64,000 nucleotides of DNA, taken from contig OX359194.1 of assembly GCA_947172415.1 (NCBI GenBank), positions 7,917,901-7,981,900 on the forward strand, given 5' to 3'. The notes under the pieces are model-generated. The model saw only the letters and a list, made by a program, of their open reading frames with translations. It ran no database searches and was not told the DNA's origin. A program made the translations under genes and the position numbers. This DNA is from Chondrosia reniformis. Taxonomy: Eukaryota > Porifera > Demospongiae > Chondrillida > Chondrillidae. Shown one piece after another: positions 1 through 64,000 of the stretch. How positions within the stretch are numbered: position 1 is the stretch's first letter; each line of letters opens with the position of its first letter.

Positions 1-3000
1 GAGTACATCTATATGACAAAGGTAAACAATTTATACATGAAATTTAGATATAAAAATAATATAAAGCAAACAGACTCTTCCTCAAACACAAATGAATAAT
101 TCCAGTACGTACTTCTGTGACCAAACCAATTCATAAGGCAACTGGCACACACTGTAAAAGCATGTATGCATAGTGCTTCAATTTGCTCAACCTACGTACA
201 TACGTATATCTCTACATTAGCATAACCTGGCTGCTATTATATTCTGGTTCTACGATACCTTCACAATATTCTGCAGTAAGTTAACAGCTGATCTAGTAAC
301 TGTTAGCTCCAGAGGTGCTTTAGAAGATATTTCAATGTCAAATTTTGGTTCAGTCCTGTACTGTTGTATAGACCTTTGCTTGGTCTTCTTGGAGCCATAT
401 ATAGTTTCAAACTTGTCAGAAGTTGGCATGGTAAACTGTATTATTGGTAAATACAAGTAAATAAACAGATAACAATAATAACATCTGTTAGTTAAAAGTT
501 TCTTCTAAATATGTTAAATTATAGCTTAGTTTATAATGTTTAGGGAAGCAATTGCTGAGGATCCTTTGGAACAAATGAACATGCACTTCTCAACAAATAC
601 TCAAAATTCAAAAATTCTGAACTTAAAATAAAGAAGTGCATGTTAACATGTACATACCTGTAAGTCAAAGCTCCACTGGTTGAACCTGTCAATTTGTGCT
701 TCATAAGGTTCCAAGATTGGTTCCCAAATAGACATAGCTGTATTGTAGTAAGTAGCTTCACATTGTACACTCACTGAGATAGAGGGCTAGAATAAAGAGA
801 TGCAATGTAAGTCCAGTTGCAACTCTGTATTTGCATGACAGCTGGGTGCCATGGATGACAGCCGGGTGCCATGGATGACAGCCGGGTGCCGTGGATGACA
901 GCCGGGTGCCGTGGATGACAGCTGGGTGCCGTGGATGACAGCCGGGTGCCGTGGATGACAGCCGGGTGCCGTGGATGACAGCTGGGTGCCATGGATGACA
1001 GCCGGGCGCCATGGATGACAGCTGGGTGCCATGGATGACAGCCGGGTGCCATGGATGACAGCTGGGTGCCATGGATGACAGCCGGGTGCCATGGATGACA
1101 GCCGGGTGCCATGGATGACAGCCGTGTGATCTTACAATTGTCATCCATGGTAATCAGGTAATAGTATGAAAGGTGCTAACTCACTTCTATGGTGAAGTGT
1201 GATATGCTTCCAGAGATGCTTGCAATGAAGGCCAATAAAGGCTTTGCAGTGTCTCCTTCCACTTTAAGCTCAATCTCACGGACATTCAGTTGTACCTAAA
1301 ATGTGAATATTGCACAAAACAACAATCTGGTAATGCAACAAAGTTAGGGCGGCCATCTTGGCCTTGTAGAGATTGTGATTTTCCTTTACTAGGTCATGAA
1401 GTGCTTGGAAATACATTTGCTCTATTGTATTATGCCACATGTGCTTGACTAAATAAATATTTCTCAGAATTAAAAATATCTAATTGAGACTTCACTTAGC
1501 AAAGAATATATGTTACAAGTGACATTACCTCCTCCTTCTTCGTAATCTTCTTTTTGGACAAAACCTTCCTCTCTCGTAATTCTTAAAAATAAAAAAGGGC
1601 AATCACAATTGCATAGTGGCCCAGGGCCCTTAAAAATGCCTGCATACTTGTCAATAGGAACCAGGAATCATTACTGACACTCTGCTCCTCCCACAGGTCT
1701 GGTGGAGGGTGTTCAACCTTCCTCTCAGTGGTCTAGTGGACAGAAAATGGTGGACCTACCACTACACTGTTGGGGTATATCAGTAACAAGAAGAAGAAGG
1801 AAGAAGGACCATATTAGATGAGGGCTATAGGAAGTGGATCGACAGGAGGGGTCAGCTATCATATCAATGTCCTTCTCATGATGCAAACATTATATATACG
1901 TACGTATATGTTTACTGATGAAGGGTGGAATTCCCAGAAACAGCTGTCTGTCCCAGTGGAGAAGAAGATGAAAGAGAGGAAAAGAAGAAAGAAAAGACTC
2001 CTGTATCTTCATCCAAAGCTTTCTCCAGGTTTAGTTTCCTATAGGCTTTTTTACAGAATAGGCACAGCATGTAGGAAAATGGTGCATTAGATTTTTCATG
2101 TAGCAGATTTCTATATTTATAACCCTTATATAGTGAGGTTGCACCATCATTCAGCATAGTGCATTCTCTATAAGAGGGCCTCCCTGCAGCTTTGTTATAA
2201 TGAGATGCGGCCTCTGAAATGTCATGATGCAACGTGCTTATTAAGTGTACAGTGAACAGACATGTTTAATATGCTGAGCTACTGTAATACCTTTTCTGGA
2301 ATAATCATCTTGACTATCATTGTAATAAGTTTGACCAGTGGTGGGGATACGCTGAGGGACAACCTGTCTATGTCAATTGTAGCCTCCAGTGTCTGGAAGT
2401 CAGCAGAACCATGGATGGTGGAATGGAGGGTCATAGGCAGCAAAACCTAAAAGAATTCAAAACACAAGCGAGTATTACAGGTAGAGTACTGCACCATTCA
2501 GGTGATAAGCAAACCACAAGTAAATCATTAAAGTAAAAGATAATGAGCAAATACTCAGATTCAAACCTATGCAGATCATTGGGTTAAACCTGAAGTGAGA
2601 CACCAGGAGCTATGGTAAGAGAACACTACCTTCTACTCCAATCTCTTACACCATATTGGGACGTCCTGTACATACATTAGTTTGCTCAAACTTACATGTG
2701 TATAAGGATTCTCAATTTCCAACAGAGAACACGCTGATATACCCAAATTTGAGAGCTGGAGGGAGGCTTGCAAATCATTATGAGATGGATTCAGATTAAA
2801 GTGTCCAAAGCTCTCAGCCTACAGTAGACAGAAACGGAGAGGAGACCAGTTTGTGCACCTATTTCAGTTCCCCTTCAGCTATCAGTCTAGCTCACTCTTA
2901 GGACCAGGGCAGTGGGGTTATCCTTCCAAGCATCCTCCACCAGAGCAACTCGGAAGTTCTGCATGCTTGCTTGAAACTTAAGTGGTTCCTTTGGCAGACG

Positions 3001-6000
3001 TTGAGAAAGTGAGGTTTCAGGTTCATCACCTTCACTTTCCTCTGATGTAACTGAAGATAGCTCTACATCATCTGAAGTCAATTCTTTGATACGTTCAATC
3101 TTATCATTTGATTTTATAATTGCCATGAGAATATTAACCAAGTTTTTAATGAAGTCCATTTCAAGGAGAATCAGCATACCATTTCCTTTGATGAAAACTA
3201 TTGAAGCAGAAAATTGACACAAAATAGTAACATACATTTCACCAAAAGAAAAAGGTATTAGGAGACAAGTGATATTTAAGCATATCCAGCTAATGATATT
3301 CATTGCCCATTGCTAGGCTGACTCACAGTAATAGGAAGCTGGAGACTTGTTAAACTGGAGCATTGTCAAAGGCTGTTGTTCTCCTTTCTTCTCTTTAGTG
3401 TTGTGATACTTTCGGATAATCTCCTTCCTGTGATGGATACACAAGTCATAAATAGACTAGAAGGCCCTAATTTATTACCATGACAATTCCAGCTTACCCT
3501 ATCACTCTGTCTGCTGACTTGGGTCTGTTGTCAGCTACTACAAAGTTATGGAGAGTAGCCTCTAATTGTAGGGACATACTCTTTTCAACTGAAGCAGATA
3601 AAGTGATAGAGTGAACATTGATACTAGCAAATTTGTGCTGCAAGAGAAAGTCTCCATCTTGATCATCCTCCTGGAATTGATACAACAATATTAATTTTTG
3701 GGATAACTAACTTAATTTTACAGAAAATTAGCGGTACATACATACAAAGTGACAACAAGCTGTATCATAGCAACAGTAAACCATACAAATAAGTAGATAA
3801 TAGTACAGTGTAGCCATATGTAGTATACTGTACAAGTAGTATGTACTAAAGTACAGTACAGCCATATGTAGTATACTGTACAAGTAGTATGTACTAAAGT
3901 ACGGTACAGCCATATGTAGTATACTGTACAAGTAGTATGTACTAAAGTACAGTACAGCCATATGTAGTATACTGTACAAGTAGTATGTACTAAAGTACAG
4001 TACAGCCATATGTAGTATACTGTACAAGTAGTATGTATTAAAGTACAGTACAGCCATATGTAGTATACTGTACAAGTAGTATGTATTAAAGTACAGTACA
4101 GCCATATGTAGTATACTGTACAAGTAGTATGTACTAAAGTACAGTACAGCCATATGTAGTACTAGAGAACAATAAAAATTTTCTACAAAAATAGTGAAGA
4201 TGTAGGGATGGCACAAAAAGCATAGAAACAAGAAAGGGATGTTACACAGTGAAGCATTAGCTATATATGCATGAATCATACAACACCCTTGCTTGTAGGA
4301 TTCATGCATAGCTAATGCTTCACTGTGTAACATCCCTTTCTTGTTTCTATGCTTTTTGTGCCATCCCTACATCTTCACTATTTTTGTAGAAAATTTTTAT
4401 TGTTCTCTAGTTTCTGTACTTTTTATGGAGCATAAGCTAGGAATTCGTTGTATTTTAAACCACTTTGGTTTCGCAATCTTCGACTGATTATGACGTCATT
4501 AAAATGGCGAATTTATTGAGGTCTTGACTCTTGAGCCATGAAAACTGTCATACTCAATAATAGCGTTATCGCTCTCGCTTCTACAAAAGAATACAGCTCG
4601 GAAAATTTAGAGTAATTTCGATTAAGAAGTAGTCCGAAGGCTTATTTCGTTTTTTAGTTACAGCGGGCGAAGAAGATGAAGAAGAAGAAGATGAAGAAGA
4701 AGAAAACGAAAATGGGAGATTTCAAAGTTCGTTCATTTGCCAACGATACACGGTCGCTTGCCTTCAAGGCCAATTTATAGCATGTTTGTTCTATATTTAA
4801 CTCTACATAGTCTCGTTTTGGCGATTTTCAGCCTAATTCGGAATTTCGCTCCTATACCAATGTATGGGGAAAACGAAACAACCAGTACCATCCCTACATA
4901 GAGAGTACTACCGTACTCTCTGATACTGTACAAGTAGTATGTATTAAAGTACAGTACAGCCATATGTAGTATACTGTACAAGTAGTATGTACTAAAGTAC
5001 AGTACAGCCATATGTAGTATACTGTACAAGTAGTATGTACTAAAGTAGAGTACAGCCATATGTAGTATACTGTACAAGTAGTATGTACTAAAGTACAGTA
5101 CAGCCATATATAGTATACTGTACAAGTAATATGTATATATACGTATATATCTAATGCACTTGGCATACTACTGTACAGGAACACAGTGAACATTGCACAT
5201 GTTACCAGTCTAGGTTCTTCTGCGAAGAAGTTGAATACAAATGAGCTGAGACTCAAGGATGTCTTCAACAAGTAAAAATGTTGTGGAGGAAGAGAGGCCT
5301 CATCAGTGTCCACTTGTTCAGACGAAGGTAATGCTTTCTTCTTAGCCTCTAAGGCTCCCAGTTCAAGCTTATCTAGAATAGCCAATTAGGTGGTACCATT
5401 TTGAATATGCGGTCTACTGGGTGTGACTTGACTTCACCTTTCTTTTGGAGGAATGGAGCTTCCTTTACTCTCTTTGCAATATCCAGCGCCAGCTCAAAGA
5501 ACACATCCACATCTTCTGTTCCCAGGGAGAGCTACATGATAACGACAAAAATGATGATGTTGCTGATTATGACATCACTCAAGGCATATGTACGTATATA
5601 TAGCCATTTACTTACAGAATATTCTCAATTCACACTTTTGTATGTGCATACATTATATAATGCACAATACACTTACATTGGTTGTACGTATATTGTTAAC
5701 ATGTATATGCATATATAAATATGTGTATTTTTGTGGTCCACTCACTTGAAGGTCGCCAAGATGCAGGGACAGGTCAAATTGAGGGATCTCTTCAATCCAC
5801 CAACACATGCTCCTTGTAAAGTGACTCTTGATATGTACTGGATGCCAAAGCATTCTTCCCTGAAGAAACTCTAGGCCAGATGATTGGTCCAGTGAGCAGT
5901 GAGCTAAGGTGATGGCCCTACAGAGAAGAACGAAAAGAGATAACTAAAGAGCAGGATAATAAGGGATTTCCCCAACATTAATTGACTATAAGCAGCTACA

Positions 6001-9000
6001 CCAAACTCTATTAATAATCTTTTCATGTTCAGGCCTCTCTTTACATACATGCACACTAAAGACTTAAAGGAGAAGACAAAAAGACAAAGATTCCCAGGGT
6101 CATTGATGAAGGGTGGAATTCCCAGAAATAGCTGTCTGACCCAGTAAAGAAAATGAAGAAAGTTGGTATGATCTGTATCCTCACCCAAAGCTGTAAAGGT
6201 TTTCCCCAAGTAATCAGTCCAGGAATACAGTCTATTACGTAATTAATGTCAAACACGTCTATAAGAAAGTGGTATTTTGATAATTTCTATGCCTACTGTA
6301 TGCTGTAATCATATATACAATTTCAATATAAAGTACCTTGATATGCTGAAATTGTCAAGGGAGATAGTGAACTTTTCAAACACTCCTTTGACTTCCTTCT
6401 CTTCATCTCCATCGTATCCTTTGTAAACTACAGCCTCAATGACACAGTCATTGCTCAACTTCAGTGTACCCATGTTTACAATAACAGTCTGCTCAGGAAC
6501 AGACAGAGGTATGCAAATGGTGGGAGCCTCCAGAATCAAGTCGACATCAACATGTTTGTCTTGGGCCTGCAACATCAAGGGGAAAGTACTGGGTCTAAGT
6601 ACAATTAGCAGACATCACTTATCCTTGGACAGGTTAATCAGTCTTAAGGAGAAGACATACAGATTGTTTGAGAATAAAATAACATACCAGCTCAGCTAGT
6701 ATGTACTCAAAACAAATCAAAGTAATAATAAAGTTAGTATAACCTTACACCAAGTTAGTATAACCCTACACCAAATCACCCACAAATTAGCTCCATTATA
6801 AAAGAGGAAAAGGTCTGTGACATACAAAATACTAAATACTAGTGGTGAATGGAGAATCTGAAAGTCTTTCTTTTCTTTTCTCTTGCTATACTTGGGTACC
6901 CCCAATGGGGGCAGGCCTATTTGACTGCTGGTTCAAACATACACTCCGTCCAAAGTTGCACAGCAAAGAAAGGAAATGAAGACATAGATGTGGACCTCCA
7001 TATCACTATTGGAAACGAGGTAGGCAAGGTTACCTGTCCCTTGCTCGGTACAGAACCAAAATATGCGGCAGAGTCTTGTCAGGCAATATTCCAATGCAAC
7101 CCCAGAGCACCAGACGGCTACTATTGGCTAGCTACCACACACAATGGAAGGGTGGTTATCCAGGAAGCACATTGCGATATGCTGACCAGGCACTGTGGGG
7201 TGAAGGGAGGATGGATGAGAGTGGCACACATAAACATGACTGCTCCAGGGGCTGCATGTCCTTCTAACTTCAGACAAATTACTTCACCAAAACCACTTTG
7301 TGGCAAAACAGCTGCTAACACAGCCAGTTGCTCTTCTGAAATATTCCCTTCACTAGGTATTCCTTACAGCAAGGTCTGTGGACAGGCAGTGGGGTACCAG
7401 TACTACAGTATGGATTCCTTTCATGGACCAAGAGATATAAACACCTACTATGTCGATGGTGTCTCAATCACTCATGGATCACCTCGCAAGCACATCTGGA
7501 CTTATGCAATAGGTCTATCTGACAACCAAGACTACGATGGGAAATACAACTGTCCGTGTGCCGTACATCCAGGCCCTGATCCTCCTTCCTTCGTAAAGGA
7601 GCATTATTATTGTGAGTCAGGCAATATAGGACCATATGAGAATCAGTATTATATTGATGACCCGTTGTGGGATGGAAAAGGCTGTGGAAGTGGAAATAAC
7701 TGCTGTTCTCAGTCTGGCTTGCCATGGTTCTGCAGAGACCTACCACAAGACACTACTGAATATATTGAAGTTAGACTGTGTGCCAATGAGGGTGGTGAAG
7801 AACCCTACATTGAAATACTGGAGCTCCTTGTCCAATAATAAATGTTACTGAATCACACATATCAATCCAAAGTGTACAACTACTCTAATAGACAATTAAC
7901 TGTTATAATGTCATAACACTGTATTTGTTATGAAATTTCCAGCTATAGTAATGTACAATGCATGCAAACCTGACACATTCATACATACATATAGTACATG
8001 TACGTATGTACTTGAGTCTGACCGCATTATAGCCATTTAAGAAGTATACCAGAGAGTACCAGAGAGTACATTTATACACATATAGACTGATATACAGGTA
8101 AATGTAGTTCTCCCTTTCCAATTCACTTACAAGTTTGGCTGCAACAGTGGTAGCTTCCTTGGTAACGGCTACTGCTTTCTCAACCAGGTTCTTTGGCACA
8201 TGAATATTAGTAGCAAAGCCCTAAGAAGAGGTAATGTCAATTGCTACTTTATACAGTGTTTAGCAGACCAAAAGGATCAATATTTAGCAAGCAGAAACAT
8301 AAATTATCTATCAAGTGCATGAAAACAACCTTCTTCTTTAAAGCAAAAAGGACACCTATATTAAGACTAAGTATCAAATATGTACATTCGATATTTGTGA
8401 AACATTTGATACACCTTTTAAACAATAATCAGTAGAGAACCCTTTCATGCATTAAGCAATTTAACATTGTGACTTACAGCCACCCTTATTCCAAAGCTGG
8501 ACATGATGAACAACTTCAGAGGAGATACCCTAGCTCTGACAGAAGCGAGGGCTGGAGGAATAACCAATTCATTTGTGTCCTGTGTCTTCATGGCAACAGA
8601 GGCATCCAGAGAGACCTGTAAAGTGGTAAAACAGAGAAGAATCAATTTAGAGGAGAATGGACAAGTGTACAATATTTTAACAGGAAATAATACCAACCTG
8701 AACATTCAACAACTTATCTGTCCTTTTGGCTGAAGAAACAATCTACGTATGTAAGCAAACAAGAAGATAACTTTAAACTATATCCATGTGTATATATGTA
8801 TCTATTCACATCTGTTGCTATAGCAACATAGCTTACCTTCATAGGTGGATACTTCTCATGATCAACCACAAACAGGTCCTCTAAAGACACACTTTGGGAG
8901 GAGAAAAATCATAGTCAATAGGCTATACGTAGTGTCAAACTGTAACTGGTCTCAAGACTGATTTTAAAACGAGAGAGCACCACTTTGGATATGCTACACT

Positions 9001-12000
9001 AACATTACTATATGCAGTAGGTATGCCATTTTAATAAGCTATCAGTTAAAATGCACAGTGTATTTAACCTTGCTTTAACACTTGGCAAGTTTGTCTCCAT
9101 GACAATATCAGCTTTAGCATCAACACCTAAAAAGATACATGGTATATACGTATACCCTCAGCACATGGTCACTCTCAGCACATGGTCACCCTCAGCACAT
9201 GGTCACTCTCAGCACATGGTCACTCTCAGCACATGGTCACCCTCAGCACATGTTCACTCTCAGCACATGGTCACTCTCAGCACATGGTCACTCTCAGCAC
9301 ATGGTCACTCTCAGCACATGGTCACTCTCAGCACATGGTCACTCTCAGCACATGGTCACTCTCAGCACATGTTCACTCTCAGCACATGGTCACTCTCAGC
9401 ACATGGTCACTCTCAGCACATGGTCACTCTCAGCACATGGTCACCCTCAGCACATGGTCACTCTCAGCACATGGTCACTCTCAGCACATGTTCACTCTCA
9501 GCACATGGTCACTCTCAGCACATGGTCACTCTCAGCACATGGTCACTCTCAGCACATGGTCACTCTCAGCACATGGTCACTCTCAGCACATGGTCACTCT
9601 CAGCACATGGTCACTCTCAGCACATGTTCACTCTCAGCACATGGTCACTCTCAGCACATGGTCACTCTCAGCACATGGTCACTCTCAGCACATGGTCACT
9701 CTCAGCACATGGTCACTCTCAGCACATGGTCACTCTCAGCACATGGTACCCTCAGCACATGGTCACTCTCAGCACATGGTCACCCTCAGCACATGGTCAC
9801 TCTCATAAACACTTAGGAATGTACCTGTAATACTTCCTGTTATGAGATCTTCTTTGTTTCCATGTTGTTTCACCAGCATTTTTACTGATTCCATTCTAAA
9901 TAGCACTTCAATCTCAAGCGGCTGTTTTCTCTTTTTTGAGCCACCTAATCACATGTGAGACACACCCTTGTCACACCCACTTGTATTAGTAGAACATTGC
10001 CCTAACCATCACCTCTTATCATGCATAGCTTAGTGGAAATAGTGCAAATGTGATAAGCAATTAGTGTGTATATACATATATGCTGTTGCATATTGCTTAT
10101 ATATAAATATAGCTGCATATATTATATTTAGTATGCATGGGTAGACATACTATTTAGTATGCATATACCTTTCTTTAAAGCCGTTTTTAGGGTCCTTTTT
10201 CCTTGTTCTCTCACTTCCTTCATGTTTGGACTGAAACCTTTATTAGTATCCAGAAAGTAGATTTAACAAAACAAAGTACAACTCAGAACTATCTAATGCA
10301 TACTTATCACAAGTAATTCACTAGTCTAAAAATGTAGTCTGGATATAGCAGGACAATTAACACATTGACAGTCAATTAAGTGGTAACTTACTTTCTTTGA
10401 TAGCTAATACACTAGGATGGTTGGCAAGTCCAGAGAGTGAAACCCCTGTCATTATCATGTCATTAATCACATCAGTGGTGACAATAGCATTAAGACTATC
10501 AGTGTGTCCACTGACAATGACCTTTGGACCCGAAGCCTCAGGGTCAGATCTGACAAGAATATGTTCTACATGGGCCTCACATGCCACTGGATCCATCACA
10601 TATTTCCTCTTTTCGGGATCATTAATGTGGTCCACTTTATCAACTCTACAGAAAAATGTGCAGCAAGAGGCTTCCATTTTATTTAAGGAAGGTCTGTGCT
10701 ACAGATAATGTACTGGTTCCATGATCATACTTGTAAATTTGAGTGGAGGCCAGCTGAACTGATGCGACTGACACCACTTGTGTGTTGTCCTTCCTGTATT
10801 CCAGTTTGTTGGAGACGGAAGCCTTCCCCAGGTCGGTCACCAGACCACGCCCACCTGAGGTGGGCAGGATAAAGATGGGGGCAGAGAGATTCAGGGAGTA
10901 CCTCACTAGCGGTGAAGATTTTTGAGGGGTAGTTCTGGAAGATAATCCAGCTGTTTCCTTGGCTTGTTTTTCAGCCTGGGCAGAATAGAATTCAGCTGAA
11001 GTGTACAAGAAACTCCTCAGGGATATACCACACTGGGATATTCCTGCTTATATATGTGAGACGTATGTATGCATGTAGTGGCATCTACTAGCAAGTGAAC
11101 AGTGCTATCTTACAGCAGTTGTTGCAGAGCCAACTAAATTGACAAACTCTGTGTCAGCTAAGACTTGTTCCAATTTCATCTCAGCCACAAACTCCTGCAT
11201 ATACAGTACATATAGTAGCACAACATGGTATTACTGCTATATATAGTAACACAGAATGGTAATACTGCTATATATAGTAACAGGTCATCAGACAAATCTC
11301 TTTAGGTTTAGAAATCAAACATTAAGCTATAGCTTGGAAATATAAGCATTCACTAAGTACTAGACTGGTATATAAATTACGATCTACTATACATTCCCCT
11401 TTGGCCTAGTACTAGTTTTATGTCCAGCTCAGATCAGTGACAAATGCACCTCCAGACATTATACATTATTAGTACAAGCAGGTTCATTAGAGTATTAGTA
11501 ACTTACCAAAAAGTTCTCTATCACAGACTGCAGTAGGGTAACCCTTATCTTGTGAACACCAAGGTCCAACTCCACATCTGGATTTGACACATCTGGAATG
11601 GAACCACAAAATACCCGAGGAATATGCCTCAAATGTTTGACTACACGCAGTGTCACAAGTTCTGTTCTTTCTTCCTCAATGGACACCATCTAAAGATAAG
11701 GTACATGACAAATTGGAGTGATTTATAACAAAATGTCTCTTAATTTCAGAACTTGGTACCAACTTTTTTAATTGTTGCTCCTTCCTCTGGGTTCCAAACA
11801 ACAAAATGGTCAATCCTACAAAGTTTATAATAAACTTTTATTTCTTTGCATCATTAACTACCTAAGCCTATCACCTTCAACTGAGCCTTTAGAACTAAAA
11901 TATTATATACTTGTACGCACATACGTATATGATGATGTGAATGTGAATATTAACAGACCTTGCATTAATTAATGCCTTCATCTTATCAACTCTTCCGGAG

Positions 12001-15000
12001 AGATTTAGGTCTGTATCATGGAGGATAGTTAGGAGTAAAGTGAGACCAACCAATTGCATGTTATTGAGACTGGCTATATTATCTGAATAGTGTGCCTTTT
12101 TGTGTCACCTTTCACATCTAGTGAAGCGACCATCTTCCTTTCCATCAGAACATCAATCTGCAATCCTTTGCAGTCCATCTCAAATACAAACTCATCTTGA
12201 ATGGCCACTGGTGAAGATTCAGTAGCTATAGTGACACCTGTAACCAATGGAGATTGTGAAATATAGAGTTTGCTGGTTAAAGAGAATAAACACAAAAGGG
12301 AATTTCAAGACTATCATTCTAAAGGCTATCGTTAACCTCGCTTAGGAAGTTCAGGAACCAAGTTTCTTTTACTAAAGACACAGATGAAAACATATTAATG
12401 ATAAAGGCTCTTAGTCACATATATGTGGCACAGTACTTGACAATTGGAAGGACTTTCTTGACCAGATCCAGTATGTTGCAGATTGTGTTGGAGTGACAGG
12501 AGACACTTACAGGAGCTAGAAAAGCACTAACAGAGTTCTTCAGACCAGTAAACTTTTGGGCAAACTCTCGGCCCAATATTTGATCCACCTAAATACACAG
12601 CAGTAGTAGAGTTACAGACACACATGTGTATATATATAACCATATATATTAATGGAAGACATACATACGTACATATGTACGTACTTCAAAACAATATTTC
12701 TAATTACAAATATATGTTCACATAAGTAGTGAATGTCTGCAGTAGTCACCATTGTGAAGTGGATATTTCCAAACTGTCCATCATCTCCCTGATGAGTTTT
12801 GGCTACCTCTAGTACTCTTCCATTGACATCTAATGAAGAAGTACACAGTGGTTATGGGAAAAATTTGACAATTAGTTTGAAAATCTCATTGTCTGAAAAT
12901 TAGTAAACAGTTCTTTCTGATAATTGGTCTATTAGACTAGTCAAATCAGTGTATCCTGTTATTTAGATTATGTCATTATATTTCTTAGCCACAAATTTAC
13001 AGATATTGAATAAAATTTAAGTTATAAGGAGACAAAGGGTCCACACACCCTTTGATTGATGGTCTGTTATTGATATAGATTCCATCTTTAGTGTGCCCTT
13101 TCTGTCCCAAGTACGCTCAGTTAATTCAATAGCAATGTTCATCACTTTCACTTTAATAAAGTCAACACTAGATCCATCCTTTATCTGCTTCTTCAAGTCA
13201 AGCGATACCTGCAAACAAACAATGCCACAATACACATGAATACTAATAGATCATGTTATTATCACCAGCACTATTCTCAGTCTCCCTCCCCAACACCATT
13301 CTCAGTCCCTTCCCCAGCACCATTCTCAGTCCCACAATGCAATACAGGACTCCAGTAGGCATGTACCATGATACAATACAGGACTCCAGTAGGCGTGTAC
13401 CTCCTTAATGTCAAGATTCATAATCATCTCAATAAAGATAACTTCAGAGACACTCAGGTTTTCAGCCAAGCTGGTAATGGAGGAGCTGTGGATAAATATA
13501 TGAATAATGTAGTCAATCATGTTTCATACTCCTCCTGTGCTAATTAAATATTCAGATACCTGACACTTCCCATCCTCTGGGGAAGGGCAGACTTCAAGAT
13601 GACCTTCTTGTCTACAGACTCCATGGAAGAGACTGAGGAGGCTACAGCAGGATAATGTTAGCCATTCAATGCAAAGTGCTGCTAGAGGCTACGGCTCAGT
13701 GCTCCAGTAACTCACTCTCAAAGCTGTCTCCATCGTCACCATCTTCATCCAGGAAAACATCATCCAAGGCCAAGTCTATTTTTTCTGTTGGCTTTGCTTG
13801 CCTGGGAATCTACGTAATCACAACATACAAGTATTAACAGATTATTAACCCTCTCACTCTAGCCTTACAAACAAACACTACATTAATCAGTTACTACAAT
13901 AATGATATATTTACATATAAAATACAAAATAGCACCTCTGGTAGGTCTTTATAGATAGCCTTTTGCTGTTTCAAGGATGGTGGAGGTAACGGAAGACTTA
14001 GAGCAACCTGTGTAGAAGGAGATAGAAAAAGGTATAATTGAACCTTTCTTTTTCCAACTTAACAATGGAGCATAGGGTATAAGAGTAGCTCCTAGCTCAG
14101 TAAATAGCTCCAAGCATCATCTTGTATCAGTAGACAGGCAGATTGGTGCAGATTGGTTATAGACTACACAGAGACTGTCTCTTGCATTGTACCTTCATTA
14201 GGAGCAGAAGCTGGTCCTCCCTTAATACAACTGGTACCTGCTGTATGGTGCCATTAATCCGCATGCTACAAACACAAAACGGATTGTCCAGTAAAGATGT
14301 CACACGATGAACACTGTATTCCTGACCTTGGAATATAAGCATCCTTCTGCAGCACACTCCTCTGAAGCTCAAGAGAGAAGTCACTTGATTGTATAAAGTG
14401 AAATGTACTTTCATCTCTTCTACCTGTACATGCAGTGTACCAGTCACAACCTAAAAGAATGGAAAGAGGGGTGTGGACTCCAGCGAGGGATGTGGACACC
14501 AGAGAGGGATGTGGACACCAGAGAGGGATGTGGACACCAGAGAGGGATGTGGACACCAGAGAGGGATGTGGACACCAGAGAGGGGTGTGGACACCAGAGA
14601 GGGGTGTGGACACCAGAGAGGGATGTGGACACCAGAGAGGGATGTGGACACCAGAGAGGGATGTGGACACCAGAGAGGGGTGTGGACACCAGAGAGGGGT
14701 GTGGACACCAGAGAGGGATGTGGACACCAGAGAGGGATGTGGACACCAGAGAGGGATGTGGACACCAGAGAGGGGTGTGGACACCAGAGAGGGGTGTGGG
14801 CACCAGAGAGGGATGTGGACACCAGAGAGGGGTGTGGACACCAGAGAGGGATGTGGACACCAGAGAGGGGTGTGGACACCAGAGAGGGGTGTGGACACCA
14901 GAGAGGGATGTGGACACCAGAGAGGGATGTGGACACCAGAGAGGGGTGTGGACACCAGAGAGGGGTGTGGACACCAGAGAGGGGTGTGGACACCAGAGAG

Positions 15001-18000
15001 GGGTGTGGACACCAGAGAGGGATGTGGACACCAGAGAGGGGTGTGGACACCAGAGAGGGGTGTGGACACCAGAGAGGGGTGTGGACACCAGAGAGGGATG
15101 TGGACACCAGAGAGGGATGTGGACACCAGAGAGGGGTGTGGACACCAGAGAGGGGTGTGGACACCAGAGAGGGGTGTGGACACCAGAGAGGGATGTGGAC
15201 ACCAGAGAGGGATGTGGACACCAGAGAGGGGTGTGGACACCAGAGAGGGGTGTGGACACCAGAGAGGGGTGTGGACACCAGAGAGGGGTGTGGACACCAG
15301 AGAGGGGTGTGGACACCAGAGAGGGGTGTGGACACCAGAGAGGGGTGTGGACACCAGAGAGGGATGTGGACACCAGAAAGTAAGCAAGAGAGTCCATTAG
15401 TACAAGTGTAGCTATGTTGCTTACCATTGGGCACGGCTAGAGCTTGTAGTCCATTCAGTTCCAGTAGAAATGTATCATAGAGAGATGTCATATCTCCTTC
15501 AACTTTGCCCTGCACGCACCAAACGTGTCCTCATATACACTTAACCGGAACACAGTCTTATTAATGCTCACCATTTGCTTCTTGTGTTGACTGGTAACTT
15601 GGAGCCTGCCCAGGTTGATGACTATGATATCAGCATCTCTGGAGAAGGAATTGAAAAGGTGCTTTCACACTAATCAACAACCAAGAAATGTGAACTGAAA
15701 ATAAGTTACTTTGTGAATTCTCCATTTTGAGGTATTAAGATGTACGGTGATTGCCAGGTTACCACAATATCAAGGACCTTAATCATAGTAAAAAGATAGA
15801 AACGATAGAAGAGGCTGGGTGATTCAAGTACAAAGCGATTGTCTTCTATTACCATACACCCATACATACTACACATTTCCTCCTAGACCTAACTGATAAT
15901 ATAGTATATGGTATGTTTACCTTCCTACTCTTGATGGCCACATCCATTCCAGTTTTGGCTTTAGCCTTCAGCTCTTCCATTGTAGCTGATGCTGCTTCAG
16001 TTAATCTATAACCAATGCACAAAGCACGCGTACGTAGTCAAACATTATTCTTCAAATCAAGTTCTTTTTGGTCACAGTGATCAACTTGTCAACACAGACA
16101 AATCTACTACAAGTACAACAGTAGAGTACACGTATTAAACAGTATTTACTCATTAAAATGGATGGCTTCCTTCACTCGAAATGCTCCAATGAGAGAGTCA
16201 ATTGTATCCTGCAGTTAAAGTAAGGAATTTGACAATCTATACCATCACCTCTCAGAGGAGAGATGTGCTATACATGCCCTATTAGGTCAGTTCACTTACA
16301 GCATCATAGATAATCTGCAATGGGAAGGCATTCACAAAAATCCTAAAGTCAGCACTGCCATCCAGAGGAGTCTTCTCAAAGTTAATTGACAGCAGTGGTC
16401 CTGTAGAGGACTAAACTATTGAGCCACACACAGGATATCACTGAGAAGCGCATACACATCTCCACAGCCATAATCACTAAACATGTCATGTCACTCCATG
16501 CATACTATATAGTTATCAATCAAATAGTATATTATGTATATAAAATTATATAAAAATGGTACACTATACCTTTCATATCACCAATTTTGGAAGTAACAAG
16601 AAGTGTGTCCTTGTCCTCATGGGGAATCCCCAACACTGTAAAGCTATCCACAGAGGACACCACACTAGATGTAAAGAATAAAACTGCTATAAAATGGATC
16701 CAGCTGAGTTGTCACCGTTGGTGATCATCATGGGATACCTCAAGTTCCCACTGCTGGGCCTGTTTTCAACCTTCCCCTCTATCCTGTTCACAGTGGCTGT
16801 AAGAATTCTGCATTTAAAATGTTACAAAAAATCTTAAGACCAAGAATTACTACCAACACTACAGCCATTCACCCAACAATACCTCTCATCTCCACTGTGA
16901 ATGTTCATATTGACAGTCCTAACGAGGAACCTTACAATATGGCCCACATACTAGAGTGAGATAGCAGCATGTTAGGGTGAGGAGTGAGATAGCAGCATGT
17001 TAGGGTGAGGAGTGAGATAGTAGCATGTTAGGGTGAGGAGTGAGATAGCAGCATGTTAGGGTGAGGAGTGAGATAGCAGCATGTTAGGGTGAGGAGTGAG
17101 ATAGTAGCATGTTAGGGTGAGGAGTGAGATAGGCATACATGCACTAGCTAATTGTACACACCTCTCTGGGGTAAGTCACAGGAGCTGCATTTTCAACATA
17201 GCCAATGTCTTCAAAGAACTTTCTTCTCTCTTCTGCTTCTTTCTTTAGCTTTTCTTGCTCCTTCTTGGACAAAGGAATGTCTTCTGGTTCCTCATCACTG
17301 TCCACCTGGCCTTCTTTCTGAGCATCAACAACTTTCCCTTTCTTGTTATCACCATGTTTCAGCTTCTGTTTGAGTTTATTAAAGAATCCACCGTCTCTCT
17401 TCTTTTTATCAGCTTTTCCTTCTTGTGAAGGTGCTTTACTTGAGGCTGTATCGGATGCTTTCTGTTTTTCAGCTTTTCCTTCTTGTGAAGGTGCTTTACT
17501 AGGGATGGGCTCAGACGATTTCTCTTTCTCGTGTTTCTTCATTTTCTTCTACACATTTCAATACTTATGTATGTATTACTCTGACCATACTGTCATATCT
17601 TAGACATCTTACCTGTCGCTTGGCCAGTTGCCTGCAGAGTGAAATGTTAAAGACATCCAACTTGTCTTCCAAATTCTACCACAAAAGAATAAATGTAAAA
17701 ATCAACAAAGTCTACCTCAATGATGCAGATTATATGAGCATCTTGACACTTAAGATGCCGTTGATGGTTGAGCCGAGTATATTGTGACTCTCAGAAATCT
17801 ACCTCTAGTTCCAGCTCAAGCGAGTGAGACACTGAGACACTCTTTAACTTTTCAAGATATTTTCGAGTGTACAAACGACAATAATCCCTATTAAACAACA
17901 TACATAGAAAATATGTTAACAATATGTGGTTTTATGTATAAATTATACTTAATACTACAGCAGGTTTATGTATAAAAGCTGAGAGTATATATATACCTGT

Positions 18001-21000
18001 GTGTCTTGATGTGTACCCATGACCAGGATAAAATGTTTGGTTGAACTTCATGTTCTAGGATACTAGCATAAGCATGCTTCCACCTATGCACAGAAACAAG
18101 TAATAAACAGTATAAATAAGGTAATTATATGGTATCACTCAATGATCTATGTACTAGGTGCTACAGAAGTGTTTGTGTGGTTTTAGACAGGAAATTCTTC
18201 ACCAACCACAGTCAGACCAACAATTAACACACTACTTTCATTTTATCACAGAAGAAAAACAATCTTTCACAGTACATTCAACAAGAGTTAACACATTCTT
18301 TAACAAATTGAGTCCAGGCTTCCTTATCAACACTCTAAAGAACAATAGAAGAATATATAGTAGATTATAAAACCACAACTATGTTAGAAGATGAAGCAAT
18401 CAGTCTCCGCCCCTTCAACCAACCCTATAAAAACTGGACACTGGGTAGCTAACCAACTCAAAGTGAAGATTGAAGTAATATCTATCTGATCAATACAAAA
18501 GAATCTTGTAGAAGAAGAAGAAGATGAAGACAATCATTTTAACAGCTCTGCTCATAGCAGTGGTATCTGCTAATCCAGTTAGACGCTACTACCATTATAC
18601 CACTGAGCCACCGAGTAAGTGAAGTTGCTGCAAGTACACATGCTAGCTTCAAAATAAAATACTTCATGATCTTCTACTGGGAATGCTATAGGGGAATGTT
18701 GCACACCAGTAATAGCTGCAGGTTCCATAGTTCAGATTGAGGACAGTTGTGAAGTGTCTGCTAGTATTGTGGTAGATTTTGGTAACTGTATGAATACTGA
18801 CAAAAAGTTCAAGTGAGCACTTTACTAATAAACTAGTAAAGAATCATTACTGTCACAGGCTTCTCTTCAAATGTCTCCTGACTACATTAGGTGGCAAATT
18901 AATTGGGGATACGATGTGACTGTTGGAGAACTGGACAACCTTGGACCCATCCCAACTCAGGTCTACGAATATGATGAATGCAGTGGATATAAATTAGTGG
19001 AAGTGAAGTACTGTCACCAGCCCTCAGAGGAGATCATTGATGAGTGCTGTGCCACTCAGATGTACACTGTCCATCTGGAGCCTCCTACTACTGCTCCACC
19101 CACGCATTATCCAACCACTGAAGCAACCACTGAATACCCAGTAACCACTGAATATCCAGTAACCACTGAAGCAACCACGGAATACCCAGTAACCACTGAA
19201 TATCCAGTAACCACTGAAGCACCAACTTGTGGTAAGTGACATCATAAAAACATCCATTGCAGTGCATTTAAGTACAAGAAATACACAGATAGAGCTACTT
19301 GCATATATGTACATATGTATATATTCATCCTATTACTGGAGACTATAGCTGACAATTTTGCTATCTTTACTCCGGTAGAGGGTAGTAAGATGTTCTGTTG
19401 TCTACCAGAAATTGTTAAACCCAACCCATATGGAGGATCAGCCTTTCTTATTCAGAAAATCAATGACTATTCTTTCAAAGTCAGTCCTGCTATCATAGTC
19501 ACTGGAGATTGCACCAGTGAAGATAGCATGTTTTGGTAAGCAGTAAATAAATTAAATTGTAAATCACTCTCTGAAACTTTACTTAACTATATCTAATACA
19601 CATATAAACTCATTAAATAAATTAGTAAATAATATCTATTCTATTAACTGTAATTGTCAATTTTAACTATTTATCTTCTTTCATTATTTGGAAGCCTGAA
19701 GTGGCTTTCCCAATTAAATATATGAATCATTCATTCATTCATATGTACGTGTGTAGGTGGGAAGTCAACTGGGGAGATGAATCAGAGAATAGCATTGAAA
19801 AACAACACATTGAATCTTTTGGTCCATTCCAAGTCAAAGGACGTGTCTACAAGAAGAAGGCATCTGGCTATCATTTGACTGTAAAGTACTGTCACAATTC
19901 CATGAGTTACATGGGCGCCTGCTGCGACACCTACACTCACTACATAAACTACCACTGAGAGCAGAGGAAGAATCTCAATTTCTTACTTAAAGAACTTAGA
20001 TTTTTATATCTTATATTATTTACTTATTACTTTGGAATTGAGATTATTTGTAAAAAGTAATAATTGAAATATATTATCTGATGTTGGAAAATAATATTAA
20101 GAAATGGCATAAGTGAACAATACATTCCAGTTGATAAGGAAGTGCCTCATTCCATATATGGTCAAAGGATCAGCGAGTCAAATTTCACATGGATACTTAA
20201 TTATTTGATCTTAACTGTACTCAAATCACAATATAAAATGGCTCTAACAACATATACATTTTGTCAAAGTTGGTATAAAATGGCCGACTTTAACCATAAA
20301 ATAACAAAGTATATAATCTCACCACTCACCATTGCTTTACATGTCCGGAGATAGGAGCCCGGGGCCTTGTTCTGAGATACTTTTGTCGCACCTTATAGAG
20401 GTCCATAGCCTCTGCTATCACCAGAATACCAAGATACTACACCAATAGGAAGGAAACGAGAATATTTACAAGTGAGCAGATCAAAGGAAGTAATTAAGCA
20501 CTTGGCATATTCACTCTTTTGCGAATGTACCTGAGATTTATGAAAATTCACATCAATCCTCTCACAGTCTATAGATACTTCAACCTTTGGAGAATGAATA
20601 ATGACAGTATTACATTCACAACATATTACAATATTAGTATAAATAGCAATGTGTTGTATTTTTGTATAAGTAGGAATATGTTGGATTTGTACAGTAGCAC
20701 TGTATGGGATTGGTATAACCACAGCGTATATGTACACAGTGAGAGAATGGTTTAACTATGTACATATCACATGTAATACACGCAAGCTGAATTCAGCACA
20801 TGTGGATTAGTATTCGTATCAAATCATTATTATACTGTTGTATATATAGAGTATCATCAGAGTGTATATGTGCACCTCAGGGGTCGATGTGTCGGATTCT
20901 GGCCTCAGGTTCAAGTGAACTTTAGTATATGCAGTGACTGGTCTAACAACTGCAAAATCATATTATACACATACATGCATATATGTACATACATGTATTG

Positions 21001-23040
21001 TACAGATAATATAGTTTACGTACATGGATATACACACATATATATATTGTAATGTATTAATACAAGCAACCAATTATGCAATAGTCATGTGATGTCAGGG
21101 GGTCAAAGGTCAATTATCTGATAGCAGTAGCAGTAGAGACTGCAGTATTGTTTTTATAGGTTTAACAGACTGACTGTAATAATGGTCTACTGCGATGTCC
21201 TTCTTTGGAATTCTTCCCTTCAGCTCTGCCTACAAATACAAATAAAGCTTCTTCTCAGATAAACCTCTAATTATTAAGGATTTACAATTCCCCAAGTACC
21301 CAAGAGTAGCATATTTAGGCCTTCTTCAGTACATATAAGAGAACATATTCTAGCCCTTAACCTATATATACATATAGGCTATAGCCTCAATATATACGTA
21401 TATAGGCAATTGTTAGTGCATCAGGTGTCTATAGGTTTTCTGTAAATGGTCATGTACTCAAAACACAAAAATAAAAGTCACTAACAATGAGACTTTTGTA
21501 TGGCAAGTCTGCAAGTGAGGTTGCATCAGGATCAAAATAGACAGCAAGAGAGTACAGCTCGGCCAACTGGGAAATAAGTTGGAAAAAGGAAAAGTTAACT
21601 AGCCCAGCAACAGTAGGTAACTGTAATGAACATACATACTTTGTAAGCATGTGTCACAGTCTTTTTGATAACAGTCTCCACCCAGTTTTCAGTGGTAGTC
21701 TATAAAATGGAAATCTGTCAAGATCAGATATTTTATAGTCGATATCCGTTTACCTTCAGTTCAAGACTGTCTAAAGTCACACCTCCAGCAAATGTGATTC
21801 CTTTAACTGTTACACTGTCTTCAAAGCGAATATGAATATTCTTCACTTTTACCTTAATACATTTTAAGACACTCTATTATTAAATACCTAATCTAGTTTA
21901 CAAATGATTATTAATTCATACAGATACATACATACACATATGTATATACACACTATCATGTGTCGTTGCCTACTAAAATGTTCTTGACAATATGAGCTGC
22001 CATCTTATTAAGGAAACCATCTTCTTCTTTGTTCTTAGCTTCTACAAATAAAATAAAACATTTACAAACTGACTTCTATTATTACAGTAGTATATTTTAT
22101 ATGTTCTCTAGTGCTTGCTCACTCTTTTTGCCTTTCTTTCTTGCTTCCTTGATTTTCTCTAGTTTCTTCTCTTTTGCCTCCCTCTTCTTTCTCTTAACTT
22201 CAGCAACGTCATAAGTACCCACTTAAATAGATGAAAGCAAGTCTAGTAAATAAGTAGACTCATGGGGCACCTCACTTGTATGCCTGCAGCTGTTACTGCA
22301 TCTGTTTACCAGTGGTAGGGGTCAGGACAACGTACAGTCCACTGACATTAAGTATGGTCGGGTCTGTACTGAGTTTTTTCCAAGGAACCTTTAGTGACAT
22401 CTCCTCTAAAGAAATAAGTACGTAAATGAGGAATTAATTTTGTGACCTTCAAACAGGAAAACACAAAAATGTACATTCTGTTTACTGCCATCTTTTATAA
22501 TTAATCTTTTGACTATAAATCACAATTAAATCAGCACTCTTTCAAAACAAAATGTAAAATGAAGCAAAAACCAAAACTGAATAACTTTGATTAACAGTCT
22601 TTATTAACAGCTAAATGAAAAAGAAGTAGTTCTATACATACACACAATAACATTGCTGTCTTACCAACTAGACTAGCTTTAATAGTTAGAGGGACGTCGA
22701 ATTCGGCCTGAACATAAAACGAGCACATAGGATGGTAGGACGAAAGGAAGGCTGAAGAATATAGAGCTACCATCACAAGTTACACAGTAAATCCACACAT
22801 TCGAGTTATGTACGATCTACTCACCAATATATCCTCTTTAAGCTCAAGCTGTTTGAGATTTACATTTCCTAACGAATCGTTCATCGCAAGATAATATAAC
22901 CAAAAAATTTCGACTTGTAGCAGACACTATATATACCTACCGTTCCATACTCCGATGTTAAGATTAGAAGAGTCGATCTTCTTGACGTATGGCTTGAGAA
23001 AGCGATTCAATAGATCTGATAATAGTGATTCGAATACCAT
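1..23040 (-). CDS. VPS13: VPS13A/C-like bridge-type lipid transfer protein (N-terminal ~2,260 residues; gene runs off the left edge)
   Basis: VPS13 proteins are long rods with a hydrophobic groove that carry phospholipids between membranes at organelle contact sites. The start at 23040 gives an N-terminus beginning MVFESLLSDLLNRFLKPYV, the chorein-domain opening shared by VPS13 and ATG2. Further family landmarks follow in order: a KVPWKKL segment, IHIRFED, WWKHAY plus ILSWSWVHIKTHR, and near the left edge MSIWEPILEPYEAQIDRF. About 62 coding exons sum to about 6,780 nt. The C-terminal regions (SHR-BD, DH-like and PH-like) are not in the window. The A/C type fits better than B or D from the N-terminus, but I cannot separate A from C. 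Two plus-strand genes are nested in its introns, and five other introns hold minisatellites. Exon coordinates are in the three segment entries. Confidence 0.93.
259..6566 (-). CDS. VPS13: VPS13 exons 50-62
   Basis: Exons: 6337-6566, 5746-5917, 5438-5531, 5206-5372, 3498-3670, 3327-3427, 2896-3197, 2696-2818, 2291-2446, about 1529-1581, 1185-1295, 658-786, 259-435. The stretch from VQLNVREIELKVEGD to YYNTAMSIWEPILEPYEA is the clearest VPS13 match here and aligns with the region just before the SHR-BD part of the family. The intron between 5438 and 5372 is only about 65 bp. The small lysine-rich exon near 1529-1581 does not join the preceding exon in phase with the best donor, so its exact edges are uncertain. 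The intron 3671-5205 contains the 48-bp repeats and the fold-back insertion. The exon at 259-435 ends at a GT donor, so coding continues off the left edge. Confidence 0.85.
839..1126. repeat. 20-bp minisatellite, ~14 copies, VPS13 intron 60
   Basis: The unit cagccgggtgccatggatga repeats with c/t and a/g variants between about 839 and 1120. It is confined to the intron 787-1184. Just after the array, at 1141-1150, the first part of the unit recurs inverted (tcatccatgg). Confidence 0.95.
1911..2125 (+). mobile_element. Hammerhead-core dispersed repeat, copy A
   Basis: In a VPS13 intron, antisense to VPS13. CUGAUGA at 1915-1921, a stem-II segment with GGG (1923-1925) and CCC (1933-1935), GAAAC at 1937-1941, and a GUC cleavage-type triplet at 1946-1948. 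The 3' outer strand (UGUCCC) has no partner upstream, so the 5' arm is lost. A family-wide purine-rich tail follows (ccagtggagaagaagatg onward) to about 2125. Shared sequence with copies B-F defines the family. Confidence 0.6.
3813..4161. repeat. 48-bp tandem repeat, ~7 copies (left block), VPS13 intron 53
   Basis: The unit begins gccatatgtagtatactgta and recurs at 3813, 3861, 3909 and so on in 48-bp steps. The block is split from its continuation at 4924 by the fold-back element. As the unit is a multiple of three, it leaves a frame open by chance. Confidence 0.95.
4162..4923. mobile_element. 762-bp fold-back insertion splitting the 48-bp repeat
   Basis: The left arm (about 4162-4282) and right arm (about 4296-4410) are near-perfect inverted copies of ~115 bp around a short spacer; both outer ends read ctagagaacaat inward. 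A ~510-bp single-copy part follows, with a purine-rich gaagaagatgaagaagaag stretch. Removing 4162-4923 exactly restores the 48-bp unit (gtagta joined to tactg), so this is a clean insertion. The flanks show at most a TA on each side. No transposase frame is visible; it resembles a non-autonomous DNA element of fold-back type. Confidence 0.65.
4924..5135. repeat. 48-bp tandem repeat, ~4 copies (right block)
   Basis: Continuation of the array at 3813-4161, interrupted by the fold-back element. It decays near 5103-5135. Confidence 0.93.
6061..6215 (+). mobile_element. Hammerhead-core dispersed repeat, copy B (full outer stem)
   Basis: In the VPS13 intron between exons 50 and 51, antisense to VPS13. 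Outer stem GGGUCA (6097-6102) pairs perfectly with UGACCC (6137-6142). Between them lie UUGAUGA (6103-6109, first C changed to U), the GGG/CCC stem II, GAAAU (6125-6129), an AGCUG stem-III segment, and GUC (6134-6136) exactly before the 3' strand of the outer stem. That is the type I hammerhead order. Two core changes suggest weak or no activity. Confidence 0.6.
6797..6804 (+). promoter_or_regulatory. TATA box of the nested secreted-protein gene
   Basis: TATAAAAG lies 45-52 bp upstream of the start codon at 6849, inside the VPS13 intron and on the opposite strand to VPS13. It suggests that the nested gene has its own promoter. A short 5' UTR is inferred. Confidence 0.5.
6849..7838 (+). CDS. 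Secreted cysteine-rich fibrinogen-like protein, intronless, nested in a VPS13 intron
   Basis: The single exon encodes 329 aa. Residues 1-23 form a signal peptide (charged start, then VFLFFSLAILGYPQWGQA). Residues ~70-145 have the look of a fibrinogen or collagen C-terminal type module: DGYYWL, a cysteine before DM, GGWMRVAHINMT and a CP pair. The C-terminal ~120 residues carry a second cysteine-rich module with CPCAV, HYYCESG, DPLWDGKGCG, NNCC and PWFCRDLP. I recognise this arrangement from sponge and cnidarian predicted proteins of unknown function, and the role (adhesion, lectin or immune binding) is not established. One NMT site is an N-glycosylation sequon. The gene sits between VPS13 exons 49 and 50 in the opposite direction. 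AATAAA overlaps the stop codon (7837-7842). Lack of introns in an intron-dense neighbourhood could mean retroposition. Confidence 0.85.
   Translation: MENLKVFLFFSLAILGYPQWGQAYLTAGSNIHSVQSCTAKKGNEDIDVDLHITIGNEVGKVTCPLLGTEPKYAAESCQAIFQCNPRAPDGYYWLATTHNGRVVIQEAHCDMLTRHCGVKGGWMRVAHINMTAPGAACPSNFRQITSPKPLCGKTAANTASCSSEIFPSLGIPYSKVCGQAVGYQYYSMDSFHGPRDINTYYVDGVSITHGSPRKHIWTYAIGLSDNQDYDGKYNCPCAVHPGPDPPSFVKEHYYCESGNIGPYENQYYIDDPLWDGKGCGSGNNCCSQSGLPWFCRDLPQDTTEYIEVRLCANEGGEEPYIEILELLVQ
8131..18083 (-). CDS. VPS13: VPS13 exons 14-49: middle of the lipid-transfer groove
   Basis: Exons: 17997-18083, 17803-17887, 17613-17675, 17162-17548, 16883-16950, 16739-16783, 16570-16664, 16300-16400, 16150-16208, 15921-16005, 15710-15777, 15572-15638, 15425-15509, 14327-14450, 14193-14265, 13936-14007, 13716-13809, 13560-13641, 13401-13485, 13049-13208, 12750-12829, 12437-12588, 12337-12371, 12109-12237, about 11955-12010, 11507-11689, 11114-11194, 10731-10975, 10392-10693 (end uncertain), about 10169-10230, 9825-9944, 9069-9126, 8837-8891, 8698-8742, 8478-8615, 8131-8220. 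The 387-nt exon 17 is an unusually long, charged lysine-rich insertion with an internal 60-bp direct repeat. Phase is ambiguous at the 11955 donor and between 10392 and 10230, where the best donors are weak. Typical groove strands are visible, for example SPYILIPQNGEFTK and SAPIFILPTSGGRGLVTDLG. Confidence 0.85.
9156..9808. repeat. 17-bp minisatellite, ~38 copies, VPS13 intron 44
   Basis: The unit cactctcagcacatggt recurs with few variants (ggtcac/gttcac, ctc/cct). Because 17 is not a multiple of three and the 51-bp triple has no stop, all three plus frames stay open. These open frames are artefacts. Confidence 0.96.
13355..13405. repeat. Short direct duplication touching the donor of VPS13 exon 32
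   Basis: Two ~30-bp copies of an acaggactccagtaggcRtgtacc segment. The right copy ends at the donor site of exon 32 (13400), so the intron carries a second donor-like copy. Confidence 0.6.
14463..15378. repeat. 19-bp minisatellite, ~47 copies, VPS13 intron 26
   Basis: The unit gagagggatgtggacacca varies almost only at one place (gggatg versus ggggtg), so the array is a two-letter string of ~47 units. It starts ~12 bp from the acceptor of exon 27. On the VPS13 sense strand it is pyrimidine-rich (ccctctctggtgtccaca). Open frames of over 300 codons on both strands are artefacts of the repeat. Confidence 0.96.
16955..17130. repeat. 28-bp tandem repeat, 6 copies, VPS13 intron 17
   Basis: Unit agtgagatagcagcatgtta plus gggtgagg, with one g/a-type variant. 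It contains ttaggg once per unit but is not a telomeric array. Confidence 0.93.
18426..18433 (+). promoter_or_regulatory. TATA box of the nested five-exon gene
   Basis: TATAAAAA lies 91-98 bp upstream of the ATG at 18524, inside a VPS13 intron and on the strand opposite to VPS13. Initiation around 18455 is inferred from the usual spacing. Confidence 0.45.
18524..19958 (+). CDS. Secreted protein with two related cysteine-rich domains joined by a Thr/Pro mucin-like linker; nested in a VPS13 intron
   Basis: Exons: 18524-18614, 18692-18812, 18891-19231, 19379-19535, 19757-19958; 912 nt, 303 aa. Residues 1-17 form a signal peptide (MKTIILTALLIAVVSAN). Two homologous domains follow. Each has CC near its start, a later single C, a (W)WxxNWG motif, KYCH, and a CC pair (DECC, GACC). 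In both domains a phase-2 intron falls directly before the WQINWG or WEVNWG motif, so the domain was duplicated together with its intron. Between them lies a Thr/Glu/Pro linker repeating TTEYPV and TTEAT, likely O-glycosylated. I do not recognise the domain. The start of exon 3 was chosen at the AG that keeps phase; the upstream AG at 18858 would give an early stop. The gene occupies the 2,246-bp intron between VPS13 exons 13 and 14. Confidence 0.8.
20330..23040 (-). CDS. VPS13: VPS13 exons 1-13: chorein domain
   Basis: Exons in transcription order: 22941-23040, 22825-22868, 22665-22707, 22310-22405, 22123-22221, 21974-22041, 21754-21852, 21640-21699, 21486-21566, 21175-21229, 20876-20949, 20531-20584, 20330-20436. 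Every junction keeps one open frame with GT-AG ends. The encoded segments match the family in order: NVNLKQLELKEDIL, AEFDVPLTIKASLV, EMSLKVPWKKL, a lysine-rich helix, VKVKNIHIRFED, YYIVRPVTAYTKVHLNLRP, and YLGILVIAEAMDLYKVRQKY. The last exon splits the WW dipeptide codon with exon 14, across the 2,246-bp intron that holds a nested gene. Donors of exons 10 (gtcagt) and 11 (gtgcac) are weak but give the only in-phase join. Confidence 0.9.
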
Positions 23041-23750
23041 GTTTAAATTCAACTTAAAGATATATCTCCCGTTGAACTAACAGGGGCCATTTTTTAAATG
23101 TCATGTGGCGAATTTCTGAGAAATATATATATAGGAATTGCCTTTGTATACTTTGCATAGATTGCACTGATCAAAATTTAGGACAGTACCATTTATGAGA
23201 TTTAATTCCCCATATTTCCCTTTCAAGTGACTCATGGGCTTCAGCTTGGCCTTGCGCTCTTTTTGATGCATGTGTCACTTAAATAGTAATATTTTTAACA
23301 ATAATAAAAAGCCAATAATTCTAATCACTGCAACATCTCGGTACAAGTAATTTTACAAAACACCACACGTTACATGTATGATAAAGTACATTCCAGTTGT
23401 AAATGAATAACTATATAGGTAGTTGCATATGGCCCCCATCATCATGTTGGTCCATGGTATGCACATGCACCATTTGGACATGTGCTGTTGTTGAAATGTG
23501 CTAAGTTGACAAAGTCACACTTTGACTTATCACAAGGGTAAGCAGTAGGTGTCAACATATAGGTGTTCAGGTGTGGGCATTTCGTGTGAGGTGAAGCAAC
23601 AGTTCACAGTGAAGGTGTAGCTAGTAAGCATGCTTTGGTGAGTGCCTGAGCTAGCTCTTTTAAGGAAGAAGGCAATCCGTATCCGATTGATTGTATTGCA
23701 ATCGTAAACCTCGTTGCGGCACGGCTTTCTTTACTATACATGCACTACAA
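23041..23750. promoter_or_regulatory. Divergent intergenic region, VPS13 (-) and receptor guanylate cyclase (+)
   Basis: About 710 bp separate the two start codons. No long open frame and no TATA box at a convincing distance were seen. It must contain both promoters, but I can point to no specific element. Confidence 0.4.
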
Positions 23751-26700
23751 ATGAAGCTGAAGATGGGATTTCTATTTCAAGTGTTTGTTGCAGTATCAAC
23801 GATACTTTCATGCAGAATGGAGTGTTCCGAAGCTCAAAGGATTCCAGTTTATGTGTCTGTTGTTGATGTCTACTCCTTATCGTACAAGCCCTACAGAGCG
23901 AATTCGTCCGTACCTGCTTGTCTCTTAGCAATCGATGACATCAACAATTCAACCACTATACTACCAAACCATGAACTTGTGCCAATTGTCAATATAGCAT
24001 CTTCTTATTCAGATTTTCTAGAAGAGACAAAATTATTCTCCGAAATATGGTACAGCGGAAATGTCTCAGCTTTTATTGGCCCGCCCGCGTCTACTAGTTC
24101 TGTGTATCCTGGTCTGCTGGCTTCTAGGTCAAACATACCGTATTTGGCATGGGTAGCAAGCGACTCGAGGTTTGTGGATACCACAGTCTACAAGACGTTT
24201 ATTCGCACCGTTGGAAACCTGGAATTCCTGGGTCCCTCCATAGTAGAGTTGATGAACCACTTCTCTTGGACTAGAATAGCTTATGTAGAATTTCATGATG
24301 AAACCCACTTATCAATAATCATATCCCAAATGACATACATTGTTGAACCACTGCGTCATGCTGGCCTAACTGTGTTGCAAGGATTTCATGAAAATGACCC
24401 AAGAAATATTTCTACCACTCTCTTGAAAGCTAGCAAAGAGGCCAGAAGTGAGTTCTTCTGTTGTTAAAAGGAATCTATAAACTGCAGGTTTTTATCAGGT
24501 CTTTTTTTCCATACACAGTTATCTATATTTCCTTTGCAATTGCAAGACTGGTGGGAGAGGTTCTGGATGCTATTAAGAGTAATAATTTGGATGATGGACG
24601 TTATGTTTTTATTACTTACGATAGCTCACGATTTTCTGAAATATTTGCTGATCCAAACACTACCTTAAGATATGTAAATACACTTAAATCTATGATGATA
24701 TTTGACAGTGATACACTCCAAAGCAAAAATGCAGCTGAGTATCAATTATTTGCTGACCGTGTGCAAGCTAGAGCTGTCAGACCACCTCTGAATATTTTGC
24801 CAGTGGAAGTAAGTTTATGTACAGCCATGTATATATACATATATATACATAAAAAGAATATATAATGGATATGTAAAAGAATTAATAGACCAATGTGGCC
24901 AGCGGAGAGCTAGGAGAAGAACTTTATTACATAATATATCCTCATAATTTCTACATACAAACTTGTACATATACATGTATCAATAGGAAATGGCATCTCA
25001 TATAGACATTTCATGGGAGAGCAGCTTCTACTGTGTACATTCAATGGAAAATTTATATTTAATTATATTCATTGTCATATCTAGGTATCGGTGTACAGTA
25101 ACCTTTGCTATGACATAGTATATCTATACGGCCTGGGCTTGCATGCTGCACTTGAGGATGGGTATTCTGTGGAAAATGGAACAGTTATTACTGCCTACAT
25201 GAGAAATATATCTTTTGAAGGTACGTAAGCTTCTATATATATGACATATTATCAATGTAAAAGGTACCTTTGTTGTTATTGACAGAAGTATACAATTTCA
25301 ACATTGCATAATACCTACTCTACTTGTCTATACATATTAAAGGTGTATCTGGAAGAGTTGTTTTTGGTGAAGACAGTGAAAGACGCCTAGTACTTGCCTT
25401 ATACACACTCAGTGTGATAAATGGCACATATTCCTTTAAAAGGCTTTACAGAACCCTCTCAGGAGGATCAGTGATGCCAGATTTTACTGTCATAAATTGG
25501 CCAAATGGTGCTTCATCAGCACCATTAGACCACCCGCCATGCGGCTGGAATGGAGAATTCTGTAGAATAGTTCAAGGTACATACATGCATACATACGTAC
25601 AATTACTTGGAAGATATATGTATATGTATGTATGTATGAGGACCTATACTACTTCAAGATGTCTTATTGTTGTCACAACAAATATGCTCAATCATTTCTT
25701 ATATGTATGTACATCCATATGTATTGGCTAATGCTATATTTATACGTATGTATACATACACATACTAGGATACTGAGCAATGAAGACCTCCGGGTTGAAA
25801 TGGTCTATTTAAAAGAATTCATGTTGCAGTTGCTCAATAAATCTCAGTATCCTATTATTATGATTGCAACAAATATCCCCTATTACTTCACATACACATA
25901 CCTACGTACATACATATGTATACATGCATGTACGTATATATATACATGCATGTATATATATACATGTAAATGCTTAATAATATATTTTAATATACTTGCA
26001 TGAATATGATTTTTTTATGCTTTACAATGTAGTTCCTGACCAATTTGAAGAGTTATACTTGCTCTTCCTAGCTGGTATACCAGTTGTAATGCTTATCCTG
26101 GTTGTAGTTGGTGTACACTAGTAAGTTAGAAGCATGCACCATATGATATTATCAAATTACATGCATATGTATGTATGTACGTATGTAAGCTATAGGACTC
26201 CAATAAGTGGATCTCTGTGTCTAATGTCCCCCTAAATACTTGTACAATCAAAGTACATATTCCTAGTGTTCATCTCATGCAATTATCTCTTCATCAGCAC
26301 TAATAATATTAAATGTACATGTATTATTATGCATCCAGTTACCTGAAGAAGAAACAGAATAATTGGAGGAGAACACGATACATTGTTGACTTCTATGAAA
26401 TTGATTTCCAAAATACATATGATGACAATGAAGAAGAAAATGAAGAATTCAAAGATGTCACTGAATGTAAAATACAACCAAGAAGAAGAGTTCTAAAACA
26501 TGAAGATTCTCATTTACAATGGGTAATTAAAGCTGTGTAGTGTATATTTAATGCTGTATTTACCTCAAGTTTGTGTGTGTATTATTAGAGTAAATATCAC
26601 TTGGAGATGGACAGTAGTGCCCAAACATTTCCAACTCTCTTTGGAAAAATTAGTAATATGGTACGATCAAGGAAAGGAAGGAAACACAAAACCCTTGGAT

Positions 26701-29700
26701 ATTCCATTGATCATGGAGACATTATGCATGGAAAATACAGGGTACATACAGTGTATAATTACATCCATACATACGATATTTTGCAGTGCATACACATATT
26801 TTATGTAATTACTTATTTGTTACCTACACAAACTAGGGAATGGATGTTGCTACTAAAATCTTGCCCTTCTCCATCAAATTTACGAAAACAGTAGTGAAGG
26901 AAATTAACGAGGTACACAGTATGCGTATATACCTGCATGAATTATTATGCTGTATCAGTATATATGAATAGCAATACACTGTCTTTTTGTGTTGAATGAA
27001 ATTTTGTTAAAATTATATACGTATGCAGTTGATGGATCTGAAGCATGCAAATATTTTGGAGTTAATTGGGATAGCACAGAGCTCTGTTAGCTATGTCATC
27101 ACACCTCATATGAAAAGAGGCAGTATCAAGGTATGAGCATGTTTATGGCCTAGAAGACCTGAAGAGAGCTTTGGATGAAGATACAGGAGTCTTTTCTTTC
27201 TTCTTTTCCTTTTCTTTCATCTTCTTCTCCACTGGATCAAACAGCTGTTTATGGGAATTCCACCCTTCATCAGTGATCCTGGGAGTCTTTGTCTTTTTCT
27301 TTATCTTTATCTTGATCTTGAATCCTTGTGCAGTGTTCAATTAATTTCAAATACTATATTATCTGTGTACGTACATTTATTCTGATCACAGAAAATCCTT
27401 GATCCAAATGCTGTTTTACCACCCAAAGCAGAATTTTACATGCTAAGAGATATTTGTCAGGTACGTAACATCTCTCTATTTGTTGATACTCAAAATAATT
27501 ATCGTAAATATGTATAAACATGAGTGTATACATACGTACGTATAACAGCATATTATACGTATACAATAATCTATTTACATATAATTAGAATATTGCACTC
27601 TTTTGAATGTTTATGAATTTCCTGCTGTATTATTTCCATAGGGTATGGCTTACCTTCACGAAACATTTGGTGCCCATGGTAACCTTAAATCATCCAATTG
27701 TTTGTTGGATGGAAGATGGAATGTTAAGATTACAGACTTCTTCCCTAATAGTATTCTACAGCAGTCCTATGTGTCAAGCTTAAAGGATGTCGACAAATAT
27801 GAGGAGAGGAAATTAGAATGTAAGTGTTTGTTTCTACTTTGAGTAAGTACATGCTTGTACTTACCTATTTCTATAATTTTCTTAATTTCTAGCCTTAGCA
27901 TGGACAGCACCTGAAATACTTGCAGAAAATTACAGAAATGGTACACAAATATGGAAATTGAAGAGCAAAGTTGGAGATACTTATAGCTTTGCAATTATCA
28001 TGCAAGAAGTATTGCAAAAATGTCCTCCCTTCCATTACAACAGAGAAACCTTAGCTGGTAATTAAGCATTTCATCCCAATTCTTAATCTTAATTAGTGGC
28101 TAACTGTCAAGTATGTACATATCGAGTCACATTAGGCTCACATACTGGGTACTATATAAAATCTAATCACTATTACAGTGAAGTCAATTAAAATAAATGA
28201 GGTAAGATGAATATATGTATACATGTGTCTTAGTTAACACCAAATTTAACTTTTGATGCCAAAATTGTGTAAGACCCCTAGAGTTAGTACAGAGAGCGAA
28301 GGACTCACAAAAGATCAAGAAGAAGGCAATAATTCCCGGCATCACCGATGAAGTGTCCTGGCCCAGTGGAGAAAAAAGTAAAAGGAGACCTCTTGTATCC
28401 TCATCCAAAGCTCTCACTAGGTATAGGCCTTTACTTACTCTAAAGTATAGCATGTAATCTATTGATTATCCATGTAAGTGAAAAATTTAATGTACTCTTC
28501 AAAAATAAATTATTAAAACATGACAAATGAATAAGTTATGTAACTATCTCATTTTCATATACATTTAAGGTTTAAGTTTAATGTTATGTACATACGTATG
28601 CAGTTATACATAAGTAAGTACATTCTATTGCAGAATGCATCACTGGAATAGCAAATGGGTCCTCATCGTCAATTGTTCCTGTTATCAGAAAAGCAGAATG
28701 TGATACAGCTCCAAATGGTTATATTGACCTGATGAGAAGATGTTGGAATACTATTCCCAGCAAAAGACCAAACTTCGATGAAGTGCTTTCACAGCTTTGC
28801 CTTATTTATCCTGAAATCAAGTACGTTATGATATACGTACGTACGTAGTAATATGTACGTACATATGCTTGGCACAAATACACATATGTATGTACATTAT
28901 TAATAAACAACCTTTGTATACTTCAAGAGATTTGAATGTGATTGAAACTTTGACGGAACGTCTGGCTAAATACACTGAAAAATTACAGACATCTGTTGAG
29001 GAAAGATCTATTGAAGTACTTCAGGAAAAAGAGAAGAGTGAACTACTCCTTTCTAAAATGCTTCCAAGGTTGGGATAACAGTTGCATTGAATGTGATAAG
29101 TACATAGTCCATATAGTATGCCATAATGCAAGTTACTGTACTTATGCACTTATAATATAATGTAGGTACGTACATATGTACATACGTATATATATAGTGT
29201 ATATACGTACGTACATACGCATGTATAATTCTTTATGTATATGATTCCTCCTTTTCAACACACAGCAATGTTGTATGTACATTAAAGCAGGGACAACCAG
29301 TAAAGGCAGAGCAATTTGATGAAGTGACTATATGCTTTACAGCCATAGCAGATTTTGTTGATATTGCAACACAAAGTACACCAATTGAGGTGAGACACAA
29401 TCATATGGAGAATAGCTATATCTGATAGGTACGTATGTAGGGCTGTATGCAATACCTAATTCAATAGGTACACAATAGTAGGCTGTAAATGTTGATAGGG
29501 TTAGGAAGACTAACAGTGACAGTATGTATACTACAGTAGGCTACTGTATGGATATATGTATACATACATACCTTTTATGACAGTAGCCCCAATTTATGAT
29601 TGATTTCTTCTTTTGACCCTCTTTTCAAGCCTCACTTACAAGAAGAACATTCTCATTCTCATTTTTGATTTAACTTTAGTAGCTATTAGGACTAGTATCA

Positions 29701-31117
29701 TCTATGTACGTATGTAAATGATATACATAATATCTTTCCTGCTCATACGTATATAGATTGTGGAATTTTTGAACAAACTTTATGTTCTCTTTGACAACAT
29801 CATTGAGACAAGAAATGTGTATAAGGTATAGTGCTACACGCACTTTGTGCCTGACATTTGTATATACATAGTACACTTACTAGAGCAGTTCACTATTTGA
29901 GTTTTCCATATATACGTACGTATAGCAGCATGAAACAATTCACATACGTACGTAAGCTTCAGGACATTTGATTCATAGACTTTTGTGAATTGTCTTGTGT
30001 TGCTATGAAAAGCTCAAATAGTGAACTTTGATCATCTTAGAAACATAGCAATACTACTCTCTATCACATACGTATATATTACCTTACATCTGTACATTCA
30101 CAAGGTACTGCATTCCGCAGGTTGAGACTGTAGGAGATACGTACATGTTGGTGGGTGGACTGCCCAACAGATTGCACTACACTCATGCTTCTGCTGTAGC
30201 TGACAGTGCTTTGGCACTCCTGCATGCATCCAAGAAAATGAAGATTCCTCACCTTCCAGACCTCTCTGTTAACCTTAGAGTTGGAATACATTCAGGTACA
30301 TACGTATACGTACTTAGTGCTCCAATTACTGATTACTTATGTAGTATCTACGTACATTGGCTATATTCTCTTTCTTAGGCTCAGTTGTAGCTGGTGTGAT
30401 TGGGTCTGCTATGCCTCGTTACTGCCTCTTTGGAGATACAGTTAACCTGTCTTCTAGAATGCAAAGTACAGGAGATGGTATGTACATACATATATTTTAA
30501 TTATTTTTAGTTAATTAGTAATGTAAACTTGTAGCAAGGCCTTTTATGTATTAAAACATACAAATATAATATAAAATAAGGATTTCTTCTAACTGCATCA
30601 AACTTACTCTTGGATATCAATGGTATACATATATATATTTCAACTCTTTGAACATCTATATATGTAAGTATATATAAAAATGCAAACCTGGTGCAACCTT
30701 TTTGGTTGACCGTTTCAATCCAAGGGTCTTCCCTTCATCAGCAATGATGGATTTGGGTCTTCATTTTTTATAGACGCTTACAAGTACGTATATTATGTAT
30801 TAAAAATGATAATAATTACTGTGTGTCATTCTCTTTATATATACACTTGTTTATATTTAGCTCACAAGATACAGATAAGTTTCACCACTTACCTCTTGCT
30901 TTGGTGGCTGGGAAAGTGGTCAATGAAGAAAAGAGGGACCACATATGTAAAAGGGAAAGGAGATGTTACAACCTTCTGGCTCGATAGAGAAGATGCCAGC
31001 ATTGAACCAGCCGACAGATCAAGACTACAACTTGACAAAAATGAGATTGAACAATGCCTGGAAATTCAGAGTTCAAAGAAGTACATTCAAGGTCTCCGTG
31101 ATGAATTCAATATATAA
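23751..31117 (+). CDS. Receptor-type (membrane) guanylate cyclase, possibly impaired catalytic site
   Basis: Exons: 23751-24447, 24519-24808, 25085-25220, 25343-25576, 26033-26120, 26339-26522, 26589-26741, 26837-26911, 27029-27130, 27392-27460, 27642-27819, 27893-28057, 28634-28820, 28928-29068, 29266-29389, 29757-29825, 30121-30295, 30379-30477, 30861-31117; 1,140 aa, all phases consistent. Order: signal peptide; ANF-receptor ligand domain to ~450; one membrane helix ~459-480; kinase-homology domain ~560-850 with [13 protein letters not shown], where an active kinase would have HRD; linker coiled coil ~854-900 ending LLLSKMLPR; cyclase domain. VETVGD (second metal Asp and guanine-recognition Glu), MPRYCLFGD (guanine-specificity Cys) and the N/R of VNLSSRM are present. 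The first metal Asp is not: the usual FSDIVGF reads FTAIADF, Ala near residue 926. An in-frame ATG also exists at 23691; 23751 leaves a clean signal peptide. Confidence 0.93.
27155..27300 (-). mobile_element. Hammerhead-core dispersed repeat, copy C (compensated outer stem)
   Basis: In a guanylate cyclase intron, antisense to the gene. On the minus strand: GGAUCA (27279-27274), CUGAUGA (27273-27267), stem II, UAAAC, AGCUG, and UGAUCC (27239-27234). The outer stem differs from copy B at one pair on both sides (G-C to A-U), so pairing is kept. GAAAC has become UAAAC and GUC has become GUU. The purine-rich tail continues to about 27155. Confidence 0.6.
28330..28460 (+). mobile_element. Hammerhead-core dispersed repeat, copy D (core deleted)
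   Basis: In a guanylate cyclase intron, in the sense direction. The upstream part (attcccggcatcaccgatga) and downstream tail (cccagtggagaaaaaagt onward) align with copies B and C. About 20 nt covering most of stem II and GAAAC are missing. A dead copy. Confidence 0.55.
30690..30765 (-). mobile_element. Hammerhead-like motif of a second type, copy G
   Basis: In the last guanylate cyclase intron, antisense to the gene. The minus strand reads CUGAUGA (30741-30735), a 5-bp hairpin AAGGG/CCCUU with loop AAGA, an extra GGAUU, then GAAAC (30716-30712). The extra bases between stem II and GAAA are not canonical, so this is a weaker call. A CAACC...GGUUG inverted repeat follows. Confidence 0.35.
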
Positions 31118-31192
31118 ATATCCATACTTGCTAACAAAGCACATATCTTATACACACAAGAGTAACTTTCATACAGTTATGATCAGTTTGTT

Positions 31193-31209
31193 ATTAAAAT
31201 AATTTTAAT
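31193..31209. terminator. Shared poly(A) signal region between converging genes
   Basis: ATTAAA on the plus strand (31193-31198) can serve the guanylate cyclase, whose stop is at 31117. ATTAAA on the minus strand (31204-31209) can serve the caspase, whose stop is at 31303. The two stop codons are 185 bp apart. Use of these variant signals is inferred. Confidence 0.35.
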
Positions 31210-31302
31210 AATTACAAATGCACATGTATACACTCCTAATATGAGAGAACAATGTTATAGTGAAATGCCTAAATACTGTAAGATGTAACGGGGGAGATCC
31301 AA

Positions 31303-32579
31303 CTATTCTATCCAATTATTTTCAAATTTCCCGGGGTTAAAGTAGAGTTTTCTCCTTAACTGGCTGACTGTTGAGGGAATCTGCTTGTATCCTGATTGGC
31401 TCTGACTTAGGGCAACTCTACGATTGACTTCAGTAAGCATATCCAGCAAATGTTCCTTGTGTGATTCCTCATTGAACACCTCCACCAAAGCCTTGACATA
31501 CCAGGATCCAAAAGAAGAATTCCTCCAGCTTACATAACCCTCAACTGTAGAAAAGGACAGTAAAAAGTCTGATTGATCTGGCAACAGAGTTTCAACTCCA
31601 ACTGTTTTATCCTCTCCTAAGGTCTTTCTGGCAAGGTTGGGGGAATCTGTTTGCTCAACTACTTTAACAGGTTTATCAAACTCTCCTCCCCGGCAAGCTT
31701 GTATAAAGAAAAGCTTTGGCTTCCCTGCCAAGCTTGGACAGTTTTGGCCAGTATAGAGATTTGCTATCTCTTTGATGTTTATCAAAACATCATCAGTTCC
31801 ATGCAACATTCCTCCCTTTTCGCCATGAGTTAAAATGGCCAAAATAAAGCAATCACATTTCTTATAGTTCTTCTCAGCATATTCCTCAATGGTCTCCCTC
31901 ATTTCACTTGCTGTCAGGTCGTAGTAGGAGAGGGTAGTGAAACCCAAACTGCTAAACAGGCTCCGAAGTGCTTTCTCATCCTTTCCTGTGCCTGGTCTGG
32001 GGGGCATTTCTGTGAAGTGCTCGTTGTTGATGATTATGGCCGCACCCCTTGGGTGATTTTGCATGTGATAAGCTGCTGGTGATCCATCGACACTTTCCTC
32101 ATTTTCATTCTCTGTATCTTTCCAGTCACCTTTCTTCATGGGAGGGTAGAGCTTATGGAAGAGGTCTTTATCCAAGAGTTCTTCAACCATCTGGGGCAGT
32201 GGGGCTTCCTTGTGAACTGCAGAGGAAACACAGTCCACTAGCTATTAACACTTCACCATAAATATTGGTTCAGCTTTTACAGCAATATACATACGTATAA
32301 GAAACACTGTGTATGAGATAGATAGATAGATGGGTGGATTGACGGACGGACAGACGGACGTATGGATAAGTGGATAGATAGATGGATGAAATATTCCAAC
32401 ATGGAAGACCTATCAGTTCAAGACTTCCACAAATATAAAACGAAATATAAAACGAAATATAAAATGTAGTTGATTGTCATATTAATATGAATAGATATAA
32501 CTATGCTAAATTGCTTACTGTCACTTTCCGAGGAATCATTCTTCGGCTTTTTAGCTTCTGGCTCTTTTGGCGTAGACAT
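31303..32579 (-). CDS. Effector-type caspase (cysteine protease of cell death)
   Basis: Two exons, 32519-32579 and 31303-32237, give 331 aa. The short ~85-residue N-terminal region has no CARD or death-effector domain, as in caspase-3/7-type executioners. The large-subunit motifs are a CDCFILAILTHGEKGG stretch holding the catalytic His and FFIQACRGG holding the catalytic Cys. The small subunit has the substrate-pocket motif SFSTVEGYVSWRNSSFGSW. The linker between them contains Asp candidates for processing (for example EQTDS and GEDK), and SVDGS is a plausible prodomain cleavage site. The gene converges on the guanylate cyclase and diverges from TTLL7. I do not assign it to a single vertebrate caspase. 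Confidence 0.94.
32308..32392. repeat. GATA/GACGGAC tetranucleotide microsatellite in the caspase intron
   Basis: A run of gata, gatg, gacg and gaca tetramers lies in the single caspase intron (32238-32518). It is an imperfect simple repeat. Confidence 0.8.
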
Positions 32580-33170
32580 TGAGTGGTAATTGATCTAAGA
32601 ATATGGTACATAGCTCAAGGGGATGTCAGAAATTTGACGACCTGTATGCATATGGCATTTAATTAATCTATTTGTTTACAAACAAACATAAAGAACATAT
32701 TAGTCAATCACGATACAATAGTTTGTTCCTCTACAAGAAAAATCGTTCTACATCGCTACACTAACCTTTTTATAGATAGCAGGTAACGAATGGCGTGTTC
32801 TTCACAAGAAGGCCGGAAATCCCCTATTTGACGAAATGAGTGTGAATCACTGCTAATTTATATAGTTTCTACTGTATAGTAACAAATCATTGCTATAACA
32901 ACTGAGAGTATCTAACATGGAGACAAGGGCTTGGCTTCCTATGTAATTGGATTCTTTATTTCTATATTCTAAGGACGATTTATGGTTCGAGTAGCGGTGC
33001 TTCAGAAGTGAGTGCAGAGTTGATATTTATGTCTAGTTAGCTGGACAGCGCCTGGGTGTTTGTTTACAATTAACCTGCTTGCCTATCTACGCACTGTCGA
33101 TTTTGATTTATTAAACTGCTAGTAAGAGCCGAGCACTAACGAACAGCAGCTAAAGAATTATCGGCTGGTT
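32580..33170. promoter_or_regulatory. Divergent intergenic region, caspase (-) and TTLL7-like (+)
   Basis: Start codons at 32579 and 33171 face away from each other with 591 bp between them. I saw no TATA box at a convincing distance and no open frame. Both promoters are inferred to lie here. Confidence 0.35.
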
Positions 33171-36100
33171 ATGGCGCACAAGGCAAGCCTACGTGCGAAG
33201 AAGATAGCGGAGGAAGGTCAATCCATTACCAAGAAATTATCTTCTCGTTTGAACAAAAAGTCAGCAGTCGGCAATGAAAACACCTTCGATAACATGCCTA
33301 TTCTGAATGCTTCGGGGACTAAATACGAAATAGGTAAGTCCTCGTATGCGGAATAAGCCAGCCCATTGTTATTTGAATCAAAAAGATGCATTTAAAATGT
33401 TATCTTAACTATTCCTATACTCGGTCCTATACTAACCCATCCTATTACAAACTTTATCGTTGGTTCAAGACTAGTTATACAATTAGCTTTTCCAATCAAA
33501 TTACAGATCCTATAGTTTGATTATTAAAGGTGTTTTTTTCTGATTAACGCAGTTCGTAAAGTTGCTTCAGCAATGGGTATGTTAGTAACTGAGGACGAAA
33601 CTACGGATTGGTGAGTACCTGATTTTTAAAAAAAGTGCAGTATTTGAATACCAATAATGACTTCTGCATGATAATATTTCTACTCAACAATTTTTTTTGT
33701 CCACCAGATTTGTTTTTTTGTTATACTCTGACGAAGGCCACAGTATGTGGCTGAAACGTTAGTAATGATCTATCGTGAATCATTTGGTTGGAATTGAGTG
33801 AATTATCTTTACAATATTTCTACTATTTTTATGTTAATATTTGGCTAGAGCACAATTATAATTACTGTAATTTTTCTTCTTTAGGGATCTGAAGTGGGCT
33901 GATTCTCCAGGTACACTGGAGAAATACTCTGAGCTCAAGTCATATCAGGTTAACACGACATATCATATGCATGACATACGTAAAACACAAAATCAATAGA
34001 TAAATCATATTGTTGTTTGGTACAGAGGATAAATCATTTTCCTGGAATGGGAGAGATAGCTAGAAAGGATTCTTTGGCCAGAAACTTGCAGAAGTATGCC
34101 ACCATTGTGTATCAATATGTCTTACAGTAAAATATCCTACGTCATTACTACAGGATAAAGAAGATCCATCCTCATGAATTTAGTTTTTTCCCCTCAACCT
34201 GGATCCTTCCAGCGGAATATATATCTTTGAAGTCTAGTATTATTGAACAGCAAAAAAGGAAGAAAACCCTGAAAACTTTTATAGTCAAACCTCCCAATAG
34301 CTCTCAAGGAAATGGGTGAGAGTTGCTAACTTTACATTTGCTACAAATGTTTTATAGATTTGTCCCACCAAATTTACCTCCTAAATAAGCCCCTCCTGGA
34401 ACCAAACCAGCAGCCAACTGGGGAACCAATTGCTGAAATTGCCCCCTTAAACTCTTTGGTTCCCCTCTCTTGAAACATAATAACTAACAGCTAAACCACA
34501 ATAGTCATAATATAACTCATTAGTTCACTGGTCAGGCAGCTGTTTCTGGGAACTCTACCCTCCATTAGTATAACCCTGAGACCTCCAGCAGACAGTTCCT
34601 CATAAACCTATTGGCTTTTTCAATTGTGACATCATTAATCACATAGTTGGACATACGTAGTTACATATATACTGTATCTGACCATTTTGTTCTGTAGTAT
34701 ATATTTATTGCAGTCTCCAGCCCAACTCAGAGAGGGGGAATCTGTGGTTGTACAGGAATACATTGCAAAGGTATATTAATTATTTGCTATTAATAAGTAT
34801 ATATAATACGTATATGTGTTTTATAAGTGTAATGTTTATCTTATAGCCATTGCTAATTGATGGATTGAAATTTGATCTCCGAATATATGTACTTGTTTTG
34901 TCATGTGATCCACTGAAAATTTATTTATACAGGGATGGACTGGTAAGTAATATACCAGCACACTGATGTACTCAGTAATAATGTGTGTATTGTATGTAAG
35001 TTTAATTGCAGAACTGGCAAAGTGCATGGGACAGTGGAGAAGAGAAGTAGAAGGAGAAAACTCTTGTATCCTCATCCAAAGCTCTCACTAGGTTTAGTTT
35101 CCTATAGGCCTTTTACTCTAAAGTAGATGTAGCACATTGAAAAAATGGTACATATATTTAGCTATTCATGTGTCCCCCAGAAGAATAAAAGTCATGTGAT
35201 GTTTCTCCAACAGGTCCGTCTGTCTACCAAACCCTATCAACCTCCGACTGTTGAGAACCTCCATGAATCCTTTATGCACCTCACTAACTATTCCATCAAC
35301 AAACACAGTGACACCTTCACACAGGAAGAAGGCATTGACAGAGGCAGCAAGAGAACAATGAAGTGGTTCAATACTTGGCTAGCAGACAATGGATACAATC
35401 ATGTGGAAATGTGGGACAGAATAGCAGTCAGTATATAATAGTCATATTTACGTACATACGCACATACATACATATACACAGTGTATTACAGTACGTTGGA
35501 AGCATCATATGTACATACATGGTAAAGGCTATATATACGTGCATACGTATATAGTATGAGCTATCCTACTTACCTACATTAGATCTCTTTGGATTTACCT
35601 ACATATGTATGTACGTATGTCAATAAAAACATAAACTCCTTATTATAAAATTAACCTGATTATATGTACATACGTATATTACCTAAAAGTAGTGAAAGCC
35701 GTTACTATTTCCGATGACCTTGCTATTTGATATGACATAAAACCTCTCATGTTTACAGGATGTGATCATCAAGACTATTATAGTGTCTCATCCTCATGTG
35801 GTGCACTCATACCAAATTTGTAGACCAGGCTTGACAGCTGGAAATGACAGAAACGGCTTTTTTGAAGTTCTTGGCTTTGACATTATTCTAGATGATTCCC
35901 TGAAACCATGGCTTCTAGAGGTCAGAAACATATCAGCTAATCAAAATAATTGTATTTCACACTATAATGTATGTATCTTCCATTTCACAGGTCAATCGGT
36001 CTCCAAGTTTCAATTCTGATTCCAAATTAGACAGGGATATTAAAAGTGGGGTCATATATGATGCTCTAAAGCTAGCTGATATCAGGTGAATTCAGCAACC

Positions 36101-38483
36101 TAGTAGTAACAGAATAGAAAGCTGGATTATTCATGTTTGTCACCATTATTCCTAAACGTACATGCCTACATGTATTATTTAAAGGTTAATGTAACAAGAC
36201 TGGGGACTTTAAGATCTGAAACTAATCTTAAAGCTTTGATATCTCATCATTTAACTCCGGATTTGATGAGTAATTAAGGTTGTTATATTTTCCATTGTAC
36301 GATTAGCCAAACCTTGCTATTGTATATATGCGTAGGTTCAACGGTAGACAGAATCACAAACGATGTCAGAGGACTGCATCTAGGCAGAGATTGCTTTCCG
36401 GAAACTCCAGATCTCAGACATTTAGTGGGGTACGTATGTACGTAGAAGTTTGTCAGTTCTAAACTGACATACAGTATGCACATACGTAGCTGTATATTAT
36501 GCAAACTGCCCTACTTTCCACTTAAATACATACATATGCAGAAATGAACAAAGTTAATACTCAAATAGTGTGAATGTCTAGTAGTTGGTGTTTTAATATA
36601 TTCCCTCTCTACATACATACATATGTATGTACATAGGGATGGTCAGTTCCACAGAGTGAAACTCCATCTACAATAAACACAGGAAGATTTTATGAAGCCC
36701 AGAGGAAAATCACAGAAATTGTATGGCACCATTCCATTACTATTTCTTGTATATACGTATATTTAAGTTCTGTGCATGTGGATACTGCAATGACCTGTTT
36801 GTACTTGTTACAGAAGCAGAGACTTGATGAAATTGCCTGGGAGAAGGAGAGAGCTGAATACGAAGCAACACACATGGTATTGTAATGTTACATTGGCTGC
36901 CTGATACACAGCTTACATGCTGGAGTTGCCATCTTATAGGGTAGCTACAGTTGTATATACCCACCAAAGGATACTGTCAGGGATTGTTTATACTCAAAAC
37001 TACTAGACACTGCAAACAAGATAGCACTAGCAGGCACTCAGAGTTTAAGAAGGAAAAGTTCATCACAAAATTTGCAGAAGCTGAAGGTAATGTCTTAGCA
37101 TATGTTTGCAATAGCAGTGTCCCATTGTCTGAACAAATGGATTACTTACTTATTTGATATTTGTATGTACGTAAGTGTATACATCTTCTCATATGCTCTC
37201 CTCCGTCCAAGCATAGTCTCCTTATCAATAGCTGTTAAAGTAACTGTTTGTTTGTAGGAGCATGAACTACTTGAGCTTCTAACTCAGTTTGAGGTTGAAT
37301 CTTATCACAGTTGTCAAAGGAAGGCCCCACTGGTAGGTTTTGCAGCATTCACAGATACCTCACAAAACCAATCACATGTTTCAATATTCCATTTTGTTTG
37401 ACACAATTTCTCCTTTTAAAAGCCAACAAAGACAGATTCTCTAACAAGCCTCATCATTGATGTAAGTTTAGTATAAGTATAGTAAATACATGTACACTCA
37501 TTTTATAGAAACACGTTGGTCTATATATGTACTTTTCTAATATACGTAGTAATTTCTCTGCTAACTGTATAGGATGACCAGTCCCATGTGGCTCACACTC
37601 GCGTGAAGGAGGAAGAGAGGATTCAGCTCGCAATGATTGCACTGGGAAAGGCCACACCGATGATCAGTGGCTGCTTCAAAGAGGAGGTTGTGAAGACAGT
37701 CAATGAAGTTAGGACAGACTGGAAGGTTCATCAGTCTAATGTGGCCACGTTCTGGCTTCTAGTCTGCAACAAGGAAAAGAGAAAAGAGATAATTCAGAGA
37801 GTCTTTGAACAAGTCAAGGATATCATGATTCATCAGTGGCACAAAGGAAAACTTGATTCAGTCAGGCTATACCACTTTGTAAAGAAGCTAAAGAGCTTTC
37901 TACTGGCCAAAGGTGGTCAGGGCCTGTGGAGCTGCTTCAGGTATATTCACTCCACCTAACAACTGACTACATTCTCCCCCTTTATATGATCAAAAGTGTT
38001 TACATTTTTTGGCTCCCTGTAAAGTGGCCACATAGAGCTATGTAAGTAGAGTTCTGGTAAAATAATGATGCCTGATACCTGATATTGTGAATACAACAGA
38101 CTCCCATGTACACCACCAAATATGTTGAGATAAGGTAACTGAATTACGTACTTACTATTTATATATGCAATGTTTTCTGTTCATTTTAGTGGTACATCTT
38201 GGGAGAAAGCCTTCAAAACGTCTGTTGATGTCATGTCTATTGTGAGTTTATCAAAGTCAGATCTATAAATTTGTTTAGTATTCCATCTACACACTTACAA
38301 ATACGTACGTATCTGGTTGAGAAAATGCTTAGGTTACAAATGGACTGTTTTCATCCATGATTCTTTTACGTACTTAGACTGAATTTGAATGTTGCAAACG
38401 AATGGTTAGATTATGTCAAGATTCTATTCTAGCACATTATTACCTTACAGATTGTCAAACTGGAAAAAACAGTAAAAAGTTAG
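33171..38483 (+). CDS. TTLL7: TTLL7-like tubulin (poly)glutamylase
   Basis: Exons: 33171-33333, 33553-33610, 33885-33948, 34026-34093, 34154-34315, 34698-34770, 34847-34942, 35214-35426, 35759-35920, 35991-36085, 36336-36429, 36637-36720, 36814-36876, 36940-37086, 37258-37332, 37423-37461, 37573-37940, 38190-38241, 38451-38483; 702 aa, all in phase. It adds glutamate chains to tubulin tails, mainly on ciliary or axonal microtubules. ATP-grasp features in order: [26 protein letters not shown] (nucleotide lysine and loop), [47 protein letters not shown], and PWLLEVNRSPSF with the metal-binding Glu and Asn. [12 protein letters not shown] segment after the catalytic domain resembles TTLL7 (GNYRRIYPPED) more than other TTLLs. 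Human TTLL7 is longer at the C-terminus. The last coding exon is short and its stop choice is the least certain part. Confidence 0.9.
33715..33775 (+). mobile_element. Hammerhead-like motif of a third type, copy H, sense in TTLL7 intron 2
   Basis: CUGACGA at 33728-33734, a hairpin with GGCCAC/GUGGCU (33736-33741/33747-33752), GAAAC at 33753-33757, then GUUAGUA, with GUA as a possible cleavage triplet (33762-33764). The CUGACGA-hairpin-GAAAC order with a very short stem III resembles hammerheads described in Penelope-like elements (recalled family knowledge). The outer stem is weak here. Confidence 0.45.
34530..34575 (-). mobile_element. Hammerhead-core dispersed repeat, copy E (degenerate)
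   Basis: In TTLL7 intron 5, antisense to the gene. On the minus strand, GGUUA and UGACC can still pair as an outer stem with one G-U. Between them are CUAAUGG (degenerate CUGAUGA), a GGG/CCC stem II, an intact GAAAC and GCC in place of GUC. Confidence 0.5.
35030..35130 (+). mobile_element. Tail-only copy F of the hammerhead-core repeat family
   Basis: In TTLL7 intron 7. It carries the purine-rich tail (cagtggagaagagaagtag), the catccaaagctctcactagg block and the tttcctataggcctttt block shared with copies A and D. The ribozyme-like core is absent. Confidence 0.55.
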
Positions 38484-38697
38484 TAGAAGTTTCATTTAAA
38501 AATTGAGAAGGGTTCCAGATGTACAGATCTCATTAACCTTGTGTTTGTACTGTAGAATGAGCTCTGGGTCGTGTGTTTCTCTTAAAACTGCAAGCATCCC
38601 TCAGAGGTCACTGCACATGCCAAAGGCAACCTCATCTCACCCATCCATTTCACTGCCTGCAATCTGATTGGCCAGGCCACTTGCACCGGTTACACTC

Positions 38698-38736
38698 AAT
38701 AAAACTCTAATTTTCTATTTATTAATATAATTTATT
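38698..38736. terminator. Poly(A) signals of converging TTLL7 and Tctex1 genes
   Basis: AATAAA on the plus strand (38698-38703) follows the TTLL7 stop by about 215 bp. AATAAA on the minus strand (38731-38736) follows the Tctex1 stop by about 100 bp. The transcripts would end nearly head to head. Confidence 0.5.
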
Positions 38737-38835
38737 GCAATACTAATAACTCAATGTAATGTGTTTGAATACAAAAGAAGCATAAATGTCTAAATGAACG
38801 TAAAGAAGACTATAAAGTGTATAAATATTACCAGT

Positions 38836-39387
38836 TTACACAAGATAAACAAGAAATACTGAGGCTGTGGCAAAAATTGACTTGTTCTGGAAGGAGCAGG
38901 TTGTAAACGTGTCGTACTTTGGCTCCCATAGGCATCTACTTCCCATCCGAAAACCTTGCTCTTTCAACTCTCCTATGCTCACTTGAACTATGATTCGGTA
39001 GCGTGGGTAGTTTAGATCTTTGACCCGCTGTTTGATTATTTCAGTCAATGATAAGCTCAACTGCATTGTCGACTTCTCTCCGTACGTTTCGTCCTTAAGC
39101 TTGCTCTGTAAAACATCCTCGATTATCTCTTTCACCTTCCATATCTCTACTTCTGCTGGAGGCTCCAGTTGATACGTGTTTTCATACATCACTTTCGGCT
39201 TTCTGCCACCAATCATGGATTCTTGGGCCAGTCCGCTTTCTGTCTGGCGTCGTCTCGCAAAGTCATGTCTGCTGCCAGTTGCATTAAACAGAACAGAATT
39301 CCTAGCCAAGGCCAAATCAGGCGTTTGAATGTTTACCTTGCTTTTGGAAAAGTTACTACGCGATTGGTTAATTTTACTTCTTGACAT
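38836..39387 (-). CDS. Tctex1-type dynein light chain (TCTEX1D/DYNLT-like)
   Basis: The single exon encodes 183 aa. The first ~70 residues are basic and low in complexity. The Tctex1 domain follows: helices around VEIWKVKEIIEDVLQSKL and LSLTEIIKQRVKDL, then strands YPRYRIIVQVSIGE, a CLWEPKYD turn, and a C-terminal strand SIFATASVFLVYLV that ends the protein as in the family. These light chains join dynein complexes of cilia or cytoplasm. Best match in outline is the TCTEX1D1/DYNLT5 group, which also has an N-terminal extension. An in-frame ATG 21 bp upstream would add MLCVALT; I prefer MSRSK. The HSDL2 end lies 216 bp away on the same strand. Confidence 0.88.
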   Translation of the reverse strand: MSRSKINQSRSNFSKSKVNIQTPDLALARNSVLFNATGSRHDFARRRQTESGLAQESMIGGRKPKVMYENTYQLEPPAEVEIWKVKEIIEDVLQSKLKDETYGEKSTMQLSLSLTEIIKQRVKDLNYPRYRIIVQVSIGELKEQGFRMGSRCLWEPKYDTFTTCSFQNKSIFATASVFLVYLV

Positions 39388-39460
39388 GGTTAATGCTACG
39401 CAAAGCAAATCTTAGTAAATCAGGAGATAAAGTTAAAGCTTCAAATCTGGTGTAAATGGC

Positions 39461-39466
39461 TTTATT
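39461..39466 (-). terminator. Candidate poly(A) signal of HSDL2
   Basis: AATAAA on the minus strand, about 140 nt after the HSDL2 stop and only 74 bp before the ATG of the next minus-strand gene. The end of one gene and the promoter of the next must overlap or abut. Confidence 0.4.
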
Positions 39467-39603
39467 TGCAGCTGCTCCTTACTAAATCCAGGAAGCCATT
39501 TTCTCTGCCGGTCACTGTCATGACAACGTGTTAATTGTAAATAATTGGCTATACGATAGATATGAGAATTACATAGCACTAACTATACATACGACTACTG
39601 TAT

Positions 39604-41800
39604 CTACAGTTTAGAGTTCAGTTTTCCCATTAGCTTCTCCAACTTCATAGCCATTTGGAGATTTCCACTAATCTTCAGCTTTCCAGACATGAAAGCCACT
39701 GTTGGCTTAATTTCCCCTTTAAACATCTTGACCATATCTGCCGAGTCCATCTCCATGGTAACATCACTAGCTTGACTGTCCTCTAACTGCTGTACAGTCC
39801 CACTTCCATTTTTCAAGTCCAGGAGCCAGAATCCAGAATGGGACCCCCCAAGCTTGAACACAAAGGTGCCTCCCACTTCAGAAACCACAGTTTCATTCAA
39901 GAGGGGCTTGATATCACTGAAGACTTTTTGAGGTGTTTCTTCACTCCCACTGCCTTGATCAGCTACATCCTTTATAACATCACTGACACTACTCCCAGAG
40001 GCAATGGTACTATAGAGGGAAGTGTCTTCAAGGAAATAGTCTGGTAGTAGCTTTTCGCCTAATTTGTGGAAGAACAAAACAAATCCATGTAAAGCTGCAG
40101 TGGATCCCTTAAGCAGATAGAAGGTTATGTGAGACATGAACACTGCCAACCTGGACAGTGGGCATACTGATCCAGATTGGTCTCTCCCTGTTCCCTCAGT
40201 ATGTCCTCATCCACAAGAAAGTGTCCAGTGTATTCACGACTGTTCCTGGTCAGGATAGCAAATGCAGCATCTCCCATTATCTCAGGTTTCCGGGACATTT
40301 TAATTCCAGTGTCTCCAGCCAGCATACTCATAGCAGCTGTTGCAATAGCTGTAGAATGGATCAGTGAGACAGAGCTGATCCTAATGAACTCATACTAGCT
40401 CAAGATGTGATGCATATTACCTGTTTTGGGCCAAAGAGCATTGACTGCAATACCATCAGCTCTAAATTCATCTGCCATTCCCAGTACACACATTGACATG
40501 CCATATTTGGCCATTGTATAAGCTGTAAATATAAATATAAAAAATGAGGAAACGTGTAACAATGGTAATGAAAATTTGAGGTCTCTAGCAGCTCACCACA
40601 GTGGTTCTTGAACCAAATTGGCTTCATGTTGAGGGGAGGGCTGATGTTGAGGATATGAGGGTTGGAACTCTTCTTCAAATGAGGTAGACAAAGTTTAGAG
40701 CTACAGATACGTATACACCCAAATAGTTGCACAATACTACAAAAGGTTGCACAATAGACACCATTGGTAATACTACAAATATTATGTGAATAGTACACGT
40801 AGAATCTCTTCACAGCTTCAGATGTGGACATATATAAATACAACAGAAAGGCCTAATATCCAACATGTTAAGAATGTGAAGCACACTCACACTAGAAAGG
40901 TCCCTCTGGTGTTAATGCTCATCATTAGATCAAACCTAAACATGAGAGCACAAGTTATCACCATCAATAAATGGACCACTCCATAAGTAATATTATATTC
41001 AAAACCAGTGAGGTATGCTTGATATGTACTATGTATATCAACTCCATATAAGTCATAATTAGATAATTCATGCCTACAAAGTGCCACTGTTGGATAGAGG
41101 CAACACCACTTACTAACAGACAATCATGTGGCATTAGTCATGTGATGATAACAACTACTACCAGCAGTCCTCACTTCTTCATTGGAGTGTCGTCAGTCCC
41201 AGTCAGGCTGATGGCACTTGCGTTGTTGACAACAATGTCAATCCCTCCAAACTTTTTAACTGCTTCATCCACCGCTCTAGCTACCTGGTCCTCGTACCTG
41301 ATGTCCACCACAGCCGGCAGTGCATGCCCTCCTGCTTCCTCAACTAACAAACAGATAACCAAAGAGTGCTCTCAGGATAAGCTATTCCTATTACGAAGCT
41401 AGCTATTTTCTTTGAGAGAAGATTACATGGATATTGTGTTTTTACAGCAATCACTTTCAGTAGTGGTTGGTGTAACAATTATTACATATTTTATTTAACG
41501 CGTCTAGGCAAAATTCAGCTTTATTTCAGGTGCATCAAGTGTTCCAGTGCATACTCACTCTCCTTAGCAGCTGTGTAAATAGTGCCAGGAAGCTTAGGGT
41601 GGGGATCAGCAGTTTTGGCCGCGACCACTACATTGGCGCCATCCCGCGCCACTCGGACGGCAATCGCCTTCCCAATCCCGCGACTGGCGCCAGTTATGAA
41701 CACAGTCTTTCCAGTGAGCAATCTTATGGAAGAGAGAATGCATTCATCATATGTGACTCATTAAAAATTTGTTCTGCAAACCGTAAGCTTACCCGGCCAT
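39604..41800 (-). CDS. HSDL2: Hydroxysteroid dehydrogenase-like protein 2 (SDR + SCP2 domains), peroxisomal
   Basis: Exons: 41793-41800, 41559-41722, 41175-41343, 40891-40935, 40597-40700, 40421-40522, 40151-40348, 39604-40058; 414 aa (human protein 418). The first coding exon is just 8 nt (MA plus two bases of Gly). SDR features: TGASRGIG dinucleotide loop, VVNNASAISLTG, NISPP with the catalytic Ser, and YTMAK with catalytic Tyr and Lys. This is followed by GIAVNALWPKT, typical of HSDL2. The last exon encodes the SCP2 sterol-carrier domain with GGSHSGFWLLDLKNGSG and a helical end. The C-terminal SKL is a canonical PTS1 peroxisomal signal. The exact substrate of HSDL2 is not settled; a role in peroxisomal or mitochondrial fatty-acid metabolism is the usual view. 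It shares a 44-bp promoter gap with RAB3GAP2. Confidence 0.95.
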
Positions 41801-41844
41801 TTTGTAGGGAATTCCCACACTACTTGTGACGTCATGAAAGCAAA
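41801..41844. promoter_or_regulatory. 44-bp bidirectional promoter, HSDL2 (-) / RAB3GAP2 (+)
   Basis: Only 44 bp separate the two start codons. They contain two perfect palindromes: GGGAATTCCC (41807-41816), which fits the kappa-B consensus, and TGACGTCA (41827-41834), the CRE/ATF octamer. No TATA box is present. Either transcripts have almost no 5' UTR, or they start inside the opposite gene. Factor binding is inferred from the motifs only. Confidence 0.6.
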
Positions 41845-44800
41845 ATGGAAGTTGAATTGAAGCCTTGGGGAATTATTCCAACCGACTTGCTGCAGTCTGC
41901 TACGGCCAGTAATCATCCACCAAGTGTAGCGAAAAGGGAAGATAATAAAACACCAGAAGACGCATCTGTGAGAATTTACTGAATGAGAACTCAGACGTAG
42001 AGACTTTGAATATTTGATTGTATGACTATACAGGATACTCCATCGCAGTGTCTGACAGCAATATCGACTGGAAAACAGTTTTTGGTAGTCATAAATGGAT
42101 TGAGAGCGCAGTTTCTTTCAACAGAGGGTAAGCAGAAGTAGTAGTACACTTGTAGTACGTATAAGGTCATAATTATCTGTACTATATAAGTGTGTGTGTG
42201 TGTGTGTAGGTGACCTTAATTAGAGTGTGGGTGTGTGTGTGTGTAGGTGACCTTAATTAGAGTATGGGTGTGTGTGTAGGTGACCTTAATTAGAGTGTGT
42301 GTGTGTGTGTGTGTGTGTGTAGGTGACCTTAATTAGATGGGTGTGTGTGTGTGTGTGTAGGTGACCTTAATTAGAGTGTGGGTGTGTGTGTGTGTGTAGG
42401 TGACCTTAATTAGAGTGTGTGTGTGTGTGTGTAGGTGACCTTAATTAGAGTGTGTGTGTGTAGGTGACCTTAATTAGAGTGTGGGTGTGTGTGTGTGTGT
42501 GTAGATGACCTTAATTAGAGTGTGGGTGTGTGTGTGTGTAGGTGGTCTAAAGGACAAGCAGCTGGGGATGGTGTACAAACCAGTGTGGGATGGCTTTCTC
42601 CCAATAGCCAATGAGACAGAACTTGGAGTGTCTATTCAAGCAACAGCTGTGATTGTTCTACTTATCTCTGCTGGAAGGGATGGAGATTTAACGAGGTGTA
42701 TTGCAGTTGGGTTTTCTGACGGATACCTGAGGTTTTATAGAGAGGTAAGCATTTTATGTCGTTGTTGGGTATTTATTGGTGAAGCAGTGTTAAATGTTTT
42801 GATTACATTTACAGAATGGAATTCTCTTCTATTCACATCAACTTCATAAAGAAGCCGTTAGAAAAATTTCCATTTCCATTCCAGTGAAATTTGGAAGTCA
42901 AAGACTGAAGCAGGTGTGAATTACATGGTCAGTGATGTTATGTGGGTGTGGTCACACAGTTTGTGGGCGTGTATAGGATGAACTGGTTGTTCTGTATGAG
43001 ACAGTCCTCTGTGTAGTCAGTGGACCAAGTATCTGTCACTGTGTCAGGGAGAGCTGGGAGAGAGACCTGCTTAGAGAGGGAGGTAATTTATACTACTCTT
43101 ATACCTATGTAATAGTATCAATTATTAGTGGCTTCTGTTGTATAGCTGATAGTCCTGAGCTGCCGAGCTTGTCCTACAAGAAGTGGTACTTGGACGGCCA
43201 CAAGGAGACAATGGATGTGGCGAGCTTAGGTATGGGAGGAGCCATTTACTTGAGACTGTGTGTACTGGCCTCCTCCATCTGCAGTTGCCTGCAATGTGAC
43301 AATGTTTGACCAACTGGCAGAGTTGAGCAAAGTAAAGGGATTTGAAGGCAATCAGAGGAGTGTGGTGCCCTATGACAGGAAGATAGTTGCCGTGGGCAAC
43401 CAGCCCATGCTTGCTCTGTACAACGTATCCAAGGTTGGTTTGTAGGACATGTTCACTGTGTGTTAGCAAAAGGGCTTGCGAGGCGCCGGCTCTGAACTGC
43501 TTCTCCTCTGTTCCCCAAGGATGCAGGAGTAGTTCACATGTCTGAAGTTGTTAGTGCTGTAGCCAGCAAGGTGAAGACGGCTGTCATCTCCAAGTTCAGC
43601 AACTGGTGGTGGGGCAAGAGTGAAGAGACATCGCAAGCCCCACAGAGGCAGCCTCAGCAGGTGGAGCATACCTCAAGCATATCCATGAGGTATGAGTGTT
43701 TGAGTGTAGTGTATTATCTACTTGATTGGGCCACCTCCCTCAATCTCTACTGAGTTTTGTATGAACTGCTTCTCTTTTCCTCTACCTGTGCTAGCTGTAA
43801 CATTCCTGATCAATCTCGAGTTGTCCATCGCATATGGCCCTCACCCTGTGGGCGTCTCCTTGCCACTACTGATAATTATGGCAGGGTTCTCCTCTTGACC
43901 AGTTCTGATTTTACAGTGGTCAGGATGTGGAAGGGGTATCGTGACACGCAGTGTGGATGGATAGAGGTCATGGAGAAGGAGGAGGATATTGTAAGAGAGT
44001 CACTGTGCCTGTGTATCTATGTCGGCAGAAGAGGAATCCTTGAGGTATACTTGAAATATATTATATAGCAAGAAGGTCTGTAATCGAAGGATGAGTATAT
44101 GCCTGTCTGTTAGATCTGGCCTGTTCAGAGTGGACCTCGAGTGGCTGCTTTTCAAGTTGGAAAGGAGTGCCAATTACTGCATGCAAATCCTGTGATATTT
44201 GGAAACCACAAGCGTTTGCCTAAATCTCAGGTCCTCCTCCTGACAAAGGAAGGACAACTTGTGTCTTTTGTAATTCCTCTCCACATGCTCCTAAAGTCTG
44301 GCAGCACTCATGCTCGAGATTTACTGTTGCTAAGGAAGCTCCCCAAAGCAATGGCCATTGGCGACAGTGATCTAATAGGAACAGCTTTTGGCACTATCCA
44401 GTCAACCAGACTAATCCTTCAAGTGCGTATCTCTTAGTCAACTAGATGGTAGATTTGTTTGTAGGAGGACAATTTGAGTAGTTGCAGCTGAGTTTTACAA
44501 TTTTGACAGACCCAATATGTTTAGAGTGCCATTTCTGAATATCTCCACAATGCTTAGAAATAGGGCTTATACTGTAACGCAGAGTCAGTGTACATTTTAA
44601 CTCATTTATGCATCTTTTTTGATGTAGGGAATCGATGTGTTGTTGAGAGAATGTGCAAGGTCTTCTCTTCCTTTGTCATTTGTTGTTCAAATGATTCACA
44701 AGGTTGTAGGTAGGATCAAGTCTGCCAATGAATGTGGATCTCAGCTTAGCAGTCCTACAAATCTGTTGAAGGAACACTTAACAAGACTACTGCAGGTCAT

Positions 44801-47800
44801 ACAGCTCTTTGTGTCTTTGCAAGGTATGAGATAACTTCACATGCCTGTCCACATGGCCATCTGCTGGTCCTCCAGGTCCTTCTGGTCCTCTAGTCCTCTA
44901 GTCCTCCAGGTCCTTCTAGTCCTCTGGGTCCTGTAATACATATGTCTGATCTCTCCATTAGCTGCCCACAAGTTGCAGGGAGAGAAATACCCTTTCAGAG
45001 AGTTTATGAGAGAAGTGCTGGTCTCCAAGTATCTTATTCCTCCGTCCATAGCAGGCAGCCTCACGTCTGTGTTAAATGGCTACTTCAAAGGCTTCTCTCC
45101 TTCCAAGGCTGATTCCAGTATGAAACTTCAGTTGAAGGAGTTTGTGAGCTGCTTTGATTTAGTGTTTAAAGGCCCTGATTTCCAGCTTCCCAAAGATACT
45201 GAGGGAGATCCATTGGCTGGAGAGGGGCAAGTGATGGCTTCACAGAAACAGTCTCTAGTAGTCAAGTTCCACCCCAAGCTGGATGGTGACCTGCTAATTA
45301 GATTTGGTGCAGCTCTATTTGAGGTATACATTGGAATGCATGTAGTTACACTGTGCATGCAATAGTATCTCTAATCTTTGGAATCCTTTTATGTCTCCTT
45401 CAGTCTACTCTCTGCTACATTCAGAAGAGTTTCAAACTATCAGAGTGTTTGATACAATGTGGTATAGAAGGACCAGACCTGCTTGTAAGTTATTGTGTAG
45501 TCTGTCTATGAGTAGTAGCTTTGCAGGCTTATGACTATACCACATCTGATTTGTAGCCAATCCTTTGTGAGGCTTGGTTGTCCAAGGGGGTTTCCCCGGG
45601 GAACTCCCCAGCTGGTTGTCTGGAAGGCCTCAGAAGTTCCCTTGATGTCGTACACACTGTCAGCAGGTCTCACCAAAGGCATGTAGTTTGGACCTGTGTG
45701 TGTGAGTGTAGCCGGGCTTCAGTCAACTTTGGCCATGCACTGCTGTTGAACGTTGTCACATACAAGTTCACCAAGGATGCTGCCCAACCTGTTTCCATGG
45801 AGATGAACAAGCAGCAAGAAGCAGAAGTATGTTAGTACATTCACCTCAGCACATAACTTCCAAATAAGAACCAGTATACCATTGGTGGGTGTGTCACATG
45901 GACCAGTATACCATTGGTGTGTGTGACATGTCCCCGTATACCATTGGGTTTTTTAGGATACTGTTCCAATTGTGGATTCAAATGATGGAAATTGGGAGTC
46001 AGTATCTGAGGAGGACAGTCAGTGGTATCATGTACTGCAAGAATTGGAATTCTTTACTCGTTTGTCTCAGCTTCTCCCCAGATCTGCCCCTCTCACCTTC
46101 CCCCTCCTCCCCAGGGTCAGGTTTATGGCGGACAGGAGAATGGACATGGAGAGGTTGCAGAGTATCGGCAGGAGAAGTGAAGGTAATTGCTTGAAGGTAG
46201 CTGGTTGATTATAGTAGGATCAGTCATCTAATAACTTTGGGCTTTAAACACTTGTGTTTGTGTGTTTGAGATATGTAACAGGCAGAATTCATTGCATTTA
46301 ATGCATTATTTTCATCTTGTATATTTATAATCAGGTGATCTCCTTCCATTGACTGTTAACCTCTTCAGAGAGTCAGGTCCGAGGGTAGCCACTCATGCAG
46401 TGGCACACTGGTTGGTGGGTACTGGTGCCAATCCAGTAGTACTAGAGTTGACAGAGGCTTACAAGGAGGACCTGTTACAGCTCCTTATTGAAGGTTCGCA
46501 AAGATTGTCCTTATCTATGTGTGGGACCATTTAGCTTGTTACTCGAGGTATTTTATGACCTAGTACATTGATAATAGTCACTAGTTGGTGTACAGTAAAT
46601 GTACTGCACTGACAGAAATGTGGAATAGTGTGCTTGTTATAACTTGCAATGAGAACACTCTTCTGTTTGTAGAAGAAAGGCACTTGGTCCCAAAATTGAG
46701 GCAGTTGTATGAATCCTCACCAGTTCCTCTAAACAAGGATGACATCCATGTTTCCTGTGTGTGGCAATCTTGCAGTAGCTTCATTGAGGAGAGCACTCAA
46801 AGGCTATCATGCTACAGAACAGCCCAACGCCATCTCCTGAACATATCAAACCCAGTGCTGACAGCCGGTCGGTGTCCCGTGCTCACGCTATTATGTGCTC
46901 ATTTGTGAGCTCTTTTGTAGCATGTACCTTCAATAGTAGAAAGAGAGAAATGTTAAAACTTCACACTTCCATCCATATATAGCTACTGGACAGATGATGT
47001 GGAATCTAGTCTATAGACCAGTCATGATCGAAGTTATAACAGAAGCTAAAAAGGTATACGTATACCTAACACATCCTACAAATATGAGATACTGATTTGT
47101 ACTTGTATCAAGTTAAAGTACTTCCCCATACAAGTGTACTACTAAAATGTTTACATGTCATATTTCTGCCATATATGTTTTTTTTAATCTGACGCTCTAC
47201 CTAACCCAGTAATTGAAGACAGAATGGTTGCTTTTATCATAGCTGTGGAGTATATAAATAGTAATCTCTTCATCTGTTGACTGGTAGAATCCTTCTTCCC
47301 TCACGTCCTAGTGGGAATACTAACAGTTTGCATCAAAGTCCAGAGTTCCTAAATAGAGTTCCTAAACACAAGGCCTATAGTGGATTGAGGTAGTAAGGCT
47401 ATACCCATTCAGTCTTTAGGATTGGGAAGACTGAAATAACATTATTGTGGAGGAGAATGTATTGTGTTAGATAATTGATTATATTATCCTCATCAGTACA
47501 GTAATTATTAATTGATGCTTAAATTAGATAGAAGATCATTTGCAATATTGTCATAATTTAGGAATTATGGATCAAATTAATGTTTTAAAGTTGTTATAAT
47601 TCATTACTATATAATCGACACTTCCTAGAATGTATTGAAAGTATCCGAGTTGTTTGAATGAGAGGTTATGTATTTAATTACTGTTGCAACACAAGACGAC
47701 TAATTAGATTCCAAAAGCAGGCAACAAAATTTGAATGGGTAGTATTCTGTGAGCTGTGAATGATCATGCACACACAAATGTTGAGTTCTGAAGCATTACT

Positions 47801-49969
47801 TGTAGTAACAGGTTTGTTACTGTAGGTAATCAATTTGAAAGAGGAAGTTTTGGAGCTAATATCTCAAGGGAGACAACTTCTGGGTGTGTTGGTACAGCTG
47901 TGTCAACAACAACTGGTTGAGAAGGCTGGGGTAACCATGGTAACAGAGGACGAGGACATGCAGGAGAGGAGCTCGGAAAGGTTGCCCACACAACTTATCT
48001 GTTTATATGCACGTATTGCAGGATTTGCCATTTCATGTGGAAATGGTCAATTTAGCCTTCCTCATGCCGCGGAGTGGTGGAATTGTTTGCAAATACTGTA
48101 TATAAGTATTTAACGATACCTTGCAATTTTTTGAGCTGTTAAATTACTAAATATACATGTCGTCATTGAATCATGTGTGGAAAGATGTTTTTTTTTTTTT
48201 TTTTTGTAGCAGAGAAGGCAATCTGACTGCAGCTCTTCTGACTTGTACTCCTCTCAATGAAGAGGTCCTGACCCTGCACTATGCAGTCATGATGGTGTTG
48301 GAGCTGGTGGCAGTGCTGCATCTGACTCCCATCAGAGTCAGCTCCCTCTTTGATATTTGGGCACAAGACAGCCTGGGAGGTGGTCTGAGTGAAGAACCGG
48401 TCAAAAAGAAAGGAAGGAGCAACGCAGCCCTCAAAAAACAGCAAATGAAGGTAGTCCTCGGAATAGATTGCTGTTTTGTTGTGGTGGGCCATGCCTCCAT
48501 CTTCCAACTGCTTAATGATAGGGTGACGTGAACCACGCCTCCATCTTTCAACTGCTTAATGATAGGGTGACGTGAACCACGCCTCCATCTTCCAACTGCT
48601 TAATGATAGAGTGTGGTGGGCCACGCCTCCATCTTCCAACTGCTTAATGATAGAGTGTGGTGGGACATGCCTCCATCTTCCAACTGCTTGATGGTGCGGA
48701 GGGTGTGTGTATGTTAATCAATTTGTAACTGTACTTAGAGTTTAGCCACTTTGAGCTGTAACCAGTATATATAGTACATATACATTGCATCAATATTGCA
48801 TTGTCATTTCCACTGTACCAGCCAATTGGAGATTACAAAACAAATTCTGTTGAATTCCTTTCATGAATATAATGTTGGTAGCATTTGACATAATCCTCTG
48901 AAAGCTCTGAAATTTAAATAGTCAAATTTCATTGTATTCTTCTCTTCCACTATTGTTAATAAATACATATTTGGCCATTTTTCCCTTGCGATATCCTGCT
49001 GTTCTTCACTGTGTACATGCATGCTTCCTTACTGTAGTTTTTGACAAAAGTACTAGTGACCATCATTCGAGATGTACCACGGAAACAGCCTCTGCCCTAT
49101 ATCCACAAGATGGCCAGCAGTAGTCCAAAAGATGTCATGTTAACCAGCTGGCTGGACCTTGTGAATCACCTATGTGAATTCTTATCAGAGGGCATGGAAG
49201 AGGAATCCAAGGAACTGTATATATGGTTGTTATTTGCTGCTGGTCATGATGCAGAAGCCATAGAAGTCAGTCCGCCGTGCACTCTTTCGTCATAAAACTG
49301 TTGTACATTTGAGAGACCAAATGAATTAGATTACTTTAACCTGCATTGTTAAATGTTTACATTTCAATGTGTGTAAACAGGTTTTGAATTGGTAGTGAAT
49401 TACGTTACAAATTGTAAGAATGTACGCTGTTATGTGGCAGGTATTGAGAGGTGTGTCTGGAGGCAAAGTATTGACTGAGAAACTGCTTCAACTTGCTAGT
49501 CAGCGTGTTTTCAGATGTCTTGAGGAAGAGGAAGATGAAAGTAAGAAAACTGCCATCCTGGTGGAGGTGCCACCACAGGTTATTGAGTGGATCACTAAAC
49601 AAGTCAGTGAAGTGAAATGTCTTAATTTAATAGATATTTTCTTCTTAAAGACCTTCCAAAGCTCAATGAATTATCTCAAATGATTTATTAGTTTACAGAA
49701 AATGGTTGTGGTTTAGGCATAGAGATCTGATAGTGATATCATCATTAGTGCTGGTTACTGTAAAATGTATATTTATGTATATATTACTCTTCTATTGTAT
49801 TTAGGGAACCATCAAAATTATTGAGGACTTTCCTCTTCAGACAAGTTCTTGGAAAGATGCTCGTATTTTGATAAATTCAATTTCAAACAGCTGTTCTCTG
49901 ACACCTCAACAGCAAACAATTATACAAAACCTGAAGCTAATTATCAATAGTTTTTACACTGATTTATGA
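41845..49969 (+). CDS. RAB3GAP2: RAB3GAP2, non-catalytic subunit of Rab3 GAP / Rab18 GEF
   Basis: Exons: 41845-41967, 42034-42127, 42542-42744, 42815-42913, 42977-43082, 43146-43229, 43285-43433, 43520-43689, 43795-44044, 44114-44422, 44628-44823, 44962-45323, 45404-45484, 45557-45826, 45957-46182, 46335-46493, 46673-46867, 46983-47053, 47826-48097, 48210-48450, 49038-49265, 49441-49602, 49805-49969; 1,404 aa, all phases consistent (human about 1,393). The protein pairs with RAB3GAP1 (not in the window) to inactivate Rab3 and to activate Rab18 at the ER. Family landmarks: VGFSDGYLRFYRENGILF, SYKKWYLDG, SPCGRLLATTDNYGRVLLL, VVRMWKGYRDTQCGWIEV and RRGILEIWPVQSGPRVAAF. These belong to the N-terminal propeller-like half; the rest is helical. 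Upstream ATGs give immediate stops, so 41845 is the start. Confidence 0.95.
42189..42541 (+). repeat. (GT)n-AG-GTGACCTTAATTAG minisatellite, ~9 units, RAB3GAP2 intron 2
   Basis: Each unit is a GT run of varying length followed by aggtgaccttaattagagtg. The array ends exactly at the true 3' splice site of exon 3 (tgtgtgtag|GTGGTC), whose shape every unit copies. The intron spans 42128-42541, so the array fills nearly all of it. Confidence 0.93.
44865..44936. repeat. Short tcctctagtcctccaggtcc-type repeat, RAB3GAP2 intron 11
   Basis: About 70 bp of imperfect tandem copies of a ~12-15-bp pyrimidine-rich unit (ggtcctcYagtccttct forms). Confidence 0.7.
45866..45950. repeat. ~30-bp repeat, 3 imperfect copies, RAB3GAP2 intron 14
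   Basis: agtataccattggtgtgtg-like units recur three times directly before the acceptor of exon 15. Confidence 0.75.
47054..47825 (+). other. RAB3GAP2 intron 18 (772 bp), nothing recognised
   Basis: A+T-rich, with no open frame of note, no tandem repeat and no copy of the dispersed family. Confidence 0.6.
48470..48700. repeat. 44-bp tandem repeat, ~5 copies, RAB3GAP2 intron 20
   Basis: cctccatcttccaactgctt recurs at about 48495, 48539, 48583, 48627 and 48670, in steps of 44 bp. Confidence 0.93.
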
Positions 49970-50620
49970 ATTATATGTGACAACTGTCTTTTTATGCTAT
50001 TCAGAATTCATTTATACTATTGAATATGTAAAATGTGAAAAATTCCATGTGAGCAAATTTTAAGACTGTCGCAAAATTTTCTCCTGCGAAAATTTCCCAC
50101 TATAATTATGGTTTCTTGCTGCTATTCATAGGAGTATGGAGCTGATGATCAATGTGATGTACATAATTGGCTTCCCATGTACGTTCACTATGGTAACACT
50201 GCTATTCTATTGATATACATAATTTCTGGGTTTTTTGAATTCTCTTCAATATTAATTTTACAAAAGAGAAAAAAAGAAGAAAAAACGACCCAAGCGTGTT
50301 TGGATCCTGATGGGTTCCCAGACCCTTCAACAAATATCGCGATATGCTTCTTGTATACAAAATTTAAGCACCAGCTATACTTTATTATAAGTAACAACGC
50401 CGAGTTAGCATACTCACGCCAAGTTACTTGAGGTTTTCGTTCGTATTTTCTTTCTTTAAAGGCCTACAGTAAATCCAGAGTTGACTTAAAGAGGAAGAAC
50501 ATAGATTTTGGAAAGCGTTATGTTTGAAGGTTCGATTAATAGCCCGGGGTCTAGCTGTTCTTCAAGCGATGATTAAAGCTTTTACTTCTGTATTTAGGCT
50601 TATAAATGAAACGAAACCTT
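49970..50620. other. Spacer between RAB3GAP2 and the satellite region
   Basis: No recognisable gene. An 84-codon frame at 50177-50431 has no family resemblance and no splice or start context. A short frame at 50607-50687 (MKRNLEQRCRQFCF...) ends at a GT and could be chance. Confidence 0.5.
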
Positions 50621-50964
50621 GAACAACGATGTAGACAGTTTTGTTTTAATCCGCTTAGGACAGAAAAGCGTCGAATTTGTGGGTAAGCCTGCTAATCTTC
50701 AGTGTCTACCATAATGATGATCATTAATGAATTAATACGAATAATAGCAAGATGACTGATAATAAAAGTAGATAAGGTACAAATTAGTCGTGTATACGTA
50801 GCATAGGATGGTGCTTTGGGGGCGATTGGTAGCCACCTGAATACACTTAATTGTTCTGTTAGTGCTTGCCGGTGCGCTTAGGGCAAAAAGTGACTTAAGC
50901 ACCGGCAAGCTTCTATGATGGGCGTAGGACAGTTGGCAACCACCTGGACCCCCTTAACTGTCAT
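50621..50964. repeat. Hairpin-bearing head segment, copy 1
   Basis: About 344 bp that recur at 52059. It includes an inverted repeat 50864-50910 (gcttgccggtgc ... gcaccggcaagc, 12-bp perfect arms) and a gacagtt...aactgtc pair. The 169-bp satellite begins directly after it. Confidence 0.8.
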
Positions 50965-52058
50965 AGCTTTCCAATTGACAGAGTTACGGCACTAAATGTA
51001 CATTAGATTGTGGTATACAAATTTAATGTATGGTGAGAGATATGGCAAATATGAGTGAACATCAAAATTTGCAAAACTCTTTGGATATGTTTTATGGATG
51101 TCTGTGAATGCTGTCACCAAGTTTCACCTTCATAGCTTTCCAATTGACAGAGTTACGGCACTAAATGTACATTCGATTCTGGTATACAAATTTAATGTAT
51201 GGTGAGAGATAGGGCAAATATGAGTGAACTTCAAAATTTGCAAAACTCTTTGGATATGTTTTATGGATGTCTGTGAATGCTGTCACCAAGTTTCAGCTTC
51301 ATAGCTTTCCTATTGTCAGAGTTGCAGCACTAAATGTATATTCGATTCTGCTATACAAATTTAATGTATGGTGAGAGATAGGGCAAATATGAACGATCAT
51401 CAAAATTTCAGAAACTCACTGGATGAACTTGATAGATGTCTGTGGATGCTGACACCAAGTTTCAGCTTCATATCTTTCCAATTGACAGAGTTGCAGCGCT
51501 AAATGTAAATTAGATTGTGGTATACAAATTTAATGTATGGTGAGAGATAGGGCAAATATGAGTGAACTTCAAAATTTGCAAAACTCTTTGGATATGTTTT
51601 ATGGATGTCTGTGAATGCTGTCACCAAGTTTCAGCTTCATAGCTTTCCTATTGTCAGAGTTGCAGCACTAAATGTACATTCGATTCTGGTATACAAATTT
51701 AATGTATGGTGAGAGATAGGGCAAACGTGAGTGAACATCAAAATTTCAGAAATTCACTGGATGAACTTGATAGATGTCTGTGAATGCTGTCACCAAGTTT
51801 CACCTTCATAGTTTTCCAATTGACAGAGTTACGACACTAAATGTACATTAGATTCTGCTATACAAATTTAATGTATGGTGAGAGATAGGGCAAATATGAG
51901 TGAACATCAAAATTTGTAAAACTCTTTGGATATGCTTTATGTATGTCTGTGAATGTTGACAAGAAGTTTCAGCTTCACATCTTTCCAATTGACAGAGTTA
52001 CAGCACTAAATGTACATTAGATTCTTGCATAGAAATTTAATGTACGGGAGTTTTTTTT
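50965..52058. repeat. 169-bp satellite, block 1 (~6 monomers)
   Basis: Monomers such as tttccaattgacagagttac ... ctgtgaatgctgtcaccaag in head-to-tail order. The block ends with a variant aatttaatgtacgggagttt. Confidence 0.9.
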
Positions 52059-52508
52059 GAACGACGATGTAGACAGTTTTGTTTTAATCCGCTTAGGACA
52101 GAAAAGCGTCGAATTTGTGGGTAAGCCTGCTAATCTTCAGTGTCTACCATAATGATGATCATTAATGAATTAATACGAATAATAGCAAGATGACTGATAA
52201 TAAAAGTAGATAAGGTACAAATTAGTCGTGTATACGTAGCATAGGATGGTGCTTTGGGGGCGATTGGTAGCCACCTGAATACACTTAATTGTTCTGTTAG
52301 TGCTTGCCGGTGCTTAGGGCAAAAAGTGACTTAAGCACCGGCAAGCTTCTATGATGGGCGTAGGACAGTTGGCAACCACCTGGACCCCCTCAACTGTCAG
52401 TCTGGGGCTTGCTGGTGCTTAGAGCAAAAAGTGACTTAAGCACCGGCAAGCTTATATGATGGGCGTAGGACAGTTGGCAACCACCTGGACCCCCTTAACT
52501 GTCAGTCT
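52059..52508. repeat. Hairpin-bearing head segment, copy 2, with an extra ~105-bp internal duplication
   Basis: Same sequence as 50621-50964. It adds a second copy of the hairpin unit: hairpins at 52302-52346 and 52407-52451. The second hairpin has C changed to T in the left arm, which still pairs as G-U in RNA. Confidence 0.8.
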
Positions 52509-54270
52509 CTTTCCAATTGACAGAGTTACGGCACTAAATGTACATTAGATTGTGGTATACAAATTTAATGTATGGTGAGAGATATGGCAAATATGAGTGA
52601 ACATCAAAATTTGCAAAACTCTTTGGATATGTTTTATGGATGTCTGTGAATGCTGTCACCAAGTTTCACCTTCATAGCTTTCCAATTGACAGAGTTACGG
52701 CACTAAATGTACATTCGATTCTGGTATACAAATTTAATGTATGGTGAGAGATGGGGCAAATATGAGTGAACTTCAAAATTTGCAAAACTCTTTGGATATG
52801 TTTTATGGATGTCTGTGAATGTTGTCACCAAGTTTCAGCTTCATAGCTTTCCTATTGTCAGAGTTGCAGCACTAAATGTATATTCGATTCTGCTATACAA
52901 ATTTAATGTATGGTGAGAGATAGGGCAAATATGAACGATCATCAAAATTTCAGAAACTCACTGGATGAACTTGATAGATGTCTGTGGATGCTGACACCAA
53001 GTTTCAGCTTCATATCTTTCCAATTGACAGAGTTGCAGCGCTAAATGTAAATTAGATTGTGGTATACAAATTTAATGTATGGTGAGAGATAGGGCAAATA
53101 TGAGTGAACTTCAAAATTTGCAAAACTCTTTGGATATGTTTTATGGATGTCTGTGAATGCTGTCACCAAGTTTCAGCTTCATAGCTTTCCTATTGTCAGA
53201 GTTGCAGCACTAAATGTACATTCGATTCTGGTATACAAATTTAATGTATGGTGAGAGATAGGGCAAATATGAGTGAACTTCAAAATTTGCAAAACTCTTT
53301 GGATATGTTTTATGGATGTCTGTGAATGCTGTCACCAAGTTTCAGCTTCATAGCTTTCCTATTGTCAGAGTTGCAGCACTAAATGTACATTCGATTCTGG
53401 TATACAAATTTAATGTATGGTGAGAGATAGGGCAAACGTGAGTGAACATCAAAATTTCAGAAATTCACTGGATGAACTTGATAGATGTCTGTGAATGCTG
53501 TCACCAAGTGTCACCTTCATAGTTTTCCAATTGACAGAGTTACGACACTAAATGTATATTAGATTCTGTATACAAATTTAATGTATGGTGAGAGATAGGG
53601 CAAATGTGAGCGAAATTCATAATTTGCAAAACTCTTTGGATATGTTTTATGGATGTCTGTGAATGCTTTCACCAAGTTTCAGCTTCATAGCTTTCCTATT
53701 GTCAGAGTTACAGCACTAAATGTACATTCGATTCTGGTATACAAATTTAATGTATGGCGAGAGATAGGGCAAAAATGAGTGAACATCAAAATTTGTAAAA
53801 CTCTTTGGATGTGCTTTATGTATGTCTGTGAATGCTAACACCAAGTTTCAGCTTCACATCTTACCAATTGACAGAGTTACAGCACTAAATGTACATTAGA
53901 TTCTTGTATACAAATTTAATGTATGGTGAGAGATAGGGCAAATATGAGTGAACATAAAAATTTGTAAAACTCTTTGGATATGTTTTATGGATGTCTCTGA
54001 ATGCTGACAACAAGTTTCAGCTTCACATCTTTCCAATTGACAGAGCTACAGCACTAAATGTACATTAGACTCTGCTATACAAATTTAATGTATGGTGAGA
54101 GATAGGGCAAATATGAGTGAACATCAAAATTTGTAAAACTCTTTGGATATGCTTTATGTATGTCTGTGAATGTTGACAAGAAGTTTCAGCTTCACATCTT
54201 TCCAATTGACAGAGTTACAGCACTAAATGTACATTAGATTCTTGTATAGAAATTTAATGTACGGGAGTTT
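52509..54270. repeat. 169-bp satellite, block 2 (~10 monomers)
   Basis: The first monomer shares private variants with block 1 (for example gagagatatggc). The block ends in the same aatttaatgtacgggagttt variant. So head plus satellite plus tail was duplicated as one unit, then changed in monomer number. Confidence 0.9.
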
Positions 54271-54984
54271 CGTAATAATATAAATGGCCGACCTAGAGAA
54301 GGGAATATTGAAAATACGGTACTTTTATATGTATATTTTGAATGACGAGAACGCTTTTAAAGATTTTAATACACATGGATATTCACTCTGTAATACTTGA
54401 TTGTTTTGAAGTAGTATCTGTCCATATTATAATATATGGATGTCGCTAAAGTGAAAAATCGCCAATCGACTGCTAAAGAAACTCCAAAGGAAAAAAATTG
54501 GACCATACCGAACGCTACCATCCACGACGCTCAGAGGCCGGGATCGGTGGTAACGCTCTGCCGAGTTGAGCTTTGGGTGTCACTTGCGTGAGAAGAACCA
54601 GTTCTTCTCGATATGGCCGACTCATATGAATCCTAAGATATCAGATGCCAATCCCACATTACGTGGAACCCCCCCGAAATCCGGATTATTGGTGAGCACG
54701 TCTCTATGGCACCAACCGATTAGGAGACAGCTTCAGAGTCTAAGCGCTACCAACCTCTATGGGAACCGCAACCACCATAGAGATGTGTCCAGGTAGGCCT
54801 ACTATTATAAGGTTTTATCTTCTATTTAAATAAAGTAATTGCCTATGAAAACGCTTGTGGTTGGCGAATCTTCAATACTTTAGAATAGGGTATTTTTCGA
54901 TCTGCAGTAACTCGGGTCTCCTTTTTTGAAATTTTACAAAACTAGCAGGATATACTGTATAGCTATATGTGCATACAGCCAAGA
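54271..54984. other. Non-satellite island inside the array
   Basis: About 700 bp of single-copy sequence. The middle (54436-54800) is GC-richer than its surroundings and looks codon-like. No family is recognised. Confidence 0.6.
54436..54796 (+). pseudogene. Possible frameshifted coding fragment in the satellite island
   Basis: A frame from an ATG at 54436 (MDVAKVKNRQSTAKETPKEK...) stops near 54588. A second frame overlapping it runs to 54796 (REKNQFFSIWPTHMNPKISD...), a one-frame shift away. Mixed codon use and the lack of low-complexity residues suggest former coding sequence, but I recognise no protein. Confidence 0.2.
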
Positions 54985-57900
54985 GGTTTCAGCTTCATAT
55001 CTTTCCAATTGACAGAGTTACGGCACTAAATGTACATTAGATTCTGCTATACAAATTTAATGTACGTATGGTGAGAGATAGGACAAATATGAGTGAACAT
55101 CAAAATTTGCAAAACTCTTTGGATATGTTTAATGGATATCTGTGAATGCTGACACCAAGTTTCAGCTTCATAGCTTTCCTATTGACAGAGTTACAGCACT
55201 AAATGTAAATTAGATTGTGGTATACAAATTTAATGTATGGTGAGAGATAGGGCAAATATGAGTGAACATCAAAATTTGTAAAACTCTTTAGATATGCTTT
55301 ATGGATGTCTGTGAATGCTGACAGCCAGTTTCAGCTTCACATCTTTCCAATTGACAGAGTTACAGCACTAAATGTATATTAGATTCTTGTATACAAATTT
55401 AATGTATGGTGAGAGATAGGGCAAATATGAGTGAACATCAAAATTTGTAAAACTCTTTGGATATACTTTATGTATGTCTGTGAATGCTGACAGCAAGTTT
55501 CAGCTTCACATCTTTCCAATTGACAGAGTTACAGCACTAAATGTATATTAGATTCTTGTATACAAATTTAATGTATGGTGAGAGATAGGGCAAATATGAG
55601 TGAACATCAAAATTTGTAAAACTCTTTGGATATACTTTATGTATGTCTGTGAATGCTGACAGCAAGTTTCAGCTCCACATCTTTCCAATTGACAGAGTTA
55701 CAGCACTAAATGTATATTAGATTCCTGTATACAAATTTAATGTATGGTGAGAGATAGGGCAAATATGAGTGAACATCAAAATTTGTAAAACTCTTTGGAT
55801 ATGTTTTATGGATGTCTGTGAATGCTGACAGAAAGTTTCAGCTTCACATCTTTCCAATTGACAGAGTTACAGCACTAAATGTAGATTAGATTCTTGTATA
55901 CAAATTTAATGTATGGTGAGAGATAGGGCAAAAATGAGTGAACATCATAATTTGTAAAATTCTTTGGATATGCTTTATGGATGTCTGTGAATGCTGACAG
56001 CCAGTTTCAGCTTCACATCTTTCCAATTGACAGAGTTACAGCACTAAATGTACATTAGATTCTTGTATACAAATTTAATGTATGGTGAGAGATAGGGCAA
56101 ATATGAGTGAACATCAAAATTTGTAAAACTCTTTGGATATGTTTTATGGATGTCTCTGAATGCTGACAACAAGTTTCAGCTTCACATCTTTCCAATTGAC
56201 AGAGCTACAGCACTAAATGTACATTAGATTCTGCTATACAAATTTAATGCATGGTGAGAGATAGGGCAAATATGAGTGAACATCAAAATTTGTAAAACTC
56301 TTTGGATATGCTTTATGGATGTCTGTGAATGCTGACAGCCAGTTTCAGCTTCACATCTTTCCAATTGACAGAGTTACAGCACTAAATGTACAATAGATTC
56401 TTGCATACAAATTTAATGTATGATGAGAGATAGGGCAAATATGAGTGAACATCAAAATTTGTAAAACTCTTTGGATATACTTTATGTATGTCTGTGAATG
56501 CTGACAGCCAGTTTCAGCTCCACATCTTTCCAATTGACAGAGTTACAGCACTAAATGTACATTAGATTCTGCTATACAAATTTAATGTATGGTGAGAGAT
56601 AGGGCAAAAATGAGTGAACATAAAAATTTGTAAAACTCTTTGGATATGCTTTATGTATGTCTGTGAATGCTAACACCAAGTTTCAGCTTCACATCTTTCC
56701 AATTGACAGAGTTACAGCACTAAATGTAGATTAGATTCTTGTATACAAATTTAATGTATGGTGAGAGATAGGGCAAATATGAGTGAACATCAAAATTTGT
56801 AAAACTCTTTGGATATGTTTTATGGATGTCTCTGAATGCTGACAACAAGTTTCAGCTTCACATCTTTCCAATTGACAGAGTTACAGCACTAAATGTATAT
56901 TAGATTCTTGTATACAAATTTAATGTATGGTGAGAGATAGGGCAAATATGAGTGAACATCAAAATTTGTAAAACTCTTTGGATATGCTTTATGGATGTCT
57001 GTGAATGCTGACAGCCAGTTTCAGCTTCACATCTTTCCAATTGACAGAGTTACAGCACTAAATGTACATTAGATTCTTGTATACAAATTTAATGTATGGT
57101 GAGAGATAGGGCAAATATGAGTGAACATCAAAATTTGTAAAACTCTTTGGATATGTTTTATGGATGTCTCTGAATGCTGACAACAAGTTTCAGCTTCACA
57201 TCTTTCCAATTGACAGAGTTACAGCACTAAATGTATATTAGATTCTTGTATACAAATTTAATGTATGGTGAGAGATAGGGCAAATATGAGTGAACATCAA
57301 AATTTGTAAAACTCTTTGGATATGTTTTATGGATGTCTGTGAATGCTGACAGAAAGTTTCAGCTTCACATCTTTCGAATTGACAGAGTTACAGCACTAAA
57401 TGTACATTAGATTCTGCTATACAAATTTAATGTATGGTGAGAGATAGGGCAAAAATGAGTGAACATCAAAATTTGTAAAACTCTTTGGATATGCTTTATG
57501 TATGTCTCTGAATGCTAACACCAAGTTTCAGCTTCACATCTTTCCAATTGACAGAGTTACAGCACTAAATGTAGATTAGATTCTGCTATACAAATTTAAT
57601 GTATGGTGAGAGATAGGGCAAATATGAGTGAACATCAAAATTTGTAAAACTCTTTGGATATGTTTTATGGATGTCTCTGAATGCTGACAACAAGTTTCAG
57701 CTTCACATCTTTCCAATTGACAGAGTTACAGCACTAAATGTATATTAGATTCTTGTATACAAATTTAATGTATGGTGAGAGATAGGGCAAATATGAGTGA
57801 ACATCAAAATTTGTAAAACTCTTTGGATATGTTTTATGGATGTCTCTGAATGCTGACAACAAGTTTCAGCTTCACATCTTTCCAATTGACAGAGTTACAG

Positions 57901-60900
57901 CACTAAATGTATATTAGATTCTTGTATACAAATTTAATGTATGGTGAGAGATAGGGCAAAAATGAGTGAACATCAAAATTTGTAAAACTCTTTGGATATG
58001 CTTTATGGATGTCTGTGAATGCTGACAGCCAGTTTCAGCTTCACATCTTTCCAATTGACAGAGTTACAGCACTAAATGTAGATTAGATTCTGCTATACAA
58101 ATTTAATGTATGGTGAGAGATAGGGCAAATATGAGTGAACATCAAAATTTGTAAAACTCTTTGGATATGTTTTATGGATGTCTCTGAATGCTGACAACAA
58201 GTTTCAGCTTCACATCTTTCCAATTGACAGAGCTACAGCACTAAATGTACATTAGATTCTGCTATACAAATTTAATGTATGGTGAGAGATAGGGCAAATA
58301 TGAGTGAACATCAAAATTTGTAAAACTCTTTGGATATGCTTTAAGGATGTCTGTGAATGCTGACAACAAGTTTCAGCTCCACATCTTTCGAATTGACAGA
58401 GTTATTGAACTAAATGTAGATTAGATTCTGCTATACAAATTTAATGTATGGTGAGAGATACGTAGGGCAAATATGAGTGAACATCAAAATTTGCAAAACT
58501 CTTTGGATATGTTTTATGGATGTCTCTGAATGCTGTTACCAAGTTTCAGCTTCATATCTTTCCAATTGACAGAGTTGCAGCGCTAAATGTAAATTAGATT
58601 CTAGTATACAAATTTAATGTATGGTGAGAGATAGGGCAAATATGAGTGAACATCAAAATTTGCAAAACTCTTTGGATATGTTTTATGGATGTCTCTGAAT
58701 GCTGACAACAAGTTTCAGCTTCACATCTTTCCAATTGACAGAGTTACAGCACTAAATGTACATTAGATTCTTGTATACAAATTTAATGTATGGTGAGAGA
58801 TAGGGCAAATATGAGTGAACATCAAAATTTGTAAAACTCTTTGGATATGTTTTATGGATGTCTGTGAATGCTGACAGAAAGTTTCAGCTTCACATCTTTC
58901 CAATTGACAGAGTTACAGCACTAAATGTACATTAGATTCTTGTATACAAATTTTATGTATGGTGAGAGATAGGGCAAAAATGAGTGAACATCAAAATTTG
59001 CAAAACTCTTTGTATATGCTTTATGTATGTCTGTGAATGCTAACACCAAGTTTCAGCTTCACATCTTTCCAATTGACAGAGCTACAGCACTAAATGTATA
59101 TTAGATTCTGCTATACAAATTTAATGTATGGTGAGAGATAGGGCAAAAATGAGTGAACATCAAAATTTGTAAAACTCTTTGGATATGCTTTATGTATGTC
59201 TGTGAATGCTAACACCAAGTTTCAGCTTCACATCTTTCCAATTGACAGAGCTACAGCACTAAATGTAAATTAGATTCTGCTATACAAATTTAATGTATGG
59301 TGAGAGATAGGGCAAATATGAGTGAACATCAAGATTTGCAAAACTCTTTGGATATGTTTAATGGATATCTGTGAATGCTGACACCAAGTTTCAGCTTCAT
59401 AGCTTTCCTATTGACAGAGTTACAGCACTAAATGTAAATTAGATTGTGGTATACAAATTTAATGTATGGTGAGAGATAGGGCAAATATGAGTGAACATCA
59501 AAATTTGTAAAACTCTTTGGATATGCTTTAAGGATGTCTGTGAATGCTGACAGACAGTTTCAGCTTCACATCTTTCCAATTGACAGAGTTACAGCACTAA
59601 ATGTATATTAGATTCTTGTATACAAATTTAATGTATGGTGAGAGATAGGGCAAATATGAGTGAACATCAAAATTTGTAAAACTCTTTGGATATGTTTTAT
59701 GGATGTCTCTGAATGCTGACAACAAGTTTCAGCTTCACATCTTTCCAATTGACAGAGTTACAGCACTAAATGTATATTAGATTCTGCTATACAAATTTAA
59801 TGTATGGTGAGAGATAGGGCAAATATGAGTGAACATCAAAATTTGTAAAACTCTTTGGATATGCTTTATGGATGTCTGTGAATGCTGACAGCCAGTTTCA
59901 GCTTCACATCTTTCCAATTGACAGAGTTACAGCACTAAATGTACATTAGATTCTTGTATACAAATTTAATGTATGGTGAGAGATAGGGCAAATATGAGTG
60001 AACATCAAAATTTGTAAAACTCTTTGGATATGTTTTATGGATGTCTCTGAATGCTGACAACAAGTTTCAGCTTCACATCTTTCCAATTGACAGAGCTACA
60101 GCACTAAATGTAAATTAGATTCTTGTATACAAATTTAATGTATGGTGAGAGATAGGGCAAATATGAGTGAACATCAAAATTTGTAAAACTCTTTGGATAT
60201 GCTTTAAGGATGTCTGTGAATGCTGACAACAAGTTTCAGCTCCACATCTTTCGAATTGACAGAGTTATTGAACTAAATGTAGATTAGATTCTGCTATACA
60301 AATTTAATGTATGGTGAGAGATACGTAGGGCAAATATGAGTGAACATCAAAATTTGCAAAACTCTTTGGATATGTTTTATGGATGTCTCTGAATGCTGTT
60401 ACCAAGTTTCAGCTTCATATCTTTCCAATTGACAGAGTTGCAGCGCTAAATGTAAATTAGATTCTAGTATACAAATTTAATGTATGGTGAGAGATAGGGC
60501 AAATATGAGTGAACATCAAAATTTGCAAAACTCTTTGGATATGTTTTATGGATGTCTCTGAATGCTGACAACAAGTTTCAGCTTCACATCTTTCCAATTG
60601 ACAGAGTTACAGCACTAAATGTACATTAGATTCTTGTATACAAATTTAATGTATGGTGAGAGATAGGGCAAATATGAGTGAACATCAAAATTTGTAAAAC
60701 TCTTTGGATATGTTTTATGGATGTCTGTGAATGCTGACAGAAAGTTTCAGCTTCACATCTTTCCAATTGACAGAGTTACAGCACTAAATGTACATTAGAT
60801 TCTTGTATACAAATTTTATGTATGGTGAGAGATAGGGCAAAAATGAGTGAACATCAAAATTTGCAAAACTCTTTGTATATGCTTTATGTATGTCTGTGAA

Positions 60901-63900
60901 TGCTAACACCAAGTTTCAGCTTCACATCTTTCCAATTGACAGAGCTACAGCACTAAATGTATATTAGATTCTGCTATACAAATTTAATGTATGGTGAGAG
61001 ATAGGGCAAAAATGAGTGAACATCAAAATTTGTAAAACTCTTTGGATATGCTTTATGTATGTCTGTGAATGCTAACACCAAGTTTCAGCTTCACATCTTT
61101 CCAATTGACAGAGCTACAGCACTAAATGTAAATTAGATTCTGCTATACAAATTTAATGTATGGTGAGAGATAGGGCAAATATGAGTGAACATCAAGATTT
61201 GCAAAACTCTTTGGATATGTTTAATGGATATCTGTGAATGCTGACACCAAGTTTCAGCTTCATAGCTTTCCTATTGACAGAGTTACAGCACTAAATGTAA
61301 ATTAGATTGTGGTATACAAATTTAATGTATGGTGAGAGATAGGGCAAAAATGAGTGAACATCAAAATTTGTAAAACTCTTTGGATATGCTTTATGGATGT
61401 CTGTGAATGCTGACAGCCAGTTTCAGCTTCACATCTTTCCAATTGACAGAGTTACAGCACTAAATGTACATTAGATTCTAGTATACAAATTTAATGTATG
61501 GTGAGAGATAGGGCAAATATGAGTGAACATCAAAATTTGTAAAACTCTTTGGATATGCTTTATGTATGTCTGTGAATGCTAACACCAAGTTTCAGCTTCA
61601 CATCTTTCCAATTGACAGAGCTACAGGACTAAATGTAAATTAGATTCTGCTATACAAATTTAATGTATGGTGAGAGATAGGGCAAATATGAGTGAACATC
61701 AAGATTTGCAAAACTCTTTGGATATGTTTAATGGATATCTGTGAATGCTGACACCAAGTTTCAGCTTCATAGCTTTCCTATTGACAGAGTTACAGCACTA
61801 AATGTAAATTAGATTGTGGTATACAAATTTAATGTATGGTGAGAGATAGGGCAAAAATGAGTGAACATCAAAATTTGTAAAACTCTTTGGATATGCTTTA
61901 TGGATGTCTGTGAATGCTGACAGCCAGTTTCAGCTTCACATCTTTCCAATTGACAGAGTTACAGCACTAAATGTATATTAGATTCTTGTATACAAATTTA
62001 ATGTATAGTGAGAGATAGGGCAAATATGAGTGAACATCAAAATTTGTAAAACTCTTTGGATATGTTTTATGGATGTCTCTGAATGCTGACAACAAGTTTC
62101 AGCTTCACATCTTTCCAATTGACAGAGTTACAGCACTAAATGTATATTAGATTCTGCTATACAAATTTAATGTATGGTGAGAGATAGGGCAAAAATGAGT
62201 GAACATCAAAATTTGTAAAACTCTTTGGATATGCTTTATGGATGTCTGTGAATGCTGACAGCCAGTTTCAGCTTCACATCTTTCCAATTGACAGAGTTAC
62301 AGCACTAAATGTACATTAGATTCTTGTATACAAATTTAATGTATGGTGAGAGATAGGGCAAATATGAGTGAACATCAAGATTTGCAAAACTCTTTGGATA
62401 TGTTTAATGGATATCTGTGAATGCTGACACCAAGTTTCAGCTTCATAGCTTTCCTATTGACAGAGTTACAGCACTAAATGTAAATTAGATTGTGGTATAC
62501 AAATTTAATGTATGGTGAGAGATAGGGCAAAAATGAGTGAACATCAAAATTTGTAAAACTCTTTGGATATGCTTTATGGATGTCTGTGAATGCTGACAGC
62601 CAGTTTCAGCTTCACATCTTTCCAATTGACAGAGTTACAGCACTAAATGTATATTAGATTCTTGTATACAAATTTAATGTATGGTGAGAGATAGGGCAAA
62701 TATGAGTGAACATCAAAATTTGTAAAACTCTTTGGATATGTTTTATGGATGTCTCTGAATGCTGACAACAAGTTTCAGCTTCACATCTTTCCAATTGACA
62801 GAGTTACAGCACTAAATGTATATTAGATTCTGCTATACAAATTTAATGTATGGTGAGAGATAGGGCAAAAATGAGTGAACATCAAAATTTGTAAAACTCT
62901 TTGGATATGCTTTATGGATGTCTGTGAATGCTGACAGCCAGTTTCAGCTTCACATCTTTCCAATTGACAGAGTTACAGCACTAAATGTACATTAGATTCT
63001 TGTATACAAATTTAATGTATGGTGAGAGATAGGGCAAATATGAGTGAACATCAAAATTTGTAAAACTCTTTGGATATGTTTTATGGATGTCTCTGAATGC
63101 TGACAACAAGTTTCAGCTTCACATCTTTCCAATTGACAGAGCTACAGCACTAAATGTACATTAGATTCTGTTATACAAATTTAATGTATGGTGAGAGATA
63201 GGGCAAATATGAGTGAACATCAAAATTTGTAAAACTCTTTGGATATGCTTTAAGGATGTCTGTGAATGCTGACAACAAGTTTCAGCTCCACATCTTTCGA
63301 ATTGACAGAGTTATTGAACTAAATGTAGATTAGATTCTGCTATACAAATTTAATGTATGGTGAGAGATACGTAGGGCAAATATGAGTGAACATCAAAATT
63401 TGCAAAACTCTTTGGATATGTTTTATGGATGTCTCTGAATGCTGTTACCAAGTTTCAGCTTCATATCTTTCCAATTGACAGAGTTGCAGCGCTAAATGTA
63501 AATTAGATTCTAGTATACAAATTTAATGTATGGTGAGAGATAGGGCAAATATGAGTGAACATCAAAATTTGCAAAACTCTTTGGATATGTTTTATGGATG
63601 TCTCTGAATGCTGACAACAAGTTTCAGCTTCACATCTTTCCAATTGACAGAGTTAAAGCACTAAATGTACATTAGATTCTTGTATACAAATTTAATGTAT
63701 GGTGAGAGATACGTAGGGCAACTATGAGTGAACATCAAAATTTGCAAAACTCTTTGGATATGTTTTATGGATGTCTCTGAATGCTGTTACCAAGTTTCAG
63801 CTTCATATCTTTCCAATTGACAGAGTTGCAGGGCTAAATGTAAATTAGATTCTTGTATACAAATTTAATGTATGGTGAGAGATAGGGCAAATATGAGTGA

Positions 63901-64000
63901 ACATCAAAATTTGTAAAACTCTTTGGATATGTTTTATAGATGTCTGTGAATGCTGACAGAAAGTTTCAGCTTCACATCTTTCCAATTGACAGAGTTACAG
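54985..64000. repeat. 169-bp satellite, main array (~53 monomers, continues past the right edge)
   Basis: Steps of 169 bp were checked at 57021, 57190, 57359 and 57528. Monomers are A+T-rich, head to tail, with 5-15 percent-looking divergence by eye. Marked variants recur at whole-monomer spacing: a cgta insertion at 58461, 60324, 63370 and 63712 (1863, 3046, 342 bp apart, i.e. 11, 18 and 2 monomers plus 4 bp), and an aagattt variant at 59331, 61194, 61701 and 62377 (11, 3 and 4 monomers). This shows higher-order repeat units. Confidence 0.95.

Follow-up and report, generated by a model that had tools for sequence, protein, structure and literature searches.

Many truncated insertions of a short sponge repeat start at the predicted cleavage site of a type-I hammerhead layout

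Minimal type-I hammerheads are dispersed by the thousands in animal genomes, and a review, in the excerpt of it consulted here, calls their activity in vivo and their role a "mystery" (PMC7761336). A repeat of the sponge Chondrosia reniformis raises this question for a single family: does it carry such a ribozyme, and does the ribozyme have anything to do with its spread? In the window, i.e. the whole 64-kb stretch of DNA that was analysed, nhmmer finds six copies of the family, see Table 1. The preliminary description had presented five of them as a dispersed family with one common layout. The dispersal is confirmed by the exact 3' markers of two subfamilies, which occur 391 times (older) and 751 times (young) genome-wide. 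The common layout holds in part: the core motifs of copy A are as described, but copies A, D and E depart from it, by the missing stem I, the internal deletion of the core and general divergence, respectively. For copy E, five partial matches were found elsewhere, among six candidates.

The family unit is about 220-240 bp long and ends in ..GTGTTAGATTATTCA. This 3' end is common, as 67 of 100 copies with the older marker reach the last eight model positions. Between the old and the young consensus 2 of 46 columns differ in the core, compared with 26 of 173 aligned columns outside it (Fisher p 0.079).

Table 1. Copies of the repeat family in the window, with cores and predicted scissile site. 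The sign ^ marks a joint.
Feature	Position	Strand	Description
Copy A	1910..2099	+	Young type; truncated at its 5' end shortly before the core; without stem I
Copy A, hammerhead-like core	1915..1948	+	CTGATGA, AGGGTGGAATTCCCA and GAAACAGCTGTC; stem II AGGG..CCCA with A opposite A
Copy A, predicted scissile site	between 1948 and 1949	+	Predicted from the hammerhead model
Copy B	6052..6202	+	Stem I GGGTCA 6097-6102 / TGACCC 6137-6142
Copy B, core	6103-6136	+	TTGATGA..GAAATAGCTGTC; positions counted on the printed sequence
Copy C	27116..27329	-	Young type; core at 27240-27273, with TAAA in place of GAAA; stem I GGATCA/TGATCC
Copy D	28284..28464	+	Older type; middle of the core lost by internal deletion
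Copy E	34526..34581	-	Diverged relative; core only (CTAATGG..GAAACAGCTG)
Copy F	35024..35153	+	Older type; absent from the preliminary description; its 5' truncation falls near the predicted scissile position (..gca^TGGGACAGTGGAG)

The older consensus contains a stem I of 6/6 pairs (one G-U), CUGAUGA, a stem II of three pairs, GAAACAGCUGUC, a stem III of three pairs and a cleavable GUC. CUGANGA, GAA, A15.1-U16.1 and the UH before the predicted cut are all present, in type-I order. Using a descriptor that demands stem I 6/6 and three pairs in each of stems II and III, and that was written to permit A·A, we found seven equally good layouts in 4.52 Gb of simulated DNA that matched the window in its dinucleotide statistics. 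Chance would only very rarely produce a layout as complete as that of the older consensus. The short motifs are at chance level in the window, with 15 CTGATGA seen and 14.8 expected, and four CTGANGA..GAAA seen and 4.6 expected.

Most copies keep the CUGANGA and GAAA on which the proposed hammerhead depends. Among the older cores CTGANGA is found in 60/79 and GAAA in 65/79, and 47 of the 79 are intact for both motifs and for the UH of the cleavage triplet; both motifs are present in 53 of 62 mostly young copies. The non-standard opposition of two A residues at the base of stem II, pointed out earlier, is indeed there: A10.1·A11.1 is found in 75 of 78 older cores and is the ancestral state of the family. 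Type-I hammerheads have a pair at 10.1-11.1, and this family has A·A. According to the excerpted text of PMC3088659, this pair is the most conserved after A15.1-U16.1, and a natural U-U exception is on record. The A·A should weaken the predicted catalysis.

In folding predictions, the energy minimum of the older core contains stems I and II of the hammerhead, but the fold predicted for the young core is without the hammerhead shape, and neither core has a better folding energy than its dinucleotide shuffles (z 0.67 for the older and 1.38 for the young).

The Rfam hammerhead models have no match in the window even at E 10 and none in six family loci (L075, L078, L091, L153, L131 and L010, of which L153 and L131 are truncated at the predicted cut). 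With an Rfam hammerhead model a retrozyme-like control locus of the same genome (L072) scores 37.1, and genome-wide 51 of 73 scored matches to RF00163 pass the cut-off (73 of 11,921 candidates were scored); RF00008 gave no match in any control genome. A canonical hammerhead core ending in the identical GAAACAGCTGTC has 226 exact matches genome-wide, and the reversed-pattern control has 0. Retrozyme-like direct repeats with a canonical hammerhead and GAAACAGCTGTC lie 354-359 bp apart, and the match between the family and this unit is limited to a 13-base stretch in the core. These canonical cores, the rarity of the layout by chance and the pile-up of 5' ends presented below support the earlier view that a dispersed element here has a type-I layout whose stem III is very short.

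The outer stem had also been described as covarying. The stem I strings quoted for copies B and C (Table 1) are present in the sequence, but each of the two copies regains its pair through a one-sided change. At pair 3 of stem I the young consensus is mismatched (A·C), as are 52 of 62 mostly young copies. The older set consists of 79 cores, 73 of them distinct, with 473 scorable stem I cells: 402 are unchanged, 66 have a one-sided change (45 broken) and 5 a two-sided one (3 paired). In stem II of the older cores, none of 229 cells has a compensatory change. No compensatory covariation is seen in the outer stem, either in the 62 mostly young copies or in the 79 decaying older cores.

If the layout was once a working ribozyme, its cuts may be visible in the insertions themselves. 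We examined 100 older copies, picked by the 3' marker only (the first 100 listed of the 391 markers) and located on C1-C5. The site was set by the layout before the 5' ends were mapped, and the idea of a pile-up arose from five other copies, separate from the 100-copy test set. Ninety-six of the copies are independent insertions, the pairs L133/L134 and L163/L164 having been called duplicates on visual inspection; 69 of the 96 are truncated at the 5' end. In the merged calls, the predicted scissile position is the start of 13 of the 96 independent insertions, or 13 of the 69 truncated ones (uniform tail 5.6e-14; for L126 and L133 the nhmmer value was entered by hand). According to nhmmer, 11 of 100 copies start at the first base after the predicted cut, and three pairwise scorings place 12, 8 and 10 of 100 starts there; the predicted site is the top start position in nhmmer and in all three scorings. 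An earlier boundary caller with permissive gaps was dropped, being more than three positions off nhmmer in 67 of 100 copies. A null model with the real flanks and junction microhomology gives a mean of 0.85 and a maximum of 6 in 20,000 runs. At 7 of the 13 at-cut junctions the sequence is CA^TGG, so there the start is certain only to about two bases.

Twelve of the 13 at-cut copies could be placed on a tree, where they need 12 changes compared with a shuffled mean of 11.5, and well supported branches force at least three changes, on few columns. The at-cut copies are scattered over the tree, so the truncation recurs, and the tree gives no support to a single truncated master copy.

A genome-wide search with the junction pattern gives 163 places (reversed control 4), which are not independent: eight of them cluster at C2:757 kb, and C2:2.51-3.56 Mb has 14 on the same strand. 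In 44 of the 100 places listed, the junction follows ACA. In the young subfamily, 3 of 100 listed markers have one of these 100 listed places 46-53 bases upstream; two of these are 10 kb apart, perhaps one duplicated insertion, and the third is within the amplified C2 stretch. Our reading is that the pile-up in the older subfamily would be a fossil record of the predicted self-cleavage followed by retroposition.

The family has a SINE-like pattern, with dispersed copies, variable 5' truncation (69/96) and a common 3' end. Target-site duplications are clear at a few loci, with an exact 15 bp at L071 and clear cases at L133 and L203. The top-scoring candidate, at L173, probably reflects the tail of an adjacent copy. 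Only 8 of 75 copies score 9 or more, compared with 4.1% of mismatched pairs, which does not establish target-site duplication as a general feature of the family. Among 134 hits in 104 loci there is no direct tandem pair, loci of at most 3 kb limiting the detection, and the nearest same-strand neighbours are more than 100 bases apart. The lack of tandem pairs among these hits, the 13-base match and the failure of the Rfam models to find the family give no support to the assignment to Penelope-like elements or retrozymes suggested in the preliminary description.

The explanation that we favour, and regard as probable, is that the family is a short, probably non-coding, non-autonomous retroposon, whose RNA bore a type-I hammerhead and whose cut 3' products were reinserted. 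The older source RNA would have had stem I GGGUCA/UGGCCC, CUGAUGA, stem II GGG/CCC, GAA and stem III ACA/UGU, and would have cleaved itself directly after GUC. The downstream product, which runs from UGGCCCAGUGGAG to the 3' end, would retain what a borrowed reverse transcriptase needs and, for this reason, could be copied and inserted beside full-length RNAs, giving many copies that start at the scissile position. We infer that the ribozyme worked in vivo, what part the 3' end played and which kind of enzyme mobilised the RNA. That the A·A hammerhead was once active in this retroposon and helped it to spread, via repeatedly retroposed cleaved 3' products, has, in our judgement, about an even chance.

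A different origin of the at-cut copies would be a separate shorter element, for example a SINE with an A box TGGCCCAGTGG at its start, of which they would be full-length copies, the 5' module being fused later and the layout coincidental. We consider this unlikely. It would account for the pile-up itself, and TGGCCCAGTGG fits the tRNA-like A-box consensus and GGTTTAGTTCC, in the 3' part, the B box with two mismatches. However, Pol III initiates some bases upstream of the A box, neither ARAGORN nor Rfam finds a tRNA in the window, and the at-cut copies are unclustered, with as many changes as copies and only few columns behind the branches that force some of them. A separate element would also leave to chance a hammerhead layout in which the stem I strands flank the joint.

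Even less likely, we believe, the hammerhead was a relic already dead, and the ends gathered from a reverse transcriptase stop at stem I or from ..ACATG insertion sites sharing TG. A dead ribozyme would agree with the A·A at 10.1/11.1 and with the fact that the young subfamily has lost stem I pairing, and CA^TG at 7 of 13 junctions and the ACA at the listed junction places fit a shared insertion site. A stop at stem I, however, predicts ends at about position 94, and we found three at 93, none at 94 and two at 95. Sharing of TG should also place starts at the other TG positions between 20 and 130, where the merged calls have none (raw nhmmer has three copies, two of them independent, at 96), and the microhomology null is never above 6. 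Neither the stop at stem I nor target microhomology reproduces the pile-up.

It is very improbable that the repeat derives from a coding stretch (peptide ..TDEGWNSQKQLSDPVEKK..) and resembles a hammerhead by an accident of codons. The same frame is open in both consensus sequences (58 and 60 codons), two large indels in this frame are multiples of three, 10 of 19 differences fall at third positions, and nine codon changes are synonymous compared with seven others. However, the codon count was made on an alignment that favours synonymous changes, dinucleotide shuffles are open equally far in 80 of 500 cases, and both core differences are at first and second positions, none at a third. In long copies the frame is interrupted by a TAG three codons before AAG GAT (..CATAGAGAGCC^AAGGATTC), no in-frame ATG precedes the core, and there is no Pfam match at E 1; the single long frame, of 469 aa, is a NACHT gene reading into an insertion. 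Pure chance, with a coincidental layout among many repeat families and a pile-up from sampling or alignment, is just as improbable: families are numerous, the descriptor was tailored to the A·A, the sample is limited to the first 100 listed of the 391 markers, all of them on C1-C5, and the site counts range from 8 to 12 of 100 with the alignment scoring, but at the simulated rate even 10,000 families, each 300 bp long, are expected to yield about 0.01 layouts of this kind, and the site was fixed beforehand and is the top position in all four mappings.

Repeats of schistosomes and of cave crickets likewise carry type-I hammerheads; they are satellite or SINE-like with canonical cores, and we set them beside the family by description only. 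Among the open-licence PMC papers that our searches listed, judged by titles and the starts of abstracts, none concerns hammerheads of sponge retroposons, and none deals with retroposons whose 5' ends fall at a hammerhead site. According to excerpts of PMC7229834 and PMC7761336, metazoan non-LTR retrozymes are, like the family, low in GC, non-coding and a few hundred bases long, and they carry a type-I hammerhead. In contrast to them as described there, the copies of the family are single and not tandem (134 hits), its ends do not coincide with the ribozyme site, and 10.1/11.1 is A·A and not G-C. The Penelope-like elements and Terminons described in the excerpted PMC11167929 and PMC7761336 share a minimal hammerhead with a weak stem III, whereas we saw neither a pseudo-LTR nor a reverse transcriptase in the family's short unit, which has no room for a GIY-YIG reverse transcriptase and pseudo-LTRs. 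For one Penelope-like element, the excerpt of PMC11167929 reports that cleavage is unnecessary for insertion and that no reads begin or end at the site; in the family studied here, in contrast, insertions end at the predicted site. R2 and L1Tc, with HDV-like 5' ribozymes (PMC3414825 and PMC4035085, both in excerpt), offer a parallel in that ribozyme cleavage would likewise set the 5' end of the copied RNA. Their ribozyme is of another class than the hammerhead and, located at the 5' end, fixes the full-length end, whereas that of the family lies inside the unit, so that its cleavage would give rise to an additional, shorter type of copy.

If the A·A hammerhead was indeed active and served the spread of the family in this way, the genome preserves the cuts made by a ribozyme in the germ line as a fossil record, almost to the nucleotide, and the role of dispersed minimal hammerheads would be shown for one family. 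Current covariance models would then be known to miss a variant of the core. The 5' ends of dead insertions would offer a way to ask, from genome sequence, whether ribozymes cut in the germ line, and here the answer looks positive.

The assembly (117.38 Mb in 15 contigs) was searched for further copies of the short (~220-240 bp) repeat with the hammerhead-like core. In the window the family model finds six copies with nhmmer, namely the five of the preliminary description plus one extra. With one of these (copy A) as a DNA query, 983 first-look candidates were obtained, and 40 of these were scored. Two subfamilies can be distinguished. The central part of the young one reads GGATCA-CTGATGA-AGGGTGGAATTCCCA-GAAACAGCTGTC-TGACCC (majority of 62 distinct copies) and that of the older one GGGTCA-CTGATGA-AGGGTGGAATTCCCA-GAAACAGCTGTC-TGGCCC (40 fetched copies). 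Genome-wide, the older 3' marker of 26 bases has 391 exact occurrences, the young one of 28 bases 751, and the 36-base core 289 (reversed control: 0). The copies are dispersed, with no direct tandem pairs found among 134 hits at 104 loci. Of 100 marker copies, 67 extend to the final model positions. Short hammerhead motifs alone show no excess over chance in the window, so the case depends on the family. Several loci (L005, L016, L025, L036, L049 and others) share an extra stretch upstream of the AAGGATTC start; it contains TATATAAGGCCCCTAGATTTAGCATAGAGAG, a TATA-like box ~30 bases upstream of the common 5' start and possibly the promoter of a source RNA.

The older consensus fits a type I hammerhead layout with a cleavable GUC. 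Stem I has six pairs, one being G-U, stem II three pairs over an A·A at positions 10.1/11.1, and stem III three pairs with a 2-base loop. Equally good layouts number 7 in 4.52 Gb of simulated sequence, using a descriptor that demanded all core bases, at least three pairs each in stems II and III and six in stem I, and that was fitted to the oddity in permitting the A·A. Of the type I hammerhead proposed earlier, the core layout, rare by chance, stands. As a hammerhead ribozyme the family falls short in two respects: bases 10.1 and 11.1 do not pair, and the Rfam hammerhead models do not recognise it in the window or in six fetched family loci. Nor do the family cores fold better than their shuffles. 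The A·A is present in 75 of 78 older cores and, judging from these sequences, is ancestral in the family. According to an excerpt of PMC3088659, this pair is the most conserved in hammerheads after A15.1-U16.1, and a natural U-U exception does better than other mispairs. Through the palindrome CAGCTG of stem III, a dimeric hammerhead would be possible too; the same excerpt describes this for other short stems III. At the energy minimum of the young subfamily the hammerhead fold is gone, and this subfamily may be less active.

The covariation of stem I claimed between copies B and C does not hold, as each is changed on one side only (G in B, T on the opposite side in C). The old and young consensus differ at two core positions, both within stem I: one difference breaks a pair (G-C to A·C), the other replaces U·G by U-A. 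Pair 3 is an A·C mismatch in 52 of 62 mostly young copies. Among 79 older cores (473 cells), stem I has 66 one-sided changes, 45 of them broken, and 5 two-sided ones, 3 of them paired; stem II (229 cells) has 39 and 0. The pattern is one of decay in dead copies, without covariation. This is still compatible with a once active source, and the decay is no argument against it.

It is very improbable that the family derives from a coding stretch and resembles a hammerhead by accident. In favour of it, one frame stays open through both consensus sequences (58 and 60 codons), the large indels inside preserve it, and third codon positions account for 10 of the 19 consensus differences. Against it, 80 of 500 shuffled versions of the young consensus open equally far, Pfam gives zero matches, an in-frame TAG lies just upstream in long copies, and the two differences in the core occupy first or second codon positions.

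Deep 5' truncations near the predicted cut, after the GUC, were first suspected in the window copy at 35024 and in L021, L022, L024 and L056. A fresh test set was picked by the older 3' marker alone (the 100 listed of the 391 places, contigs C1-C5). The cut is predicted between model positions 87 and 88; nhmmer starts 11 of the 100 copies at 88, two each at 85 and 87, and one each at 89, 90 and 91; three pairwise scorings of the same copies give 12, 8 and 10 starts at 88. In the merged calls, the starts of L126 and L133 were taken over from nhmmer by hand, and four duplicates were dropped (L143, L180 and, judged by eye, L134 and L164). Of the 96 insertions left, 27 begin no later than position 19; the other 69 are truncated, 13 of them at 88. 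The uniform tail is 5.6e-14; if some other cause gave position 88 ten times the average probability, it would rise to 0.0075. A microhomology null was built by drawing real flanks, returning the ambiguous TG to them and letting them lengthen the apparent match; over 20,000 runs it averages 0.85 such starts and never exceeds 6. The other six TG positions in range have zero starts by merged calls; in raw nhmmer, three copies (two independent) start at TG position 96. Seven of the 13 have CA ahead of the TG, which leaves their start certain only to about two bases. Positions 88-90 hold 15 truncated copies, and the best other three-position window 5.

On a tree of the copies, which has few columns and takes in the 12 of 13 at-cut copies with enough 3' sequence, the at-cut state needs 12 changes for 12 copies (shuffled labels: mean 11.5), and the truncation at the cut therefore arose many times. 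A genome-wide pattern search for elements that start at the cut, directly preceded by three bases foreign to the family, gives 163 matches, two amplified clusters included (reversed control: 4). Among the matches listed, fourteen same-strand copies of an ACA|TGGCCCAGTGGAG junction spread over ~1 Mb (G000:C2:2509409-3557102), which suggests an amplified segment.

Canonical hammerheads occur elsewhere in the genome. A core with G10.1-C11.1 and identical GAAACAGCTGTC has 226 exact matches (control: 0), and 51 of 73 scored matches are above the RF00163 cut-off. The 226 matches show at least two stem II types. Several of the canonical hammerheads recur as direct repeats at spacings of 352-363 bp, in one case four in a row; these units are retrozyme-like elements in a sponge. 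The family shares a 13-base core stretch with one such unit and nothing else convincing by BLAST. Two hammerhead-like strings of the window lie outside the family and are ignored by a stricter descriptor. The 19-, 17- and 20-bp minisatellites produce spurious long open frames in several frames.

Coordinates of features in the window and of canonical hammerheads elsewhere
Feature	Location	Strand	Evidence or remark
Extra family copy	window 35024-35153	+	nhmmer
Hammerhead-like string, CTGATGAAGGG..TTGAAACGGTC	window 30713-30741	-	
Hammerhead-like string, CTGACGAAGGCC..GGCTGAAACG	window 33728-33756	+	
Caspase domain, exon or gene	window 31306-32241	-	Pfam
ANF-receptor domain, exon or gene	window 23691-24467	+	Pfam
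SCP2 domain, exon or gene	window 39607-40206	-	Pfam
Minisatellite, 20 bp, 15 copies	window 835-1128		
Minisatellite, 48 bp	window 3802-4161		adjoins palindrome
Long palindrome	window 4161-4411		112-base arms, 97% complementary, 27-base gap
Minisatellite, 17 bp, 38 copies	window 9157-9805		
Minisatellite, 19 bp, 48 copies	window 14465-15377		
Satellite array, 169 bp	window 50961-64000		continues past window's end; main part 53 copies, 94% matches
105-bp unit with inverted repeat	window 52302-52508		interior of satellite array
Canonical type I hammerheads in direct repeats about 354-359 bp apart (L072-L074)	G000:C3:1599837-1600235, C6:3921765-3922163, C6:4724360-4724997		above Rfam cut-off
Canonical type I hammerheads in direct repeats	G000:C4:3837454-3838563		repeats about 354-359 bp apart

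The family probably works like a hammerhead-bearing retroposon. The closest known systems, as far as excerpts of the sources describe them, are the metazoan retrozymes (PMC7229834), whose tandem arrangement does not appear among the 134 family hits, and the minimal hammerheads carried by Penelope-like elements (PMC11167929, PMC7761336). Judging by titles and the starts of abstracts, searches of the open-licence literature turned up no paper describing sponge hammerheads, nor any in which retroposon ends fall on a hammerhead site. In the simplest account, the RNA would cut itself after the GUC, and the 3' products, which retain the 3' end, would be accepted as templates by the mobilising enzyme and copied into DNA just like full-length RNAs. 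One insertion touches a gene: at L071:3362-4768 (G000:C1, ~2151588), an open frame of 469 aa that encodes a NACHT domain (Pfam E 4e-23) terminates within a family copy that has an exact 15-base repeat on both flanks. If transcribed, this insertion would provide the C-terminus of the NACHT gene.
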